From Mesodorylaimus sp. YZB2_4 (taxonomy: Eukaryota > Nematoda > Enoplea > Dorylaimida > Dorylaimidae): a stretch of DNA of 64,000 bases. The notes under the pieces are model-generated. The model had not been told where the DNA came from. It was given only the letters and a program-made list of their open reading frames with translations, and ran no database searches. Positions 1-64,000 of the stretch are shown here, in pieces. The stretch lies in contig JASANH010001354.1 of NCBI GenBank assembly GCA_030248295.1, positions 1 to 64,000 on the forward strand, in the 5' to 3' direction. The position numbers and the translations under genes are program-made. Within the stretch, counting starts at the first letter, position 1, and the number at the start of each line of letters is the position of its first letter.

Positions 1-267
1 TGAAGCGCGCAGTCGGCAATAAATGTTGTGTCTTTTTAGGTGCCGTGCAGTGCCTTCGTCGTCCGCCCAAGAAAGGGGCGAGCTTCGGGGTGCTGTGTCG
101 CTCGGCTCGGCCAGCACGCTTGTGCCAGTGAACCACTGGGGCGTCGGCGATAGCGAGGACGAAAGCGGCTTTTCGAATTCAAGAACGTATCGGAAGCAAG
201 ATCAGACGAATGAAATCGAGCATCGAACACGATGGTACAGTTGTGGCGAATGCGGCGCGTTGCAGAA

Positions 268-835
268 AGCAGGTAGGGGGTACCTTTCGGCAAAGATAGG
301 CCTTCCTGGAGGTAGAGACATGGCTATTTTCACCCCTACCAGTACCACAGAAAGAGCAGCTAGAGGGAGCCAACTGGTAGAGGTAGATGTCCACCCCTAT
401 CATTTGGCTACCCTGCTCTAGAGGAGGGTAGCCAACGGGTAGGGAAAGAAATCAATACGAAAGAGCGCGCAAAAGAAGGGACGGCTTCACAGGATGATAC
501 ACAATGAGTAGGATAAGGTAGTCGATCTATCTAAATGTCAGCCTCTCTCCCCGGCAGCCATAGCTATTTTTTGTGTTGCCGCTACTGATAATGGCAAGAA
601 AAACCTGGTTCCTTCCAAGTGCAGAGTTATTAGCGGAGTTTAACAGAAAAACGTAATGGATTGCTGGCAGCAAAGATCAGGTAGTTCTATCTTTTCCCTT
701 CCCGCATTTAGTGCAAGCGGGAGGCCTGTCTCTATCTCTTTCCGATACTGATTGGTTATTCTATCTTTTGAAACCCCCTACCGTTACTAAACGGTAGTGC
801 CCTACCTCTATCTTCTTTCTGTGGTACGGGTCCTG
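268..835. repeat. Possible inverted-repeat element, weak
   Basis: A 13-base block GTACCACAGAAAG near 343-355 recurs in reverse complement near 813-827. CTACC/GGTAG words cluster at both flanks (near 270-430 and 775-805). This could be a degraded foldback or MITE-like element. No coding potential is convincing across 1-1610; the open frames here have no domain, signal peptide or splice support. Confidence 0.25.
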
Positions 836-1619
836 ATTGTTGGGAAAAGTAGCTGGCTTTGCTTCACGTCACAGCTCACACAAGCAGACCAGATTCGAGG
901 GCAAGTACTCGAAATTACCATACTCAATACCTGAGTATTGTGTTTCCGTGGTGGGCGCTTCGGAGAAGATCAAGGAACTCTCAGAATTTCGCACATACCA
1001 GTAAGATTATATTCCTTCTGAATCGAATGCAATCAAATGAAAGCTGCGCCTATGATGAATAAACTAAATATAAAACCATCGACCTTTGAGAAAACACAGG
1101 TACTCTTTGCACGTCATGAATGATGACTGATACGATACAGGAGTTCAGAAACAGGGTTGCCGAGTGTCGGATCGTCGCGTCCGCTCAATGACTGTAGCAT
1201 GACTGTTGATCGGTGCTCAAGTAAAACATTTCGTGGTAAAACCAGGTAAAACATTTTGTGCGAAATCTGTCCTCCGACCTCTCTTACACGCCCACGTTTA
1301 ATGATTTGGTAACAACCATGATCCACCTGGATATTTGGGTAATTGCGACGAGGTAACTTCTGCCGGGTCTGTATCTACTAGGGAATCACATAGCACTGGA
1401 TTATTTCTCTTTGGAAAATAATCTCCATTGAGCGGGTTTTTATCAATTTATCAAGTCTTTGTGAACGTCCGAGTTCACGAATGGTGCTGTGTCAAAAAGC
1501 AAAATCAGTATCATCAGCATTTATTCGAATGAAATATAAGTCCGATTGACAAAAAACTCTGATCAGAGAACTTGGCTCAACAGTCGGCGGGGGACTCGAG
1601 ATGACATTTCTTGCTTCAT

Positions 1620-2103
1620 TTTTTTTCTTTTTAAATTGTTGTGAGTTTGGTCCCGCGCCGCCCCAGTTCCCCACGGGACTTCCAACCCGTTTTGCCTATA
1701 GCCGGCCAGCAGTCATGATATGATAAGCGAGGCCGTGAGGTGACCAGGTCTCACGGCAGCGTCCATCTGCGCGTCTCCACTAGGAGCACCTCCACGCGAG
1801 GGCATCCTGGACCAGGCACCGACTTCCTCTATCGGGCTTTAAGCCCTGTCGGCGGGTGGGCTTTAAGCCCTGTCGGTGTTCGACAGCCGAGACTGTCTAC
1901 TCGTTTGGCTTCCGTCCGTCCACTCGGAGCACCTCGGCGGTACCGGGTGAGTCCCCCACGGCCTGGCGTGCAAGGTCAGCGAGGGTTTATGGTTCGCAAA
2001 CCGACCTCCATCACCGGGGATCGAACCCGGGACGAGTCCAGCCACTCGCTCCCAAGCAATACGGGGAGACGAATGGCGAACCGCTGCACCACCGCGGCCG
2101 CTG
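1620..2103 (-). mobile_element. Full-length tRNA-derived SINE (family A)
   Basis: Read on the minus strand, the element starts with a tRNA-like head containing an A-box-like GTGGTGCAGCGGTTCG and a B box (GGGTTCGATCC, seen as GGATCGAACCC near 2020-2030). A body of about 350 bp follows, and the element ends in an A-rich tail (T-rich at 1618-1640 on the plus strand). Related copies occur at 2203-2460, 35510-35725, 43097-43441 and 59745-60205. An 848-base open frame across it is a by-product of its low stop density, not a gene. Confidence 0.85.
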
Positions 2104-2202
2104 CTTCATTTTGTTGCATCAAAATGATTTTTTATGTTTGTATGCGTAAAACCTACTCCAGGCTGTGCGAAGATCAGCACACACAGCATCACAGTGCGTC
2201 TG

Positions 2203-2460
2203 CCCTAGGAGCACCTCCACACGCGGGCATCCTTCCTCGGACGATGGCCACTACACTTGGGACTGTCTCCTCGTTTGGCTTCCGTCTGTCCACTCGGAGT
2301 ACCTCGATGGTGCTGGATGAGTCCTACAAGGTCTGGCCTGCAACGTCAGCGAGGGTGCCTCTGTCACTGGACATGGAGCGCCAGAAGAGCCCAACCGCTC
2401 GGTACCTCGCAATACTGGTTGACGAACGCCGGACCGCTGCTCCACTGCAGCCGTATGTGT
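2203..2460 (-). mobile_element. Diverged SINE copy, family A
   Basis: The block from CTAGGAGCACCTCCACAC (about 2208) through the segment near 2270-2350 parallels the body of the neighbouring SINE (1780-2000) in the same orientation. The head region toward 2460 is strongly mutated. It is probably an older insertion or a partial tandem duplicate. Confidence 0.65.
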
Positions 2461-2469
2461 GTGTGCTAG

Positions 2470-3640
2470 TCTGTCCCTGTCCCAAGCAAGCTAGAAAATT
2501 GATTTTGGCGCAGATTTTAGGAAACCATATTTGCCCATGTGGTACTTGTAAGCTAGCGCATAATTCGGCAGTAGTGTCCCCTATTTAAGTCCTATTTTTA
2601 CTTCACTTGAGGCTTTTCCATTGCATCATACCTGACCTTTGCGCTCAGCTTATAACCCTCGATGGCACTGCTCGTCACACTCTCATCCACCCCCACAGTA
2701 AAGATCCAAGTCTCTGACGAACGTATCTCTTAAGGTCAGAACTATAACATAATATGACCGTATCGGACCTGCATATATTTAGCGGATGCAAATGCCAATG
2801 CCTCAGGGAGAGGACGAAATATCGATGAGAAATGCCAACAGAACTCTCGATACGGACGTGGGTAAAGGTGAACACTTTATGCTCGGTATTTCGTTGGTAG
2901 AACTATATTAGCATCAGTGAAGAGAAAGGTTTGAACCTATCCCTCCTGGAATGAAAAGGCCTACAGGCAACACTATTTTATCGGCATTAAACGGGCAAGA
3001 TTAGGCTCCTGTCGAGGAACTGATGCACTGTTGAACAGAAAACCTGATTATAAAAGGCAAAAATGGACAACTCCAAAGCTGGACAAAACGGCAGACATTC
3101 CGAAGCAATGTGCCTTTCCGAATCGATAGGTCCGCAGCTGCGCACTATGAGGGGTACTCCAAACAGGAGGTTTTGTGCCTAAGCGTCATCTTGCACGCGG
3201 CCTCCACTCAAGAATTCGTCGAACAAGTTTTTGAGTTTTAACCAGTTGAATGCTGTGTAATGATAACTAGTTAGCCTAACTAATTAGCCCATGATAAGTG
3301 CAATGCCTGGCCCGATTCCTTATTGGATGATCATGAGTCGTAATTTTAATTCCTCATCCCAATCTCGGCTTCTCATAAAAAGGCAGTTTTGCTAGTCATG
3401 GGGAAATGGCTCTTAGCATTTGGCTCAACCAGGTCATAACTGATTGGGCGAATATGGTCTGACCGTAACAAAAAAATCCCTGTGCTTTTTTAAATACAAT
3501 TTAGAATATTAGCAGATGTTAAGCGTCGAGACGCCTTAAAAAACAATATGTACGAAAATTTTAATTTTCTCCATCATGATGTGAAAAATGGTAACAAAAA
3601 TGCAGAATACATAATCTAAACTCTATCAGACTCTCATCGC
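2470..3640. other. Intergenic, no gene seen
   Basis: No open frame here has a signal peptide, domain or plausible splice context. The 3' side is the presumed 3' flank of the minus-strand peptide gene at 3653-3991; an ATTAAA is present on the minus strand near 3560. Confidence 0.5.
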
Positions 3641-3652
3641 ATTTGTCACCTC

Positions 3653-3991
3653 TCATCCTGCACGTAGAATCGGCCGTGACAATTTCCTAGCATCATTGGG
3701 GCTGTTCGAGTCGCTGCTTCGAAATTTTGTAGTAGCAGCTGATAATAAGAATTGGAATAGCTTACTATCTTCGATTTTATTATTCAAATTTGGATAATTT
3801 CCGATACGTTTCACGCCTTGTCTGTCCACCAGTGTATTCGTGAACTGGCTGCCCCACCACTGAGTTTTATCAATGGTTGGACCAAGCGCGATGATAGTAT
3901 TTCTCCCCCAAATGCTTTTTGAAGCCACATGATGTGGGAAAGTGAGATTGAAAGCAAGGATTAGGCCCGCCACGTAAAGCATGAGTCTCAT
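3653..3991 (-). CDS. Secreted amidated-peptide precursor, RPILRA-amide type 1
   Basis: This is a 112-residue single-exon precursor of a kind that yields small secreted signalling peptides. The N-terminus (MRLMLYVAGLILAFNLTF) is a clear signal peptide. A dibasic KR lies near residue 61 and RK near residue 103. The last residues are LSRPILRAG directly before the stop, so the terminal glycine is positioned to become a C-terminal amide. The neighbouring gene at 4386-4694 ends with the same RPILRAG although its codons differ, which argues for selection on the peptide. A TATA-like GCATATATGC lies at 4068-4077, 77 bases upstream of the ATG. I do not recognise a named family; the ending resembles short LRF/LRL-amide peptides with alanine in the last position. 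Coding status is likely, function inferred. Confidence 0.7.
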   Translation of the reverse strand: MRLMLYVAGLILAFNLTFPHHVASKSIWGRNTIIALGPTIDKTQWWGSQFTNTLVDRQGVKRIGNYPNLNNKIEDSKLFQFLLSAATTKFRSSDSNSPNDARKLSRPILRAG

Positions 3992-4067
3992 GGCTGTCCT
4001 GACTGTGCGAGATCAGGTTGCTGAAATGGCAATCGTTATTTCAAACTGGGTGTTGATGAAAGGGGGT

Positions 4068-4077
4068 GCATATATGC
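4068..4077 (-). promoter_or_regulatory. TATA-like element upstream of RPILRA peptide gene 1
   Basis: The palindromic GCATATATGC lies 77 bases upstream of the ATG at 3991. The spacing matches the TATA box of the next peptide gene (about 76 bases to its signal-peptide ATG). Confidence 0.45.
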
Positions 4078-4385
4078 CTACTAAATAGGGTACGGCGACT
4101 CGATCTTTGAAGCAGATAAAAAAGATAACAGGAGTGAGTTCATGATAGATGAGAACTAGCTGATTCCCACGTTTGTCTGTGACCCTGATATGCTACTCAT
4201 CTACACGCCTATTTACGCCTGCTGTGAGAAGCATCGTCCCATGTACACGTCACCTGCTTGATTTAATTTTTATTCTCCCAGTATGCATCTTCAGAAAGAA
4301 GTTTCAAGTTAAGTGAAAGGCATGATAAAAACGTGCAATGTCACGAAGACTAGCGCCTCATAAGAATAATTCGCTTAAACAAACT

Positions 4386-4694
4386 TTAACCAGCTCTTAA
4401 AATTGGTCGATCAGGTACTTTTCCTTTCTTTTTCCCACGCACTTCGCGCTTTATAGGAGAATAATTGCCGGTGGTCTGAAGTGATTCCGCGAACAACTTC
4501 TTGCTATCAATAGCTCCGTAAAATATACACCGAAAATTTAGCTTTGGAAGTTTTTCGTTCGGTTTCTTTTCATCGAGCAGTTGTGGCCAAACTTGCCTTT
4601 CTGGGCCTTCAGATGCTGTCTCTCCTGTTGGTCGACCGAAGGCGCTCAAGACAGCGAAAAGCAACCAGATTCCTAAGATCACCAATGCACGCAT
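4386..4694 (-). CDS. Secreted amidated-peptide precursor, RPILRA-amide type 2
   Basis: This precursor has 102 residues when started at the ATG that opens the signal peptide (MRALVILGIWLLFAVLSAFG). An in-frame ATG at 4739 would add 15 hydrophilic residues, but the TATA box at 4770-4777 puts the likely transcription start only a few bases before it, so 4694 is preferred. Acidic and lysine-rich spacers follow, then KR and a GKKKGK cluster, and the C-terminus VPDRPILRAG. The predicted product is an amidated VPDRPILRA or slightly longer peptide. Apart from that ending, the precursor shares almost nothing with the gene at 3653-3991, as is typical for peptide precursors. The receptor and the function are unknown. 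Confidence 0.72.
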   Translation of the reverse strand: MRALVILGIWLLFAVLSAFGRPTGETASEGPERQVWPQLLDEKKPNEKLPKLNFRCIFYGAIDSKKLFAESLQTTGNYSPIKREVRGKKKGKVPDRPILRAG

Positions 4695-4769
4695 ATTTGG
4701 GAGTAGTTCTGTAAACTGTCTCTTCCGATTAGATAGCATTGAAAATCAACAGCTCTGCTGGAGGAGGCC

Positions 4770-4777
4770 CTTTATAG
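4770..4777 (-). promoter_or_regulatory. TATA box of RPILRA peptide gene 2
   Basis: On the minus strand the sequence is CTATAAAG. It is followed about 30 bases later by the presumed transcription start, near 4742. It decides between the two in-frame ATGs of the downstream gene. Confidence 0.6.
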
Positions 4778-4789
4778 AGTATTCTGGAG

Positions 4790-6650
4790 GTACAACGACG
4801 GTTTCTGGTAGACTCGTAGTCCCATGTGTACTATAAACAGGCCTTCCATTACTATCATTTATGAACCAACCAATCACCCCACTCGTCAAAAACATGGTGG
4901 GCGGTGAGTATTCTCGAAACTTTTGTGAAAAGCGGGTGACGCAGGTAGTCAAGCAGCACAGGGTAACTTGCATAGGTAGGCGTTTAAGTGCAGGGATCAA
5001 GATACTGTATATCGTCTGGGTTTATGTCTAATGATGAGTATGCACTGACTATATCACCGCTTACAATCGCTTCCAGGAAGGTCAAGTAAACCTAAAGGGC
5101 AGATTCTAAACAAAAATTTTAATCCGAGGAAACGCAAGAAAATCTTTTGATGGTGCTCTAATGGAAGCAGCTGGAAATTTCTACAGCTACCAAATACGCT
5201 TGGCAGTCCCCTGATGCGCGGGAGTACAGTATAATATCACAGAGAATATCTTTAGGAATACTTATGATGATGCGACAGGCTCTTTGGTACATTACTTAAG
5301 AGCATTCGCTTAGTACCCTATCAGTTTTGCGTAAGAGCCCGCATATTGTGCCATCCAAGAGTATACAGTACTAGAGAGAATACCTGCAGGAGAGGTGTGA
5401 ACGCCTGGAATACTTATGTTGAGGCGAAACATGCTTTCCGTGGCGAAGGAGTCAGCTGCATACTTAGCCAGTGTGGCACAGACGCTCTGATCCGTGATTT
5501 CATGTCCAGTAGATAGTGCAGGAAAGCATGGAGCTGCATAATGCTTCATCCTGACATGACAGTGGGACCTACTTCGAGCAGGTTAAGATCGCTTCTTGTC
5601 ATAGTCACAACATACTTGTGAGTGTGCTCGAGGCTCAAGATCGAGTATTGAGTCCCGGGACTAAAGTAGATGGGAGCAAATCCCGAGATCTGAGACTAAT
5701 ATGATAGCCGTATTTACTCGTACTCGACAACATGGGATTGAGTCTCCGTTACAAGCAGTTACTGGTTTTTTCATTGGCAGATAGTATAACATTCGTCTAT
5801 TCAGCTTTATCAGTCATGTTTCAGCAAAATGCTTCATTTTCTTGTTTAATCTGGACATTTGTAGCTCTCGTTCCTCTGACTTAAGTTTTCTTGGCTTTTG
5901 AGGTCATGCGAAGCATATCGATTCGTAAGTAGCACAACAAATCTTAGCCTGAACCACGTCGTGCATGCGAGCATTTAGTTTATCCTGCTTCTCAAATAAT
6001 GCACGGCTAAAATCTCATCTGCTATGTCCTGCAGAGAGAGGGAGCTGCAATAAGGTAGCCGTGCTCCGCTTACCACTATCATTGAGTAGACACAGCACGC
6101 CTCGTTAATTTTCTGATTGATTTTATCTTGGATATGTTGATCCGGCCTTGCCTTGGGCGTAGGTGGGACAAAGAAAGCTCTGGGGAGAAGTTGTTATTGT
6201 ATATTCCAGGGTAGGATCAATACGAGAGAAACAGTCAAAAATATAAGCGAATGAAAACTATTGACCATGTACTGATACCACCAAGTATTGCATTCTGCTT
6301 TCTTTTTTCTCGCATGCTCACACACAATGTGTGAAATACTTTTTTTTGAGAAATCTCATGGATTCTCTTTGGAGCGATAAACACAGGAAAATCAAGAAAG
6401 CCGCAACTGGGTTTCGCTTGTCAAGTCAAATTCCACCACTGTTACATCGCGTCGAAAATGCCACCCACGGACTGCGCAAGTGCCTGACAGTCTTCTTGAA
6501 TCCCTAAAACCTACTCGGCAGTGGATATTTTCTGCAAAACTCGCCCACTGATCGACGTTGCTCCTACGTATGTATGTTTTCTCATTTTGTAGAGTATCTT
6601 ATGGCCTTTCCACTTGTTTCAAAGGTCATATAACTGCGGGGCTGCCTATA
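4790..6650. other. Intergenic, no gene seen
   Basis: Two minus-strand open frames of about 80 codons (4746-5000, which covers the TATA box of the neighbour, and 5310-5549) have no signal peptide, dibasic sites or family resemblance. Nothing else can be supported. Confidence 0.45.
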
Positions 6651-6659
6651 ATAGGCGAG

Positions 6660-6666
6660 TATAAAA
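6660..6666 (+). promoter_or_regulatory. TATA box of ILLRF-amide peptide gene
   Basis: TATAAAA in the context GAGTATAAAACTC, about 170 bases upstream of the signal-peptide ATG and 94 bases upstream of an earlier in-frame ATG (6754). A 5' leader intron (GTGTGT at 6758 to AG at 6830-6831) would explain the longer spacing. Confidence 0.6.
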
Positions 6667-6831
6667 CTCATTGGTGCACTATCAATAAGAGAACCCGGCC
6701 CAGCAAATCATAGTCTCTAGTCTCGCCGATACCAACCCACACTCATCGATCGAATGAGGTGTGTCTGGGCTGCAAATAACAAATTGATCTTTGGCGTTGA
6801 ACTCGTGGTCTCATTTCGTTGCGATATAAAG

Positions 6832-7227
6832 ATGGAAAAGACGGTATTCTTGTTGGCTATCTCTGCTTTTGCGTTTGAGAGCGTCTTCTCACAAAATCTT
6901 CGAATTATACCTTCATTGTCTCAAGGATATCAAAAGAAAATAGTGTGGCATGGCCGAGTACAATGGATGCAAGGTCACATGCGAAAGTACGGGCGCACTG
7001 ATACAATAAAGCCAATGGCCCTGGATACGACAGCCCAGAATGGGCAAGAGTACAGTCAACGGTCACCAAGGAAACAACATCCGAAAATTGTCCAAACCGA
7101 AAGAATGTTAGCAGTTGAGAATGACTTCGATGCTAGAGACGTCGACCAACAGCGGCAAGGCAAGAGCAGTTCATCCTCGTTGAGTAATAAGATCCTTTTG
7201 AGGTTCGGGAAAAGATCTTGGATGTGA
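6832..7227 (+). CDS. Secreted amidated-peptide precursor ending ILLRFGKR
   Basis: This 131-residue precursor starts with MEKTVFLLAISAFAFESVFS, a strong signal peptide. An in-frame ATG at 6754 would place 26 extra residues ahead of it and is probably in the leader or a leader intron. The body is rich in Gln, Arg and Lys with several basic sites. Near the end comes NKILLRFGKRSWM: glycine followed by Lys-Arg, the classical amidation and cleavage signal, which would release a peptide ending ILLRF-amide. Only SWM follows. AATAAA at 7354-7359 fits a polyadenylation site. RF-amide endings of this type occur in FMRFamide-like, short neuropeptide F and related families; I do not assign one. Confidence 0.75.
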   Translation: MEKTVFLLAISAFAFESVFSQNLRIIPSLSQGYQKKIVWHGRVQWMQGHMRKYGRTDTIKPMALDTTAQNGQEYSQRSPRKQHPKIVQTERMLAVENDFDARDVDQQRQGKSSSSSLSNKILLRFGKRSWM

Positions 7228-7507
7228 GGCATGCCAGTTTGTTTTGTAGATTCTGGTAACAGGAACCACTGTGACGGCTGGCATGAATGACGATGATCAG
7301 TACAACTCTAGTAAAACCAATCAAGTTTTGATTGCCTGCTTTCTGTTTGCAAAAATAAAATCAAAAATTATTCTTTGCATGCCAAGGACATGGTCAACGA
7401 TTAGAACTTTTAAACCTGTTTCCTAGGAGGAAGTTTACTTGATAACTGTGCGCCCTGATGGACGCAAAATGATGTACTGTAAAGGCCTCGTGAGTCCGAC
7501 CCTAATC

Positions 7508-8243
7508 GTAAGGGCCTAAATTATAGTCGGGTGCACACACACCCGTCGAAATGCGCTTTTCGAGAAAAATCGCTCGAAAGAGGCAACTCAGCGAATTTGG
7601 CGCACAGCGCCTGTTGTACGACAGGGGATCCACCAAGTATAGTTAGGTCCTTAACAGTGAGGCCCTAATCATAGTCGGCAGCCCCCCACCGTCGTACGAC
7701 AGGCGCGTTTGGGCCGAATTCGCGAAATTGCAACTTTTGGACGATTTTTCTTGAAATTTTCCGTGATAACTTAGCTGATGTCAGCGACATTTTTGTAGAA
7801 AAAAATGTGCTCTATCAAATAGATACAGTTTCGAGGCTTGATTTTTCGTTGTGGGTTTTTATCAAAGATTTTTCGTTAATTTTTGCGGTTCAAATGAAAA
7901 AAATTTGTAATAAATTTAATAAAAGCAGTAAGCGCAAAATAAAGACAACCAGTTAATAAAGCACATTTTCCTCTACAAAATTGTCACTGACATCAACTTG
8001 GGTTATCGCAAAAAAAAACGAGAAAAATGGGCCGAAAGCGGCGACGGCGCAAAAAAACGCATTTCGACAGGCGTGTGTGCACCTGACTATAATTAGGCCC
8101 TAACAAGGACCTAACTATAGTCGGTCGATCCCCTGTCGTACGACAGGCGCCAAATTCGCTGAGTTGCCTCTTTCAAGCGATTTTTCCCAAAAAACGCATT
8201 TGGACGGGTGTGTGTGCACCCGACTATAATTAGGCCCTAACAT
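7508..8243. mobile_element. Non-autonomous element with long nested terminal inverted repeats
   Basis: The left arm (about 7508-7632) and right arm (about 8114-8243) are inverted copies of each other. Both carry the AGGGCCTAA…TATAGTCGGGTGCACAC end, the ACACCCGTC…AAATGCG block, a CAGCGAATTTGGCG block and a GTACGACAGGGGATC block. Inside lies a second inverted pair: 7640-7725 with TTAGGTCCTTA, AGGCCCTAATCATAGTCGG and CGTCGTACGACAGGCG, against 8040-8110 with CTGACTATAATTAGGCCC and AAGGACCTAACTATAG. The AT-rich core encodes no protein. It is probably a foldback/MITE-type DNA transposon derivative, or one element inserted in another of the same family. Confidence 0.8.
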
Positions 8244-8249
8244 ACTGCG

Positions 8250-9040
8250 TCCTGGCGTATTAAAATGAACACGAAACAACTATCCATCTGCTTCTAGATG
8301 CACTTTAATTTAATCTGAAGAAGCTGTTATAACAGAAGAAAAACTTCTCAACTTGTTACTGCACACAGCGGCAGGATGGGTCTACTCGACCAGGCACACG
8401 TCAGGCACGCACACGTGCGGTATGCGTAAATATTTCTGCTGTTTTAACGGACCCTGCGCACGAGATGCTTTTCTTGGTGTTTCACAGACGCTAACCTAGC
8501 TTTTGCTTCTGTCTGATACTTGTTACCGGCCAATATCTGACATCTTTTTCTCGCAAGATCGATCTATCTTGAACTAAAGCTAATCGAACGGGGCGTGTAC
8601 CGAAGCTGACCACACAGGAAGCACGAACGCAAGTGCTGCCTTTGCCTATTTGCGATGACCCTAACTTTCCGCACGGACGCATTACTGTATGACGCGACAC
8701 TGGCATAAAAAGTGAAGCTTAACGATGTTGACGAGTAGAGTTTCTATTTTTCTTAAGTCCGACTTCAAACCCAAATTGCCCTATATTTTTCTTATTCGTG
8801 GCAACTATGTGGGCAGCGCATTTTGCAAAGCTTCGCATCCAGGCCTGATGTAGATTTCTAGCACCAGAAACTAAGTGGGCGATCGCATGACATCAGGGAT
8901 TTCTATAATCTAATCGCACTTATTGTTAGATTAGGGGTAGCTCGGTGATGACGACGCTGAAAGTCAATTACGTTATTCCATTTATGGACGAGGGGCATAA
9001 GACTTCGATGGCTGGCTCACGCTTTCACCTGTTCGTAGAG
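8250..9040. other. Intergenic, no gene seen
   Basis: There are no open frames with supporting features. A degenerate AT-rich motif CTAAATAAATAGC at about 9047-9059 may serve the gene starting at 9121. Confidence 0.4.
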
Positions 9041-9120
9041 AGTTAACTAAATAAATAGCGCCGGATTAACCACCTTTTCTTCTTTCCTTCAACGGCTCAT
9101 CACGGACAAGCGACCAAAAA

Positions 9121-9481
9121 ATGGATACTTTGCCCCCTTTGCTAATTCTACTCTTTGCAATCTCTAGCCAAGTGTCCGCCTACTTAATTGCATCGACCCC
9201 GGGCGATCATCGTTTCGAGTCGAAATTAAGCTTGCAATCGTTGTTCAAGAGAGATCCGTTCTTTTTGCCCTCAAAATTTCTTGACTCATGACAGTCGCCG
9301 AGTCAACGTCGATCACAAAGAGCCAGTACGCTTGCCGTCTATGTTCATTTTTCAGGAGACCTGGAAGATACAGAGGCCATCTTTGGTCAAGAGACACAAG
9401 GAGCAGCAGCAGCAAGAACAGCAGCAACAATCGACCCGACCGTATCGCCCAAGCCGGTATATAATCCGTGTACAAGGATAG
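9121..9481 (+). CDS. Probable two-exon secreted peptide precursor ending in IIRVQG
   Basis: The ATG at 9121 opens a clear signal peptide (MDTLPPLLILLFAISSQVSA). Unspliced, the frame stops at 9291 after 56 codons. A second open frame ends at 9481 with RPSRYIIRVQG, a terminal glycine like the other precursors here, after a KR site and a Gln-rich stretch. A 76-base intron (9219-9294) with a pyrimidine-rich acceptor ending GACAG joins the two frames exactly, giving 94 residues. The donor (GTCGAA) is weak, so the splice is a proposal. AATAAA at 9529-9534 lies just past the second frame and supports one transcript covering both. The alternative is a 56-residue unspliced product containing KRDPFFLPSKFLDS. 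Confidence 0.55.
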
Positions 9482-9667
9482 ACGATAGACCACTCTAAAG
9501 AAACATCTGCGACAAACGTAAGATAATTAATAAAGCTTTGGTGCAGCAAGGTGCTCTACACCAACATGCTGTGTATGTTAAATGATATGATCGTGAAAGT
9601 AAATGCATTTGTTTTCCTGCATTTGCATTTCAATGTTTGCCCATGTTCTTGTTCCATGCCAGTCGAC

Positions 9668-9838
9668 GGTGGACTTGTGTGGAAATCAGAACTCCGCGTG
9701 GTTCCAGATATTTCCGCGTTTAATTGTAGTGGATCCACGTCACCATGGAATCCACGTGGAAGTGCGTGACTCCATGTGGTTCCAGGTCAATAGCCGCGGT
9801 GGATCCACTGTGGGCTTCCTGTGGATCCATGCTAGAAT
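9668..9838. repeat. Degenerate GTGGATCCACG-rich short repeat
   Basis: Variants of GTGGATCCACG, TCCACGTGG, CCATGTGGTTCCA and GTGGATCC recur about eight times, partly palindromic. The block is non-coding and looks like a decayed minisatellite or a local expansion of palindromic words. Confidence 0.55.
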
Positions 9839-9849
9839 ATCATAGATCG

Positions 9850-11190
9850 AGACGGAATCATTCTGATAGATGAGTTAACTTCAAAATTTCTATCATGTCG
9901 TCATTTGTAACTTTTAAAGCAAGAATGAGAGAGAGATGCTCAAACACTCGTCGACCTAATGCGCACCAGCACCACACTGTTGTCAAAAAAGAGGTGGTGT
10001 TGGACCAAGAGTTTGTCTTGAAAGAACAAAACTGACTCTCTTTCATTCGCCATGTAAATATGCTATTGTCACCGTGTAGCACACGGAAAATCAGCATTAA
10101 GTTTATAGGTACTTATTCTAAAGTGATTATTGGCTTCTCAAAAGCCACTTCGCAAATTAACGACTCTTTCGAGTAGTTTATCTCAATATGTTGCACATCA
10201 AATTCCTGAACAGGCTGTGCGCAATAGCCATGTTCATGTACTGCCCTATCACCCAGTCGCCCCCATAGTGGAGAGCTGTGTTTTGGGCAATGTCTAAATG
10301 TCGCGAGTGACACTCTATCTTTTGTGTTGCTTGAAGCCTTTCGCGAAGTTTTATTTTTTAAAAAGGTGCTAACATTTTTAGTAAAAATTTTTCAGTTTGC
10401 AGGTCGTACAGGACAGTGACTAGCAGTCAAGAGTCAAGAGACAACATCCCTCTCAGAAAGGGCTGATGAAGTGGAAGAATCACACTGGGCAACAACAAGT
10501 AGCCTACTTCGTCACTGTCACATCGACCACTTGTCCAGAAACATATTTGTCCGGTGGCCACCAGGACAAGAGGGTGAAGTCAAGCTATGTTATTGGATTA
10601 TTACTGAGAGCAACTCGCGCACGCTTCTATGTAAGTTGGTCAGTATTACCGGAGGGACCAGTGGACTTTTACACCACCACAAAAACCTCGAGCAGCCAAC
10701 CAAGTCTTTCGGTCGAGTCTGTGCCTGAAACATAACTCTGACGGGAGATCTCTGCCAGTTTTGTTGAGCGGTCTGTTGCAGGCGGATTCCTGACAATCAT
10801 TCGAGGTCCAAGCAGACAGAACATCGCGCATTCATATTGCCTCATTGGCTACAAAACTAATCATCCCATCGCAAGGCAAACCCATACACCTCCGCTACAC
10901 CATCGTACGTTAGCTCATTATCTTTTTCGCTTATCTTTTTGCTGAATTTGAACACCCGATACTGCAAGAGGGTACGAATACGAGAGTACGCCATAGGCAC
11001 AACAAAACGTTGCCGGTCATAAAATGTTCCCTTTATGACTAAAAATTCGAAGGATAATCGAGTCCCATTAGGTCATCGTAACCCCTTCACATGTCCCCTT
11101 GATTAAGGCCCCCTCTGACAGACCTTATTGCAGGACAAAAAGATTCTTCAATTCAGAAACCTCGAAACAGAACTGATCGAAAGTGAACCT
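9850..11190. other. Intergenic, no gene seen
   Basis: Overlapping frames at 10466-10735 are open on both strands but have no signal peptide, domain or splice signals, and are not supported as genes. Confidence 0.4.
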
Positions 11191-11203
11191 TATTTTACGG
11201 TTT

Positions 11204-11467
11204 ATGGTTAAATGGTTGGGAATGTTCTTTTATGCCGCAATGCTGTCAAAAATTTTGAGAAGCGCAGCTTTCTCGATCCGTCGAGCATGTCTACATCAAT
11301 CAGAGAGCGCTGTTCATGCTTTAGAAGATAAAAGGATTTCGAATCTGAATGTTGTGCGGAAACGTATGGCAAATAGCGATGTCACTGCGGGCACTTGGCG
11401 ATATCGATGGCTGCTTATTGAAGGACTTCGTTCGAAAAAGCTCTTTTGGAAAAAACCAAATCCATAG
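11204..11467 (+). CDS. Doubtful small secreted-protein ORF
   Basis: An 87-residue frame begins at the ATG for MVKWLGMFFYAAMLSK. The start is moderately hydrophobic but not a convincing signal peptide. It contains KR and RKR sites and ends KKLFWKKPNP, without an amidation glycine. Its position in the peptide array is the main reason to list it. No TATA box is obvious upstream. It may be a decayed precursor or chance. Confidence 0.25.
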   Translation: MVKWLGMFFYAAMLSKILRSAAFSIRRACLHQSESAVHALEDKRISNLNVVRKRMANSDVTAGTWRYRWLLIEGLRSKKLFWKKPNP

Positions 11468-11889
11468 GCTAATATGTTTATGCAGCAGTGCCTTCGATGT
11501 CCGATCGTAAACTGTCGGATGGGATTTCTACAAAGATCGGCTTACTCATATCTACATAGGCCCTGCTTCGTTGTGGACCTAACTTTATGGACCGTTGAGC
11601 TCTACGATTATGTCAAGGGAGTCAGTGAACCGTGCTTCGTGGGCGAAATAACGAAATTTTCCATCGGAACAGTACTTAAATCATAGATGTGGGCTTCGTG
11701 TAATCCCAATACGCGTCATCAGGGACGACGACGGTGCCAACAGAACGAAGAGAAAGGGACCATAAATGGGTCCGTAACTCCTCTTCGACAGACTTCGCCT
11801 AAGTTCGCCTTTGGAGAAGGGTCATAGCAAAATTTGGTCGGCAGTTTGGGCGCTTTGCACTGATAAGGCTCTTGAGCACACGATAAGAT

Positions 11890-12306
11890 ATGGCTGTCTA
11901 CACGAAATTGGCAGTGGCCATATGCCTGGTACTCTGCGCACAACTGGTGGCCGCTTTGCCTAGCGTCGATCCCGAACTGCTACACGCCCGGCTAACATTG
12001 AAGGAATGGGACGAGGTCATGAAACAAGCACAAGAAGAAGCTCATTCTAAAAGTAAGGAAAGCGATTCGGCAGGTGGACAAGCATCGAGTGGGGAGAACA
12101 TGAACCAGCAAGCTCCACTCAATGAGGTCAAAGAAAATGGCGACGAGAAACGCAAGGGCAAGGCTGGTCGTCTCTTGCCAGCTCTTATTCCGCCCATGTC
12201 CAAGGACGCCAGAGGTCCAACAATGTCCCTGAGCCAATATCTACGTTTGTCTCCTTTCATCAAACGAGCCATGCAGACCAATCGGCAGCCGTTGCGTTTT
12301 GGATAA
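11890..12306 (+). CDS. Secreted amidated-peptide precursor, QPLRF-amide type 1
   Basis: This 138-residue single-exon precursor has a signal peptide at residues 1-22 (MAVYTKLAVAICLVLCAQLV AA). A hydrophilic, Glu/Lys/Ser-rich spacer with KR follows, then a conserved C-terminal module: SLSQYLRLSPFIKR and AMQTNRQPLRFG. Cleavage after the KR (residues 125-126) and amidation of the last glycine would give a peptide ending QPLRF-amide. The module recurs in the next gene (13080-13496), indicating tandem duplication with constraint restricted to the C-terminus. AATAAA at 12411-12416. The PLRF-amide ending resembles nematode FLP-21-like (…RPLRF-amide) and short neuropeptide F-like peptides; the assignment is by ending only. 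Confidence 0.82.
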   Translation: MAVYTKLAVAICLVLCAQLVAALPSVDPELLHARLTLKEWDEVMKQAQEEAHSKSKESDSAGGQASSGENMNQQAPLNEVKENGDEKRKGKAGRLLPALIPPMSKDARGPTMSLSQYLRLSPFIKRAMQTNRQPLRFG

Positions 12307-12419
12307 GGTGATAAAAGAGGCGGTGCAGGGAGGTGGGCCAACTTGAGTGCGTACCTATATGTAAACGCGGTGTAATGTGTTCCTATATGCACCCGTTGAT
12401 GGGCAGCTGCAATAAATTC

Positions 12420-13070
12420 CTTCTCGTTGTCAGACTGATCTTTAATTGTCTGAAGCTTGACCGTGCCGCAGGGCGCAGGGCGATGATCTCGGAAGGAGGA
12501 CAGCCAGATCAAGAAAATGCAATCTTGAAAAGAGCAGACTCCAGCATGCTACATGTATTCTAGTCCCACTGTCCTGGTACATGGATGACTGTTGCAACCA
12601 CATTTTGCTTTGGACCAGCATCAAGAACCATGCTTGCCAAATCTGCACAAAGCAGGGGCTTTGTATAATTTCGCCCACACTGTTCGTGATCGATAGCTCG
12701 TAACGGCATGAGAGAACTTTTGTAAAAACACACCATTCGCTTTCCATTTAGTGATTATACTTTGCCGTGTTTGCTAATTTAATAGCTCTGACGAAAGGAG
12801 TCTTCATTGTACCTGGTAACCGTATCTACCATCTAAATCAAGGAGCCGGTTCAAGCTTAGGGGCTGCATTAATGTGATTATACCGTTCGGATTCGTCCAA
12901 CACTCGTTCGACAAACAAAGTTGTGTCACCAAAACACCTCACCAAGCTCTAGTCGGCAGGTGGGCGCAACAGAAATATAATTGTATAGAATTAGAGACCT
13001 GAAGCCCTTTCGGTTTCATAGAAGGTGCATGTATGTCACGTGAAAAGAGGGGGTTTCATTTCAAATAAGA
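12420..13070. other. Intergenic spacer between the two QPLRF genes
   Basis: No coding features. An AT-rich AAATATAATTG near 12973 is a poor TATA candidate for the downstream gene. Confidence 0.4.
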
Positions 13071-13079
13071 CCCCATGCG

Positions 13080-13496
13080 ATGCCTCGCCAATATGACTTG
13101 TGCAAGATGCCTTTTGCCTGGCTGCTGCCCCTCGTCTTTCTAGCGGCGGAAGTTTCGGGTCTCACTCACCAGATCCGATCTATTAGGCTAATCACCGTTG
13201 CTCGTCAATCGGAAAAGCTCAATCCGCATCGGTCAGAAGACCCCCAGCAATGGCTATCGATCCTGGAAGAGGCTTTGGCAAAAGAAGACGATAGAGACGA
13301 AGATGTCGATCAGCCATCAGCCGTCAACGAGGGCGAACTTTTGGTTGATAATGCCAGTGATCGATATTTTCAATCCCGAAACTCTGAGCGAGCCAAGACT
13401 TTACGCTATCTATCCTTATCGGATTACTTGAAGAAGTCGTTGTTCATCAAACGAGCCATGATGATGATGGACAAACAGCCATTAAGATTTGGTTAA
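13080..13496 (+). CDS. Secreted amidated-peptide precursor, QPLRF-amide type 2
   Basis: This 138-residue precursor is the same length as its upstream neighbour. Two ATGs are in frame; the second (13107, CKMPFAWLLPLVFLAAEVSG) directly precedes the hydrophobic core and may be the true start. An acidic spacer (DDRDEDVDQ) is followed by SLSDYLKKSLFIKR and the terminal AMMMMDKQPLRFG. FIKRAM and QPLRFG are shared with the gene at 11890-12306, while the spacers are unrelated. The predicted product is AMMMMDKQPLRF-amide. The run of four methionines (ATGATGATGATG) suggests replication slippage inside the mature peptide, outside the conserved ending. Confidence 0.82.
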   Translation: MPRQYDLCKMPFAWLLPLVFLAAEVSGLTHQIRSIRLITVARQSEKLNPHRSEDPQQWLSILEEALAKEDDRDEDVDQPSAVNEGELLVDNASDRYFQSRNSERAKTLRYLSLSDYLKKSLFIKRAMMMMDKQPLRFG

Positions 13497-13499
13497 TCA

Positions 13500-14525
13500 C
13501 CAGAAGGGATAAAACTTATATATTTTTGAAACTGTAGTTTGTGCTTTTGATAGCTAATTTGTCCAATGCTGCTTATAGGGTATATTGCAATGCACCCACG
13601 CAAATTTTAAAGAATTACCCAAATATTTCTGTCTTTCAAATTTTGCCCATGATTAATCTGTGTCATCACACAAAGTGAAAATTTTAGTCTATCTGAGTCA
13701 GTGGCTTGTATGGTATTTGCGTTTTCTTAGGTCGAAACATAACGATATCATCACAAGTCCTCCTGTCACTGTTTTCCACAAACACATATCAACTTTTCAA
13801 AACAGATCCATGAAAAAACTCTCTCCATAAAACCTTTTTGAGCATGGTGGGAGAACAACAGATGAGCGTGAAGTGCCACTTTGACGAATCTTTGACGAAT
13901 GTACACCTGATAGGCATGTGCACCCATCACTGCATTGATTCAGAGAACTGGTCTGCCCCCTCAGGTCCTAAAGAATGGGCCAAGGATCTGACAAAGTAAA
14001 TTATGGTCATAGCAAACTGTACTTTGGCCAATGCAGACACTTTACAAAACCTATGTGACACAAATCTATCGTGAACGAATCTTAGCTCTCAGGCTCAGCC
14101 CATAAATTAGCTTTCCTGCAGAGCATGCTGCTATCTCACGAGCGCCATCCCTCGATCTGGATCAGCTTAGCAATCGTAGGCGAGACCCTCTTCTATCGAA
14201 GCATCGTTTAGGTCATGTAGAATGTCGCTCTTGCACCTCCTGCGCCTGTTTAGCAGCCACCCACATGGCCCTAATTAACTCCTTGGTGACATTTCTAGAA
14301 CGCTCCTAATCTAGACAGTTCGATGCACGCCCAGGGGTCGCACTAGGCGAGGACGATAGTGGTCATGACGACATGGGGGGATTCAAACTTTCGGTGTTTT
14401 CTTGACTAAACGATTTCAAGATAAGAAGCTTTGAATGAGGGCCCTGTCTCATGAGCAATGCATGTAGAAATGTTTTCGCATTTCTCAGATCGTCCTACGA
14501 TCTTTATTCTCTCAGGTTCGTTTTC
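13500..14525. other. Intergenic, no gene seen
   Basis: No supported feature. The 3' flank of the second QPLRF gene is AT-rich but has no clear AATAAA. Confidence 0.4.
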
Positions 14526-14534
14526 AGGATAGCA

Positions 14535-14540
14535 TATAAA
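14535..14540 (+). promoter_or_regulatory. TATA box of DPIRL-amide peptide gene
   Basis: TATAAA in the context GCATATAAAGC, 62 bases upstream of the ATG at 14597. Confidence 0.65.
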
Positions 14541-14596
14541 GCGTTTCAGAGCCATCGGCTACTATTCTGCATACACTCCGCTGAGCAGCATAGAAC

Positions 14597-15037
14597 ATGG
14601 CGGCTTCGTCTTTTATTGTTTCCGTGCTTTGTGTACTCTGTATGGCGATTCTAGGAAAGGCGGAATTACTTGAGAGGCAGGCGCGTCATATGAACGACAT
14701 GAACGCCATGATTGATTTATTACAGTTGGCCAATTTGGAAACCGCGGAAGACGAGGATCCAAAACCTGAAGCTGGAAACGCTGAGTGGCTTACGGAGGCC
14801 TTGCCAACCATTTATTACCAAGTAAGTCGACCCAACCACATCAAACGTACACTGAGAAGCGATCTCGATCAAAGAAAGTTCATCTTGAGACGACTGATGG
14901 AAGTTTATAAAGTGATGCGCCGTGTGGCTAGATCATCACCATCGAGTCAGAATGTCGAGCCACAAAGACGTCAAAGCCGTTGGTGGTGGCCGGCTGTTGT
15001 TCAGCCAGTAAACAGAGATCCCATCAGATTAGGATAG
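14597..15037 (+). CDS. Secreted amidated-peptide precursor ending DPIRLG
   Basis: This 146-residue single-exon precursor has a signal peptide at residues 1-22 (MAASSFIVSVLCVLCMAILG KA). The spacer is acidic in its middle (AEDEDPKPE). Basic sites include KR, RR (twice) and a final RR at about residues 124-125, after which comes QSRWWWPAVVQPV and the ending NRDPIRLG. The terminal glycine directly before the stop implies an amidated DPIRL ending. The three consecutive tryptophans are unusual. A TATA box is 62 bases upstream. The P-[IL]-(L)-R-hydrophobic-G ending relates it to the RPILRAG and QPLRFG precursors nearby; a common ancestor is inferred, not shown. Confidence 0.78.
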   Translation: MAASSFIVSVLCVLCMAILGKAELLERQARHMNDMNAMIDLLQLANLETAEDEDPKPEAGNAEWLTEALPTIYYQVSRPNHIKRTLRSDLDQRKFILRRLMEVYKVMRRVARSSPSSQNVEPQRRQSRWWWPAVVQPVNRDPIRLG

Positions 15038-15453
15038 AAGCTAATATGCGGTGGCGGTGATAAGTGATATCAGCCGTGATAAAGATACCATGATAACATC
15101 AAAACGAACACTGGTCTCAATGTTTTCTTATGCCAGGCCCGATTAGATTCTTATATCTCGCTTATTAATGCTGAAAAGTGGAATATCATGTTTAGGAAGG
15201 AACTTCGTTTTTAGGCTCTCTAACGGAGGAAAACACATTTCCTTTGCAAATAGTTCTCCAAAAATCCCCGATTGCAATTATAGTAATCTGAGCCAGCTGC
15301 CTAATGGAGCCCATCCCTTACTCGAAGAGTTAATGGACGAACTCAGATGCATGCTCTGAAAAAGTACTACGTTCAACATGAAATTGCCCCTTGTCCAAAC
15401 GGATGTTGAATTATTTCGCGGAAACTTGCAGCGCCCGTTTAGTCCTATCAAGC

Positions 15454-15462
15454 ACATAAAAA
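15454..15462 (+). promoter_or_regulatory. TATA-like box of PAHWQG peptide gene
   Basis: CATAAAAAG lies 55 bases upstream of the ATG at 15509. A short out-of-frame ATG at 15498 lies between them. Confidence 0.5.
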
Positions 15463-15508
15463 GGGGCTAAAACCCAACTAAATTCACTTTGATTCAGATG
15501 CAACCGCG

Positions 15509-15751
15509 ATGTTACAGCAAAAATTTCTTTTTCTCTTGGTCTTGGTCGCATTCCTTTCGTCGTCGATGATGGGCCAAGAGCCGCCATCGACGTCGATTTT
15601 GCTTCCATTCGAACGCGATGAACGCGGTGGGGCCAGAGCGGCGGGAGGATCATTGAGGAGACCAGCTCACTGGCAAGGCAAGCGAGAACTAGAAATCTAC
15701 AGAAGAAATTGGAATGCTTATCGATCGATGTTTGATATGGCAGACGAATGA
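15509..15751 (+). CDS. Small secreted peptide precursor with HWQGKR site
   Basis: This 80-residue frame starts with the signal peptide MLQQKFLFLLVLVAFLSSSM. An acidic-basic spacer includes LRRPAHWQGKR: RR, then PAHWQ followed by Gly-Lys-Arg, the standard amidation and cleavage signal, predicting a very short PAHWQ-amide. A C-terminal ELEIYRRNWNAYRSMFDMADE tail remains, with another RR. Unlike most of its neighbours, the putative peptide is internal rather than terminal. ATTAAA at 15813-15818 may act in polyadenylation. I do not recognise the family. An 11-base-upstream out-of-frame ATG could reduce translation. Confidence 0.65.
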   Translation: MLQQKFLFLLVLVAFLSSSMMGQEPPSTSILLPFERDERGGARAAGGSLRRPAHWQGKRELEIYRRNWNAYRSMFDMADE

Positions 15752-15819
15752 GATTTATGTCTGAGCAGGATTTCTAACAGAGATGTGCACACGATAACTT
15801 GTCCTTTTTAGCATTAAAA

Positions 15820-16780
15820 TCAAATGGCTATAAGCTAATGCTGAATGTCGTGTTTCACGCAGACTTAGTAATGGCCCTTTGTCTCCGCTAGACTCACGAT
15901 CAGGAATTTTCAACTGATTGGTTGGCCCAAATCTGCAGCAGCTTCTCACAATCAATCGCTACAGGCGGTGACGCAAGCCTGAAGTGGACCGTGTCTATCT
16001 GGCACACTGTCAATGGATGCTCCCAAAAAGCACAGAGTGTTTCCACAGTCGTCATAATAACCAGCCAATAAAAACCTAAGTTTTTTGTCTACGGCAGTTT
16101 CCATTCAACACATCTCTTCTGACTTTGTAAGCCCACTTGCCTTATCCAAAAAAGCAGATTACGTAAAAACCATGACTATTCCATAGAGCTACAGTCATTA
16201 TTCATACTGTACATACCATAAGGCCCTAGCGGACGCGGTTTGACAATCGGCGTCTAGGAGGGGTATGATCGAATGCAAACATAATCGATGATGACGTGTC
16301 AGATCTAAATTTACAGTAGATTCAGTGGTTGTCCGTGTTTAAAATGAACTCTTACACAACTATTTTCTGTTTGCCGTCTCACGTATTTAAAAGTTCTGTT
16401 TCACCACATCACCAGAGGGGTATTCACCATCGAGACCGAAAAGAAAGATAACGCAAAAGATTCGTGATTCATGACTAACAATGAGCTATGCACTACTGTT
16501 AGCTCCTTCTTATAACCAAGTACTTCGAGGCTTGATCTGCGGTAAGTATAGCTTACATACGATTAGCGCAGGATGCTATGACTTTTCAAACAGGACGTGC
16601 CACGTAGAGAATTTTGGAACGTGCGTAATATCTAAAAATTTTGTTACGAGAGTGCTCGAAATATAGGTGGCAGCCTACCGCCTCATGGGGCTGAACACGC
16701 ACAGATTGATGGCCAGAATAGCGATAGCAGAAATTGCATGTGAGTCCACGTAATGTCTTTTAGCGAATGGACGATTGATT
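15820..16780. other. Intergenic, possible unassigned first exon near 16481
   Basis: A short frame from the ATG at 16481 runs into a strong donor (CTGCG then GTAAGTATA, about 16541), preceded by a TTTAAAA box near 16386. It could be the leader exon of a gene I cannot complete, perhaps the thyroglobulin-type gene downstream, but its residues show no signal peptide. Otherwise nothing is visible. Confidence 0.25.
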
Positions 16781-16787
16781 TGCAAAA

Positions 16788-18911
16788 ATGGCCGTATCGA
16801 TTGGTTTGATGGAATATTTGAGTGTCTTGCTTTTACTGCCTAGTCGTCCTGCCGGTAGTGCAACAGCAAGCGTGCCGATACCGTTAGGCCCATGCGAAGA
16901 ACTGGTCAGAGAAGTCAAAAGAAAAATCGAAAATGGAGAAGTGGACTTATTTTATCCAACGTGTACTAAGGAAGGTATTCAGTATATTAGCACATTTTCA
17001 CCCATTTGCTGAAAATCCTTCCTTCTTACCTCGGGGACAGACGGGATCTGGGTCAAACAATTGGTTCACAGTTCGACCCAACCTCGACATCAGCCTGTCA
17101 CCGATCTGGGAGTTTCAGCTCTAGGCCACGATAACATCTAGCCTTATCTCTAGCTAATCCTCACTGTGTGCACCGCCATTTTTCTACCCCATATTTTTGA
17201 AAAAATTGACTAACTTCCTCCCCCCCCCCCCCACACAAAAAATCTCTTTTGTTCGGTGAAGTACTCGTATATTAACAGTATGACACACATTTCTGCGCGA
17301 ATGCTATCATTTTTTACTATGCGACCTGAGGGGAAAGCAATCTTGGCATGGTGGCTTTACTCGAATGTCTTCCCTGAGAGAGAAGTTGGGAGGTTGGTAA
17401 GAGTCTCAACTTGCCTCCCTAGGGCACATGTTAGGCGCACATAACTCTGAAAGTTGACCTTACGATGAACACATTTTTGAGCCATTAATTGAATCTTGCC
17501 CCACTCGCATCTTCATCTACCTTCAGAAAGATCCGTAGGGATACCTGAAGGAACTTATCTAAGAAGTGATAAAGTGGGATGAGCTAATCTGACTGCACCT
17601 GCAGAGTCGGCTTTTGGACTTCTTCAAAAACAACCTGCGCCCTGAGGTGTCCTGCTCATATCTCAACGACCACTCCCTTTTCGAGCAGCAAGTTTCAAAT
17701 AACATGACCCAGCTGAGGGACCATTTGCAGCAGGGCCTTTAAAATCTTACAAGCCCTGTTCTCGAACGAGGAGATGCTGGTCTCCAGTCATCATCTTCAC
17801 CCGCCAATTGAGCCGCGGTGGTTCGCGTCAGTGGTCAGTGCACTCGCGCGCACAGGATTTCGAGGTCGTAGGGGCCAACAAAAAAATTTGAATAAATCTT
17901 CTACATGTAACTTAGAGCTCAAGGATGCGCACCCATCGCCCAAATGCGAGTGGGTACGCCGCCCCGATAAAGGCAAAAAATTTTTGCAAAATTGACCTCT
18001 CGCAGACATAATTTCTCATTAGTCTATGAATAAATGTGCAAAAAAACCCCCATTTGAAGGCAAGAAATCACTCTTTTAAGCCAAGCCAACAATCTGCCAA
18101 AAAGCGAGAGGCTTCTTCATGAATTCTGACCGACCAAACTTTTGAACTTCTAAAATTAGGACCTGGCTGACCTGATCTTTGACTGCGAGTCGACAAAAGA
18201 TCAGATCAGGTCGATATTATGTGCTGACACACGATTTCTTCCCTTCCCCCTTCCCGGGAATATACAGTACTCGTACAGTACACTAAGTGAGGGACTATGA
18301 TATTTCAAAGGGGCCCGACCCAGGGTTAGCGAGGGGTGGCTACATTGTTGGAGCACACATTGAGGTTCAGCTAGAGATAAGGCTATCTGTTATCTTGGTC
18401 TCGAGCTGAAACTTGTCCAGTTCGATGACATGTTTATGTCGAGGCCCCAAATCCAGGGTACTTTTGACGTCGCGCAACACTCGAAAAAAGGACATTGGTG
18501 CGCTAATCCTTTGAATGGTCAAAAAGTTAATGGTACCTTTAAAAGACACAATGACAAACTGGAATGTGGTGGTGAGATCATTTTTTTGCGTGCGCACACT
18601 TGTTATCCCAAACTCCTTTCTTTCTCAGATTGCCACAAGGAACTAGCAAAGTTGTTGAAAAGGATTCATCCAACGGATTACGTATTACCAAAGTGCGATG
18701 ACAGAGGTGGCTCGTACACACACAAACACAACATTCTGTTATTATCGCTGTTATTTTTTCTTTAGGCATGTTCTTGTTGAACAAAACTGATGGGCACGCA
18801 CGTGAAATTGAATATGACAGCAGTGCCGTCGTCCCAGTTCCAGCAGGGTGGAAGTTTGTTCTTCTTGGAATAATCGCATTGGTTCCGATTCCTGAAAACA
18901 GCATCTTTTGA
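16788..18911 (+). CDS. Thyroglobulin type-1-like secreted protein, four exons
   Basis: Exons: 16788-16974, 18457-18571, 18629-18706, 18766-18911. Exon 1 gives a signal peptide, then PCEELVREVKRKIENGE and FYPTCTKEG, the first half of a thyroglobulin type-1 repeat. Exon 2 supplies TFDVAQHSKKGHWCAN, NGQKVNGTF and LECGG, the second half. Exon 3 (DCHKELAKLLKRIHP … LPKCDDRG) starts a second repeat, and exon 4 ends with a hydrophobic stretch (AGWKFVLLGIIALVPI). Introns follow the repeat at phase 1 (GAAG|GT, GGTG|GT, AGAG|GT). Odd points: the Cys pair expected at QCH and CWC is absent in repeat 1, and the exon 1/exon 2 joint is one base out of frame with the visible GT-AG sites. It may be a pseudogene, a sequencing slip or a missed exon. 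Such repeats often inhibit cysteine proteases or bind other proteins. Confidence 0.6.
17013..18400. other. Long first intron of the thyroglobulin-type gene
   Basis: A C13 run lies at about 17220-17232. Near 17595-17745 a 47-codon stretch (SRLLDFFKNNLRPEVSC…) vaguely resembles retroelement gag but is too short to call. No exon that would repair the phase of the gene is visible. Confidence 0.3.
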
Positions 18912-18919
18912 TTAGCTAT

Positions 18920-19730
18920 TGGACCATAGAAAAAGGAGGAAAAGTTTCACAAAACGTTGACACCTATTGATGTCATCTGGGTAGATCTAGTGCTTTTTTA
19001 TGGTCGGATTTAGTTTCTGATTTTTTACTTCTTTCTGGAAGTTCTTGGCGCGCTCTTGGTAAGGTGGATTACTGGGAGGGGATCATACTATAGCTTTGGT
19101 ATGATAACGAATATATACAATAAAGAGGGGCCATGTATATGCTGTATACGTGCGCGGTAGAAGCCTCGTTCGGTAGGCGCTGCTCGCTTACAGCTGTCTC
19201 GACCAATGACAGAACGGACAAGAGATCTGGACGGCCGCGCGGGGAGGTGGAGACTGTACTTGCTCGACGAAATCGCCAGTCGTCCTCGCTGCTGGTTTGG
19301 TACTGTACAGAAAATATACGTGATTGCACGTGATTGCAACGCTGTGCGACCATGGCAATGCCTCTGATAGTGATAAAACTCTCTCAGATACCCTTCTAAT
19401 TTCCAGCGAGCTCCCGCTCTTAGCATTCCTTACCTAGATCTTTATGTATGCGCCTTTACACATACTGTAGACCCTTAAAGCCGTCCAGGGAGTCGCACTG
19501 CCGTGTCGCCTAGGGGCTCGCTGAATGCTGTCGGTGCCACCATCGCTGGCTTCAGTTACGGACTCCCTTGTTTATTCTTCTACTAGGCCCTCTCACACCG
19601 ATCTGCCTAATCCTTTCCTCTATCTGACAGGACCTGCATATTGCATCTGGGATCCCCATATCTGAACGTATCCTTCGTTACATGGGAAGCGCGTGGTCAC
19701 GCCTTCTGGAAAGGATGTTATGGGCACAGA
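18920..19730. other. Intergenic, no gene seen
   Basis: Open frames on both strands at 19069-19426 overlap each other and lack supporting features. Confidence 0.4.
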
Positions 19731-19734
19731 TTAT

Positions 19735-20070
19735 GAACCACTCTGCCTTGGGTCAGGCGCAAGACAGGAACGAGATCAAGGCCGAGTGACTGGTTTGATT
19801 TGCCAGCATCGGTTGAGGACTGGTCTTGAGTTCCTGGTCTGAACTGCTTTGTGAGCACTTACAGTAGGTCCCAGGTCCGCATGAACCCCATTCCCGGCCG
19901 ACACGTGCGGGCGACGTCCCACGCGGAATGATAGTCTATATAGTCCCTGTGATGCAGCGTACAATAAGCTTATCACGCGGGGTCGCAGACTACGTTAAAT
20001 CGTTCCTCCCTTAAGCCAATCTATGCTTAGCCCTAGCTTGTCCTAGGGCGAGCAAAGGATTTCATAAGCC
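19735..20070 (+). repeat. Dispersed repeat, copy 1
   Basis: It shares with 43975-44330 the blocks GAGTGACTGGTTTG/AAGTGACTGGGTTGG, a TTGCCAGCATCGGTTG/TTGCAGACATTGGTGC region, GAGTTCCTGGTCT/GAGTTTTTGGTCT and CGACACGTGCGG/CAACACGTGCGG, then a shared AAAGGATTTCAT-type end. Strongly diverged, with no coding capacity. Confidence 0.5.
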
Positions 20071-20124
20071 CCCATCCCTTCATACGAGTACAGTATTTTA
20101 CTCATTACCCAAGAAAATGCAAGC

Positions 20125-20945
20125 ACTCTGGGGTACGAAACCGAAGACTATGGGGACGAATTTGCGGAAAGAACGTCATCCACATTTCGTCCCCCGCGAT
20201 TTGTTCCCCCAAATTTGCCCCCCCCCCCACAGTCCGTCCCTGAGAAGTTTCGTACACGAAAGTTTCGTCCCTATACCATTCGTCCCCAAAAAAGTCACAG
20301 TCGTAAATGTTGTGCTCAATCTAGGCACAATCATACTGTAGGTTGTGTGAATAAAACTGATAGTTAAGGGATGGTGAAAATGCACGTTTATGCACGCGAC
20401 GATTGAAGGATGTTTTTGAAGGATGTGATCATTACGGACCATGATGGTGGCCTGAGGCGGCGGTTTATCGCTACTGTACATACAATGTTTAGAAAACTCA
20501 CTTTTCAGCTGAAAATGTTTTACGTGTGCACATGTTTTTATCGCTATCCAAGCAAAGTGCGGGAAGTACTATGATTCAATAAAATAAAATGCTCAACAAA
20601 TAAAATGCTTACCTTGGTTTTTGTGATTTCAGAAAACGCTGCACCTTCCTCCCACCCAGATTCACTCAGGAAAAAACGAGCTTAAAAAGTTAAAAAAAGC
20701 TTGTTTGATGCATTCTCTTGGTTCAGTGCTCTGGACCACGACTGTTCCGTAGAGTACAATAGACTTGTTCGAAAAGCGCTGGTGCCATGCTGAAGTCCCA
20801 TCGGCGAATAACGACGATCAGTGTTACGCCATTATGACCTGTCGTGATTCCTGATCTCTAAACTCTGTGTTGAGCTCTCAATATTTGATGTGGGGACGGG
20901 TGTGAGGGGGCAAAATGTGGGGGACAAACTTTCCGTATCCTGTGG
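20125..20945. mobile_element. TTCGTCCC-ended inverted-repeat element, copy 1
   Basis: Repeated TTCGTCCC/GGGACGAA words crowd the left end (20150-20295), and GGGGACGGG…GGGGGACAAACTTTCC forms the right end (20890-20935). The core 20600-20890 (CACCTTCCTCCCACCCAG, CATCGGCGAATAACGA…) is homologous, in reverse orientation, to 32990-33240. It is likely a non-autonomous element. A C11 run sits at 20218-20228. Confidence 0.6.
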
Positions 20946-20949
20946 TGTG

Positions 20950-21790
20950 ACAGATGTTTCATGCATTTTTACAAGGAAGCTTCAGCCTTAAAGCACAGAT
21001 GAGCAGGGCTTTTTGACCCCCCCCCCCCCCCCTGTGGCGCAAATACTTCATTAAGGTTGCCTAAAAATAGTCGTCGGTCGTTCGGGATACTAAAAAATGG
21101 TCGTTCGGGATACTTTTTTGCGTCTCCAACGTTCAAAAACTGGGAGATATCCTCTCGCACAATTTTCACCCCTACCTAAAATTGCCCCTCTAGGGTCAAA
21201 TCGTTTGTACATCATTTTAACGCCCTCAAAACTTATTTCTGGTTTATATATTCCATAGCACGGGGTGTGTTTGACCATGATCCGCGATGAGCCACAATCG
21301 AGTCATGCAGAAAAGCATACAAATGACCTGAAGCCTGCAGAAATTGCTGATACCACCATGCGCAGGCTCGAGAGGCAAAAATACTATGTATAGACTATAA
21401 AAAATATATCCTGACTCAAGCTTCTCCGCGCCGTTTCGTTTCCCCCGTCCGTCGGCCAAGCATCAAGGCATAGAGAATGAGCGGATAGGTTTGTTCTATA
21501 CGGTATGTACGAGTAAATACTGGATACTCTTTCACTTTTTGAGTATGCGAAGGCTAACTCTCCATGGACCAGTGGGCTGTTATCCTCTTACCACCCCTCC
21601 TCTGGCAATGAAAGAACTGGATAAGTATTGACCACTTCGCTATACTAAATTGGCTTCTCAATCCCCGTGCGCGGTATTGTTGAAATTGAAAGACTTGGAG
21701 ATACGGTCGCTTAGGGAGTGTAAAAGACACCGTTTCCACTTGATTAAGCTTCTGGTTTCCTTAATGGACTTTGCACAATGAGTCGCTTAC
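20950..21790. other. Intergenic with C16 homopolymer
   Basis: C16 at 21017-21032. No gene is supported. Confidence 0.4.
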
Positions 21791-21812
21791 CGTCGGCACA
21801 ATCGATTTCTGA

Positions 21813-21820
21813 GATAAAAG
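21813..21820 (+). promoter_or_regulatory. TATA-like GATAAAAG of PNLFG peptide gene
   Basis: It lies 81 bases upstream of the ATG at 21894, with spacing similar to the other peptide genes. Confidence 0.4.
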
Positions 21821-21893
21821 CTCACTCATTCTGTCTTGTCTCAGCTCTGAGAAAAGAGTGACTGAAGAGTGCCTCGACAATCGTATCAAGAAA

Positions 21894-22154
21894 ATGAATT
21901 ACAATATTTCCTCTCTGATTATACTTTCTATATTTCTGGTGGGATTGGTTTCTGAAACATCGGCTGAAGATACACTCAGAATTTCGTCGTCGCAAGCATC
22001 TCGCCAAAGATGGCTTTCTCGAAAATGGATGGAGAAACCAAACTTGTTCGGCAGAGAACGCCGTTACTGGCACGTCTTGGATTTGGAATCTGCAAAACCA
22101 GTCATTAGTTCGATGACGAATGAAGAAATAGCAGTAAAGAAAATGACTCCCTGA
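21894..22154 (+). CDS. Small secreted peptide precursor with PNLFG-RERR site
   Basis: This 86-residue precursor starts at the ATG for MNYNISSLIILSIFLVGLVS, a clear signal peptide. An open extension upstream begins only with a non-ATG codon. The body contains SRKWMEKPNLFGRERR: glycine followed by an arginine-rich site, predicting a WMEKPNLF-amide or shorter PNLF-amide. The tail RYWHVLDLESAKPV… ends KKMTP. AATAAA is at 22291-22296. As with the HWQGKR gene, the candidate peptide is internal. The family is not recognised. Confidence 0.62.
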   Translation: MNYNISSLIILSIFLVGLVSETSAEDTLRISSSQASRQRWLSRKWMEKPNLFGRERRYWHVLDLESAKPVISSMTNEEIAVKKMTP

Positions 22155-22299
22155 AAAAATTGGAGTAGACCTATGTAAGCAAACTGGTTATCATGTTGTC
22201 ATCTCAAGGCAATGAGCTGACATACTTCCTACTGCTAAAAACCCAGGAAAACTTATAGATGCTTTAAGTGATTGTGAGACAGCGCTATTAAATAAATAA

Positions 22300-23175
22300 G
22301 GATCAATCCGCTACACGGGAGCCAACTTCTTTTTGCATCACTTTGCGGCAACCATCATTCAAACAGACAAAGAGTAAAAATGTTGTATGAGTTTAGACAT
22401 ATGGGAGTTATGCATGCATGCATGCTATATGTACGTACATACTAAAAATATGTCTGCCGTGACTAAAAACATTTTACTAAACAGTAGCTTTACTCTTCCA
22501 TAAGCACATGAGGGCTGGCCACGAATTGGCGTAATATCCTTGCAGCGTTTCCACGAGAGGTAAGGAGTCATGAATCTACAGTACTAGCTGACTCCTAGGG
22601 CGCAGTAACCGTGCATTGTGTGATGGGAACGGTCCAAATGGCCCCGCCACAAGAATCTAACACAGGCTACTGTTATTCTACTTGCTTGGCGTAGTTGTTC
22701 TGCGCCAAGCAAGACCTTGATCTTTGAAAAAATGAGAATATTGACGGTGCAAAAGCCAAGAGCGGACGCATTTCAAGCTGATTTCTTCTCGGAGTGCCCA
22801 ATGACTGAGCTTGTTTACCTATGACTAAGCTTGTTCTATATTTATGTTTGTTTTTATTTACGTATACAGTATCCCATTGTAACCCATCCTAAATATTGCA
22901 CTTGCTGCTACCTGAATCATGCCTGAGAAGCAAAGTATGGAGACACGCACTTTTATCAGGGACTGACAACTATTTATATGGTTTAGCCAGTCTACCAATT
23001 TTATTTGCAAAGGAAGGTATTCTGGCTCTTGAATAACGGCCATGGCAATGATAGCCCTCCACGGCCAACGGGCTCGCAAGCTTGTTGAAGACAGAAGGCA
23101 CCACATGGGTGCTTGACCTTACTTTTTTATAATGAAACATTATTTTCCTACACATATCTGGAACTAATAATGGGT
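22300..23175. other. Intergenic, no gene seen
   Basis: It contains an ATGCATGC simple repeat near 22420-22432 and nothing coding. Confidence 0.4.
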
Positions 23176-23179
23176 TTTT

Positions 23180-23335
23180 AAGACGGCAGCTTAGTAAGCC
23201 CGCTATCAGACAGGGAACTGGTCTTCGACGGCGATTTAGTAAGTCCGTCGCTGGCCCTGCACACCTGCCTCTGGACGACATCAAGTGGCGTTCCATCGAG
23301 GGCTGCCCTCGGTCCGTGGGTGCCAGTCTGCCGGG
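23180..23335 (+). mobile_element. SINE fragment
   Basis: TTTAGTAAGTCCGTCGCTGG, CCTGCACACCTG and CTCTGGACGAC match the reverse complement of the SINE in the TTC30 intron (near 60040-60095). It is a truncated, plus-oriented piece. Confidence 0.6.
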
Positions 23336-23735
23336 CGCAGGAAAATTGTCCTAAATCTGGAGGAAGTTTAAGCTGCCAAGGCAGGCTTTAGGGTAATGAC
23401 GTTTCTTGGGCAATCTGAGATTTTCAGGGCAGTTTTAGGGCCCATCTTTAGATATTGGCACTTTGTCTTAGCTTTCTCGACAATGCCGTTGCTCCAAAGG
23501 TTGTTTCCGTGATGAGAAGCTATGTAGAGATCTCGACGAAGCATTGGAAGCTTTTGGCGCCTTTGAATACTGAAATGGTATTCGGATGCGCCATCATGAC
23601 TTGCTTAGAATGTTGTTAGGTGTCTAGGAAGCAGTTTTTTCAAAGGGCCTTCTTTGCATTTTTTTCTGTAAGCTGGGTTTTAGGGCAATCTGAACCCGCA
23701 TCACCTGGATGCAGACCTGGAAACACGGCAACACG
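23330..23735 (+). repeat. CGGTTC-element core, copy 1
   Basis: It is parallel to 26600-27010 and 62990-63370: AATTGTCCTAAATCTGG, TCTGAGATTTTCAGGGC, CTCGACAATGCCGTTGCT, ATGATGAGAAGCT, TTTGGCGCCTTTGA, TTGTTAGGTGTCT and GCAGACCTGG appear in the same order. This copy lacks the CGGTTC-rich flanks. Confidence 0.75.
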
Positions 23736-23739
23736 GGGT

Positions 23740-25400
23740 GCTCTTACCGTTAGTGCTGTCGTCAGAGGGAACCTACCGTGATAGCTGGTCGTCCGTCTCA
23801 CGGCATCGCTTATCATATCGCGACTGCTGGCTGGCTGTAGGAGAACAGGTTCGAAGTCCTTGTTAAGGGACACAAAATACAAGCAGCTTATCATACGTAA
23901 GTCTGCAAAGTACTGTAAATGCTCAAGCCATATTCCAGAAAAATTTTTTCACACGAGGATGAGGGAAAGCATTTGAGGGTAATTAAACCTTGCACACAAT
24001 TTGGCGTACAAGTTTAATAAAACACGTGTTTTTATTCTAAAATACATGAATCTCATGTCCTGCGAGTCCCTTGGCAGAACACTGAATTCACACAAGCATT
24101 TTCTTGCCGTCTCCACTATCGCAGGACAAAGGGGGGGGGGGGGGGGGTGAGCCAAAAAGGCTCTGGTGGGGAAATTATTTGGGGAGAAAAGTAGAACTAT
24201 TGATGGCAAATTTGCAAATTATGCAATGATCGACAAAGGCATTTTACAAAAATTGCCCATGATCAGCAATACACGACCATACCGAGTACTTATTAACTTT
24301 TAGCGCTTAGATTGGTTTTGAGAAATTGAAATGTTTCGTACGATAAAGCTTTATCTACGTAAAGCAAACTGGTGCTCCCTTTTTTTGTCGTAGAAAGCGT
24401 CTTAAATTGTTCCAGTTTTATAAATCTTTTTTTGGATTTCATGACTATCCGAACAGATTTTTGTACACAAATCTGATAGTGAGTCTGGTGCCCGAACAAG
24501 TGCTAGATTGAATGACCCACATTCTTTGACCGTGCCTCATAATTTCGAGAGTTATAAGCAATATTTTAATTACTCGTGCATTCAGATGTGGAATGATTTA
24601 TCGCCTGATGTTGCTTCGTTGCCTCGGTGAGGTTTTCGTAACGCCATCGAAAAGATTGGTTTTGCTTGACTCTACCTGCTTTGTTTTATATTGAGATGTC
24701 GCTTATCCGTTGAGTGCACAGTCATGTGTTTGGGTAAGCAGTAAAATAGCAATAGCAACCATTCGCTTTCTACCCTAATGCTGTACTGCTGTTCCGTCTG
24801 CACAGTATGCACAGTAAGATAAATCTCGTGTGGTGATAACACCGTCCTTGGAAGCAGCCTGACACGCGATTTGTCATGTCGGTTTTTCAATCACCCCTTT
24901 GAGCGGGTTTCGCAGCAACAAGCAAAATATTGATAGTCCATCAGGGTTTTTTCCTATTCTAGATTTGGAACAGTCGCGCTTGGGTGGGGACTAGAGCAAC
25001 GTTCTCACTCAATTGAGCGAAGCTAATCCCATGCGGGTGAGTCCATCGGTTGGTGATACTGTGTTCGAGAATTTGAAGACGCCAGGAAAACATGACGCTG
25101 ACAAGCACGCCCATGCATTTTCCATCAAAACGCCTTTCCCATGCACTCTACTAACTCGTGTCCACGCACCATAACAACGTATGAATTAATGAAAAGGCGC
25201 GTGATGGCTAGCGAAGGTACAGGCATATGGAGATTCCCGGTCAACTAAATTCTATTTTCGACGAAATTAGATTACGAGGTTGGTTGAAGCGTTTGAGGTT
25301 AACAAGAAATTTTTTCTTCAGTTCTCCCTCGAGCAACGACTGAGCACAATATAACCCTCTCCTCGACTCCCTGCCATCAGTCGGCTAGCACGAATCAAGC
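23740..25400. other. Intergenic with G17 homopolymer
   Basis: G17 at 24131-24147 is a possible quadruplex or slippage site. No gene is supported. Confidence 0.4.
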
Positions 25401-25425
25401 GCTGATTTCACTTCTCCTTTACGAT

Positions 25426-25432
25426 TATATAT
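25426..25432 (+). promoter_or_regulatory. TATA box of QMLRV-amide peptide gene
   Basis: TATATAT, 39 bases before the ATG at 25465, implies a very short leader. Confidence 0.55.
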
Positions 25433-25464
25433 CCGAGCTCTGTATCTTCATTCTCTCCACAAAT

Positions 25465-25785
25465 ATGAAGATTGGGTTTCTCTGCGCGCTTTCTGTAGCT
25501 TTTTTATTTTCACAATTTTCGGAAGCTTGGAACAACGATGCCGATAATGCCATCTTTCTGCCAGCTATAAAACGGCGATATAATCCGAGAAAATCTACTG
25601 GCGGCGTGACAGCGTGGAGGGTCATATCCAGATATCGCCGCTACTACGAGCCCCAAGATGTCTACTCGAACGAAGAAGACGGAGCAGACTCGCCGTACGT
25701 GTTCAATGAAGTTCGAAAAAGATCGGAGAATCGGTCACTGATGGGTGCTTTGAAGAAACACCGGCAAATGCTCCGAGTTGGATAA
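25465..25785 (+). CDS. Secreted amidated-peptide precursor ending QMLRVG
   Basis: This 106-residue single-exon precursor has a signal peptide at residues 1-21 (MKIGFLCALSVAFLFSQFSE A). Basic sites include KRR, RYRR, RKR and a KK close to the end. The C-terminus is SENRSLMGALKKHRQMLRVG, directly before the stop, so cleavage at KK and amidation would give HRQMLRV-amide, or a longer peptide if only RKR is used. A TATA box lies 39 bases upstream and AATAAA at 25857-25862. The ending fits the local pattern (hydrophobic pair, Arg, hydrophobic, Gly). It is the last recognisable member of the array before the repeat-rich zone. Confidence 0.77.
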   Translation: MKIGFLCALSVAFLFSQFSEAWNNDADNAIFLPAIKRRYNPRKSTGGVTAWRVISRYRRYYEPQDVYSNEEDGADSPYVFNEVRKRSENRSLMGALKKHRQMLRVG

Positions 25786-25869
25786 ATTCTCAAAAGTAGT
25801 GTTGGGTTCTCTGTGGAGTGTGTGTAGTATTCTTTCCAGTTTGGAAAGTGATCGGGAATAAATATTTTG

Positions 25870-26370
25870 CTAATCGTGAAACTCGCATAAAAATATTTTT
25901 GTATCAGCGCTATTCTGCCAACAACTCACTGCGCTGAAGGAGACTTTAGAGTGTGTGCCGCCCTTGTGTAAAAGATCTGTTTAGCAGGTACCTACAAGGA
26001 AGAGCTGAGAATCAGAAGAACTGACTGACGTGCAGTGTAGGCGAACCACTATACTCCTACAGTACCGTATGTATGCCAAAAGGTCTTCGAGGCAACTGCA
26101 ACTGTCAATCCCCAGGGGTCTCAAAAAAGCTAGAAAACAATTAGGAACTGGAATGGTATCATGCATCTTGTCAGAACCGTGGCCTTATTTGGCTTCATGG
26201 ATCATAGAAACGCAATTACCTCAAACCAATACGCAAAGTAATTGCCATTACCACGCCAACAAATTTTGTGCGCATTTTTGCTCAAAGATCGTGAGAAGAA
26301 AAGAAGCAACATAGCTGTTCTAGTTGTTCCCTTTAATGACCTGCTTGGCTTAAAAAAGTTCCCATTCCTT
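25870..26370. other. Intergenic, no gene seen
   Basis: No supported feature. Confidence 0.4.
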
Positions 26371-26374
26371 TCAC

Positions 26375-27015
26375 GGGCGAATCGGCTCGGTTCAATCAGT
26401 TCGGTTCTCGGTTTGTTTCGGTTCAAGGAACAGAACTGAACCGAAAGCGGTGGAACCGAAATTTCGGTTCGGTGCACCAAATCGAAATTGTTTCGGTTCC
26501 ATGGTGCACCAAGCAGCTGGTGTCGCGCAACCATTCAGCAGTAGATACACGAGCCTTTCGCAAGCGCTAGCAGCACGGAGACAGCGGAATACTGGCTGCA
26601 GTGTTCCCAGGCACGGGGCAATTGTCCTAAATCTGGGGTAATTTTAAGCTGTCAGGGCAGGTTTTAGGGCAGTGACATTTCTAGCGCAATCTGAGATTTT
26701 CAGGGCATCTTTTAGTATTGGCACATTGTCTTAGGGCGCTAAGTTTTTTGAACTCTCGACAATGCCGTTGCTTTAAAGGGTGTTTTTAATGATGAGAAGC
26801 TGGGTGGATCTCGCCGAAGCATCGGAAGTTTTTGGCGCCTTTGATATAGTATTCAAATGCGCAATATTGGCTTGCGTAGAATATTGTTAGGTGTCTGGGA
26901 AGCAGTTTTTTTCAAAGGGCCTTCCTTGCTTTTTTCGGGGGGTTGAGTTTCGGGTCAATCTGAATCTGCATCTGGGGCATTATTGCGTCGCAGACCTGGT
27001 AACACCTAGCTCGCT
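26375..27015 (+). mobile_element. CGGTTC element, copy 2
   Basis: The left flank (26380-26505) is packed with CGGTTC/GAACCG words in both orientations, forming hairpins. It is followed by CAAGCAGCTGGTGTCGC and GCGCTAGCAGCAC, then the core shared with 23330-23735 and 62990-63370. The right inverted CGGTTC end seen in copy 3 is missing. No protein is encoded, so it is probably non-autonomous. Confidence 0.7.
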
Positions 27016-27019
27016 CGAG

Positions 27020-27540
27020 TCACAACCCAGTCATACCCCCAGCCATATTCCCAGGTATATTCCATATTTTTCTCCTTCAACGACGGCTAGCTTTTAAGCG
27101 CCACCCACTCGATTCTTTCAGTGGAAATGGCTTCGCAACGAGATTATATTTGTCTATTTTCGCTGCGGACGATGGAAGTCGCCACATATCTGTTCGTCGC
27201 CTCCCCAGTGTGAAGCATGCAACTGTGATGGCAGCACCTGGGTGAGCCGCCTGGCTTGGCGCCGGCCAGACGGGACACCTTGTCCTAATTATTTCTATAA
27301 CCAGTAATCGTGCCTATTCGTGTACAGTAGGCCCATGTCTGTGTTCCAGGCCAAGAGCGGCAGAGGTAAATCAAAACTAGGAGCTCAGTGGCGGCTCTCC
27401 TTTTAACATCTGGCGAGCCTAGCAGGAGCCTTCTACCCACACGCTGCATTCTTTGTTTTGCCCGCTGATTGCGATTGACGCCACGTCGCCTCCATCGTTG
27501 ATTTTGATTCCGAACTTCGGTTGGCACGTAAGGCGCATTG
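27020..27540. other. Intergenic, no gene seen
   Basis: Basic, Arg-rich minus-strand frames have no features that support coding. Confidence 0.4.
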
Positions 27541-27546
27541 ATAGTC

Positions 27547-27632
27547 GACAAAATTTCTACTCGTACCCCTAGGGTAGGACTAGCATACGCTTAAGTATAT
27601 GGCCAGGTAGGAGTATAAATTTTGTCGGCTAT
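27547..27632. repeat. Inverted repeat with about 20-bp arms
   Basis: CGACAAAATTTCTACTCGTACC at the left pairs with TAGGAGTATAAATTTTGTCG at the right, with a few mismatches and a loop of about 40 bases. The right arm contains a TATAAAT word. It may be a miniature element end or a structured RNA segment. Confidence 0.5.
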
Positions 27633-27825
27633 AAATGCGCCTGTACACCCATCGTCCACGAGCACGTCGTCCAGTGGTCGAGCGCTCTACCAATCGATTG
27701 ATCTCGTTGGTCAAGCAACACGGCACGTCCACGTTGGGTCTAGTGGTCTCGTGCGGCATCGCTCGGCATTGGCACAACCTCCGTAGCTACGCATTCGTCG
27801 CTCTGACGTTTATTGTTGATCACAA

Positions 27826-28205
27826 ATCGTCACAAATCGTTATGCCGGCTTGTTTTACAGAAGTGTTTGCTGAGCACAATCCGAAAATCTGCTGTTTGCT
27901 GCCAGCGGCTTTGTTGAATGTCGATGAACAACTTTTGTTTGTCCTACGGGGCCGCTTAGGGGACGTGGGAAGCCTGCCTTTAAGTCTGTCCCCGCAGTAT
28001 TCTGATTCGTCAATGTTACCCCAGTTAATGTAGTGAGCCCTATTGAAAATATCTGCAATTAAAAAGCAGGGTTTCACGGTATGCATTGTAGAAAAAAGGC
28101 TCGTTCGCAGTGCACAGATGCAAGCAGGGCGGGCAGAAAATAAGATAAGAAGGATCGTGTTTTTCTTTTTCCCTTCCCGCTACCAGATTATCCAGGCTTA
28201 CTGCG
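27826..28205 (+). repeat. Dispersed repeat with shared open frame, copy 1
   Basis: It matches 51105-51500 over about 380 bases at roughly 85% identity by eye. Both copies keep a short open frame with FTEVFA, PAALLN, EQLLFVL and RLGDVGSL. Function unknown; it is probably part of a larger mobile element or a dispersed gene family. Confidence 0.65.
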
Positions 28206-28744
28206 ATGTACTGTATGGTCCCTCACTCGCTGTATGGGAACAGCTATTTTGCTGGCCGATTATTTGAAAAAACAGGTTTTATAACTATGTGCATTTCCCT
28301 CAAATCCTGCATGCGCGCGGGCTCGCTTTGGGAGGATCTTCATTGAGAATCCTGAGCAGTCATGTCAAGGTCAGTCACTTCGCGGAAACGAATACAGATT
28401 CTTTCGTCCCTCCACAATGTATGAGAGCATAAGAAATCCAAATCGAGAAATAATGAGACCAAGTAAATTAGCTGTAACTAATTGCATTTTGCTGCAAACT
28501 TCCAACCTTACTGCGAGAGAACTCTATGGTTAACTTTCTAAAGTAACTCGACTACTTCCTCTAACATCATTGGACTCGTAGTCCCGATTACAAAGACGTG
28601 CAGTAAATAAAAAATGTGGCACAAAAGGAAGTTATACTGTACGGTAGCCCTTCCTTCTACTTCAACAAAGTCGGAAATCGCGCAATAATTTTTGGTTTGG
28701 TTGAAGCCGCTAACATGAAAATACGCATTGTATGTATTGCGTAC

Positions 28745-28900
28745 AAGCCAGTTTGCGTATGCGTATATGCGTACACCAGGTCGTGCGTATGCGTACGCGC
28801 ATACGCATCCAAATTTCAATGCGTATACGCATACGCAAACTTAATACGCAATACGTAATACGCAAACTTTGCGTATGCGTATTTTGTACGCAACCAACTG
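28745..28900. repeat. TGCGTA/TACGCA palindromic short repeat
   Basis: About 15 copies of TGCGTA or TACGCA occur in both orientations, with TATACGCATACGCA-type runs. The tract is strongly self-complementary. Confidence 0.7.
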
Positions 28901-28909
28901 TACTTTACT

Positions 28910-29860
28910 GTAGTCTGTTCGTGAATTTCAGTAAAGCCAATAAAGAGTTGCTTTTAATCGAGTAGAGTCCCCTTTGTAGGAGCCCACCCAAGCCGCTCAA
29001 CTCTAGGCGAGCCTTTGGCAGTCGAATCTCCTTCTGGTAAGTATCACACCACACCCGACCCACGGATCGTTGTCAGGTTTCTAGGACCCCCCTGGCCCGT
29101 AGCCGCACCGCTTGCCGCGGGCTAGCCGCCTGAGGGCTATCGATCGTCCAAGCAAGCCGCCTGAGTCCTGGCAAAGCGCGCACGCCGCCCAACCACCTTT
29201 CCGTGTTACGACGCCCGGCGTCTACCGTCTAAAGGTTTCCAGAGCATCTGGAGCGCCACCACGCGCCCAATGCTGACGGGGCGCGGGGCCGGTCGATATC
29301 GCGTGGTGCTCTGTTGCACAGAATCCTGCATGCGTATTTCGAAAGCGCACCCCGGCCAGGGCGCGTTCGCGACTCCTTGCGACCGCAACGAAACCGTGTG
29401 CGCGGTCGCACACCATTGAAAGTGAGGTCGTGCTGCATTCCCGCCCTTTCTACGTACGTATATCTAGTTTCGTATTTAGTGCATTTACCATATACAGGAA
29501 AAAATCTAACATCGAACGCCAGGTCAAATTGAATGTATAACGATTTTCGTGTTTGGCGCACTCCCAGCGCGTTGATTCAAAACACTGCTTTTGACAGGGC
29601 ATCTGGGCCATGTCTACACCTACTGCGAGTTTAGCTACGTCGTTTATGGCCATTCTAAGTTTTTGAAAACGACCAAATCGAAAAAAGTGATTAAATATTC
29701 AGGAAAATTTTAGGTAACATATAAGTGATGCAGAATCAGCTCCGGCGTGCTAATATAAAATTGATTTTCTTGTCGATTCTTGTTTTTCGATTCTTTGGTG
29801 GCCATTCTCGGTTGTTTTCTGACTCGGTCTGAGCCTTGTCTGGTGAATTCTGCGTTGATT
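28910..29860. other. Intergenic, no gene seen
   Basis: A GC-rich stretch near 29060-29420 has open frames on both strands but no recognisable protein. Confidence 0.4.
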
Positions 29861-29870
29861 TAAAGGGGGT

Positions 29871-29904
29871 GTTCAAAGTTAGATTCCGGTATCTAACTTT
29901 GAAC
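29871..29904. repeat. Perfect 14-bp-arm hairpin
   Basis: GTTCAAAGTTAGAT, loop TCCGGT, ATCTAACTTTGAAC. A related GTTCAATGTTAGAT lies near 30064-30077, just before the ORF at 30123, suggesting repeated element-end sequences. Confidence 0.75.
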
Positions 29905-30122
29905 GTAAGACTTATTTTTTAAAAATGGATTTCATTAGTCACTACCAACCTTGGCGCGCTGGAGCTGGGTTATTTTAACTATTTATTAGTCAAAGTATGC
30001 TCATACCAAATTTTACATGTTTTCCCTTCTGTTTCGGGGCGCTATTTATGGGCAACGACTAAACGTTCAATGTTAGATTTTTTCCTGAACAAGGATTTTT
30101 TTTTCTACAATATCTTAGCGCC

Positions 30123-30422
30123 ATGAACCAGGAGGATCTGCTGCAACAGCTGCCAAAGAGCTTCAAGCACGAAATCGTTGAGTTTCAAGATGGTGATTCC
30201 AAACTGGTTATTCGATGCGACTGCGCTAATGAGGAAGATTTTAAAAGATGGTTGGATGAATATCAAGAATTATCGAAAACGACTTGGAATGTTCGAAAAG
30301 CGTATAAACCGGATGGTCGATATTTAACGTTTCGGAAGGATTTTGTTTGTCGGTTATCTGATTTTTCACAAATCCTCAGAACGTGGTGGCGTTGGTGTAA
30401 AGGTGACTTTGGGAAAATATGA
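30123..30422 (+). pseudogene. Fragment of transposase-associated N-terminal domain (SWIM/MULE type)
   Basis: This 99-codon frame from the ATG contains EEDFKRWLDEYQELSK, TTWNVRKAYKPDGRYL and FRKDFVCRLSD. The arrangement (acidic helix, S-K-T-T, then K-x-Y…G-R, then a single Cys) is like the N-terminal domain that precedes SWIM-finger or MULE-like transposase proteins in animals. No catalytic region follows in any frame nearby. It is likely a remnant of a DNA transposon or of a domesticated derivative; the hairpins just upstream may be its ends. Assignment is by pattern memory and is moderate. Confidence 0.5.
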
Positions 30423-30429
30423 GATGGAG

Positions 30430-31090
30430 ACATCTCACGCACGCGAATCTTTTGTTATTCCCTAGTTATCCTGGGTAAATGCAATAACGTTCCTTCATAT
30501 TTCCCACAATAGTGGTCAAATAATTTTTAAAAACCCAGATCTAAAAGCGACTGGGGTCTGTCCCCTGGAGACAAGATTTAAATAATCCGAATAATAGGCG
30601 TGAAAAATAGAGACAACTCTGTCATGAGTCTGTCGGAGTCTGAGACAGCTTAACCTTGGTTAAACAAAGAAATACCTAAATATATACGAGCCCCAGGCTA
30701 GAGTTGCATCTAGTCTTCACAAAAGATATTGCTCACAAAGTCATTTGTGCTGGACACTAGCTCCTGTCAGAACCTTTACTACTGAGGGATGTGAGTGTAC
30801 CTGTGACTTTTGAACACAGTAAACTGTTTTGCAATGCTAACATGGATGGTGGTCAAGGGGGCTATTATTGGTACATATTTGGTGTTTGGGGACAGAATAT
30901 ACTGCTTTTTCAGCCAGGTATACCCAGGAAGTTATGTCATATTCAGGAATCAAATATGATTGTAGATATTCCTGCGACCTGCTAAAAGTCATCAATTCCT
31001 TCTTATGTTACAGTATGGCTAGTCCCACTCATTCATCAGAGTTGACAAGAATGTTTATGAGAACTCTCACATATGGACTCTTCCATTTGC
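30430..31090. other. Intergenic, no gene seen
   Basis: No supported feature. Confidence 0.4.
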
Positions 31091-31289
31091 AGAAATTACT
31101 CAAAAAATTGATCATTCTCACAGCTTACAATTCGTCTGACGTTCTCGGAAGTCACGCAGAATGAGAACGTGGAATGAAAGACTTTGTGCATGCATGCATG
31201 AAGCATATACTGCAAATCCTGGAGTCGAACAACTACGAAAAGGTTTCTTTAGCTGCTTATAGTAGTAACTTGCAAAGTTTCTGTATTTT

Positions 31290-31385
31290 TGACCCGTTTG
31301 ACCCGATCTTTCAAAAAAGTGACCTGATTTTGACCCGACCCGACCTGAAAGTTTCTGACCCGATCCGGGGTCTACCTGTAGGTCA
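31290..31385 (-). repeat. GGTCA/TGACC-rich degenerate tandem repeat
   Basis: On the minus strand the tract reads GGTCAGAAACTTTC, GGTCGGGTCGGGTCAAAAT and CGGGTCAAACGGGTCAAAAA. It is related in style to the tracts at 52865-53045 and 53725-53830. Confidence 0.55.
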
Positions 31386-31399
31386 GCTGAAACCAGAGG

Positions 31400-32530
31400 A
31401 CAATCGTTCAAAATAGCCTTCCATTGGGAGGGGGGGCAGAGAAGAAAGAACCTGCTTAAAGTGAAAACACTCATTATGAGGAAAGATTGAAGCAGACCCG
31501 AAAGCTGTTTTAACCAAGTGGCATCTCGTTTTCTGAAACAGCTGACCAACAAAAAAGATACCTGTATCACACCAGGTTCAAAAACAAAGAAATGACGCCT
31601 GCCAATTAACAAATCTCTATTCATCCAAAGATAGACTTCGGTATGTACCCTGCACTGACTACTAGACCATGACATCTAGTTAGAGAAAACCAATTAACCA
31701 GGATCTGCCTGTCATAAGCTTAAATGTCTGAGGGCAAAAACTTGACGTCGAAATTAAAAGAAAAAAGAATAGAACCCCCAAATGGTGCCAACAAAGAGCT
31801 GAAATAGGATCTCCAACCAGGAGCTGCAGTATTTGTCAGAAAGCTAGATAGCCGCGAGCCAAGGCTTCTGGCATACTGTAGATATCGATTATACTGAGGC
31901 CTCCATCGCAAATTGGGGAAGATAATACAGAATTTTTCTCCTTAGCCTTATTAGAGTTCCAGATAAAGAGTTCTGTCGAACGGCGATAAGTACGCAAGAG
32001 AGGAGGAAGGAGGAAAAAAGAAAGGGATAGGTGATCTGAGATATAAAAATATTTTGACGATCAAGTTACGCCCAATCAAACTAACCACGGAGGTCCATTG
32101 ATTTAAAAACGCGCCATAATTCTCAACACGGTCTTTGAAATTCAGAGTATATTCCTCGGTTCGGTCAAAGCAATTAAGGAAAGCCCTCAAGTATTTAAAA
32201 GGACCCCGCTCGATCCGACAACCGAGATCCAGCATCCCAGCCACGTCTGCATTCCCAAGAACGATTATCAAGGTCTAACGCACATTGAGCTTCAGACTCG
32301 AAGGGCTTTTGAAAATTCGAGAAATGTTAAGAGCATGCCTAACGCTCGCAAGAAAAATGGGTAGTGACTGTGTCGTCAGCAAATTGGGGAATAGGGAGTT
32401 CCCGAAATCCTAGCGCAAGAGACGAAGCGGTCATTTCAACTTTGTAGTGAGAGGCAAAAGGCCTGCATCACAAGAATAAACAAATAATCTGAAATCAGAT
32501 CACCCTGGCGGCAACCCCGTTGAATGGGTT
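31400..32530 (-). pseudogene. Dead non-LTR retrotransposon (LINE) reverse transcriptase remnant
   Basis: On the minus strand, in order: GCRQGDLISDYLFILV (reverse transcriptase motif with R-Q-G-D, about 32460-32515), QFADDT (catalytic FADD box, 32374-32385), then NQWTSVVSLIGRNLIVKIF (about 32040-32110, the W…LS…GR…K thumb signature typical of LINE reverse transcriptases). A C-terminal remnant RWRPQYNRYLQYARSLG lies near 31890-31910. The motifs sit in different frames and the reading is broken by stops and frameshifts. The GCRQGD…YLFIL form resembles L1/Tx1-like elements. Long open frames such as 31118-31675 are chance within or beside it. Confidence 0.75.
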
Positions 32531-32779
32531 GCACTGTTAACAGGATCTTCGAACATATTCCATTCAGTCAGCTCAGTTCTTCTGCCAAAATGACAGCTTT
32601 CGGCCTTGCAACAAAGTAGTGACAGTGCTAAAAGCCAGGATTGATTTCGTTGAAGTATTACAAACATTTGGCGCGTCGTTTCTGTTGGAGAAACGGCGGT
32701 ATACATCATGAAGGAGGATCTCCTGATATTATTATGCCGAGAAGTAAGAATGCTGAATCTGTTTTATTAGGACACAGAA

Positions 32780-33240
32780 AGTTCGTACCCCACATTTCGT
32801 CCATGCACAGTTCATCCCTGAGCAGTTTCGTCCCTCACGTTTCGTCCTCGGACCGTTCGTCACCACATCAAATTGTATTGTATTGTATTGTATTGTGATG
32901 TATGCCTTCGGCTGCGAATCACTGATCGTGCTCTGATAAGGCAGTTGATAAGGCAAATATTAAGAGCTCAATAAAGATTTTAGATTTTAGAAACACTGAT
33001 CCTCGCTATTCGCCGATGGGACATCGAGGGGGCATAGCACGGCACCATCGAACAATTCTATTACGAAACTCACGAAAAAGCTTATCCTAGTGCTACAGTA
33101 GACCACTGGACTAGACCAAATAAGCTCATTTATGCAGATCTTTTAAGCTCATTTTTTCTTGAGTGAAGCTGGGCGGGAGGGAGGTGCAAGTTATTTGAAA
33201 TCAAAAACAACCGAAATAAGCTCTTCATTTGTTTTAACGT
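32780..33240. mobile_element. TTCGTCCC-ended element, copy 2 (reversed)
   Basis: TTCGTCC words (32776-32865) mark one end. Segment 32990-33240 is homologous to 20600-20890 in opposite orientation (CGCCGATGGGAC against GTCCCATCGGCG; GGGCGGGAGGGAGGTGC against GCACCTTCCTCCCACCC). A (TTGTA)n microsatellite at 32873-32894 sits inside. Confidence 0.6.
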
Positions 33241-33396
33241 TACTCATCGGTGGGTAGGGTAGGGGCCATCATCTAACAAGGAAACGCGGACGGTTGCGAT
33301 AGCGTTTGTGCGAGCAATTTTGTGCAGATACAGAAGCTGCAAAGAATTTTAATCTGACAGAGATAAAGAGTTTTTGTCAAACCTGAGTACAGTAGT

Positions 33397-33990
33397 GTAC
33401 CCTGTGGCCCTGATGACATATCGTTATTCATTGATTCTAATTGGTAACGTTGATCTGTCATTGAACTGCTGGAACTGCCAGTACCCTGGGGACACTCACA
33501 TGGCACAGAAGCTATGAAGCTGATGACATAACGTTAGATAATGATTCTTAAAGCTAGCGTTGATATGTTATTGTGCTGCTAAAACCATCAGTACCCTGGG
33601 GACAATCAAATGGCACTTAAGCTATAAAGCTGATGACATAACGTTAGCCTATGATTCTGAAAGGTGGCGTTGATATATATTTTTGGACCTTCAAAACTGC
33701 CAGTACCCTGGGGACAATCAAATGGCACAGAAGCAATAAAGCTGATGACATAACGTTAGTCTTTGATTCTGAAGGGTAGCGTTGATATGTCATTGGACTG
33801 CTAAAACTGCCAGTACCCTGAGGACACTCATTAGGCACTGAGGCTATGAAGCTATGAAGCTGATTGCTTAACTTCAGCCCAAAATTCTTGATGATAGCGT
33901 TAATATGTCATTAGACTGCTGGAACTGCCAGTACCCCCAGGAACAATTAAATGGCACTGAAGCTGTGAAGCTGATGACATGCTATGTTTT
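33397..33990 (+). repeat. Minisatellite, about six units of roughly 110 bp
   Basis: Landmark GTACCC(TGG) occurs near 33397, 33481, 33591, 33703, 33823 and 33931 (spacing 84, 110, 112, 120, 108). Each unit carries AAGCTGATGACATAACGTTAG, a GCGTTGATATGTCATT-type block and ACTGCCAGTACCCTGGGGAC. Units differ by about 10-20% by eye. No conserved frame runs through it. Confidence 0.85.
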
Positions 33991-33999
33991 TACTAATCG

Positions 34000-35500
34000 T
34001 AAGTTTACATTTACAGTATTGCATGCCCTCTGTCTCGAGGAAACCCTCTTTTGCGTTCATGCAGATACTGTACACGACTTCACAAATTACAGAGTGGATA
34101 AAATGTCTTGTGGTGCAGATCAGGGCAGTCAATTCAGAAACATGTATCTTCAGTTTCCAGTCTCTTCTCTAGTGCATGTTTGTGCAATTTCTCTCGATTT
34201 CGGGCGTCTAGATCGCATGCCGCGGCATTTTATAAAACTGTAGATTGCATGAATTATTTTATACTTTTCAGTTCGTGAGCTTACTTGTACATACAGTATC
34301 GCTATAACCGTTTTATGTACATGAAGAAAAGGACTACAAGATTTACGATAAGAGTACACAAATACGAATAGAATTCATAAGTCAGGCAACAGATTACGGC
34401 CGCTGCGTCTTATTGATTTTGGGCGCAGGTGGCGGCTAGACAATAGGGTTTAGCCGTGAAAACAATGGGCATGGAACTAACTTATCAACATCTGGCGGGC
34501 CCAAAACTCGTTTAACAAGGCCTACCCAGTTTCTTTAACGCTATACCAAACCCAAGTTCGTTACTGCATGTTTTCAGTTTTAATATTTCAAAGCTAAATG
34601 TCAAAAACCCGGAGAAACAATTCGCATTCTTCCACCATTAGGTTAAATCACAAAAAATATTTTGTATAGTTTCAAATGTATCCGCAGGAGGCGTAATTTG
34701 CTGGGAGTTTAAAAAGTTTCGTCTATCTGGGTTTGGCTTTTCGGCCCAATCCAGCCTGGGAATTTACTAGTACACCTAACTCAAACTCATCCCAATGGAC
34801 ATAACGCCCAGCCCAACCAAAAACCCACTTGGTCTGGGTGGGTTTGGGATCAATTGCAGGACCTGCTTACTGTAGCTATCGGCAGCTATTAGTAGACTGC
34901 TTTTTAGTTGACGGATTTCGGTGAGTGTAGATTGAGTCAGCACCACTTAAAAAAATCATTTTTCCTCCGGCACAGTTCTAGAAGCATAAGATTCGTTGAT
35001 GCATGGAAGCCTGTGCACTGCAAGGCAGTTTGTGCACGGCAGCATGTACCTATTGTTCTATGCCACGAGAGAAGGCCTCAGTGTAAGAAAAGAATTCAAC
35101 TGCAAGACAAGAAGCCAATGGTCTGTCAGTCGCGTCGCGTGTGAATATAATGACTGGAACAGTCAAAAATGTTTCCTTTTCCCCGCCAAAATTTTTGAAT
35201 TTTATGCCCCATTAGGAGCCTTAAAATGGCCTCATTGTCAATTTTGAAAAGTTTGTGGGAACCCTGCATCTGCAATATACTCCAAGGAATCCGTGTGTAT
35301 TCTCAAGCATTTGCATTTCGCTAACGCAATTAAGTAGCATGGATGAACTGCTAGACATGCATCTAATCCAGCCAAACAGCGGTAAACTCTGAGCAGAGAT
35401 GACTTTGGGGAAGTTTTATACATAAAGTATGCGAAAGAGTGGATGCTTTGCACATTGGCTTACGCAAATGGACGTAGTAGTACCTACGAGTATGTTCGCC
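34000..35500. other. Intergenic, no gene supported
   Basis: A Cys-rich frame near 34975-35144 (HCKAVCARQHVPIVLC…) follows a possible acceptor (CGGCACAG), but no partner exon is evident. Confidence 0.3.
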
Positions 35501-35509
35501 GGCACAAAA

Positions 35510-35725
35510 CACGTGACGGCGTTCGACAGTCGAGACTGTCATTCTCTACTCGTATGGAGCGCCTCGACGGTGCCGCTTGAGTCACCACGGCCTGTCGTGC
35601 AAGGTCAGCGAGGGTTTATGGCTCACAAACCCACTGGGGTTTGAATCTAGATGAGCCCAGCCGCTCGCTCCCAACCAAGCAATTTGGGTAGATGAATGCC
35701 GAAACACCGCGCCACCGAAATACTT
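35510..35725 (-). mobile_element. SINE family A, partial copy
   Basis: It shares CGTTCGACAGTCGAGACTGTC, GTGCAAGGTCAGCGAGGGTT and the degraded head GTTTGAATCTAGATGAGCCC with the element at 1620-2103, in the same orientation. Confidence 0.75.
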
Positions 35726-35729
35726 TACT

Positions 35730-36690
35730 TTACACCAAGAAGTAGGTTATTCTGAATCTAAAGAGTATGTCTGCACTGGACTGGTACGTAGGTAACTTCT
35801 GACCTGAGTTGGTGGAATTCAGTCAGTCTCAGCGAGACGCCTAAATTGATAGCAAAAAGAAGGAAGGCTAAAGAAGAAATACATACCCACATTCGCACAT
35901 GCAGGAAAAAGAATACAATGATCTGTCGCGAATGTGTACACGCGATTATACTAGTGCGTCTCTAGTTAATCTAATGTTCAGTTATTTGCATGGTTTGGTT
36001 TCCAGTTAGCCCCAGGAGGGTTCGACCTTTTTTCTATCGGGTTTCTTCTGCACCGAGACAGGACAGTATAATCTGTTTCGTACTATGATCGGATGACCTC
36101 TGTGTGGTTTCATCTTCACTTACTACCTTGCGTTTGCTCCAGGACGGTTGTGTCCTTTGCTTGTTTCTGGTTTATGGTGTTTTGAGGAAAAACTTGTACC
36201 TGTTTTGTACCCAACACCACCTCGCGAATGTCCACATCCACGGCTGTAACTCTGCCAAGGTCATAAAAACTATTCCACTGCGTCCACGAAATACTGTTGT
36301 CTCCCTGTTGTGCCAAACGATCACCTGAGCTAGACCAGTTACGGGCTCACTCATCTAGTGACTGTTTCCATGGCGACAAGAACCAGTTCACAAGACTGCT
36401 TATGCATCGGCAAAAGGTACCTTCAAGCCTACTTAATTAATCTGGCACTTCGGGCTTTGTTGAATTACCAGCCACCAACATTATAAAATTCGAGCCTGAG
36501 GCCCTTTCCTGATCCTGGCCAAATACGTATATCTAAGAGCTATTTCAGGAAGCGCGCAGAGCGAGAACTGAATGATGCCAACAAAGTTTTAAATGGTTAT
36601 TTCCTTAAAAATCTTTCGCATACTGCGCTTCTGTCGAAGATTTACTAGAACAGATATTGACACGACCTTGATAAAACTAATACATCTTTA
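35730..36690. other. Intergenic 3' of receptor gene 1, no gene seen
   Basis: No supported feature. Confidence 0.4.
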
Positions 36691-36694
36691 AAAA

Positions 36695-37666
36695 TTATTG
36701 CGCAGGTGAAACAACGTTCACTGAATAACCAGATAGCTTCTTCACCGCAAGACGAAACTCGCTGCTTGTAACCAGAAGAAAAAAGCAATTCAAAGCAGCG
36801 CTTATGACGGAGAGATCTCTGATGTATCGATTGGTCAGTGACTGGCCCATTTCATCCAGAAATTGAGGAGCAATCAGTATGCACAACCGGCCCGCCAAAT
36901 ACACTAGAATGTGCACAATAACTGTCATGGTAATAATTTTCAAGACTCTGTCTTCTCTGTCGTTCCTGGAGTTATTGGATCCAACTTGGGCTTTGTCTTG
37001 CTTTATCCTCAGTAACACAGCCAAAGTCACATTCATGACCACTACGATAATGGAAGTCACGATCTGAATCATCAGTTGTACTGTCAACATTTCGTCGGAC
37101 ATGCTATCATCGATCCCGCAGCTGAACAAGGTTGACTTAGCGTACCCAGCGTACGAGTCGTACATATTGGCAAAATATTGGGCCAGCGAGTAGACCAGTG
37201 AGAACACGATTAGAGGTATGGTCAGCTGCTTGTAGCTGATCTGTTTGTAAAGGATCGGACGGACGATGGCCACGAATCGATCAGCCACCAGCACCGCAGC
37301 CATCGACAGCGACAGCAGTTGGAGCAAGGCATTGAACTGCACTTCACAAAAACACTGCCATCTCGTCATCACTTCTCCAATGCCCGCATTGTAACGATAA
37401 ATGCGCTTGGCTCCAGTAAAGGCGTAGGCCAAGCCCATCAACGCGTCGACCAGGCTGTTGGCCGCGATTAAGAAAAAACATTTTGTGTGCAGAAGCTTGG
37501 ATTTCCCGACAACAATCAAGACTAGGATATTTGAAATCAAGGCAAATACACCGAAGCCGGAGATCAGGGCGTTAGCCCAGACTCTGTATTTGAGGCTGTA
37601 CAAGGACAGAACCAGAAGCTCTTCGTTGGTAGCGTTGCTGTAATTCGTAGTGCGGTGGAATATCAT
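36695..37666 (-). CDS. Seven-transmembrane receptor, cluster member 1
   Basis: This intronless gene encodes 323 residues of a rhodopsin-type, chemoreceptor-like receptor. A short N-terminus carries two glycosylation sites (NYS, NAT). Approximate helices: 30-54 (…ISNILVL), 62-84 (…ANSLVDAL), 105-128 ending in DRF at 129-131 then VAIVRP, 147-166, 194-220, 243-268 and 282-300. Cys 105/107 and Cys 183 (LFSCGIDD) can form the usual loop disulfide. The NPxxY of helix 7 is replaced by LNCFFLLVTSSEFR, and helix 6 lacks CWxP, as in many nematode chemoreceptor families (Srsx-like form; assignment tentative). It is closest to member 4 at 49087-50070. Confidence 0.88.
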   Translation of the reverse strand: MIFHRTTNYSNATNEELLVLSLYSLKYRVWANALISGFGVFALISNILVLIVVGKSKLLHTKCFFLIAANSLVDALMGLAYAFTGAKRIYRYNAGIGEVMTRWQCFCEVQFNALLQLLSLSMAAVLVADRFVAIVRPILYKQISYKQLTIPLIVFSLVYSLAQYFANMYDSYAGYAKSTLFSCGIDDSMSDEMLTVQLMIQIVTSIIVVVMNVTLAVLLRIKQDKAQVGSNNSRNDREDRVLKIITMTVIVHILVYLAGRLCILIAPQFLDEMGQSLTNRYIRDLSVISAALNCFFLLVTSSEFRLAVKKLSGYSVNVVSPAQ

Positions 37667-37669
37667 ATT

Positions 37670-39320
37670 CGTATCTGAAGTGGCAGCAAGGCTTCATGGA
37701 TGAGACGGGAAAGACGGGGGGGCTGTATTAGCTCAAAAATCGAATTTGGAATCCCACATGAAAGGGGATTTAGCAGGGGAAAATGTGACCAGACGAGCAA
37801 TAGCTATAGGTCTCTAATTCCGACGGTTAAAAAGGACCAACGCTTGAGTATAAACTCAACTACACTTTCTTCAGCTGGGGATTCATATATGATAATCACG
37901 GCTGCATTGGGAGAAAATAACGCGTTGGAGAGAACGAGTCGACCACCCATATCGGCAATTATGGCTGAGGTCTAACACGCCCTCGCGAGGACGACTGTGA
38001 ACATGTAGCCTTTTACAGCTCGTAGTAAATTTCTCAGTAGCATTGCGAGTATTTACAATCTTTTTTATTCAAAGCTTGGCACATTGGGTTTAGACAGGTT
38101 CACGATTAGACAGCTAGGTTCGCATGGGATGACATAATAAATAACCTCGGCCGGATGAGGCGAGAAGTGAGTGGTCTTCACTTAAGGGGAAGGTAGTTGC
38201 ATTCGTCCACTAGTGTAGATAGATCGCTCTTATCAAAAGACTAACACGACCTTTTAATTTATGCTCTATAGAACTCTATGCGAGCTCAGCGGCCTTCGAG
38301 ACCAATTGACGTAGATTCGATGGAGGCCTCAGAAACCTTTCCAATTTCCAGCGCCTCATTTTCGCACACTACATCAAATTGAAGTCCCCCATATCAACCT
38401 ATAGAAGGATCCCAGTGATAAATTGCGCCATCGATTATGTGGGTACGCGGCAGAAGACACCTCAAATTGCTGCTTCAAGGCAGAATAATTGGGAAGAAAG
38501 CGGACCCTACATTTTAGATACCATGGTATGTTAAGCATGCGGCCACAGTTGAACTTGATAAAGGTAAAGAATCTGAAGCATTTACCCACGATCGGCACTT
38601 CACCATGGCAGAACGGGACATGATCGATGTGAGGAGCGCCGCTCCTGGGAAGGCAAATGGTCGATCTATTTACTACTCGTACTCGTATCTAACATATAGG
38701 TGACTCCGCGAAAACATGTCCGCAACATGCCATTCTGATTTTTAGCAAAATTCCTTTCTGAAAAGGGAAACAAATCCGCAATCTTAAAAATAAATTAATG
38801 AAAGCGGTAAAAGTTCACGTCCCGTGGGCGGGAGTAGAAAAGAAAAAATGTTGACGTATTTTAACTGTGGAGACGACAAATAATTTGTAGAACGAAGGCC
38901 TGAAGGATCGTTCTTGAATGTCAATGATTTCCACGCGTAACGTTTTCGCACCTTTTCAACTCGATTTGAAATGCCAAAGAACTTTTATTTTTATATTTCT
39001 TATTTGAATGAAAGAGCAACTTTGTGACAGGATTTTGAAAATACAACTACTGCTTATTTAAAACTAATTGGCCAATTCTCGAAGAGACCTAATCTTTCCA
39101 ATGTCAAAAAATGCTTTTGAGTTCGGTGCATACTTTTTCGTGAAATTATGTATAAGCAGCGCTTTTCTAAATGAGAGCTGTTTGACCTCGACTACGGCAA
39201 TAAAATTAAAAAATAGGTCATCTACTGTGGGTGCAAGAGGTGGGAAGACACGTTCGCCAAGTTTAACTCCTCTCTTCGCTAGCAGCTCAAATTTCTGTGC
39301 ATTCGTGTTCTGGCTCTGGC
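37670..39320. other. Intergenic between receptors 1 and 2
   Basis: No gene supported; presumed 5' flank of receptor 1. Confidence 0.4.
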
Positions 39321-39329
39321 ACTGGCTCG

Positions 39330-39465
39330 TGCACTGGCAGATATGCGCGCTCGAGTGTACAAAGACACATTATACACACGATTTTACCCCGCCCGCGAAT
39401 CGAACCCGCCGTGACCTGCAGCGTCGAGACGTGCTTTAAAAGCATTTGCGCGCTTTATCGCCCCA
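39330..39465 (-). mobile_element. tRNA-derived SINE with alternative head
   Basis: On the minus strand, a B box GCGGGTTCGATTCGCGGGC follows a tRNA-like stretch with CTTTTAAAGC. The tail includes AATGTGTCTTTGTACACTCGAGCGCGC, which matches the tail word of the SINEs at 43097, 56515 and 60640 (CCTCGAGTGCGC). It probably belongs to the same tail superfamily with a different tRNA head. Confidence 0.65.
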
Positions 39466-39839
39466 AAATTTAACCCTTTTTTCATATGCTAAATCGAAAG
39501 CACTCAATCACAAGACGGAAAAAAATGTTTCACACAATTCTTACTTCGTTATCAAAAAATTGTCTTTCTTCATTTATTTTTAAAAATATGTAAAGGCCCA
39601 GAATTGAGCAGATTGGATTGCTCAACTAAGCAGTAAAGGATCTAAAGAAAAATTCCAGTTCATTCACGCCTAACAGTGTTATTAACAGGGAATTCTGAAC
39701 GATTGGATCAGAAAGAGTAAATAATAACCCTTTGGAAAAACACTGGAGGGGTTCTAAGGAAAAGGATGCGAACTAAGAATTCAAATTTTTAATCGCATAG
39801 TCACCACGAACATTTGAATACGACTGTTTATAGTTAATT

Positions 39840-40225
39840 GTATGTTGAACAGAACAGAATGCTCAGCCAATATACGAGTACAGTATTGGCATATCCACGA
39901 TTAGTGACCTCGATTGGCGGAAATTCCACGTGGCCTAATGCTGGTTAGACCTTTACTGCAGGTCGGGACGTCACCCCGATTTGACCACGTGGCAATTAGA
40001 CCAGAGGTGCGGCGTGTGTAGGAGCAAGGCCTACAAATTCACACCTTTAGATCAGGTCAGTCCGTGAAACCCAGGCTGATAATGATGAGACACGGCCGTA
40101 CGGCTTAAAGTTTGAAAACACATCGCGCCACGACCGTTTGATCCTAATCGTGATGGTTTGTAGTTACGAGCATGTTGAACAGATCAGAATGCTCAGCCAG
40201 CATCGGCATATCCACGATTCGTCAC
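39840..40225 (+). repeat. Direct repeat pair around 39843 and 40172
   Basis: ATGTTGAACAGA(A/T)CAGAATGCTC, then GGCATATCCACGATT, occurs twice about 330 bases apart. The second copy opens an 83-codon frame with one hydrophobic stretch (GILCLTIVCAAALVIAL), not supported as a gene. Confidence 0.6.
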
Positions 40226-40411
40226 TTTCACCGATTAGTCACGATTAACACCTTGTGTATTGGCATTTTATGTCTAACTATTGTTTGTGCCGCGGCACTG
40301 GTCATTGCACTTACGCAAGGTACGGGTGTGCGCAGGCAAGAAGCCCATGGTGGGAACCAAAGTGAGGACCTGTGCCTGTGCCGCATTATAATTCTAAAGT
40401 CAAAGAAGCCA

Positions 40412-41386
40412 TCACAGCCGTGAAATATTTGGCAATGAAGGTTCGATCACGCTAGCTCCAAATCCAAAGGTTTTCCTTGCTGCCAAACGAAAATCACTGC
40501 TGGACCCGAATATGAAAAAGCAATTCATGGCTGCACTGTAGATGGACACGTCTCGGACATGGCGATTGATCAGAGATTGCGTCGTCTCGTCGAGAAATTG
40601 AGGGGCCAAGACGATGAACAAACGACCGGCCAGGTACACAAGCACGTGGACGAGTACGGTCACCGTGATGATTCTGAACACTCTTTGTTCCTTGCTGCTC
40701 GTGGCGATGCTGGCAGTGGTCGTCTTGTTCCTCACTTTCATCGCAATAACCAGTGCTACGTTGAGGAGAACGGCGCCAAGCGAGGTGCTCAGCTGTATGC
40801 CCATCAGCACAATTAGCATGTCGCTGGACAGACTGTCATCGATGCCGCAACTGAACAGGTTGGGGGTCGATGGTGCCGTGTACGCGTCGATGAGATTGGC
40901 CAAGTACTGCGCTGCCGAGTAGATGGCTGAAAGTAGGAGCAGGGGCAGGGTCAGTTGTTTGTAGGTCATCTGTTTGTAGAGAATGGGACGCACAATGGCT
41001 ACAAATCTATCGATGATCAAAGCTGATGCCATGGCCAACGACATCAGTTGAAAAAGTGCGTTGAAGTGCACTTCGAGGAAGCACTGCCATTGGCTCATCA
41101 CTTCTCCAGTTCCCGCCAGGTAGCGATAGACGCGCTTTGATGCCGTCGCGGTGTATGCGATGCCCAAGAAACAGTCGACCAGGCTATTGGCTGCTATCAA
41201 AAAGAAACACTTGGTTCGTAGAAGCTTCGATTTAAAAATAATAGCCAGCACAAAAATATTGGAGACCGTAGCGAGCAGTCCAAACGCAATGACGAGACCG
41301 TTGGCCCATGTCCTCGTTGCTAAGAGTTGTAACGACAGGGCAGTGAGCTCGTCGAGGCTGGCGTTGCTGTGTCCGAAGACCATCAT
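40412..41386 (-). CDS. Seven-transmembrane receptor, cluster member 2
   Basis: This intronless gene encodes 324 residues. The N-terminus is MMVFGHSNASLDEL with one glycosylation site (NAS). The helix 1 motif is TVSNIFVL, helix 2 ANSLVDCF, helix 3 ends ALIIDRFVAIVRP, loop 2 has LFSCGIDDSLS, and helix 7 carries AAMNCFFIFGSSSDFRLA in place of NPxxY. Distinctive residues (FNALFQLMSLAM, YKQLTLPLL, DAYTAP) are shared with member 3 rather than with member 1, despite member 1 being adjacent and in the same orientation. The C-terminus is short (VIEPSLPNISRL). Presumed chemosensory or peptide receptor; the ligand is unknown. Confidence 0.88.
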   Translation of the reverse strand: MMVFGHSNASLDELTALSLQLLATRTWANGLVIAFGLLATVSNIFVLAIIFKSKLLRTKCFFLIAANSLVDCFLGIAYTATASKRVYRYLAGTGEVMSQWQCFLEVHFNALFQLMSLAMASALIIDRFVAIVRPILYKQMTYKQLTLPLLLLSAIYSAAQYLANLIDAYTAPSTPNLFSCGIDDSLSSDMLIVLMGIQLSTSLGAVLLNVALVIAMKVRNKTTTASIATSSKEQRVFRIITVTVLVHVLVYLAGRLFIVLAPQFLDETTQSLINRHVRDVSIYSAAMNCFFIFGSSSDFRLAARKTFGFGASVIEPSLPNISRL

Positions 41387-41389
41387 AGT

Positions 41390-43090
41390 GACTTGAGTTC
41401 AAAAATGCAGTTGCATGCAGATTAACGAGCAGCTACGTTAACTGTAACGTAGGGGTTGTCTTATTGCGATCCAGGGCGCAAATTCAGTCAGGAATACTTG
41501 ACGATGTCATCGAGGTACGAGTACTAACCGTTGCCTAAACTAGGCACTTATTTTGTTCAATGGATCGAAGCAGCATTCTGTTTACCACTAGAGGCACGAC
41601 AAAGTCGGGCTCTCTTGACATCGTGGCAGTCAATTAGTCTCCAAGCAATCTGTCATAATAGTTTCGCAGTCACGCTTTCGATACTCGGCGTGACAAGCAC
41701 GTCTGGCAGTTGGCTATCGAATGATTTGTTTTCGTCCAGCCGGCTCAGAGATGTCGCCCAATTTCCGAATCCCTATCTGGTCGAGACGCTCGTAGTCAAG
41801 ACGCACTATGCGAGGACTATGACCATCTACGTGGGCAGAAAAGTTGTGCACAAAATCAAAAAGAAATCAAGCGGCATCAGCCACCTGGTCAGCTGTAAAC
41901 AGACTGTCGATAGGGAATCTTTTTCTGCGGAATGAGAGAGCGCATAGGCACGCTAGGTAATTTGTCGGCTTCATGGTCATAAAAATACAATTTGCGCTCC
42001 TGAGCCATCCGGGTAGCTCACCAGGTTTTCTAACTGGAGGCATTGAAACTTCTAAAAGCCAGCGGGAACGATTGATAAAAATATCAAGAATCTGACTTTC
42101 AGGCATCCGTATGAATTTTCGCATAAAATGCTGTATTCCGACGCTTCGAACCTCCCATTCGTCAGAACGATACAAGTCCACTCGTGTATTTGATTGCACT
42201 CCTTGTTTTCCCATCAGGGACTTTTAAATTAATTAAACGGCAGAAAAGAACATTTTTGCTGCCTCAAAAACCCTGCATTTTTATTTGAATGTGGGGCGAT
42301 GCAGCAACAGACCATTCGGGACTTCTACCGCGCACTTGCTGACGCCAGCTTACCCCTCCATTGTGAGTCGCATGCGTTCAAGGCTAGGTCTTCCTACTGT
42401 GGCAGCAAAAAACTCGTGCAGCTCACGCTAGTCAACCAGGAATAGGTTTGTAAGTGTCAGTATCCGTAGGAGTCACCTTGAACTTAAGGATTTTGATGAC
42501 TACAGTGCGCTCCTCGAAAGCAATGTGTCAGGAACAAGCAAGCAAGGGTGAGAGTTGCGGCAGCAATGTAGCGGGTTTATTCAAACGCAAAATGCAAAAT
42601 TTAAATAAGCCTCATAGTACATACTGTACGTAGAACACAGTTTGCAGGAGATCGGAAAGGCGACAACACCTGCGGCAAAGTAAGATGGCAACTCTGTATA
42701 TCATTGTGCAAGGCACAACTATACTTGGGAAGCCTTTTCAAAGTCTGCTCAGACTGGTTTGCTTTTGGATAAGACAGAAGATAAAAAATGGTATGCTGAA
42801 ATTCAATTGAAGCCAAAATTATTACCGTTTTGTAGCCAGATTAACAAGTTTGTTCCCTTATTTATAAGCTTTGTATTCAAGCACCTGGTTCAAACTCTTT
42901 TTCAAACGTATGAGCCTAGGCTTATGGGCGAGAATTTTCTATCTTCACAGGAAGCAAAATATTGAGGGGTTTAAACAGAATTTTGGCATTCAAGTCAACA
43001 TTGAAGCTGGACATAATTTACTCACTGCATTCGCAGATATACCAGCGGCTAGCGCTTTCTCCAGAGTATAAATTAACACCAAAGGCACAA
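41390..43090. other. Intergenic, two doubtful frames
   Basis: Overlapping frames at 41531-41935 (plus, no ATG start) and 41867-42214 (minus, ATG, 115 codons) show no signal peptide or domain, and neither is supported. The region contains the approximate symmetry axis of the receptor cluster at its right end. Confidence 0.35.
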
Positions 43091-43096
43091 ACTTGC

Positions 43097-43441
43097 TTAG
43101 CGGCCGCGGTGGTGCAGCGGTTCGTCATTCCTCTCTCCTTATTGTTCGGGAGAGAGTGGCTGGGCTCGTCCCGGGTTCGATTCCCGGTGATGGAGGTTGG
43201 TTTACGAGCCATAAACACTCGCTGACCTTGAACGCCTTGCACGAGAAGGAAGCCAAACGAGGAGCCACGCGCGGTTGTCAAACACAGACAGGGTTCACAG
43301 CCCACCAGCCATCGTCCGAGTCAGCCGCAACCCTGTCCCCACGTTCTCCCAACGTATTTTTGTGACTATGTCTTTTGATCCTCGAGTGCACTCTTACGTG
43401 TTTGATCAAAAGTAAAGATTGATTGATTGATTGATTGATTG
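43097..43441 (+). mobile_element. Full SINE family A with tail module and GATT microsatellite
   Basis: The head has GTGGTGCAGCGGTTCG (A box) and GGGTTCGATTCC (B box), then a body with CACTCGCTGACCTTG. A tail with ATCCTCGAGTGCACTC follows, ending in (GATT)n at 43415-43440. It lies near the centre of the inverted receptor cluster. Confidence 0.85.
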
Positions 43442-43449
43442 TCCAGGAT

Positions 43450-43970
43450 GCCGCCGGAGGTGCTCCAGAGGGAAGCTGCTGTGTGTGCCGGTCCCCGCAC
43501 AGCCCTGCCTATAAGGTCAACAATCATTTTCTGTCCCCCCCCACTCATTATTGATGAAAATCGCGCGATTTACGTCTTTAAGTTAAAATATCTCAATAAC
43601 GACTCGACTCAGAAATTTTTTAATCACAGATTCAGAATCGGTGCTGTAAAGTGGCCTTTATTCGTCATTGAAAATCAAGGGCTCCGGAAAAAGGTTTAGG
43701 TGTCAGCCGATCGTCTGAACTTGTCAAGACTCTTTTACTGCTCTCTACAAAATGAAACGGTGCATTCAAAAACTCATTAGGTAATGAATTAGAGATTCAT
43801 AGAAGGAAACTTGGAAGAAAGAGAGAAAACACGACAAAAACATCGGTGAATGCTTCATCCGTGAATATCATGTTAGTCTGCTCCTCATAAACTCTACTAA
43901 GATAAGTATCTTGGCAATGACTGGTAAAATGTCAGAAGCCATTCTAATTAAAAGGCGTGGACGGATTTAT
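43450..43970. other. Intergenic, no gene seen
   Basis: No supported feature. Confidence 0.4.
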
Positions 43971-43974
43971 CTGC

Positions 43975-44330
43975 ACTATCAGTGCACTGGTTTGGGGAGC
44001 CTCTCCTAATTGTTCTGAGCCAGGAGACACCGATAGCTACATCCAGGTCAAGTGACTGGGTTGGTTTGCAGACATTGGTGCATGCTGGCCTCGAGTTTTT
44101 GGTCTCATGTGCTCTACGAGTACTTGCCGTTAAAGGGTGACCAACACGTGCGGCCGCTCCCCGAATCGAGCGGCGACGCGTTTCTTGTATTGTGCATAGG
44201 AAATAGAAGGTGTCATGGGGTGTCAAGGCTCAGCAAATACGCGGTTCATGGCTTCAAGGGTCGTTCCTAACTTGACATGATCTGCCCTAATTTGCGCTGG
44301 GGCGATCCAAGGATTTCATCATTGATTTTG
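43975..44330 (+). repeat. Dispersed repeat, copy 2
   Basis: Partner of 19735-20070, with shared blocks AAGTGACTGGGTTGG, GAGTTTTTGGTCT, CAACACGTGCGG and GGATTTCAT. Confidence 0.5.
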
Positions 44331-44367
44331 GGGATCCTCAGCCATTTTGAGGGGTCTCGAGAACCTA

Positions 44368-45243
44368 TACAGTCGACTCCGCTTAATTGCATAGCCTCGG
44401 AACCAGATAATTTTATTCGATTTACCAGTTTATTCGATTATCGGAAACTTCTGATAATTGCATAAATGGGAAATTTTTCAGCAAATATGCGATTAACCGA
44501 TGGTAAAACCAGAAGTCATTTGAAAAAATCTGAAATCTTTGACTGATACAACCATAAGCATTTTTTCTTTTCGATGACGCCATCTTAATAAGCAACTCCT
44601 GACTACACTGGTCGAAAAAGTAGATGACCATGACTGATGTGCCTCGAGGCTAACCCTATGCTAGTCATACTACTAGGTGTTAAGGTACCGAAAAATCTTT
44701 GCGCACTATGCGATTATGCGAAAACGCAATATGATTATCCGAAGTGCATTCACGTGATGTAATGCAATAGGGCCTGATCGTGGGGCTCACTATGCAATCA
44801 AACGATGTATGCCATCATCCGATATGCGGTTATCTGGTGACTCAAGGCACATGCCATGAGCCTATACATTGCAGAATCTATACAGTCGACTCCGCTAAAT
44901 TGCATAGCCTCGGTGCTGATAGTGCTCATGTGCATTCAAATCTCCATGTCTTTGTCGGTGGTTTGTCAAAGTATCGCTCTAGCTTTATCCATTAAGATTA
45001 GAGAAAGCAATTAGGTGTTTTCAAATAGTCTGCGTAGCGATCGAGAGGACAAAGTCTTCACGGTCATTACGATCACTGTGTTGGTGCTCATTTTCGTGTT
45101 CTTGTCAGGCCGCCTGTGTATTGTGGCGGCACGAATCATGAACGACCTGGTGCAGTATCAAAAATAAATCGGGACTTGGAAATTTTATGCAATTAACAGA
45201 TTTATGCGATTAAGCGATGTGCAATTCAGTGGAGTCGACTGTA
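44368..45243. mobile_element. pogo/Tigger-like TIR element region with captured receptor fragment
   Basis: Left ends at 44368 and 44881 read TACAGTCGACTCCGC followed by AATTGCATAGCCTCGG. The right end at 45243 is the inverted form (AATTCAGTGGAGTCGACTGTA). TA flanks and a CAGT start are the hallmarks of pogo/Tigger-type elements. The inner element (44881-45243, 363 bases) is a complete TIR-to-TIR unit whose interior is a copy of receptor gene 3. The outer part (44368-44880) is AT-rich with ATGCGATTA words resembling the same end sequences, and has no matching right end of its own. Confidence 0.8.
44914..45150 (+). pseudogene. Captured fragment of receptor gene 3
   Basis: About 237 bases match 46841-47081 (helix 5 to helix 6 of receptor 3), for example GCGATCGAGAGGACAAAGTC and CATTACGATCACTGTGTTGG. 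By eye identity is around 85-90%, with a 3-base deletion at GTGGCGGC---ACG and a frame break near 45015. It is bounded at once by the left terminal repeat and, after about 30 bases, by the AT-rich right end. It cannot encode a receptor. Confidence 0.85.
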
Positions 45244-45249
45244 CCTTGC

Positions 45250-46230
45250 ATACATAGTTGGCCAAACTTGAGACCCTGGTCATTCCTGCAAAACAAGAAC
45301 GCAGGACGGAGATATGTACATAGCTGCTACGTTTAGAAATACGAAGACTTCTCCTAACCATTCTACCTCGAAGACGCCATCGATCAATGAGAAAACAAGC
45401 CGACAAAACAGAGGCCATGAAGAGAAGATTATAATAGTTCATCAAATATCGCAGATACAGAGCGCTATAGAAATTTGTCTTGCGTAAGAAGAAGCCTAAC
45501 CTATGCACGACCATTCGTGACGCATGATCATATTGTCGTGAGTCTCGACGATGTTATGTCTGTTGGGGCATCATTTGGTAAGTTCGCTGCCTCCTGTCAC
45601 GCCTTCTTTTCGATATCAAGTAAAGTCAACAAATTATTTTTAGTGATCCATTTACAGAGCTTTGTATTGCCAGACATGTTTCACTGATTGCGACTTGACC
45701 TTGAAAGATATCGGTACACAGAAAGCTCCAGACAAAGGCCGTATGTGGATTGTAACATTTTATAAGAATCACTGCAGACTTCGTTTGTTCTGTGTCTGGA
45801 ACTTATTTACTCTACTGCACATTGACGTCGGAGGGGTGCCAGGGGTGCCATCGTACGCAGAGCGGTGAATAACGGATGATGTACAGTAGATTACATCTTC
45901 TCACTAACGACCTCTTGAGCCCGTACGTACAATAGGCCATATTCGTTATGAGCATTTTGGCCAGTCAGTAACAGCTGCGACACAAGTAGCTAACGAATCT
46001 GTAAACCTTTTTGATAGCTTCTTATTGTATATATAACCTTGTGGAATGACTGACACACATCTAGTCGCAGTAGAAACCTTCTGGCACTTCTGTATTGCCC
46101 ATACAACTGTGCCCATCACGAAAGGGTCGCCATCAAAACTTTATTTCTTCAAGCATATACCACGCTTCACCGCAAAGACACTTGGACGTTCGACAATCTT
46201 GCTGCATAACCATCTATACATACTTGGACT
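45250..46230. other. Intergenic 5' of receptor 3
   Basis: TATATATAACC near 46030-46040 is a possible core promoter about 200 bases upstream of the ATG. Nothing else is visible. Confidence 0.35.
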
Positions 46231-46236
46231 ATCGCT

Positions 46237-47238
46237 ATGTACCCCCGCCGGAACAACAGTCATTATAACACCCTGCTGGCTTTAAACCTCAGCGACGCTA
46301 CATTTGACGAACTTTTCGAACTGTCCATGGAAAGTCTCGGAGCGAGGCTTTGGGCTAACGCACTTATTATTGCGCTAGGTATCCTAGCCATCATATTAAA
46401 TGGACTGATCCTTGTCTGTGTCTGGAAATGCAAGAATTTGCATACCAAGTGTTTTTTCATGATTGCCACCAATAGTTTGATCGACCTCCTTCTTGGTGCC
46501 AGCTACTCTGCTACTGGAGCCAAACGTATGTATCGATACACTAATAGCATCGGCGAAGTGATGAGCAGATGGAACTGCTTTTGTGAAATACAATTAAATG
46601 CCCTCTTTCAATTGATGACGCTGGCTATGTCCGCCGTTTTGGTCATCGATCGTTCAGTGGCCATTGTCCGTCCAGTCGAGTACAAGAAACTGACGTACAA
46701 GCAGCTGACCTTGCCCTTGCTAATTGGGGCTGTCGTATATTCGATAGCGCAATTTGCAGCTAATCTAGTGGATTCTTATCTAGCCCCACCAAAACCAACT
46801 ATATTTAGCTGTGGAATCGATGAAAGCGTCTCTGACAAGATGCTGATAGCGCTCATGTGCATCCAAATCGGCACGTCTTTGTCGGTGGTATGTTTAAATA
46901 TCGCTCTAGCTTTAGCCATAAAGATTAGAAAAAGCAATGTGGCGTTCTCAAATAGTCTGCGCAGCGATCGAGAGGACAAAGTCTTCAAGGTCATTACGAT
47001 CACTGTGTTGGTGCACATTTTCGTGTACTTGTCAGGCCGTCTATGTATTGTGGTAGCACCACGAATCATGGACGACCTGACTGGAACTTTGACCAATCGA
47101 TATATGAGAGACTTGGCGGTGTTCAGTGCTGCTGTAAATTTCTTCTTTCTGTTTGGCACAAGCAGCGAATTTCGACTTTCCATCAGGAACTTATTTGGCT
47201 ACCATAATAATTTAGTGGAGCCTGTGTTGCCCAGCTAG
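46237..47238 (+). CDS. Seven-transmembrane receptor, cluster member 3
   Basis: This intronless gene encodes 333 residues, with the longest N-terminus in the cluster (MYPRRNNSHYNTLLALNLSD) and two potential glycosylation sites (NNS, NLS). Helix 3 ends VLVIDRSVAIVRP, so the DRF of members 1, 2 and 4 is DRS here. Loop 2 has IFSCGIDESVS, helix 6 ITVLVHIFVYLSGRL, and helix 7 AAVNFFFLFGTSSEFRLS. It groups with member 2 by shared FQLMTLAM, YKQLTLPLL and the proline-rich loop (APPKPT). AATAAA at 47371-47376. A part of this gene was copied into the terminal-repeat element about 1 kb upstream. Confidence 0.88.
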   Translation: MYPRRNNSHYNTLLALNLSDATFDELFELSMESLGARLWANALIIALGILAIILNGLILVCVWKCKNLHTKCFFMIATNSLIDLLLGASYSATGAKRMYRYTNSIGEVMSRWNCFCEIQLNALFQLMTLAMSAVLVIDRSVAIVRPVEYKKLTYKQLTLPLLIGAVVYSIAQFAANLVDSYLAPPKPTIFSCGIDESVSDKMLIALMCIQIGTSLSVVCLNIALALAIKIRKSNVAFSNSLRSDREDKVFKVITITVLVHIFVYLSGRLCIVVAPRIMDDLTGTLTNRYMRDLAVFSAAVNFFFLFGTSSEFRLSIRNLFGYHNNLVEPVLPS

Positions 47239-47379
47239 TTAGTTATCGGTCGAGCATCTCGTTTCCCGACGGCATCCTCGCCATAAAAGAATCGACACTT
47301 GAAATTTTATCCACGTAATTTTCACGAATTCAATGCGAGGCGAGCTTGACTTCTCTGGCAGCCGGCTATAAATAAAAGG

Positions 47380-49080
47380 ACCTTGGGAGCAAGAAAAGCA
47401 GATGCTGCCGTCTTGGAAAAGACAAGTTAGCCTGCTTCGGCAAACAAGATACAAGTTCCTTCACAATATCTTGGGAAAAGCACAACCATGATCGATAGGG
47501 CGTATATGTGAAATCTGCTACTTTTGGACTCACGATTCTCAAGTGTGCAGTGCAGATTCGTGTTTTAGTAATTCCGTGTTTGTAAAGGAGCATCCTTTGG
47601 CCATGCCTGAGAGCCTCTTGTGCGTTGCAAAAGTTTGAAAATCGCGATCGCGATCAGCCGCCGCGAGGGAGGGTGTGGCGGAGACAGCCAGGCAAAGTGG
47701 GGTCGATTCTAAGGCAAGATTATAAGCCATCATTGCAGAACATGATAATAAAAAGCTTCGTGAATCATATCCGGCTGAAACAAATACTTTCGCTAAAGAG
47801 CTGTTGCAGCCTGTGAGATACCGTCCAGACCTTTGTGCACTGACGATGAGATGCATACAGTACTGTAGGTGCATAGGAAGACACAAAACTTTTATGTTTT
47901 GTGAAAACTCAAGTTCAAAGAGCACAATTTACAATTCAAGCACTTTGTCAAAGGCAATTCCCTTTCGCCACGGGATTAAAGGGTCTGACGTCAGAGAAAG
48001 GGTGGCTAATGACGAGTTCTTCGTTAGCTTTTTTGTCCATGACTAGGCATCAAAATGGAAAAATCTAGAAGAGAGTAGAACTACCTACAGTACTTGTTTT
48101 ACGTACCTCTTATACTGCTCGAATTGTCGAAAGGCTGTCGAGACATACGAGGAGAACACGAAATTAAAAAGGCCAATGACTCATACTTTTACAGATGAGG
48201 ATGGGGAATCCCAATTTTGTCAGTTTTACGAAAATGAACCAAAATGTGTCTCAAATTGTCTGACTGCAAGTGCATGAAAAAATAAGACCTACACTTAGGG
48301 ATTTCAAACACGGAATACTTGCTTGGATTAGTTGACCTATTCTGCATGACATATTCGCTCTTGAAGAAACTCAAATCGATGGCCCTGTACTCGCTTCCAA
48401 GTTGAACCTAAGTCCCCATGCACCCCGTTCCTTAGCTGAAATGCCAAACTATGAATAGCCAAGTAAAGTCAGCCCTCGCACCTTTTTAATGAGTCGAGTT
48501 TCCCTCATATCAGTTGCTAATGTTTCTTGAGCACAAAGATTCTGGCAGCTTTTCCCACCAGGAATCGAAAAGTCAGGCGACAAAGACACAGAAAGAAGCT
48601 TTTTATGAAAGCTCATTTAATCCTTTCCCACTTCGTAAACATGTTAGAATAACGTCGTTCTTGAAGGTGCGATGACGTTCTTCCATGTGCTCGGTTCCTC
48701 CCTCGTTTGGCTCCCGTCCTTTGTAATAGATTCTCAGGCAGCTCCTCGTGTCCTTCACGCCCACAACCTCACGGAGGACACTGACAAAATGGTACCGGAC
48801 AAGGAGCTAAGAGGGAAAAGCAAATATAACACATTCAATCAAAGTTGCCTGGCCTGTCTCGGTACGTCAAGGCGTGTCACTGCACGACATCCACCGGTTC
48901 ATCGGTCAAGCAGCTTTTATGGCGACCTACGTTAGGGTGTAAGATGTCACTCGGGGGTCGTAATGATTATTTCGTTAAAGGAAGAATGCCATTTGATTGC
49001 AGCTTATCCTAAGACGCTGACGAGGTTCTGATAGGTGGTTCACCTCACTGAATCGTATTAGAGTCCTGTCGCTAGCCTCG
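47380..49080. other. Intergenic between receptors 3 and 4
   Basis: An 87-codon frame at 48672-48935 begins with a hydrophobic stretch (MTFFHVLGSSLVWLPSFVID) and contains RGK and RR sites but no amidation ending; it is too weak to call. Confidence 0.35.
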
Positions 49081-49086
49081 CTCAAC

Positions 49087-50070
49087 ATGGTAATCTTTCG
49101 GCGCATGAGCAATTACAGCAACGCAAGCCAAGAGCTGCTGCTGGCACTTTCCTTGCAGACTCTTGGACAAAGAGTTTGGGCCAATGGATTAATTGCCGCT
49201 TTTGGTTTTTTCGCCTTGATTTCTAACATCGTGGTTTTGATGGTCATTTTGAAATCTAAGCTCCTACACACAAAATGTTTTTTTCTGATTGCGGCCAATA
49301 GTGTTGTCGACGCGTTGGTGGGCTTAGCTTATGCCATCACTGGAGTCAAGCGCATTTACCGTTACAATGCGGGCATTGGAGAAGTGATGACGAGATGGCA
49401 GTGTTTTTGTGAAGTGCAGTTCAACGCTTTGCTCCAACTGCTGTCGCTGTCGATGGCTGCGGTGCTGGTGGCTGATCGATTCGTGGCCATCGTCCGTCCG
49501 ATCCTTTACAAACAGCTGAGCTACAAGCAGCTAACAGTTCCATTGCTCTCGTTCTCACTAGTTTACTCATTCTCGCAATACCTGGCCAATTTGTATGATT
49601 CATACGGAGGCTCCGACAAACGGACACTGTTCAGTTGCGGAATCGATGACAGTTTGTCCGACGAAATGCTCACAGTACAGATGATGATTCAAATCGGGAC
49701 ATCGGTTATTGTAGTGGTCATGAATATAGCTTTGGCCATCACAGTGAAGGTGAAACAAGAAAAAGCCAGAGTTTGTTCGAACAACTCGAGGAATGACAGA
49801 GAAGACAGAGTCTTAAAGATTATTACTATGACGGTTATTGTGCACATTTTCGTGTATTTAGCTGGTCGGCTGTGCATTCTGATCGCTCCTCAATTCTTGG
49901 ATGAAATCGGCCAGGCGTTGACCAATCGATACATCAGAGATCTCTCAGTGTTAAGCGCTGCAATGAATGGCTTCTTCCTTTTAGGAACCAGCAGTGAATA
50001 CCGCTTAGCTGTAAAAAAGCTTTCTGGATGCTCCGAAAATTCAGTAGAAGCTGTTCCATTGGCAAGATAG
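49087..50070 (+). CDS. Seven-transmembrane receptor, cluster member 4
   Basis: This intronless gene encodes 327 residues. The N-terminus has NYSNAS, as in member 1 (NYSNAT). From helix 2 to helix 4 it is nearly identical to member 1 (for example RIYRYNAGIGEVMTRWQCFC and LVADRFVAIVRPILYKQ). Loop 2 has LFSCGIDDSLS, helix 6 MTVIVHIFVYLAGRL, and helix 7 AAMNGFFLLGTSSEYRLA. The close pair 1/4 lies in opposite orientation on the two outer positions of the four-gene block. A second in-frame ATG (codon 7) also precedes the glycosylation sites. Ligand unknown. Confidence 0.88.
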   Translation: MVIFRRMSNYSNASQELLLALSLQTLGQRVWANGLIAAFGFFALISNIVVLMVILKSKLLHTKCFFLIAANSVVDALVGLAYAITGVKRIYRYNAGIGEVMTRWQCFCEVQFNALLQLLSLSMAAVLVADRFVAIVRPILYKQLSYKQLTVPLLSFSLVYSFSQYLANLYDSYGGSDKRTLFSCGIDDSLSDEMLTVQMMIQIGTSVIVVVMNIALAITVKVKQEKARVCSNNSRNDREDRVLKIITMTVIVHIFVYLAGRLCILIAPQFLDEIGQALTNRYIRDLSVLSAAMNGFFLLGTSSEYRLAVKKLSGCSENSVEAVPLAR

Positions 50071-50079
50071 TCATGCCAG

Positions 50080-51100
50080 ATCTTGTGCCAGCTTTAGATA
50101 AGGTATGCTTTCATTTCGTTTTCGAAATGTTTCTAAGTGAATCACAGGCTCTTAAGGGCCAGTTATTGTAAACAGTGCTCGATGACTGTTGCTACTGCTA
50201 TGAGTGACAAATACAGTAAATAGCCAAAAATAGAGGCTTTTAACTTCCCTTTGACCAAACTTCCGAAGAAACAAGCTTATTAGCAAAGCTATGAAAAGCC
50301 TTGGAACGGCCATGTACCGTACAATTAGGTGTCAGGTACGGCTCATCAAGGGGTTATTGATATGGAAAGGGCAGATAAAATGTGATTAGTAAGGCCTCTC
50401 ACGGAGAAACCTCGTGAAACAGAAGATGTATGACGTTTAGGTTGTGAACTAGACGAGGCAGTTGCTCTACTCATGAACAAACAAACCATAAGAGCCTACG
50501 CATGTTCGACCGAAAAAGTATGACTTTCTATTTTAAGAGGATATTTTACGTAGGCCAGCATGAATTTTTAGACGTGTTTTAATCTAATTATCTTATCATC
50601 AGAGGTGACAGGGGATCGACGCCATTCACGAGACAGCACTCTGTAAATATTTCCATGCATAACTGCATCCATAGTGTCCCGGAAACTTATTTTCCATTCC
50701 GCGATTCTTAATTTTACCCTTTGAACATGGTCTGATTTGAATGCATTCTTTCGAGACCCAAGTTTGGACATGTAGAAACCGGCTATCACTTGCGATGCCA
50801 CTGACTTAATTAATTTCTGTGGTCAATGAAAGCTCAACAGGTAATCGAACTCCGTGTCACCACTATCCGTTCTAGACGGGCAATAAGTGTTTACTAACGG
50901 ATATCTACAATATGTCTGATAGTCTGAAACACATGCAAGCCACACTCATGAAGATTTTCGATCTCCTCTCGCCCAGTGATAGTAGTTCTTATCAGCAAAT
51001 CGTTGTACGTAGTCTATATACGTCATTTTCGTTGTGGCGGTACTGTCGCCTTCCGCATGTAAATACATGCTGCAGGTCTGCTTCGACTCGGAAGGTAAAT
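50080..51100. other. Intergenic, no gene seen
   Basis: No supported feature. Confidence 0.4.
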
Positions 51101-51104
51101 GGCG

Positions 51105-51500
51105 AACATCACAAATCGTTATGCCGGTTTCTTTTACAGAAGTGTTTGCTGCGCATAATCCGATAATCTGCTATTTGCCGCCAGCGGCTTTGTTGAATGG
51201 CGCTGAACAACTGTTGTTCGTCCTACAGGACCGCTTAGGGGACGTGGGAAGCCTGCTTTTAAATCTGTACCCGTAGACTCTCTGATTCGTCAACGTTACC
51301 CAAGTTACTGTAGCAGGCCCTATTGAAAATCTCTGCAATTGAAAAGTATGGTTTCACAGCATGCACTATAGAAAAGGGGCACGTTCGCAGTGCACAGATG
51401 CAAGCAGAGCGGGCAGAAGATCAGATGAGAAGCAACGTGTTTTTCTTTTTCCCTTCCCGCTTCCAGATTATCCAGGCTTACCGCGATGTACTTCTTGGAT
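51105..51500 (+). repeat. Dispersed repeat with shared open frame, copy 2
   Basis: Partner of 27826-28205. The continuation at 51500-51570 (GGATTGCTAG…AAGATGCAGC) recurs in degraded form at 52638-52722, so the full unit extends further right than the pairwise match. Confidence 0.65.
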
Positions 51501-51579
51501 TGCTAGCTACCAGTTGCAGGTGTACTATCGGAATCGGAAACAAGCAATAAGCACAGGCAAGATGCAGCCGTCCCTAAAA

Positions 51580-52860
51580 ACTCATGTTCGCGCTATAAAT
51601 GACCAGGAACGGACGATCGAATCAGGGCCATTTCGTGGGCGCGCCTGTGAATCATGTAAGCATTGGTTCGACGTACTTCATCTTTCATCAAAATCTAGTT
51701 TTGGGCAGGATGGTTGTATGTGTTCGAGTATCGGCAGGCACGCTAGTGCCTGCTTACGATTAGACCAGCCAACCAGACGCCTAATGCTAAAGGACGATTT
51801 TCGCCGGCTAATAACTCGAGAACGGTTCGACGATAATTTTTGATTTTGTGCGCACATAGCAGAATCGGTCGAATCTACAATCGTGCCAATTTTTATCAAA
51901 ATCCGTCTAGCCGCGTTCGAGTTCCAGAATACGCGACTTCTTGTTCAGGGGGAGAAGAAGAGGAGGATAAAGATTAGGCTAGCGCAACAATCAGAGGTCG
52001 TACAGGTGTAAATGTTAGTTTTTCTGAAAGCTTGCGCCTTCAGAATCAGCCTTTTGGAATTTGTATTTTAAAAGCTTTACTTTCTGAAAAGTTAATCTAG
52101 AAAAAAATCACTCTTTTAGCTTTTTCAACCCGTCGCTCGCCAGATACCCAACAGATTTTGACAAAAATTGACAAGCTGCAGACCTGACCTATCTTGCAAA
52201 GCTTGCGAAACAATCAACCTTTTTGGTTTAATCATTTTTGAGTTATTGACTATTCAAAGTATTATGCATGTAATATTCATGCAGAGAAAGCAGCTTCTGC
52301 TCAGACATTTTTCCTAAACCGTGGTTGCGCATAGCAGTGGGCGAGTAGACCAGCCATCCTGAGCCCTGGTTCCGCTGGGTGCGTTGGCTGGTCCAAAAGT
52401 TTCGAGTCTGTCATAACAGACTTTTTTGAAAATAAGTACAATACTGTACATCTTTTGCTAGCAAAACACGGGCAACAATAAGGCATGACTTTGACCAGAG
52501 TGGGACGGACAGACCCCAATGTGCTGCCACCCAGACTGTTTAGCACTTTACACCTTACATGGCTGCATGAATCGCGTTACCTTATTCGGATCCCCTCCCT
52601 ACCCATGCTCGGATTATTCAGAATCACTCTGATATGCAGTCATTGGATTGCTAGGGACCAAGATTATGTGTAAAATCGGAATCAAAAACAGTAGTAAGCA
52701 AGGCAAAATGCAGCAGTCCCAAAAAACCGCAGTGCATCCATGCAGGATTTGGGCTGATTGCTCCGTCGCATTGCTATTGTTGCTCTAGATTGAGCAAAGT
52801 GCAGTGATACCCTTCTCTGCCAGGAGAGGGAACACCTCCCCGCGTGCTATGGTTGGTATT
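51580..52860. other. Intergenic, no gene seen
   Basis: Apart from the degraded repeat end at 52638-52722, nothing is supported. Confidence 0.4.
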
Positions 52861-52864
52861 AGTG

Positions 52865-53045
52865 TTAGAAATGACCTCAAGGTCAAGGTCAGATTTCTTT
52901 CAAAACCCTGATTGACCGACCGCTGGTCAAATTTAGGGTCAAGGTCAGAAATTTTTTTGGGGTCCGGTCAGAAAATTTTTTGAAGTGTCAACGGTCAAGG
53001 TCAGGGTCAGGTAAGAATTTCTTGCACCTGGTCAGAGTGTTGTGA
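52865..53045 (+). repeat. TCAAGGTCA-rich degenerate tandem repeat, tract 1
   Basis: About eight GGTCA half-site-like words occur (CTCAAGGTCAAGGTCAG, GGGTCAAGGTCAGAA, GGTCAAGGTCAGGGTCAGG), separated by runs such as AATTTTTTTGG and AAAATTTTTTG. The unit is about 30 bases. Confidence 0.65.
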
Positions 53046-53724
53046 CAGCGAAAGAAAGTAAATTTAGTGAAATGTTGGTAAAAAAATTTTCAAACTCCCG
53101 CCTTCCTGTGTAGGGATCTGTCACAGTTTCACAGTTCTAAATCCCAAGGCATGTCGTAAATTCTAGGACAGTCCTAGTCATTTAAAGATCTTGGTAAGAC
53201 CTAGCTGAGAACACAAAATCTAGGAAGATCTTGGTGAGATTTTGATGACTAAGAAACCACTGATGTTTTCTAGAATTCTTGCCTAGTTCTTATCAAGATC
53301 CAGGTAAGATGCAACCTTTTTGAGAAAACGAGTAAGGCCTTATATAAAAGCTTGACAGCTTTATTGCTGGAAAGACTCCTGCAATTTTTCCTTCGATTCT
53401 TTTTTAATTGGTCTCGCTATTCATTTTCGTTTTATTAATTATGTAAATCAGGAAAATGTATTTTTGATTTTCAATGGGTGTCAGCTTCTCTAGTTTTCCC
53501 AAAGCCATCCAAAACAACTTTATATATCTTTTTGAGCTTGATAAAAATTCAGTTTCTTGGGCTGCCTTGAAATTTCACGTAATGCCAGAAACTGTCAGCT
53601 GTAGTAAAATTTCTTGGAAAAATTGCAAGCACAGAGAAGCTTTGTTGCTGGTGCCGATTATAAGCAAAATTTTTTGTCCAATCAATGTCAAAGTCGGAGC
53701 CAGAAAATTTACAATGCCTCGCAG

Positions 53725-53830
53725 ATCAACGGTCAAGTCAGAAAGTTTTTTTTGGTTCGGTCAAGGTCAAGATCAGGGCAGAAAGTTTTTTGAAGGGTTG
53801 GTCAAGGTCAGGGTCAGGTCAGAGAGTGAA
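53725..53830 (+). repeat. TCAAGGTCA-rich degenerate tandem repeat, tract 2
   Basis: ACGGTCAAGTCAGAAAG(T)n, CGGTCAAGGTCAAGATCAGG and GGTCAAGGTCAGGGTCAGG repeat the same unit as tract 1, about 0.7 kb downstream. Confidence 0.65.
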
Positions 53831-54292
53831 AAACCGAGGTCATCAGAACACTAGTTGGCATCACCACCGCGCGGTCCCCACAGAGGCAGAGTGGAACGAT
53901 AACGTAGTGGGCACCTGTAACAAGAGTGTAGAACAGATTCAAGCGGGAGCTTGTGCGGTTGGATTGGGCCCCGTTGCAAAGTCATTTCATTTAGGATCAT
54001 TATATGCCTATTCGCGTAAGACAACTTCTAGTACGAGTGCAGCTTCTCAGGCCAGCCCCTGAGTCGCCCCGAACCCTTCCCTAGAACCAGTTTCTGACGT
54101 GGCTGGATGGTAGTCGATGTTTCGGATGCGATCAGAAAAGGTTGGTCCTATCTTTTGAATCTGTTGTGTTTTATCTGCCTATCTGTTGAAGAAAGATGTC
54201 GCGCCAGAGAACTGCAAGAGGAAGAAAGTTATCAGACATGAACTCATGAAATAGACAAATTGACAAGCCTAAACATTCTCATGATTGAAGAA

Positions 54293-54601
54293 TAGCAGTT
54301 CGTTCTCAGGGAACTTCGTCAGCTTAGATCTAAGAGCGCGCCAGGGGAAGATGGTTTGACTGCTCCTCTTCTCAAAAACCTGGCAACTACTATCGCTGCA
54401 TCACTCGCCCTCCTTTTCAATCGATCACTCGATGATTGACAATTTCCGACTTGTTGGAAGCTAGCAAAGGTCGTCTCAATTCCAAAACCCGGGGACAAAA
54501 CTAGCATCAAATCATGGCGACCAATTTCTCTACTGTCGATAATGTCAAAAGTGCTGGATAATTTCCTGTATGCCAAATATCTTGGAGTGTCTGATTTTGC
54601 G
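54293..54601 (+). pseudogene. LINE reverse transcriptase N-terminal fragment
   Basis: The plus-strand translation reads LRSKSAPGEDGLTAPLLKNL, then FPTCWKLAKVVSIPKPGDK and SWRPISLLSIMSKVLDNFL. These are the classic first motifs of non-LTR reverse transcriptases (K-S-x-G-x-D-G; W-K-x-A; K-P-G-x-K; W-R-P-I-S-L-L). One in-frame TGA (about 54437) separates them, and the frame dies after YAKYLGVSDFAMRND. The catalytic FADD region is absent. The style differs from the element at 31400-32530, so two LINE lineages are present. Confidence 0.8.
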
Positions 54602-54609
54602 ATGCGAAA

Positions 54610-55450
54610 TGATTAACAGACACAATTGGCATTGTTCTCTTGTTTCCAGAGTGTTAGTGCCGCAAAATTACCATACTAGAAATGAAATACGTTTTTGATA
54701 CTGCATATCAATTCTCACAGTTCTTCTATATGATTTTCTTGTTTGCAACAGTGTTTATGAGCGCATACTGTATTCCTGATAACGGTAACTGGCAGCTCTT
54801 TGAAAACGTTGATGTGAAGAGTATTCTTGTGCGCATACATATTTTCCCGGAAAACTGGTCAATTTTTAACGAATGGCTGCCTTTTTGGCAGATTATGCGA
54901 TTAATCCAGTGCTTTCTGCTGCGTATAATTCCAAAACTTCTAGATAATTCTGTGAAATCCTGTTTTGACTCTCTACAGTGCGTTTAAAGCAAAACCTAAG
55001 TGTACTGCCGAGCATAACCCGTAAATATTATGTCACGAAATCAGGCCTCAAACTAGCCCCTCAAACTGAGCCCTCTGAAATATGCCCACTCCTTCGAATT
55101 CGTAGACTAGAGACCCGTGTGGTACATGGTGCTCTTCTATTATTTTGCCATCGACTAGCTCTTTTCCGATAACTCGACGCAAGCACCTATTGGACAAAGT
55201 AGGCAGATAAGAATAACATAAAATTACTCAGGCCAGCGCTAGGAGACCTCGATGAATGGGTGTCATAGAGCTAACACAGCATTGTTATTCCGGATAATAC
55301 GCTTTTAGATGAAATTCTGACTGGCACCTAGCGAAGAATTACCTACTGTGCCTATACCTGGTGACATCTCACGATCAGGCACGACTGATATACCAGGTTC
55401 ATAGCAGAGCGGACCAGAACAGTGTCAGAGAATCGACACGGTTATTTCGT
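54610..55450. other. Intergenic 5' of receptor 5, doubtful frame
   Basis: A 101-codon frame from the ATG at 54682 has a hydrophobic start (…FFYMIFLFATVFMSAYC) but contains element-like GATTATGCGATTAATCC DNA and is not supported as a gene. Confidence 0.3.
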
Positions 55451-55458
55451 GGGGTGAA

Positions 55459-56391
55459 ATGGCCAATATCACACAAGATGACCTTACTGAATTGTCTGCC
55501 AAAAATCTAGAAAAATCATTATGGTTTAACAGTGTCTTAATCGTGTTGGGTGCTGTGGCCACACTAACTAATTGTCTAGTAGCGATCACCATTTGGAAGT
55601 CCAAAGAGCTGCATACCAAATGTTTCGTCCTTATCGGGACCGCTAGCCTCGTCGACTTACTCTTGGGTGTCTGTTATATCATTGCCGGTGCCAAACGCAT
55701 CTATCGTTATATGAATGACATGGACGAAGTGATGTGCAGATGGGACTGCTTCAAAGAAGTGTACACGAGCGTATTTCTAAATATCCTATCCTCGGCCATG
55801 ATAACAGTACTGATCGTTGACAGAGCAGCGGTCATAATTCACTTGGAAAAATACAAGAAAATGACCTTTAAGACTCTGACCTATCCTCTAGTTGTTTCTG
55901 CGATCCTCTACTCAACCATACAATTTGGAGTAATATTCTACGATTCATACACTGAACCCAGGCGACCAATCCTATTCAGCTGTGGAGATGAAAGCGTTTC
56001 AGCTTACACTCGAATAATGCTTGTGACCGTTCAATGTGCAATTTTTATCGCTGTTGTTGTCATAAATATCCTGTTAGCTCTAATACTGAAATTCAGACAT
56101 ACTGAAGTTCATCTTCCTCCAGGAAGCCAGAGAGAAAAAAAGGCCTTCCGGGTGGTCACAGTCATAGTGCTCGTGCACATTTTTATTTACCTAGTTGGTC
56201 GTTTGCGCATGCTATTATCCCCATTAATTTCGGACAAATGGACACGGACATTGGTTAGTCATTGCGGAACAGACCTGACCGTAGTCAGTGCCAGCGCCAA
56301 TTGGTTCTCGCTGATGGTCGTCAGGAGCGAGTTCCATGAAGCGACCAGAAGGCTCCATAGATTTTGTGATAAAATCGTCAAGCCTTCATAA
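55459..56391 (+). CDS. Seven-transmembrane receptor, divergent cluster member 5
   Basis: This intronless gene encodes 310 residues and is the most divergent of the five. The N-terminus is very short (MANITQDDLTEL) with one glycosylation site (NIT). Helix 1 has TLTNCLVA, helix 2 GTASLVDLLLG, helix 3 ends VLIVDRAAVIIH (DRF to DRA, and the VRP that follows lost), loop 2 has LFSCGDESVS with one residue deleted, helix 6 VIVLVHIFIYLVGRL, and helix 7 ASANWFSLMVVRSEFHEA. The frame is intact, so it may be functional but relaxed or re-specialised. It lies 5.4 kb beyond the inverted four-gene block, in plus orientation. Confidence 0.85.
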   Translation: MANITQDDLTELSAKNLEKSLWFNSVLIVLGAVATLTNCLVAITIWKSKELHTKCFVLIGTASLVDLLLGVCYIIAGAKRIYRYMNDMDEVMCRWDCFKEVYTSVFLNILSSAMITVLIVDRAAVIIHLEKYKKMTFKTLTYPLVVSAILYSTIQFGVIFYDSYTEPRRPILFSCGDESVSAYTRIMLVTVQCAIFIAVVVINILLALILKFRHTEVHLPPGSQREKKAFRVVTVIVLVHIFIYLVGRLRMLLSPLISDKWTRTLVSHCGTDLTVVSASANWFSLMVVRSEFHEATRRLHRFCDKIVKPS

Positions 56392-56399
56392 CGAGGTTT

Positions 56400-56510
56400 G
56401 TCTATTCCAGTGCTGAGATTGTCGTGCCGGCACGGTTGAGAGCTGGATGAAGAAGAACTGTAAGAGTGTAAAGAAATTGTGCAAGACTTGCGCCATGATT
56501 TCTACATACT
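56400..56510. other. Short 3' flank of receptor 5
   Basis: No feature other than the start of the SINE that follows. Confidence 0.3.
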
Positions 56511-56514
56511 GTGC

Positions 56515-56700
56515 TCGTGGCCTGGTGGGTTAGGCGTCTGCCTGTCACGCCAGGTGCGCAGTTACGGGCGAGTGTTCGACTCGCGGGCCGGTAAATCATT
56601 TCGAGTAAAATGTGTCCCTTCACCCTCGAGTGCGCATAAGCGTTTGGTGATGTGTAACGAAGTTGGGTAGATAGCTTTTCCTACTCCGAACTCCCTACAC
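56515..56700 (+). mobile_element. tRNA-derived SINE, family B
   Basis: Head GTGGCCTGGTGGGTTAGGCG, CTGCCTGTCACGCC and GTGTTCGACTCGCGG (B box), then ATGTGTCCCTTCACCCTCGAGTGCGC. It aligns throughout with the copy at 60640-60800. The head resembles a tRNA with a GTCAC anticodon loop, but the arm between loop and B box is too long for a functional tRNA. Confidence 0.8.
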
Positions 56701-56709
56701 TCGATACGA

Positions 56710-57545
56710 CTTACTCATGGAACGAGACCAATAAGGCGACGAACGATAATCACGACGATTTACGAAGCGTGGAATACTGACTTCTTCAGAGACACACTCT
56801 GGCATCAACACACGCAAACGCGCTACTTATATACAAGTCTGAGCTCCCTATGCAAATGAGACTATTGGTTGGGAACACACAATATCTGGTCAGGACCACG
56901 CATAAAAACTAGTCAGAGGAAAAATAATCAAGACGAGCTGGAAAACAAAATTCAACTCATTGTGACTGGATCACCTAAGAGTCGATATGCTGGGGGTGCG
57001 TGGGGGTGGGTCAGCGAGGCCTAGAGCAAGCAAACTAACTATATCACAGATGTGATAAAACATGAACATGATGATGTGCTCCTCAAATTTCGCAATAGGC
57101 GCAAGCGGCTGCTTCAGGATTACATCCTAATTACAGGGGCTTGAGGGGCGCTTGATACTTAGAAACTGTGTAAATGCCACCATGAGTACGCTACTATATA
57201 TTTTGTAGGCCTAACCTGCAGTCAAAGCCTCTCAATGAGAGACTGGAACTTTGTGCATGATTTTAGGTATCGGACCAATCAAATTTGAGGGCGCCAATGT
57301 TCACTTTTAGGCAAGACCTTGATCACCTCTCAAGGGTTCTCCTATTGCTATCCATAGCATGCGCACCAGACCGTAGCCGTTCGCATCAGTCTATCCTACA
57401 AGATACACCTCTTTGTGTGTGTGAGGGGGTGCCATCAATTGGACGCTGTTACTTAGCAACAGTTGTCAACACAGGCCGGGCAGCGACTGTGTTGGCCATC
57501 ACTTTGTCTTGACAAATTGGCATTGCTGATCGAGTACAGCATTTT
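56710..57545. other. Intergenic 5' of TTC30
   Basis: No supported feature; it must contain the TTC30 promoter, but no TATA box is obvious. Confidence 0.35.
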
Positions 57546-57548
57546 AAG

Positions 57549-60500
57549 ATGGCTCACAGTATCAAAGATGGGGAATTCACTGCTACCATATATGGACTGG
57601 TAATTATGACACTTATTATGACAGGACTATGACGATTGTGACACTTTTGCGACAGGAGTCTATCAAAATTTTGAAAATTTCAGATGAAAGATGGTCATTA
57701 TACCGAGGCGACACAGGTTCTCAGTCAACAGCTTCAGATGAACCCAAATGTATGTACTCGTACTGAGTGAACAATTATACATGTATTTTTATTCCTGTCA
57801 AACACTTTTTTTAGAACAGAGCCGCCTTGTCTTTACTCGGATATTGTTACTATTACACACAAGAATTCGCTGCAGCAGCAGAATGCTACGAGCAGTTGGT
57901 GTCCTTGTATCCAGATATTGAAGAATACAAGTGAGTCGGTGTTCTAGTCCAGGCGACCTGGGATCACATCTTGATTTACCTTCAGGTTATATCAAGCCCA
58001 ATGTATGTACAATGCATTCATGTTCCAAGAAGCCATGAACGTGGCTAGTCAAGTGGAAAGCATGAGTCTGCTGCCCAAAGTTGTCAAGCTTCAGGCAGCC
58101 ATCAAATATGGGGAGGATGATCTTCAAAATGCCAAAGTGAGCGCGTGTCTTCCGTCGGAGCCCTTCCTATATGTACGTCTTGACATAGATATTGACCGAG
58201 CAATGCCCCGTCGACGATCCGGATACTGAAGTCAATCTGGGATGCATTCAGTACAAGGAGAACGACTACCAAGGAGCACTCAAACGATTCAACAATGCTT
58301 TTCATGTGCAGGGCTACAGGCCAGACTTAGCTTATAACATGGCCTTGTGCCACTACCAACTGAAACAATACTCGCAGGCCCTGAAGTACATCGCGGAGAT
58401 TATCGAAAAGGGAATCAAGGAGCATCCAGGTCGAGCGTGCCACTGGCTCCTGGTCGTTCCTTCGTAAGGTCAGTTTCTGTTTTAGAATTGGGCGTTGGCA
58501 TGGTAACCGAAGGCATGGAGGTCAGATCTGTGGGCAACACGGTGACGTTGCACGAATCAGCTTTGGTGGAAGCGTTCAATTTGAAGGCAGCTATCGAATA
58601 TACGCTGAAGAATAGTAAGTGTGTGGCAATCGATATTGCACGGAGCCAGCAGCGGGTGACGTTTTGATTATGGACAGCCCTGAATTTTGGCCGGTAGAAA
58701 CCTCCACCAGTCTTTCCCTCCAGTTATGCGGGCCCAGATGTATCACATAAGCTAAAAATTATAGTCGTCATAGGTTTCTTATCAAAAATTTGCTGCTACG
58801 TTGTTAAGAACCCCCAACATTCGAGAGAACTCCTCATTTCCATGCATTCCTTGTGTGCTCTAAAATTAGATCTCTCTATATTCGTGGAGGTACCACTGGA
58901 ATCCAATGTTGGAATATTAAATTCCTGAAAATTGTAAGGTCCAAACCATTGCTTGTTTTTTAGAAGACGCAGCAATGGAAGCACTGACTGACATGCCTCC
59001 GCGTAATGAAGAAGAGCTGGATGCAGTCACCTTGCATAATCAAGCTCTGATGAACATGGACACTAAGCCAGCTGATGGGTTTGCAAAGCTGCAATTCCTG
59101 CTCCAGCAACCTTCTTTCCCACCCGAAACATTTGCAAATCTTCTTTTGCTGTATGTCAAGTATGAGGTAGGTACACTACTTGAACATAGTGCGAGTACAT
59201 ACCAGTAAGGAAAACCAGAAATAAAATGGCGGTGTAGAGTTTAGCGACTAGCTCGACCCAACTGTAAGCATGACCGCATGTAGGGTTCAGTTCAGAAATG
59301 TTCAATAATTTGCGTCTCAAAGTCTTTCAAGTTGACAGCAGGCTTCTTGAAACTCCCCCAAACCCCCCAGCGATTTAAAAATTGCAGATCATTTTCTCAT
59401 TTCAGTACTACGATCTGGCAGCAGATGTACTGGCCGAGAATGCGCACTTGACTTACAAGTTTCTGACACAAGTGAGACCTCAGGACGTTATTAATTGCTA
59501 AAAAAGATTCGAATTTTGTTGCAGTTTCTCTATGATTTCCTCGACGCCGTCATGACACAACAAACATCGCCAGAAGAGGCATTCAGAAAATTTGATGCTA
59601 TGGCCACACAGCTAACGGACACTCTGAGAAAGTTAACGAAGCAAGTGCAGGAAAGTCGTCAGAACCAGGATGACGACGGGGTGAAAAAGGCAATAAATGC
59701 TTATGACGAGGCACTAGAAAGGTAAGCAAAATGGTCTTCTTTTTTATAAAAAGTTTTTGTGGGTTGGGCCCCTTGCCGCCCCAGTTCCCCACGGGACTTC
59801 CAACCGGTTTTGCCTATAGACTGCCAGCAGTCTTGATATGATAAGCGGAGCCGTGAGGTTACCGGCTGTCACGGCAGCTTCCCTCTGTGTGTCTCCGCTA
59901 GGAGCACCTCCACACGAGGGCGTCCTGCGCCAGCACCAACCTCCCGGGATGATGCTCGGCGAGAAGACAGGGTCCTTCCCGACTGGTGTTCGGGAACCAG
60001 TTTCCTGATTCTCTACTCGTTCGGCGTCCGCCACATGACGGTACCGGGTGAGTCGCCCAGAGCCAGGTGTGCAAGGCCAGCGACGAACTTACTAAACTGC
60101 AGTCCCCAGCCTAAACAGATTTGCGGCCTCCCAGTCAGGGTTGCTGTCCCAAGCAATGCGGGACCAACGCCTTAACCAACAGAGCCACCGCGGCTCCTGC
60201 AAAAATGATCTTGGAAGACTTCTCAAAAGTGGAATTTTACCATCAGATATCTGCCAGTGCTAATGGGACAAGCAAAAATTTACTGGGATCTGAACGATTA
60301 CTCCCAAGTTGAAAAAATATTCCGAAAATCGGTCGAGTTCTGCTCGGAACACGACTTGTGGAAGTTAAATGTCGCTCACACCTTGTTCATGCAAGAAACA
60401 AAATTCAAGGAGGCGTCAGGCTTCTACGAACCAATCGTGAAAAAGCACTTCGATAGGGTAAGGGATGGTCATGACTGGCCTACATGGTTTTCTGATTTTC

Positions 60501-61997
60501 TCACCGATTTCAGATTTTGGACGTCAGTGCGATTGTGCTGGCCAATCTTTGCGTATGTTACATAATGACCAACCAGAACGAAGAGGTAGGTTGATGGAAG
60601 TGATGGTAGCAGACAGGCTGCCGCAAGAGGCCGCGACTGTGGCCTAGCGGGTTTAGGTGTCTGCCTCTCACGCCGGGTGCGCCCTTACAGGGGAGGGCTC
60701 GACTCCCGCCTCATTAGAAAAAATGATTGTCAAGTATGTGCTCCTTAGCCCTCGAGTGCGCTGTATGGTGCTTGGCTGTGGATAAAGTATGACATGACTT
60801 GAGAGATCTTGTGAAGAAGTTTGTGCGATTGTACGAAGCAAAAGAACGCTCTTACTGCTGTGACCAGCAGACACGAATAGTGGCTTCAAGATGAGTGTAG
60901 ACTAGTAAGCATGGTCACATCTCTCGTCGTCAGCGCAGCGCCAGGAAGCAGGCTTGCCATTCCTAACTCAGGCTCGACAAGGAGCGAATTCGAGAACAGA
61001 TTTGGTTTGCAGGCATCAGGCAGGCGGTAACCTGTTGTTGCTGGTCTTAATTGCACTCTAGGCGATGAGGGACTTATTAGACTCAGAATTAGAGGAGGCC
61101 CCTCGTGCAAGGCGTAAGCTGGTTCTGAGGGACTGATTATGAGTCCCTCACTCGACTCATAAGTGAACATATTGTAGGCAGAAGAGTTGATGCGCAAAGT
61201 GGAGAAAGAGGAAGAACGACAAGCGTATGACGACGCCAATAAGAAGTTGTTCCATCTTTGCATTATAAATTTGGTCATTGGGTAAGACCTGGGACTCACA
61301 GTAACCCTGGTGCTTGATTGCTCATTTATAGTGGGAGATCCCTGGCCCCTCGGGGAACATCAACCTATTAAATTGCAGGTATACCCTGGACTCTTGTTCG
61401 AGTCGGTTTGTATCCCATGATGGCCACACTCTCTCCACTTGTCATGCCATCATCTTGTGGAGGGTAGGGGTTGCATGAGCCGAGTATATTGGGGCTCTTG
61501 TAAGTCTTGCGCCTCGGACATCCAAGGTTCATGCTGCCATACTTGTCCGAGTTGTCCCTTGTTTCTACCTCCTTCTACCAACTGGCTTGACTTACTTCAG
61601 AACTCTGTACTGTTCCAAAGGCAATTACGAGTTCGGCATCAGCAGAGTAATCAAAGCCATGGAGCCTCATTCAAAGAAGTTAGGCACGGACACATGGTTC
61701 TACGCCAAACGTTGTTTCTTATCCCTAATTGAAAATTTGGCCAAGCAAATGATCATTGTGAGAGATTCGGTCTTGCGAGAATGCTTACAATTCTTGGAAC
61801 AATGCGAAAGTAAGTTCTTTTTGAGAAGCCAGCCTGGCGCAAGGCAATGGTGTATCTTCTGCACAGCTTTTGGTAAAAACGTGAAGACGAGCATTGACGG
61901 ACCATTGGAAGACAAAGTCCAACATGCAGGAAAGAATACTGTGACCTACGAAGCTAGGTTACTGAGAGCATTGCTGTTGCAAGTACTGAAAGGATAA
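57549..61997 (+). CDS. TTC30: Intraflagellar transport protein IFT70/TTC30, 14 exons
   Basis: A TPR-repeat subunit of the IFT-B complex, needed for cilium assembly. Exons: 57549-57599, 57684-57749, 57815-57930, 57986-58136, 58189-58429, 58486-58614, 58964-59166, 59406-59471, 59525-59721, 60247-60457, 60514-60585, 61178-61281, 61601-61809, 61867-61997. All introns are GT-AG and every joint keeps frame, giving 648 residues (family about 665). Recognisable blocks: KDGEFTATIYGL, GYCYYYTQEFAAAAECYEQL, VNLGCIQYKENDYQGAL, LKYIAEIIEKGI, TDMPPRNEEELDAVTLHNQA, VLAENAHLTYKFL, RKLTKQVQESRQNQDD, AKIYWDLNDY, VEFCSEHDLWKLNVAH, KKLGTDTWFYAKRCFLSL and AGKNTVTYEARLL. AATAAA at 62207-62212. Introns 9 and 11 contain SINEs. 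It is the only clear housekeeping gene in the window. Confidence 0.97.
59745..60205 (-). mobile_element. Full-length SINE inside TTC30 intron 9
   Basis: The body matches 1640-2000 (CCCCAGTTCCCCACGGGACT, GCAGTC…TGATATGATAAGCG, GCTAGGAGCACCTCCACAC). The head, read on the minus strand, is GCGGTGGCTCTGTTGGTTAAGGCG, different from the GTGGTGCAGCGGTTCG head of the other copies. It fills most of the 525-base intron, and its head ends about 40 bases before the splice acceptor. Confidence 0.85.
60640..60800 (+). mobile_element. tRNA-derived SINE family B inside TTC30 intron 11
   Basis: GTGGCCTAGCGGGTTTAGGTG, CTGCCTCTCACGCC, GGGCTCGACTCCCGCC, then TTAGCCCTCGAGTGCGCTG. Same family and orientation as 56515-56700. 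Confidence 0.8.
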
Positions 61998-62330
61998 CCA
62001 GAATGTGGAACTGTCGTTGATATGTTGCCTACTAATCAAAATGTGGAACTGGTGGAATGCTCAAGTTCATGTTTAGCCATAGCACAAAACTCGGGTATGC
62101 ACACTCGAGGCTGAAGAAAACATTTTGCATAAAACAATTTCCCCACCCGCGCTTGCTGGTGTTCGGATGAAGTGGCATCGTATTGCGCGCTCCTGCGAAA
62201 CACTGCAATAAATGTGTGTATACGAGTGCATCTGTCAACCAATAGAGCACCTCTGCTTCATTTAGTTGTGCTCATTATTCTCTCTTGTCCGCATTGGAGC
62301 CCCTAAAAGCAGTATCATACCAGAATCGGT

Positions 62331-64000
62331 TTATCTGACATCACTTTCTATTAGCTTACTTCGATTTAAAATAAGGGTCAAAATAAAGGAAAGTAAAGCC
62401 AACACTGATAAAGTGGCACAAACTGTTATCCACGTCTTGTCAGTCTGGAAAATTGTTTTTTTAAGGTATGGAGACCATATGAAGTTCACAGCCAGTACCT
62501 GAAGAAATAACGTCAGAATACCAATACTCAGGGCAGACAGCGCACTGCCAATATCGGCTATAATGGATGATAATACCAGCAAAATGTAAACATTGCCGAT
62601 GTGAGAATATTGAAAAAATAGAGCGTACTGCCCTTGTGCAAATGTGGCCATAAGTGCATGGCCTATGCACAACGTTACTAGGGGCCAGTAAATTGGGCAG
62701 TTGAAAAACGGTACTGGCAGAAGAAGAACAATGACTCCTAACAAGCCTAAAATCGATGCAGATGAATTATTGAATTTTTCTCTGATGTTGGCACTAACGT
62801 TAGTATCTCACACGGAAATGCGGATTCATGGACGAATCAGTTCGTTTCAATTGGTTCGGTTCCCGGTTCAGTTCGGCATGGCGCACGAAGCAGCTGGTGT
62901 CGCTCAACCCTTTAGCAATGGACACGCGAGCCTGTCCCACGCGCTAGTAGCACACAGGCAGCGGAACACTGGGTGCAATGCTGCCAGGTGAAGGGCAAAT
63001 GCCCATTATCTTGGACAATTTTAAGCTATCAGGGCAGGTTTTAGGGCAATCTGAGATTTTCAGGGAATCTTTAGATTTTGGCACTCTGTCTTCTTGTTAG
63101 CCCTCGACAATGCTGTTGCTCCAAAGGGTGTTTTCCATGATGAGAAGCTGGGTGGATTTCGCTGAAGCATTGGAAGTTGTTGGCGCCTTTGAATACTGAT
63201 ATAATATTCAAATGCGCCATGATGGCTCGCTTAGAATATTGTTCGGTGTCTGGGAAGCAGGTTTTTAAAGGGCCTCCTTTTCATGTTTTTTTTTGAGAAG
63301 TTGGGTTTTAGGGTAATCTGAACCTGCATCTTGGGCAATATTGCGTTGCAGACCTGGTAACACCTAGCTCGCTTGAGTCATGCTCCGGCCTTGTGGGAAT
63401 GAAGGTGTGCTTGAGCGAGAACGGTGAGCGTTTTGATGAGAATTTGTGTAATTATTCAGCTTAAAATGTGGCTTGCCTTCATTTTCAATGTTGACGATTT
63501 TCTATGCAGCATACTTTGTGGGGGTAAACTATCACAAATTATGGTCTAAGTTTAGGCTGAATTACACAGGAAAAACCAGTGCTCTTGAGCCAAACCAAAA
63601 GATTCAGAACCGAGAACCGAACCGAAACATAATAGAACCGAGCTGACGAGTCAATGAGTGCGGACAGCCAACACGTGCCATATCCACTCATGCTGCTCTC
63701 ATAAGAGAAGGTGCCAGACTACTCACCAACAGCGGTCATCCAACGCAAATGCTTCACTGTTTCGATTTTCCTGCACTCTATATTGTTGATGTCATATCTA
63801 CTTTTCAGGTAGAAGACACCGAGTACAGCCATAGCATATGCCATAAACGGCGCAAAATCGACCATCCACAGCAATTTGTCTGATATGGCAAATTTAGCAA
63901 CTAGTTTCGAATATGCGAGCCCATAATTTTCCCACAAGCGTAGTCCCGCAAAGCAAGCAAAAGCTGCGAGGAAATGGGCTTTGTTATGTTTCAGGGCTGT
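62331..64000 (-). CDS. Multi-pass membrane protein, 3' exons (partial)
   Basis: Two coding exons on the minus strand: 63727-64000 (continues beyond the window) and 62331-62746, joined in phase 1 (GCTGTTG|GTGAGT … GATTTTAG|GCTTG). The visible 229 residues start within ALKHNKAHFLAAFACFAGLR. They hold about five or six hydrophobic helices, including MVDFAPFMAYAMAVLGVFYL, GVIVLLLPVPFFNCPIYWPL, VYILLVLSSIIADIGSALSA and ITVCATLSVLALLSFILTLI, and end NRSKLIESDVR. It looks like the C-terminal half of a transporter-like protein, but I cannot name the family. It is convergent with TTC30, with about 330 bases between stop codons. The 980-base intron contains a repeat element. Confidence 0.6.
62830..63645 (+). 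mobile_element. CGGTTC element, copy 3, with both ends
   Basis: Left end 62845-62875 (TTGGTTCGGTTCCCGGTTC) and right end 63600-63640 (AGAACCGAGAACCGAACCG) are inverted. Between them lie CGAAGCAGCTGGTGTCGC, GCGCTAGTAGCAC and the core shared with 23330-23735 and 26600-27010. It is non-coding. It lies within the intron of the minus-strand membrane gene. Confidence 0.75.

Follow-up and report, generated by a model that had tools for sequence, protein, structure and literature searches.

Our question was whether a row of small open reading frames at positions 3,653 to 25,785 of the window, the 64,000-nucleotide stretch of DNA analysed here, is a genuine cluster of amidated-peptide precursor genes, and whether these genes belong to one expanding family. 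We find that the cluster is real, with one main peptide per gene within the window. The reading we prefer, at a probability of about 0.78, is that of an old cluster of single-peptide FLP-like and NLP-like precursors of neuropeptide type, which would have arisen by local duplication and part of which was probably copied as a block.

A row of precursor genes in the window

The row, here called array A, begins with two genes on the reverse strand. A1 (3653-3991) is a complete ORF with a signal peptide, an RK site and a predicted C-terminal LSRPILRA-amide, and A2 (4386-4739, likely start 4694) is a complete ORF with a predicted C-terminal RPILRA-amide and a TATAAA 37 nt upstream of the 4739 start. 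The others lie on the forward strand. A3 (6754-7227, likely start 6832) is complete and ends in ILLRFGKR, with TATAAA at -94, AATAAA 126 nt past the stop and no dibasic site close upstream of its peptide. Both A5 (11890-12306, AATAAA 104 nt past the stop) and A6 (13080-13496) are complete QPLRFG precursors, from which KR-AMQTNRQPLRF-amide and KR-AMMMMDKQPLRF-amide, respectively, are predicted. A7 (14597-15037, TATAAA at -62) is complete, ends in DPIRLG and is predicted to yield RR-QSRWWWPAVVQPVNRDPIRL-amide, while A10 (25465-25785), which has TATATA at -39 and AATAAA 71 nt past the stop, ends in QMLRVG with KK-HRQMLRV-amide as its predicted product. Two small precursors complete the forward set: A8 (15509-15751), with a predicted RR-PAHWQ-amide followed by GKR, and A9 (21894-22154), with a predicted RK-WMEKPNLF-amide followed by GR.

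The preliminary description had proposed ten genes here. Its seven main precursors are all complete ORFs with the positions and C-terminal ends it gave, and its HWQGKR (A8) and NLFGRERR (A9) precursors each occupy a single ORF. The tenth, A4 (9121-9481), ends in PSRYIIRVQG but is not one open frame, so that nine of the ten hold as described.

To compare this density with chance we used a strict pattern: a secretory ORF of at least 60 amino acids ending in a hydrophobic residue or P, then R, a hydrophobic residue or G, and a final G. The scan covered window positions 3001-26400 (23.4 kb), a second array (array B, described below), 254,100 bases taken from the same genome as a control, and 100 dinucleotide shuffles. 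Array A holds six such ORFs (shuffle mean 0.01), array B four (shuffle mean 0.00) and the control none. With the signal-peptide filter removed and any residue allowed before the R, the counts become six, five and one. The ILLRFGKR, HWQGKR, NLFGRERR and IIRVQG endings lie outside the strict pattern and are not among the six of array A. The clustering is thus far beyond chance.

Nine of the ten window genes are each a single coding exon that encodes, besides a signal peptide and a rapidly evolving spacer, one peptide. This peptide, usually C-terminal, would be released at basic residues, in most cases a dibasic pair, and then amidated on its own glycine. A dibasic site that would release a peptide of 5-30 amino acids is present for 17 of 19 peptide entries (B8 left out), 16 of the 19 having been entered as C-terminal fragments. 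Signal peptides were recognised as a hydrophobic N-terminus by a simple score, by which that of B3 is weak; signal peptide and basic cleavage sites agree with the definition of flp genes. The further flp feature, RFG followed by a stop or basic residues, is seen in A3, A5, A6, the inner peptide of B1, B2, B3, B5 and B6, which makes RFamides 8 of the 18 predicted peptides (B8 not counted). The peptides of A1, A2, A4, A7-A10, B4 and B7 and the second peptide of B1 do not end in RFG and are therefore not filed as flp. The RFamides would be FLP-like, and the remaining R-x-amides or others NLP-like.

Each gene had also been credited with its own promoter, a claim that rests on modest TATA statistics, mainly from array A, together with the mixed strands. 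Both kinds of signal are moderately enriched, TATA-like signals at 6 of 18 genes against a background of 11% (5/10 in A, 1/8 in B) and polyA-like signals at 11 of 18 against 23% (8/10 in A, 3/8 in B).

A second array and the groups it shares

Array B was found by tblastn on another contig (C6:352-365 kb), where A6 matches C6:359605-359910 with an E-value of 1.2e-13. It has about eight genes, B1-B8, which partly match the about ten of array A. B6 is on the other strand, B1 encodes an inner RFamide as well as an RPILR-type peptide, and B8 has FG without a basic residue after it.

The clearest group is formed by the QPLRFG genes A5, A6, B5 and B6, which are homologous, with shuffle p-values from 1e-15 to 7e-4 over the six pairs. 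A6 and B6 are the closest pair (p=1.4e-15), and for both A5 and B5 the top-scoring partner is B6 rather than the other of the two. All four genes have the same KRAM and QPLRFG residues; of the ten codons concerned, six show synonymous changes. In the RPILR trio (A1, A2, B1), six of the seven RPILRAG codons differ between A1 and A2 and no residue is changed. RPILRxG followed by a stop occurs genome-wide only in these three genes, which are three of six matches to the pattern; the other three read TGG. Judged by these codon changes, the C-termini are constrained in QPLRFG and RPILR, the two groups open to this test. That the array ORFs are chance ORFs in non-coding DNA is very improbable. Such ORFs would be short and free of database domains, as these are (a Pfam search of 12 precursors gave no domain), but shuffles and control DNA yield almost none, and the synonymous-only change in RPILRAG and the strong A6 paralogue have already refuted the idea for the QPLRFG and RPILRxG genes.

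The third group, marked by PSRYxxRV, consists of A4, B4 and a relative at C424:4371-4694(-), which matches B4 with an E-value of 1.4e-7. A4 itself appears as a relative of B4 that is disrupted or finely spliced. One frame holds its signal peptide (ORF 9121-9291), and another, open to 9478, its C-terminal end. This second frame matches B4 (p=4.5e-5), and the signal-peptide frame aligns best with another part of B4 (p=1.8e-3); a tblastn search with B4 as query (E<=10) did not list A4. An intron ending at TTTTTCAG is unlikely, since the residues spanning this point, LPSMFIFQ, align with the LPSLFLFQ stretch in B4. The break may come from a frame shift, from an error in the assembly or from a very small intron at a more upstream position.

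The three groups RPILR[A/G]G, PSRYxxRV and QPLRFG follow the same order in A and in B, which for three items is expected by chance in one case out of three when orientation is ignored. The xLFG pair A9/B8 was considered as a fourth. It is doubtful because the match is weak (p=6e-4) and the alignment leaves the two LFG motifs out of register. Array B keeps the order of the three groups and perhaps has an xLFG gene as well. Beyond the peptide genes, the best 40 matches between the flanks of the two arrays were short and repeat-like only, and no flanking genes clearly showing a block duplication were found. Outside QPLRFG, several segments among the best 40 matches between the arrays share target places, as repeats do. 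The partly matching second row points to the copying of a block of peptide genes, followed by divergence; at least part of the cluster was probably copied in this way.

The genes had been proposed to be one family with a drifting last residue. The first part stands for the QPLRFG, PSRY and RPILR groups, each of which is homologous, but not for most pairs. Of 153 precursor pairs, 13 give p<0.01, where about 1.5 would be expected; the QPLRFG quartet accounts for six of the 13, and outside the three groups similarity is at or near chance. In genome searches A7 matched only itself, and A8 and A10 had no convincing relative, their best other matches having E-values of 0.13 and 6. The second part finds no support in the form proposed, the ending being nearly fixed inside homologous groups: RF in 4/4, RA or RG in 3/3 of the RPILR trio, and RV, RI or RVQ in the PSRY trio. 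With most member pairs showing no detectable homology, we can only infer a single origin of the whole array. The unalignable pro-regions and the isolation of A7, A8 and A10 would also fit unrelated peptide genes brought together by chance or shared regulation, with convergent R-x-amide ends. We regard this as unlikely, though it deserves some weight. QPLRFG and RPILRxG genes are found in both arrays and twice in A, PSRY is in both, the order is the same, and the 254 kb of control holds no such ORF.

Receptor genes beside array A

Five Srsx-type receptor genes adjoin array A. Defence peptides are typically encoded by small, fast-evolving, clustered secretory genes, and the array genes share all of these properties. 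Together with the adjoining receptors, this could point to exocrine or defence products (antimicrobial or pheromone-like) in place of neuropeptides. We consider this quite improbable. Basic cleavage sites, amidation glycines and a conserved receptor-reading end suit neuropeptides. Of 447 candidates 122 were scored, and the 120 Srsx matches listed include none on C6. By eye, neither of the two ORFs of at least 200 amino acids at C6:340-380 kb resembles Srsx. The strict pattern gave no hit around four other close Srsx relatives. The C6 result and these four scans led us to reject, for now, a linked peptide-receptor locus as the main reading. A looser scan, with about 14-15 kb covered on each side, gave two ORFs for C351, a single one for C146 and nothing for C68, and the three ORFs do not look like precursors. 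On C59 it gave five, with the one at 73258-73551 as a candidate precursor.

Known peptide genes and the place of the worm

Our preferred reading, a duplicated cluster of neuropeptide-type precursors, would imply secretion, neuronal expression and action on FLP-type receptors; for the QPLRFamides these would be the kind that read the flp-15 and flp-21 PLRFamides in C. elegans. According to PMC4196577, flp-21 encodes GLGPRPLRFamide and flp-15 encodes GGPQGPLRFamide and RGPSGPLRFamide; the products of both activate NPR-3, and FLP-21 also activates NPR-1. The C-terminal PLRFamide typical of this subfamily is present in A5, A6, B5 and B6. The likeness, judged from the C-terminal motif alone, lies in PLRFG, single-copy in flp-21, whereas here four QPLRFG genes are spread over two arrays with neighbours ending in other residues.

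Single-copy precursors had been set against most known peptide genes. This contrast was overstated, since nine flp genes of nematodes are described as invariably single-peptide (PMC11658156), and it applies to the window genes but not to B1 with its two. An flp-14-type gene elsewhere in the genome (C25, C393), with KHEYLRFG/KNEYLRFG repeats, is a multi-copy precursor outside both arrays, unlike the array genes. The passages on flp-2, flp-3 and flp-28 (PMC11658156, PMC4405611) describe divergent FLP genes inside a glutamate synthase intron, thought to be products of gene duplication. The arrays are likewise clusters of divergent peptide genes, but that cluster has three genes, all RFamide and within a host gene, whereas here there are about ten and about eight, not all RFamide, in two related arrays. 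Precedents exist for flp genes with a single peptide and for one cluster of three flp genes; what is unusual is the cluster size, the second array and the mostly single coding exons. A literature text search for motifs such as QPLRFG, RPILRAG and QMLRV found no related work by title.

As to the worm itself, the genome is that of a nematode, as 133 cuticle-collagen matches show, and has a mitochondrial cox1 copy that fits code 5. Its thymidylate synthase scores about equally against the structures from C. elegans (4iqb, 161.6 bits) and Trichinella (5m4z, 157.8 bits), and higher against chains that appear to be human. The canonical C. elegans-type SL1 is absent from the genome within 2 mismatches, which we take to point away from Rhabditida and plectids.

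A published comparison of more than 100 nematode species puts clade 2, the only early-branching clade with an flp figure in the passages concerned, at 3.9 flp genes on average; it is unable to separate loss in that clade from later gain in the crown clades, and calls for genomes of clades 1-5 (PMC11658156). Enoplea is named as missing in a receptor survey (PMC11315170). A tentative extension of our reading, to which we give a rather low probability, is that both arrays are what is left of an ancient locus of peptide birth. Its host may be one of the early-branching nematodes, which are credited with small numbers of flp genes and receptors, and there one ancestor would have given rise by repeated local duplication to RFamide, RVamide, RIamide, RA/RGamide and RLamide classes before the block copy. 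The expanded Srsx-type receptors nearby might include some of its receptors. If the worm does belong to an early-branching lineage, two diversified arrays would make the question of flp loss or gain directly testable, and they would offer a concrete view of the way in which new peptide families may arise.

Precursor genes of array A and their excess over chance

The seven main precursors of array A in the window are complete ORFs, and they carry the ends that the preliminary description had given them (RPILRAG in A1 and A2, ILLRFGKR in A3, QPLRFG in A5 and A6, DPIRLG in A7 and QMLRVG in A10); the ORFs with HWQGKR (A8) and NLFGRERR (A9) are small and also complete. A strict pattern, defined as a secretory ORF of at least 60 aa that ends in a hydrophobic residue or P, then R, then a hydrophobic residue or G, then G, was matched by 6 ORFs in window 3001-26400, which among the listed genes can only be A1, A2, A5, A6, A7 and A10. 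It was matched by 4 more in C6:352001-365500, where a second array (array B) lies on another contig of the genome. There was no match in 254,100 bases of same-genome control DNA, which is not a random sample of the genome. This control comprises the window from 26401 onwards, continued along the contig as far as 94 kb, the stretches C6:320001-352000 and C6:365501-400000, and four regions of 30 kb, each centred on another receptor locus. The mean over 100 shuffles of each array was 0.01 (A) and 0.00 (B). A looser pattern, with no signal filter and any residue before the R, gave 6 ORFs in array A, 5 in array B and 1 in the control. An inverted-repeat element lies between A3 and A4 (window 7519-8231), with arms of 85 and 46 nt that are 94% and 91% complementary and 543 and 452 nt apart.

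A second array and its relation to the first

A tblastn search with A6 led to C6:359605-359910 (E 1.2e-13), with weak matches to C6:359221-359301 (E 0.18) and to A5 (E 0.22). The genes of array B on C6 are B1 (RPILRGG, with an inner peptide KLRFG-KR; 352341-352739, minus strand), B2 (VKLRFG; 354400-354699, minus), B3 (YVIRFG, signal peptide weak; 355968-356306, plus), B4 (YLVRVG-R; 358067-358390, plus), B5 (QPLRFG; 359035-359304, plus), B6 (QPLRFG-K; 359599-360009, minus), B7 (TMYSIG; 363817-364212, plus) and B8 (a small secretory ORF whose PLFG has no basic residue after it; 364918-365169, plus).

When 18 precursors were compared pairwise with the first 20 residues cut off and A4 left out, 13 of the 153 pairs had p<0.01, against about 1.5 expected. 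The order RPILR, PSRY, QPLRFG is identical in the two arrays, with the RPILR genes on the minus and the PSRY genes on the plus strand in both; the QPLRFG genes A5, A6 and B5 are on the plus strand and B6 is on the minus strand. The alignment of the QPLRFG quartet has 12 invariant columns, and KRAM and QPLRFG account for ten of them. B6 is the nearest to A6 (score 171; A5-A6 scores 83), a result that would suit a tandem pair predating the probable copying. A5 and B5, though, each score best with B6 (103 and 85) and only 55 with each other, so the pairing across the arrays is not clean, and gene conversion is possible.

In the PSRY group, the C-terminal frame of A4 (end IIRVQG) and B4 have LPS[ML]F[IL]FQ and PSRY[IL][IV]RV in common (p=4.5e-5); A4 was not among the tblastn matches of B4 at E<=10. 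A third relative, with the C-terminal end FIKFGPSRYVVRIG-R, lies at C424:4371-4694 on the minus strand (E 1.4e-7). The RPILR genes are alike at the C-terminus only (A1-B1 p=0.006, A1-A2 0.016, A2-B1 0.028). The pattern RPILRxG-stop gave 6 hits genome-wide; a true stop is present in three of them, A1, A2 and B1, and TGG stands in its place in the rest. The match between A9 and B8 is weak (p=6e-4) and leaves their LFG motifs out of alignment. Genome-wide protein searches covered A6, A7, A8, A10 and B4, and RPILRxG was searched as a pattern; A7 had no other match, and no convincing relative was found for A8 (best other match E 0.13) or A10 (E 6).

Peptide ends, processing and transcription

The array had been proposed to be one expanding family whose last residue drifts among Ala, Phe, Leu and Val. 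We see no direct sign of such drift, because the ending barely changes within groups. Neutral change in the C-terminal modules had been named as speaking against the proposal, and what the comparison favours in the RPILRAG and QPLRFG groups is constraint, since codons vary while residues stay; this compares paralogues rather than relatives and counts codon changes. The two RPILRAG motifs differ in 6 of 7 codons and in no residue. The KRAM/QPLRFG residues are fixed across the quartet, and synonymous variation affects their codons for R, A, P, L, R and G.

A signal peptide, basic cleavage and a glycine would together give a predicted secreted, amidated peptide. With B8 left out, 17 of 19 entries (16 of the 19 entered as C-terminal fragments) have a dibasic site giving a peptide of 5-30 aa, the exceptions being A3 and the second B1 peptide. 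TATA-like elements are present in 6 of 18 genes (5/10 in A, 1/8 in B) against a background of 11% (binomial p 0.012), and polyA-like signals in 11 of 18 (8/10 and 3/8) against 23% (p 0.0006). This enrichment speaks for separate transcription, mainly in array A, without demonstrating it or the own promoter that each gene had been credited with.

Genomic setting and known systems

The window is bases 1-64000 of a 127 kb contig (C265) in a genome of 145 Mb and 1067 contigs. The source is a nematode: the genome has 133 matches to the N-terminal domain of nematode cuticle collagens, and a mitochondrial copy of cox1 can be read under code 5. The SL1 leader of C. elegans is absent from the genome at up to 2 mismatches, which we take to point away from Rhabditida and plectids. 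Mitochondrial cox1 under code 5 lies at C73:251445-254668, with a further cox1 piece close by in opposite orientation and what is presumably a nad4-like frame; other contigs have cox1 fragments that contain stops and look like nuclear copies.

Five receptor genes of the Srsx/rhodopsin type, all of them single open frames, lie in the window at 36695-37666 and 40412-41386 (minus) and at 46237-47238, 49087-50070 and 55459-56391 (plus); a Pfam check covered three of them. A fragment with a stop is found at 44910-45146. The genome holds at least 120 Srsx-type matches (122 of 447 candidates scored), and among the matches listed, C37 and C21 carry large clusters. A secretory ORF ending in KR-VGYGIAGRPPVRG (C59:73258-73551), possibly a further amidated peptide gene, lies about 12 kb from a close Srsx relative. 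The window also has a TPR-repeat frame, which we assume to be the ciliary gene TTC30/dyf-1, at 58192-58467 (E 6e-9) and perhaps also at 60257-60565 (only E 0.04).

The predicted QPLRFamide ends in PLRFamide, as the flp-15 and flp-21 peptides do; in C. elegans both of these activate NPR-3, and flp-21 additionally activates NPR-1 (excerpt of PMC4196577). One NPR-type receptor, or at most two, is inferred for the Dorylaimia ancestor in a receptor survey that names Enoplea as absent from its data (excerpt of PMC11315170). Literature searches on six peptide strings returned only papers unrelated by title, and those on clustered or tandem neuropeptide genes, judged by titles and the starts of abstracts, found no such array described. 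A three-gene flp cluster, flp-2/-3/-28, is known in nematodes (excerpt of PMC11658156), and this cluster or flp genes within the glutamate synthase gene are mentioned in excerpts of PMC11658156 and PMC4405611. Clade 2 nematodes reportedly have 3.9 flp genes on average (excerpt of PMC11658156). The contrast that the preliminary description drew with most known peptide genes, as holding many copies in one precursor, is overstated, single-peptide flp genes being normal in nematodes (nine are named in an excerpt of PMC11658156). Ordinary multi-copy flp-14-type genes are present in this genome too, and the arrays are therefore an addition to the classical flp layout and not its replacement.
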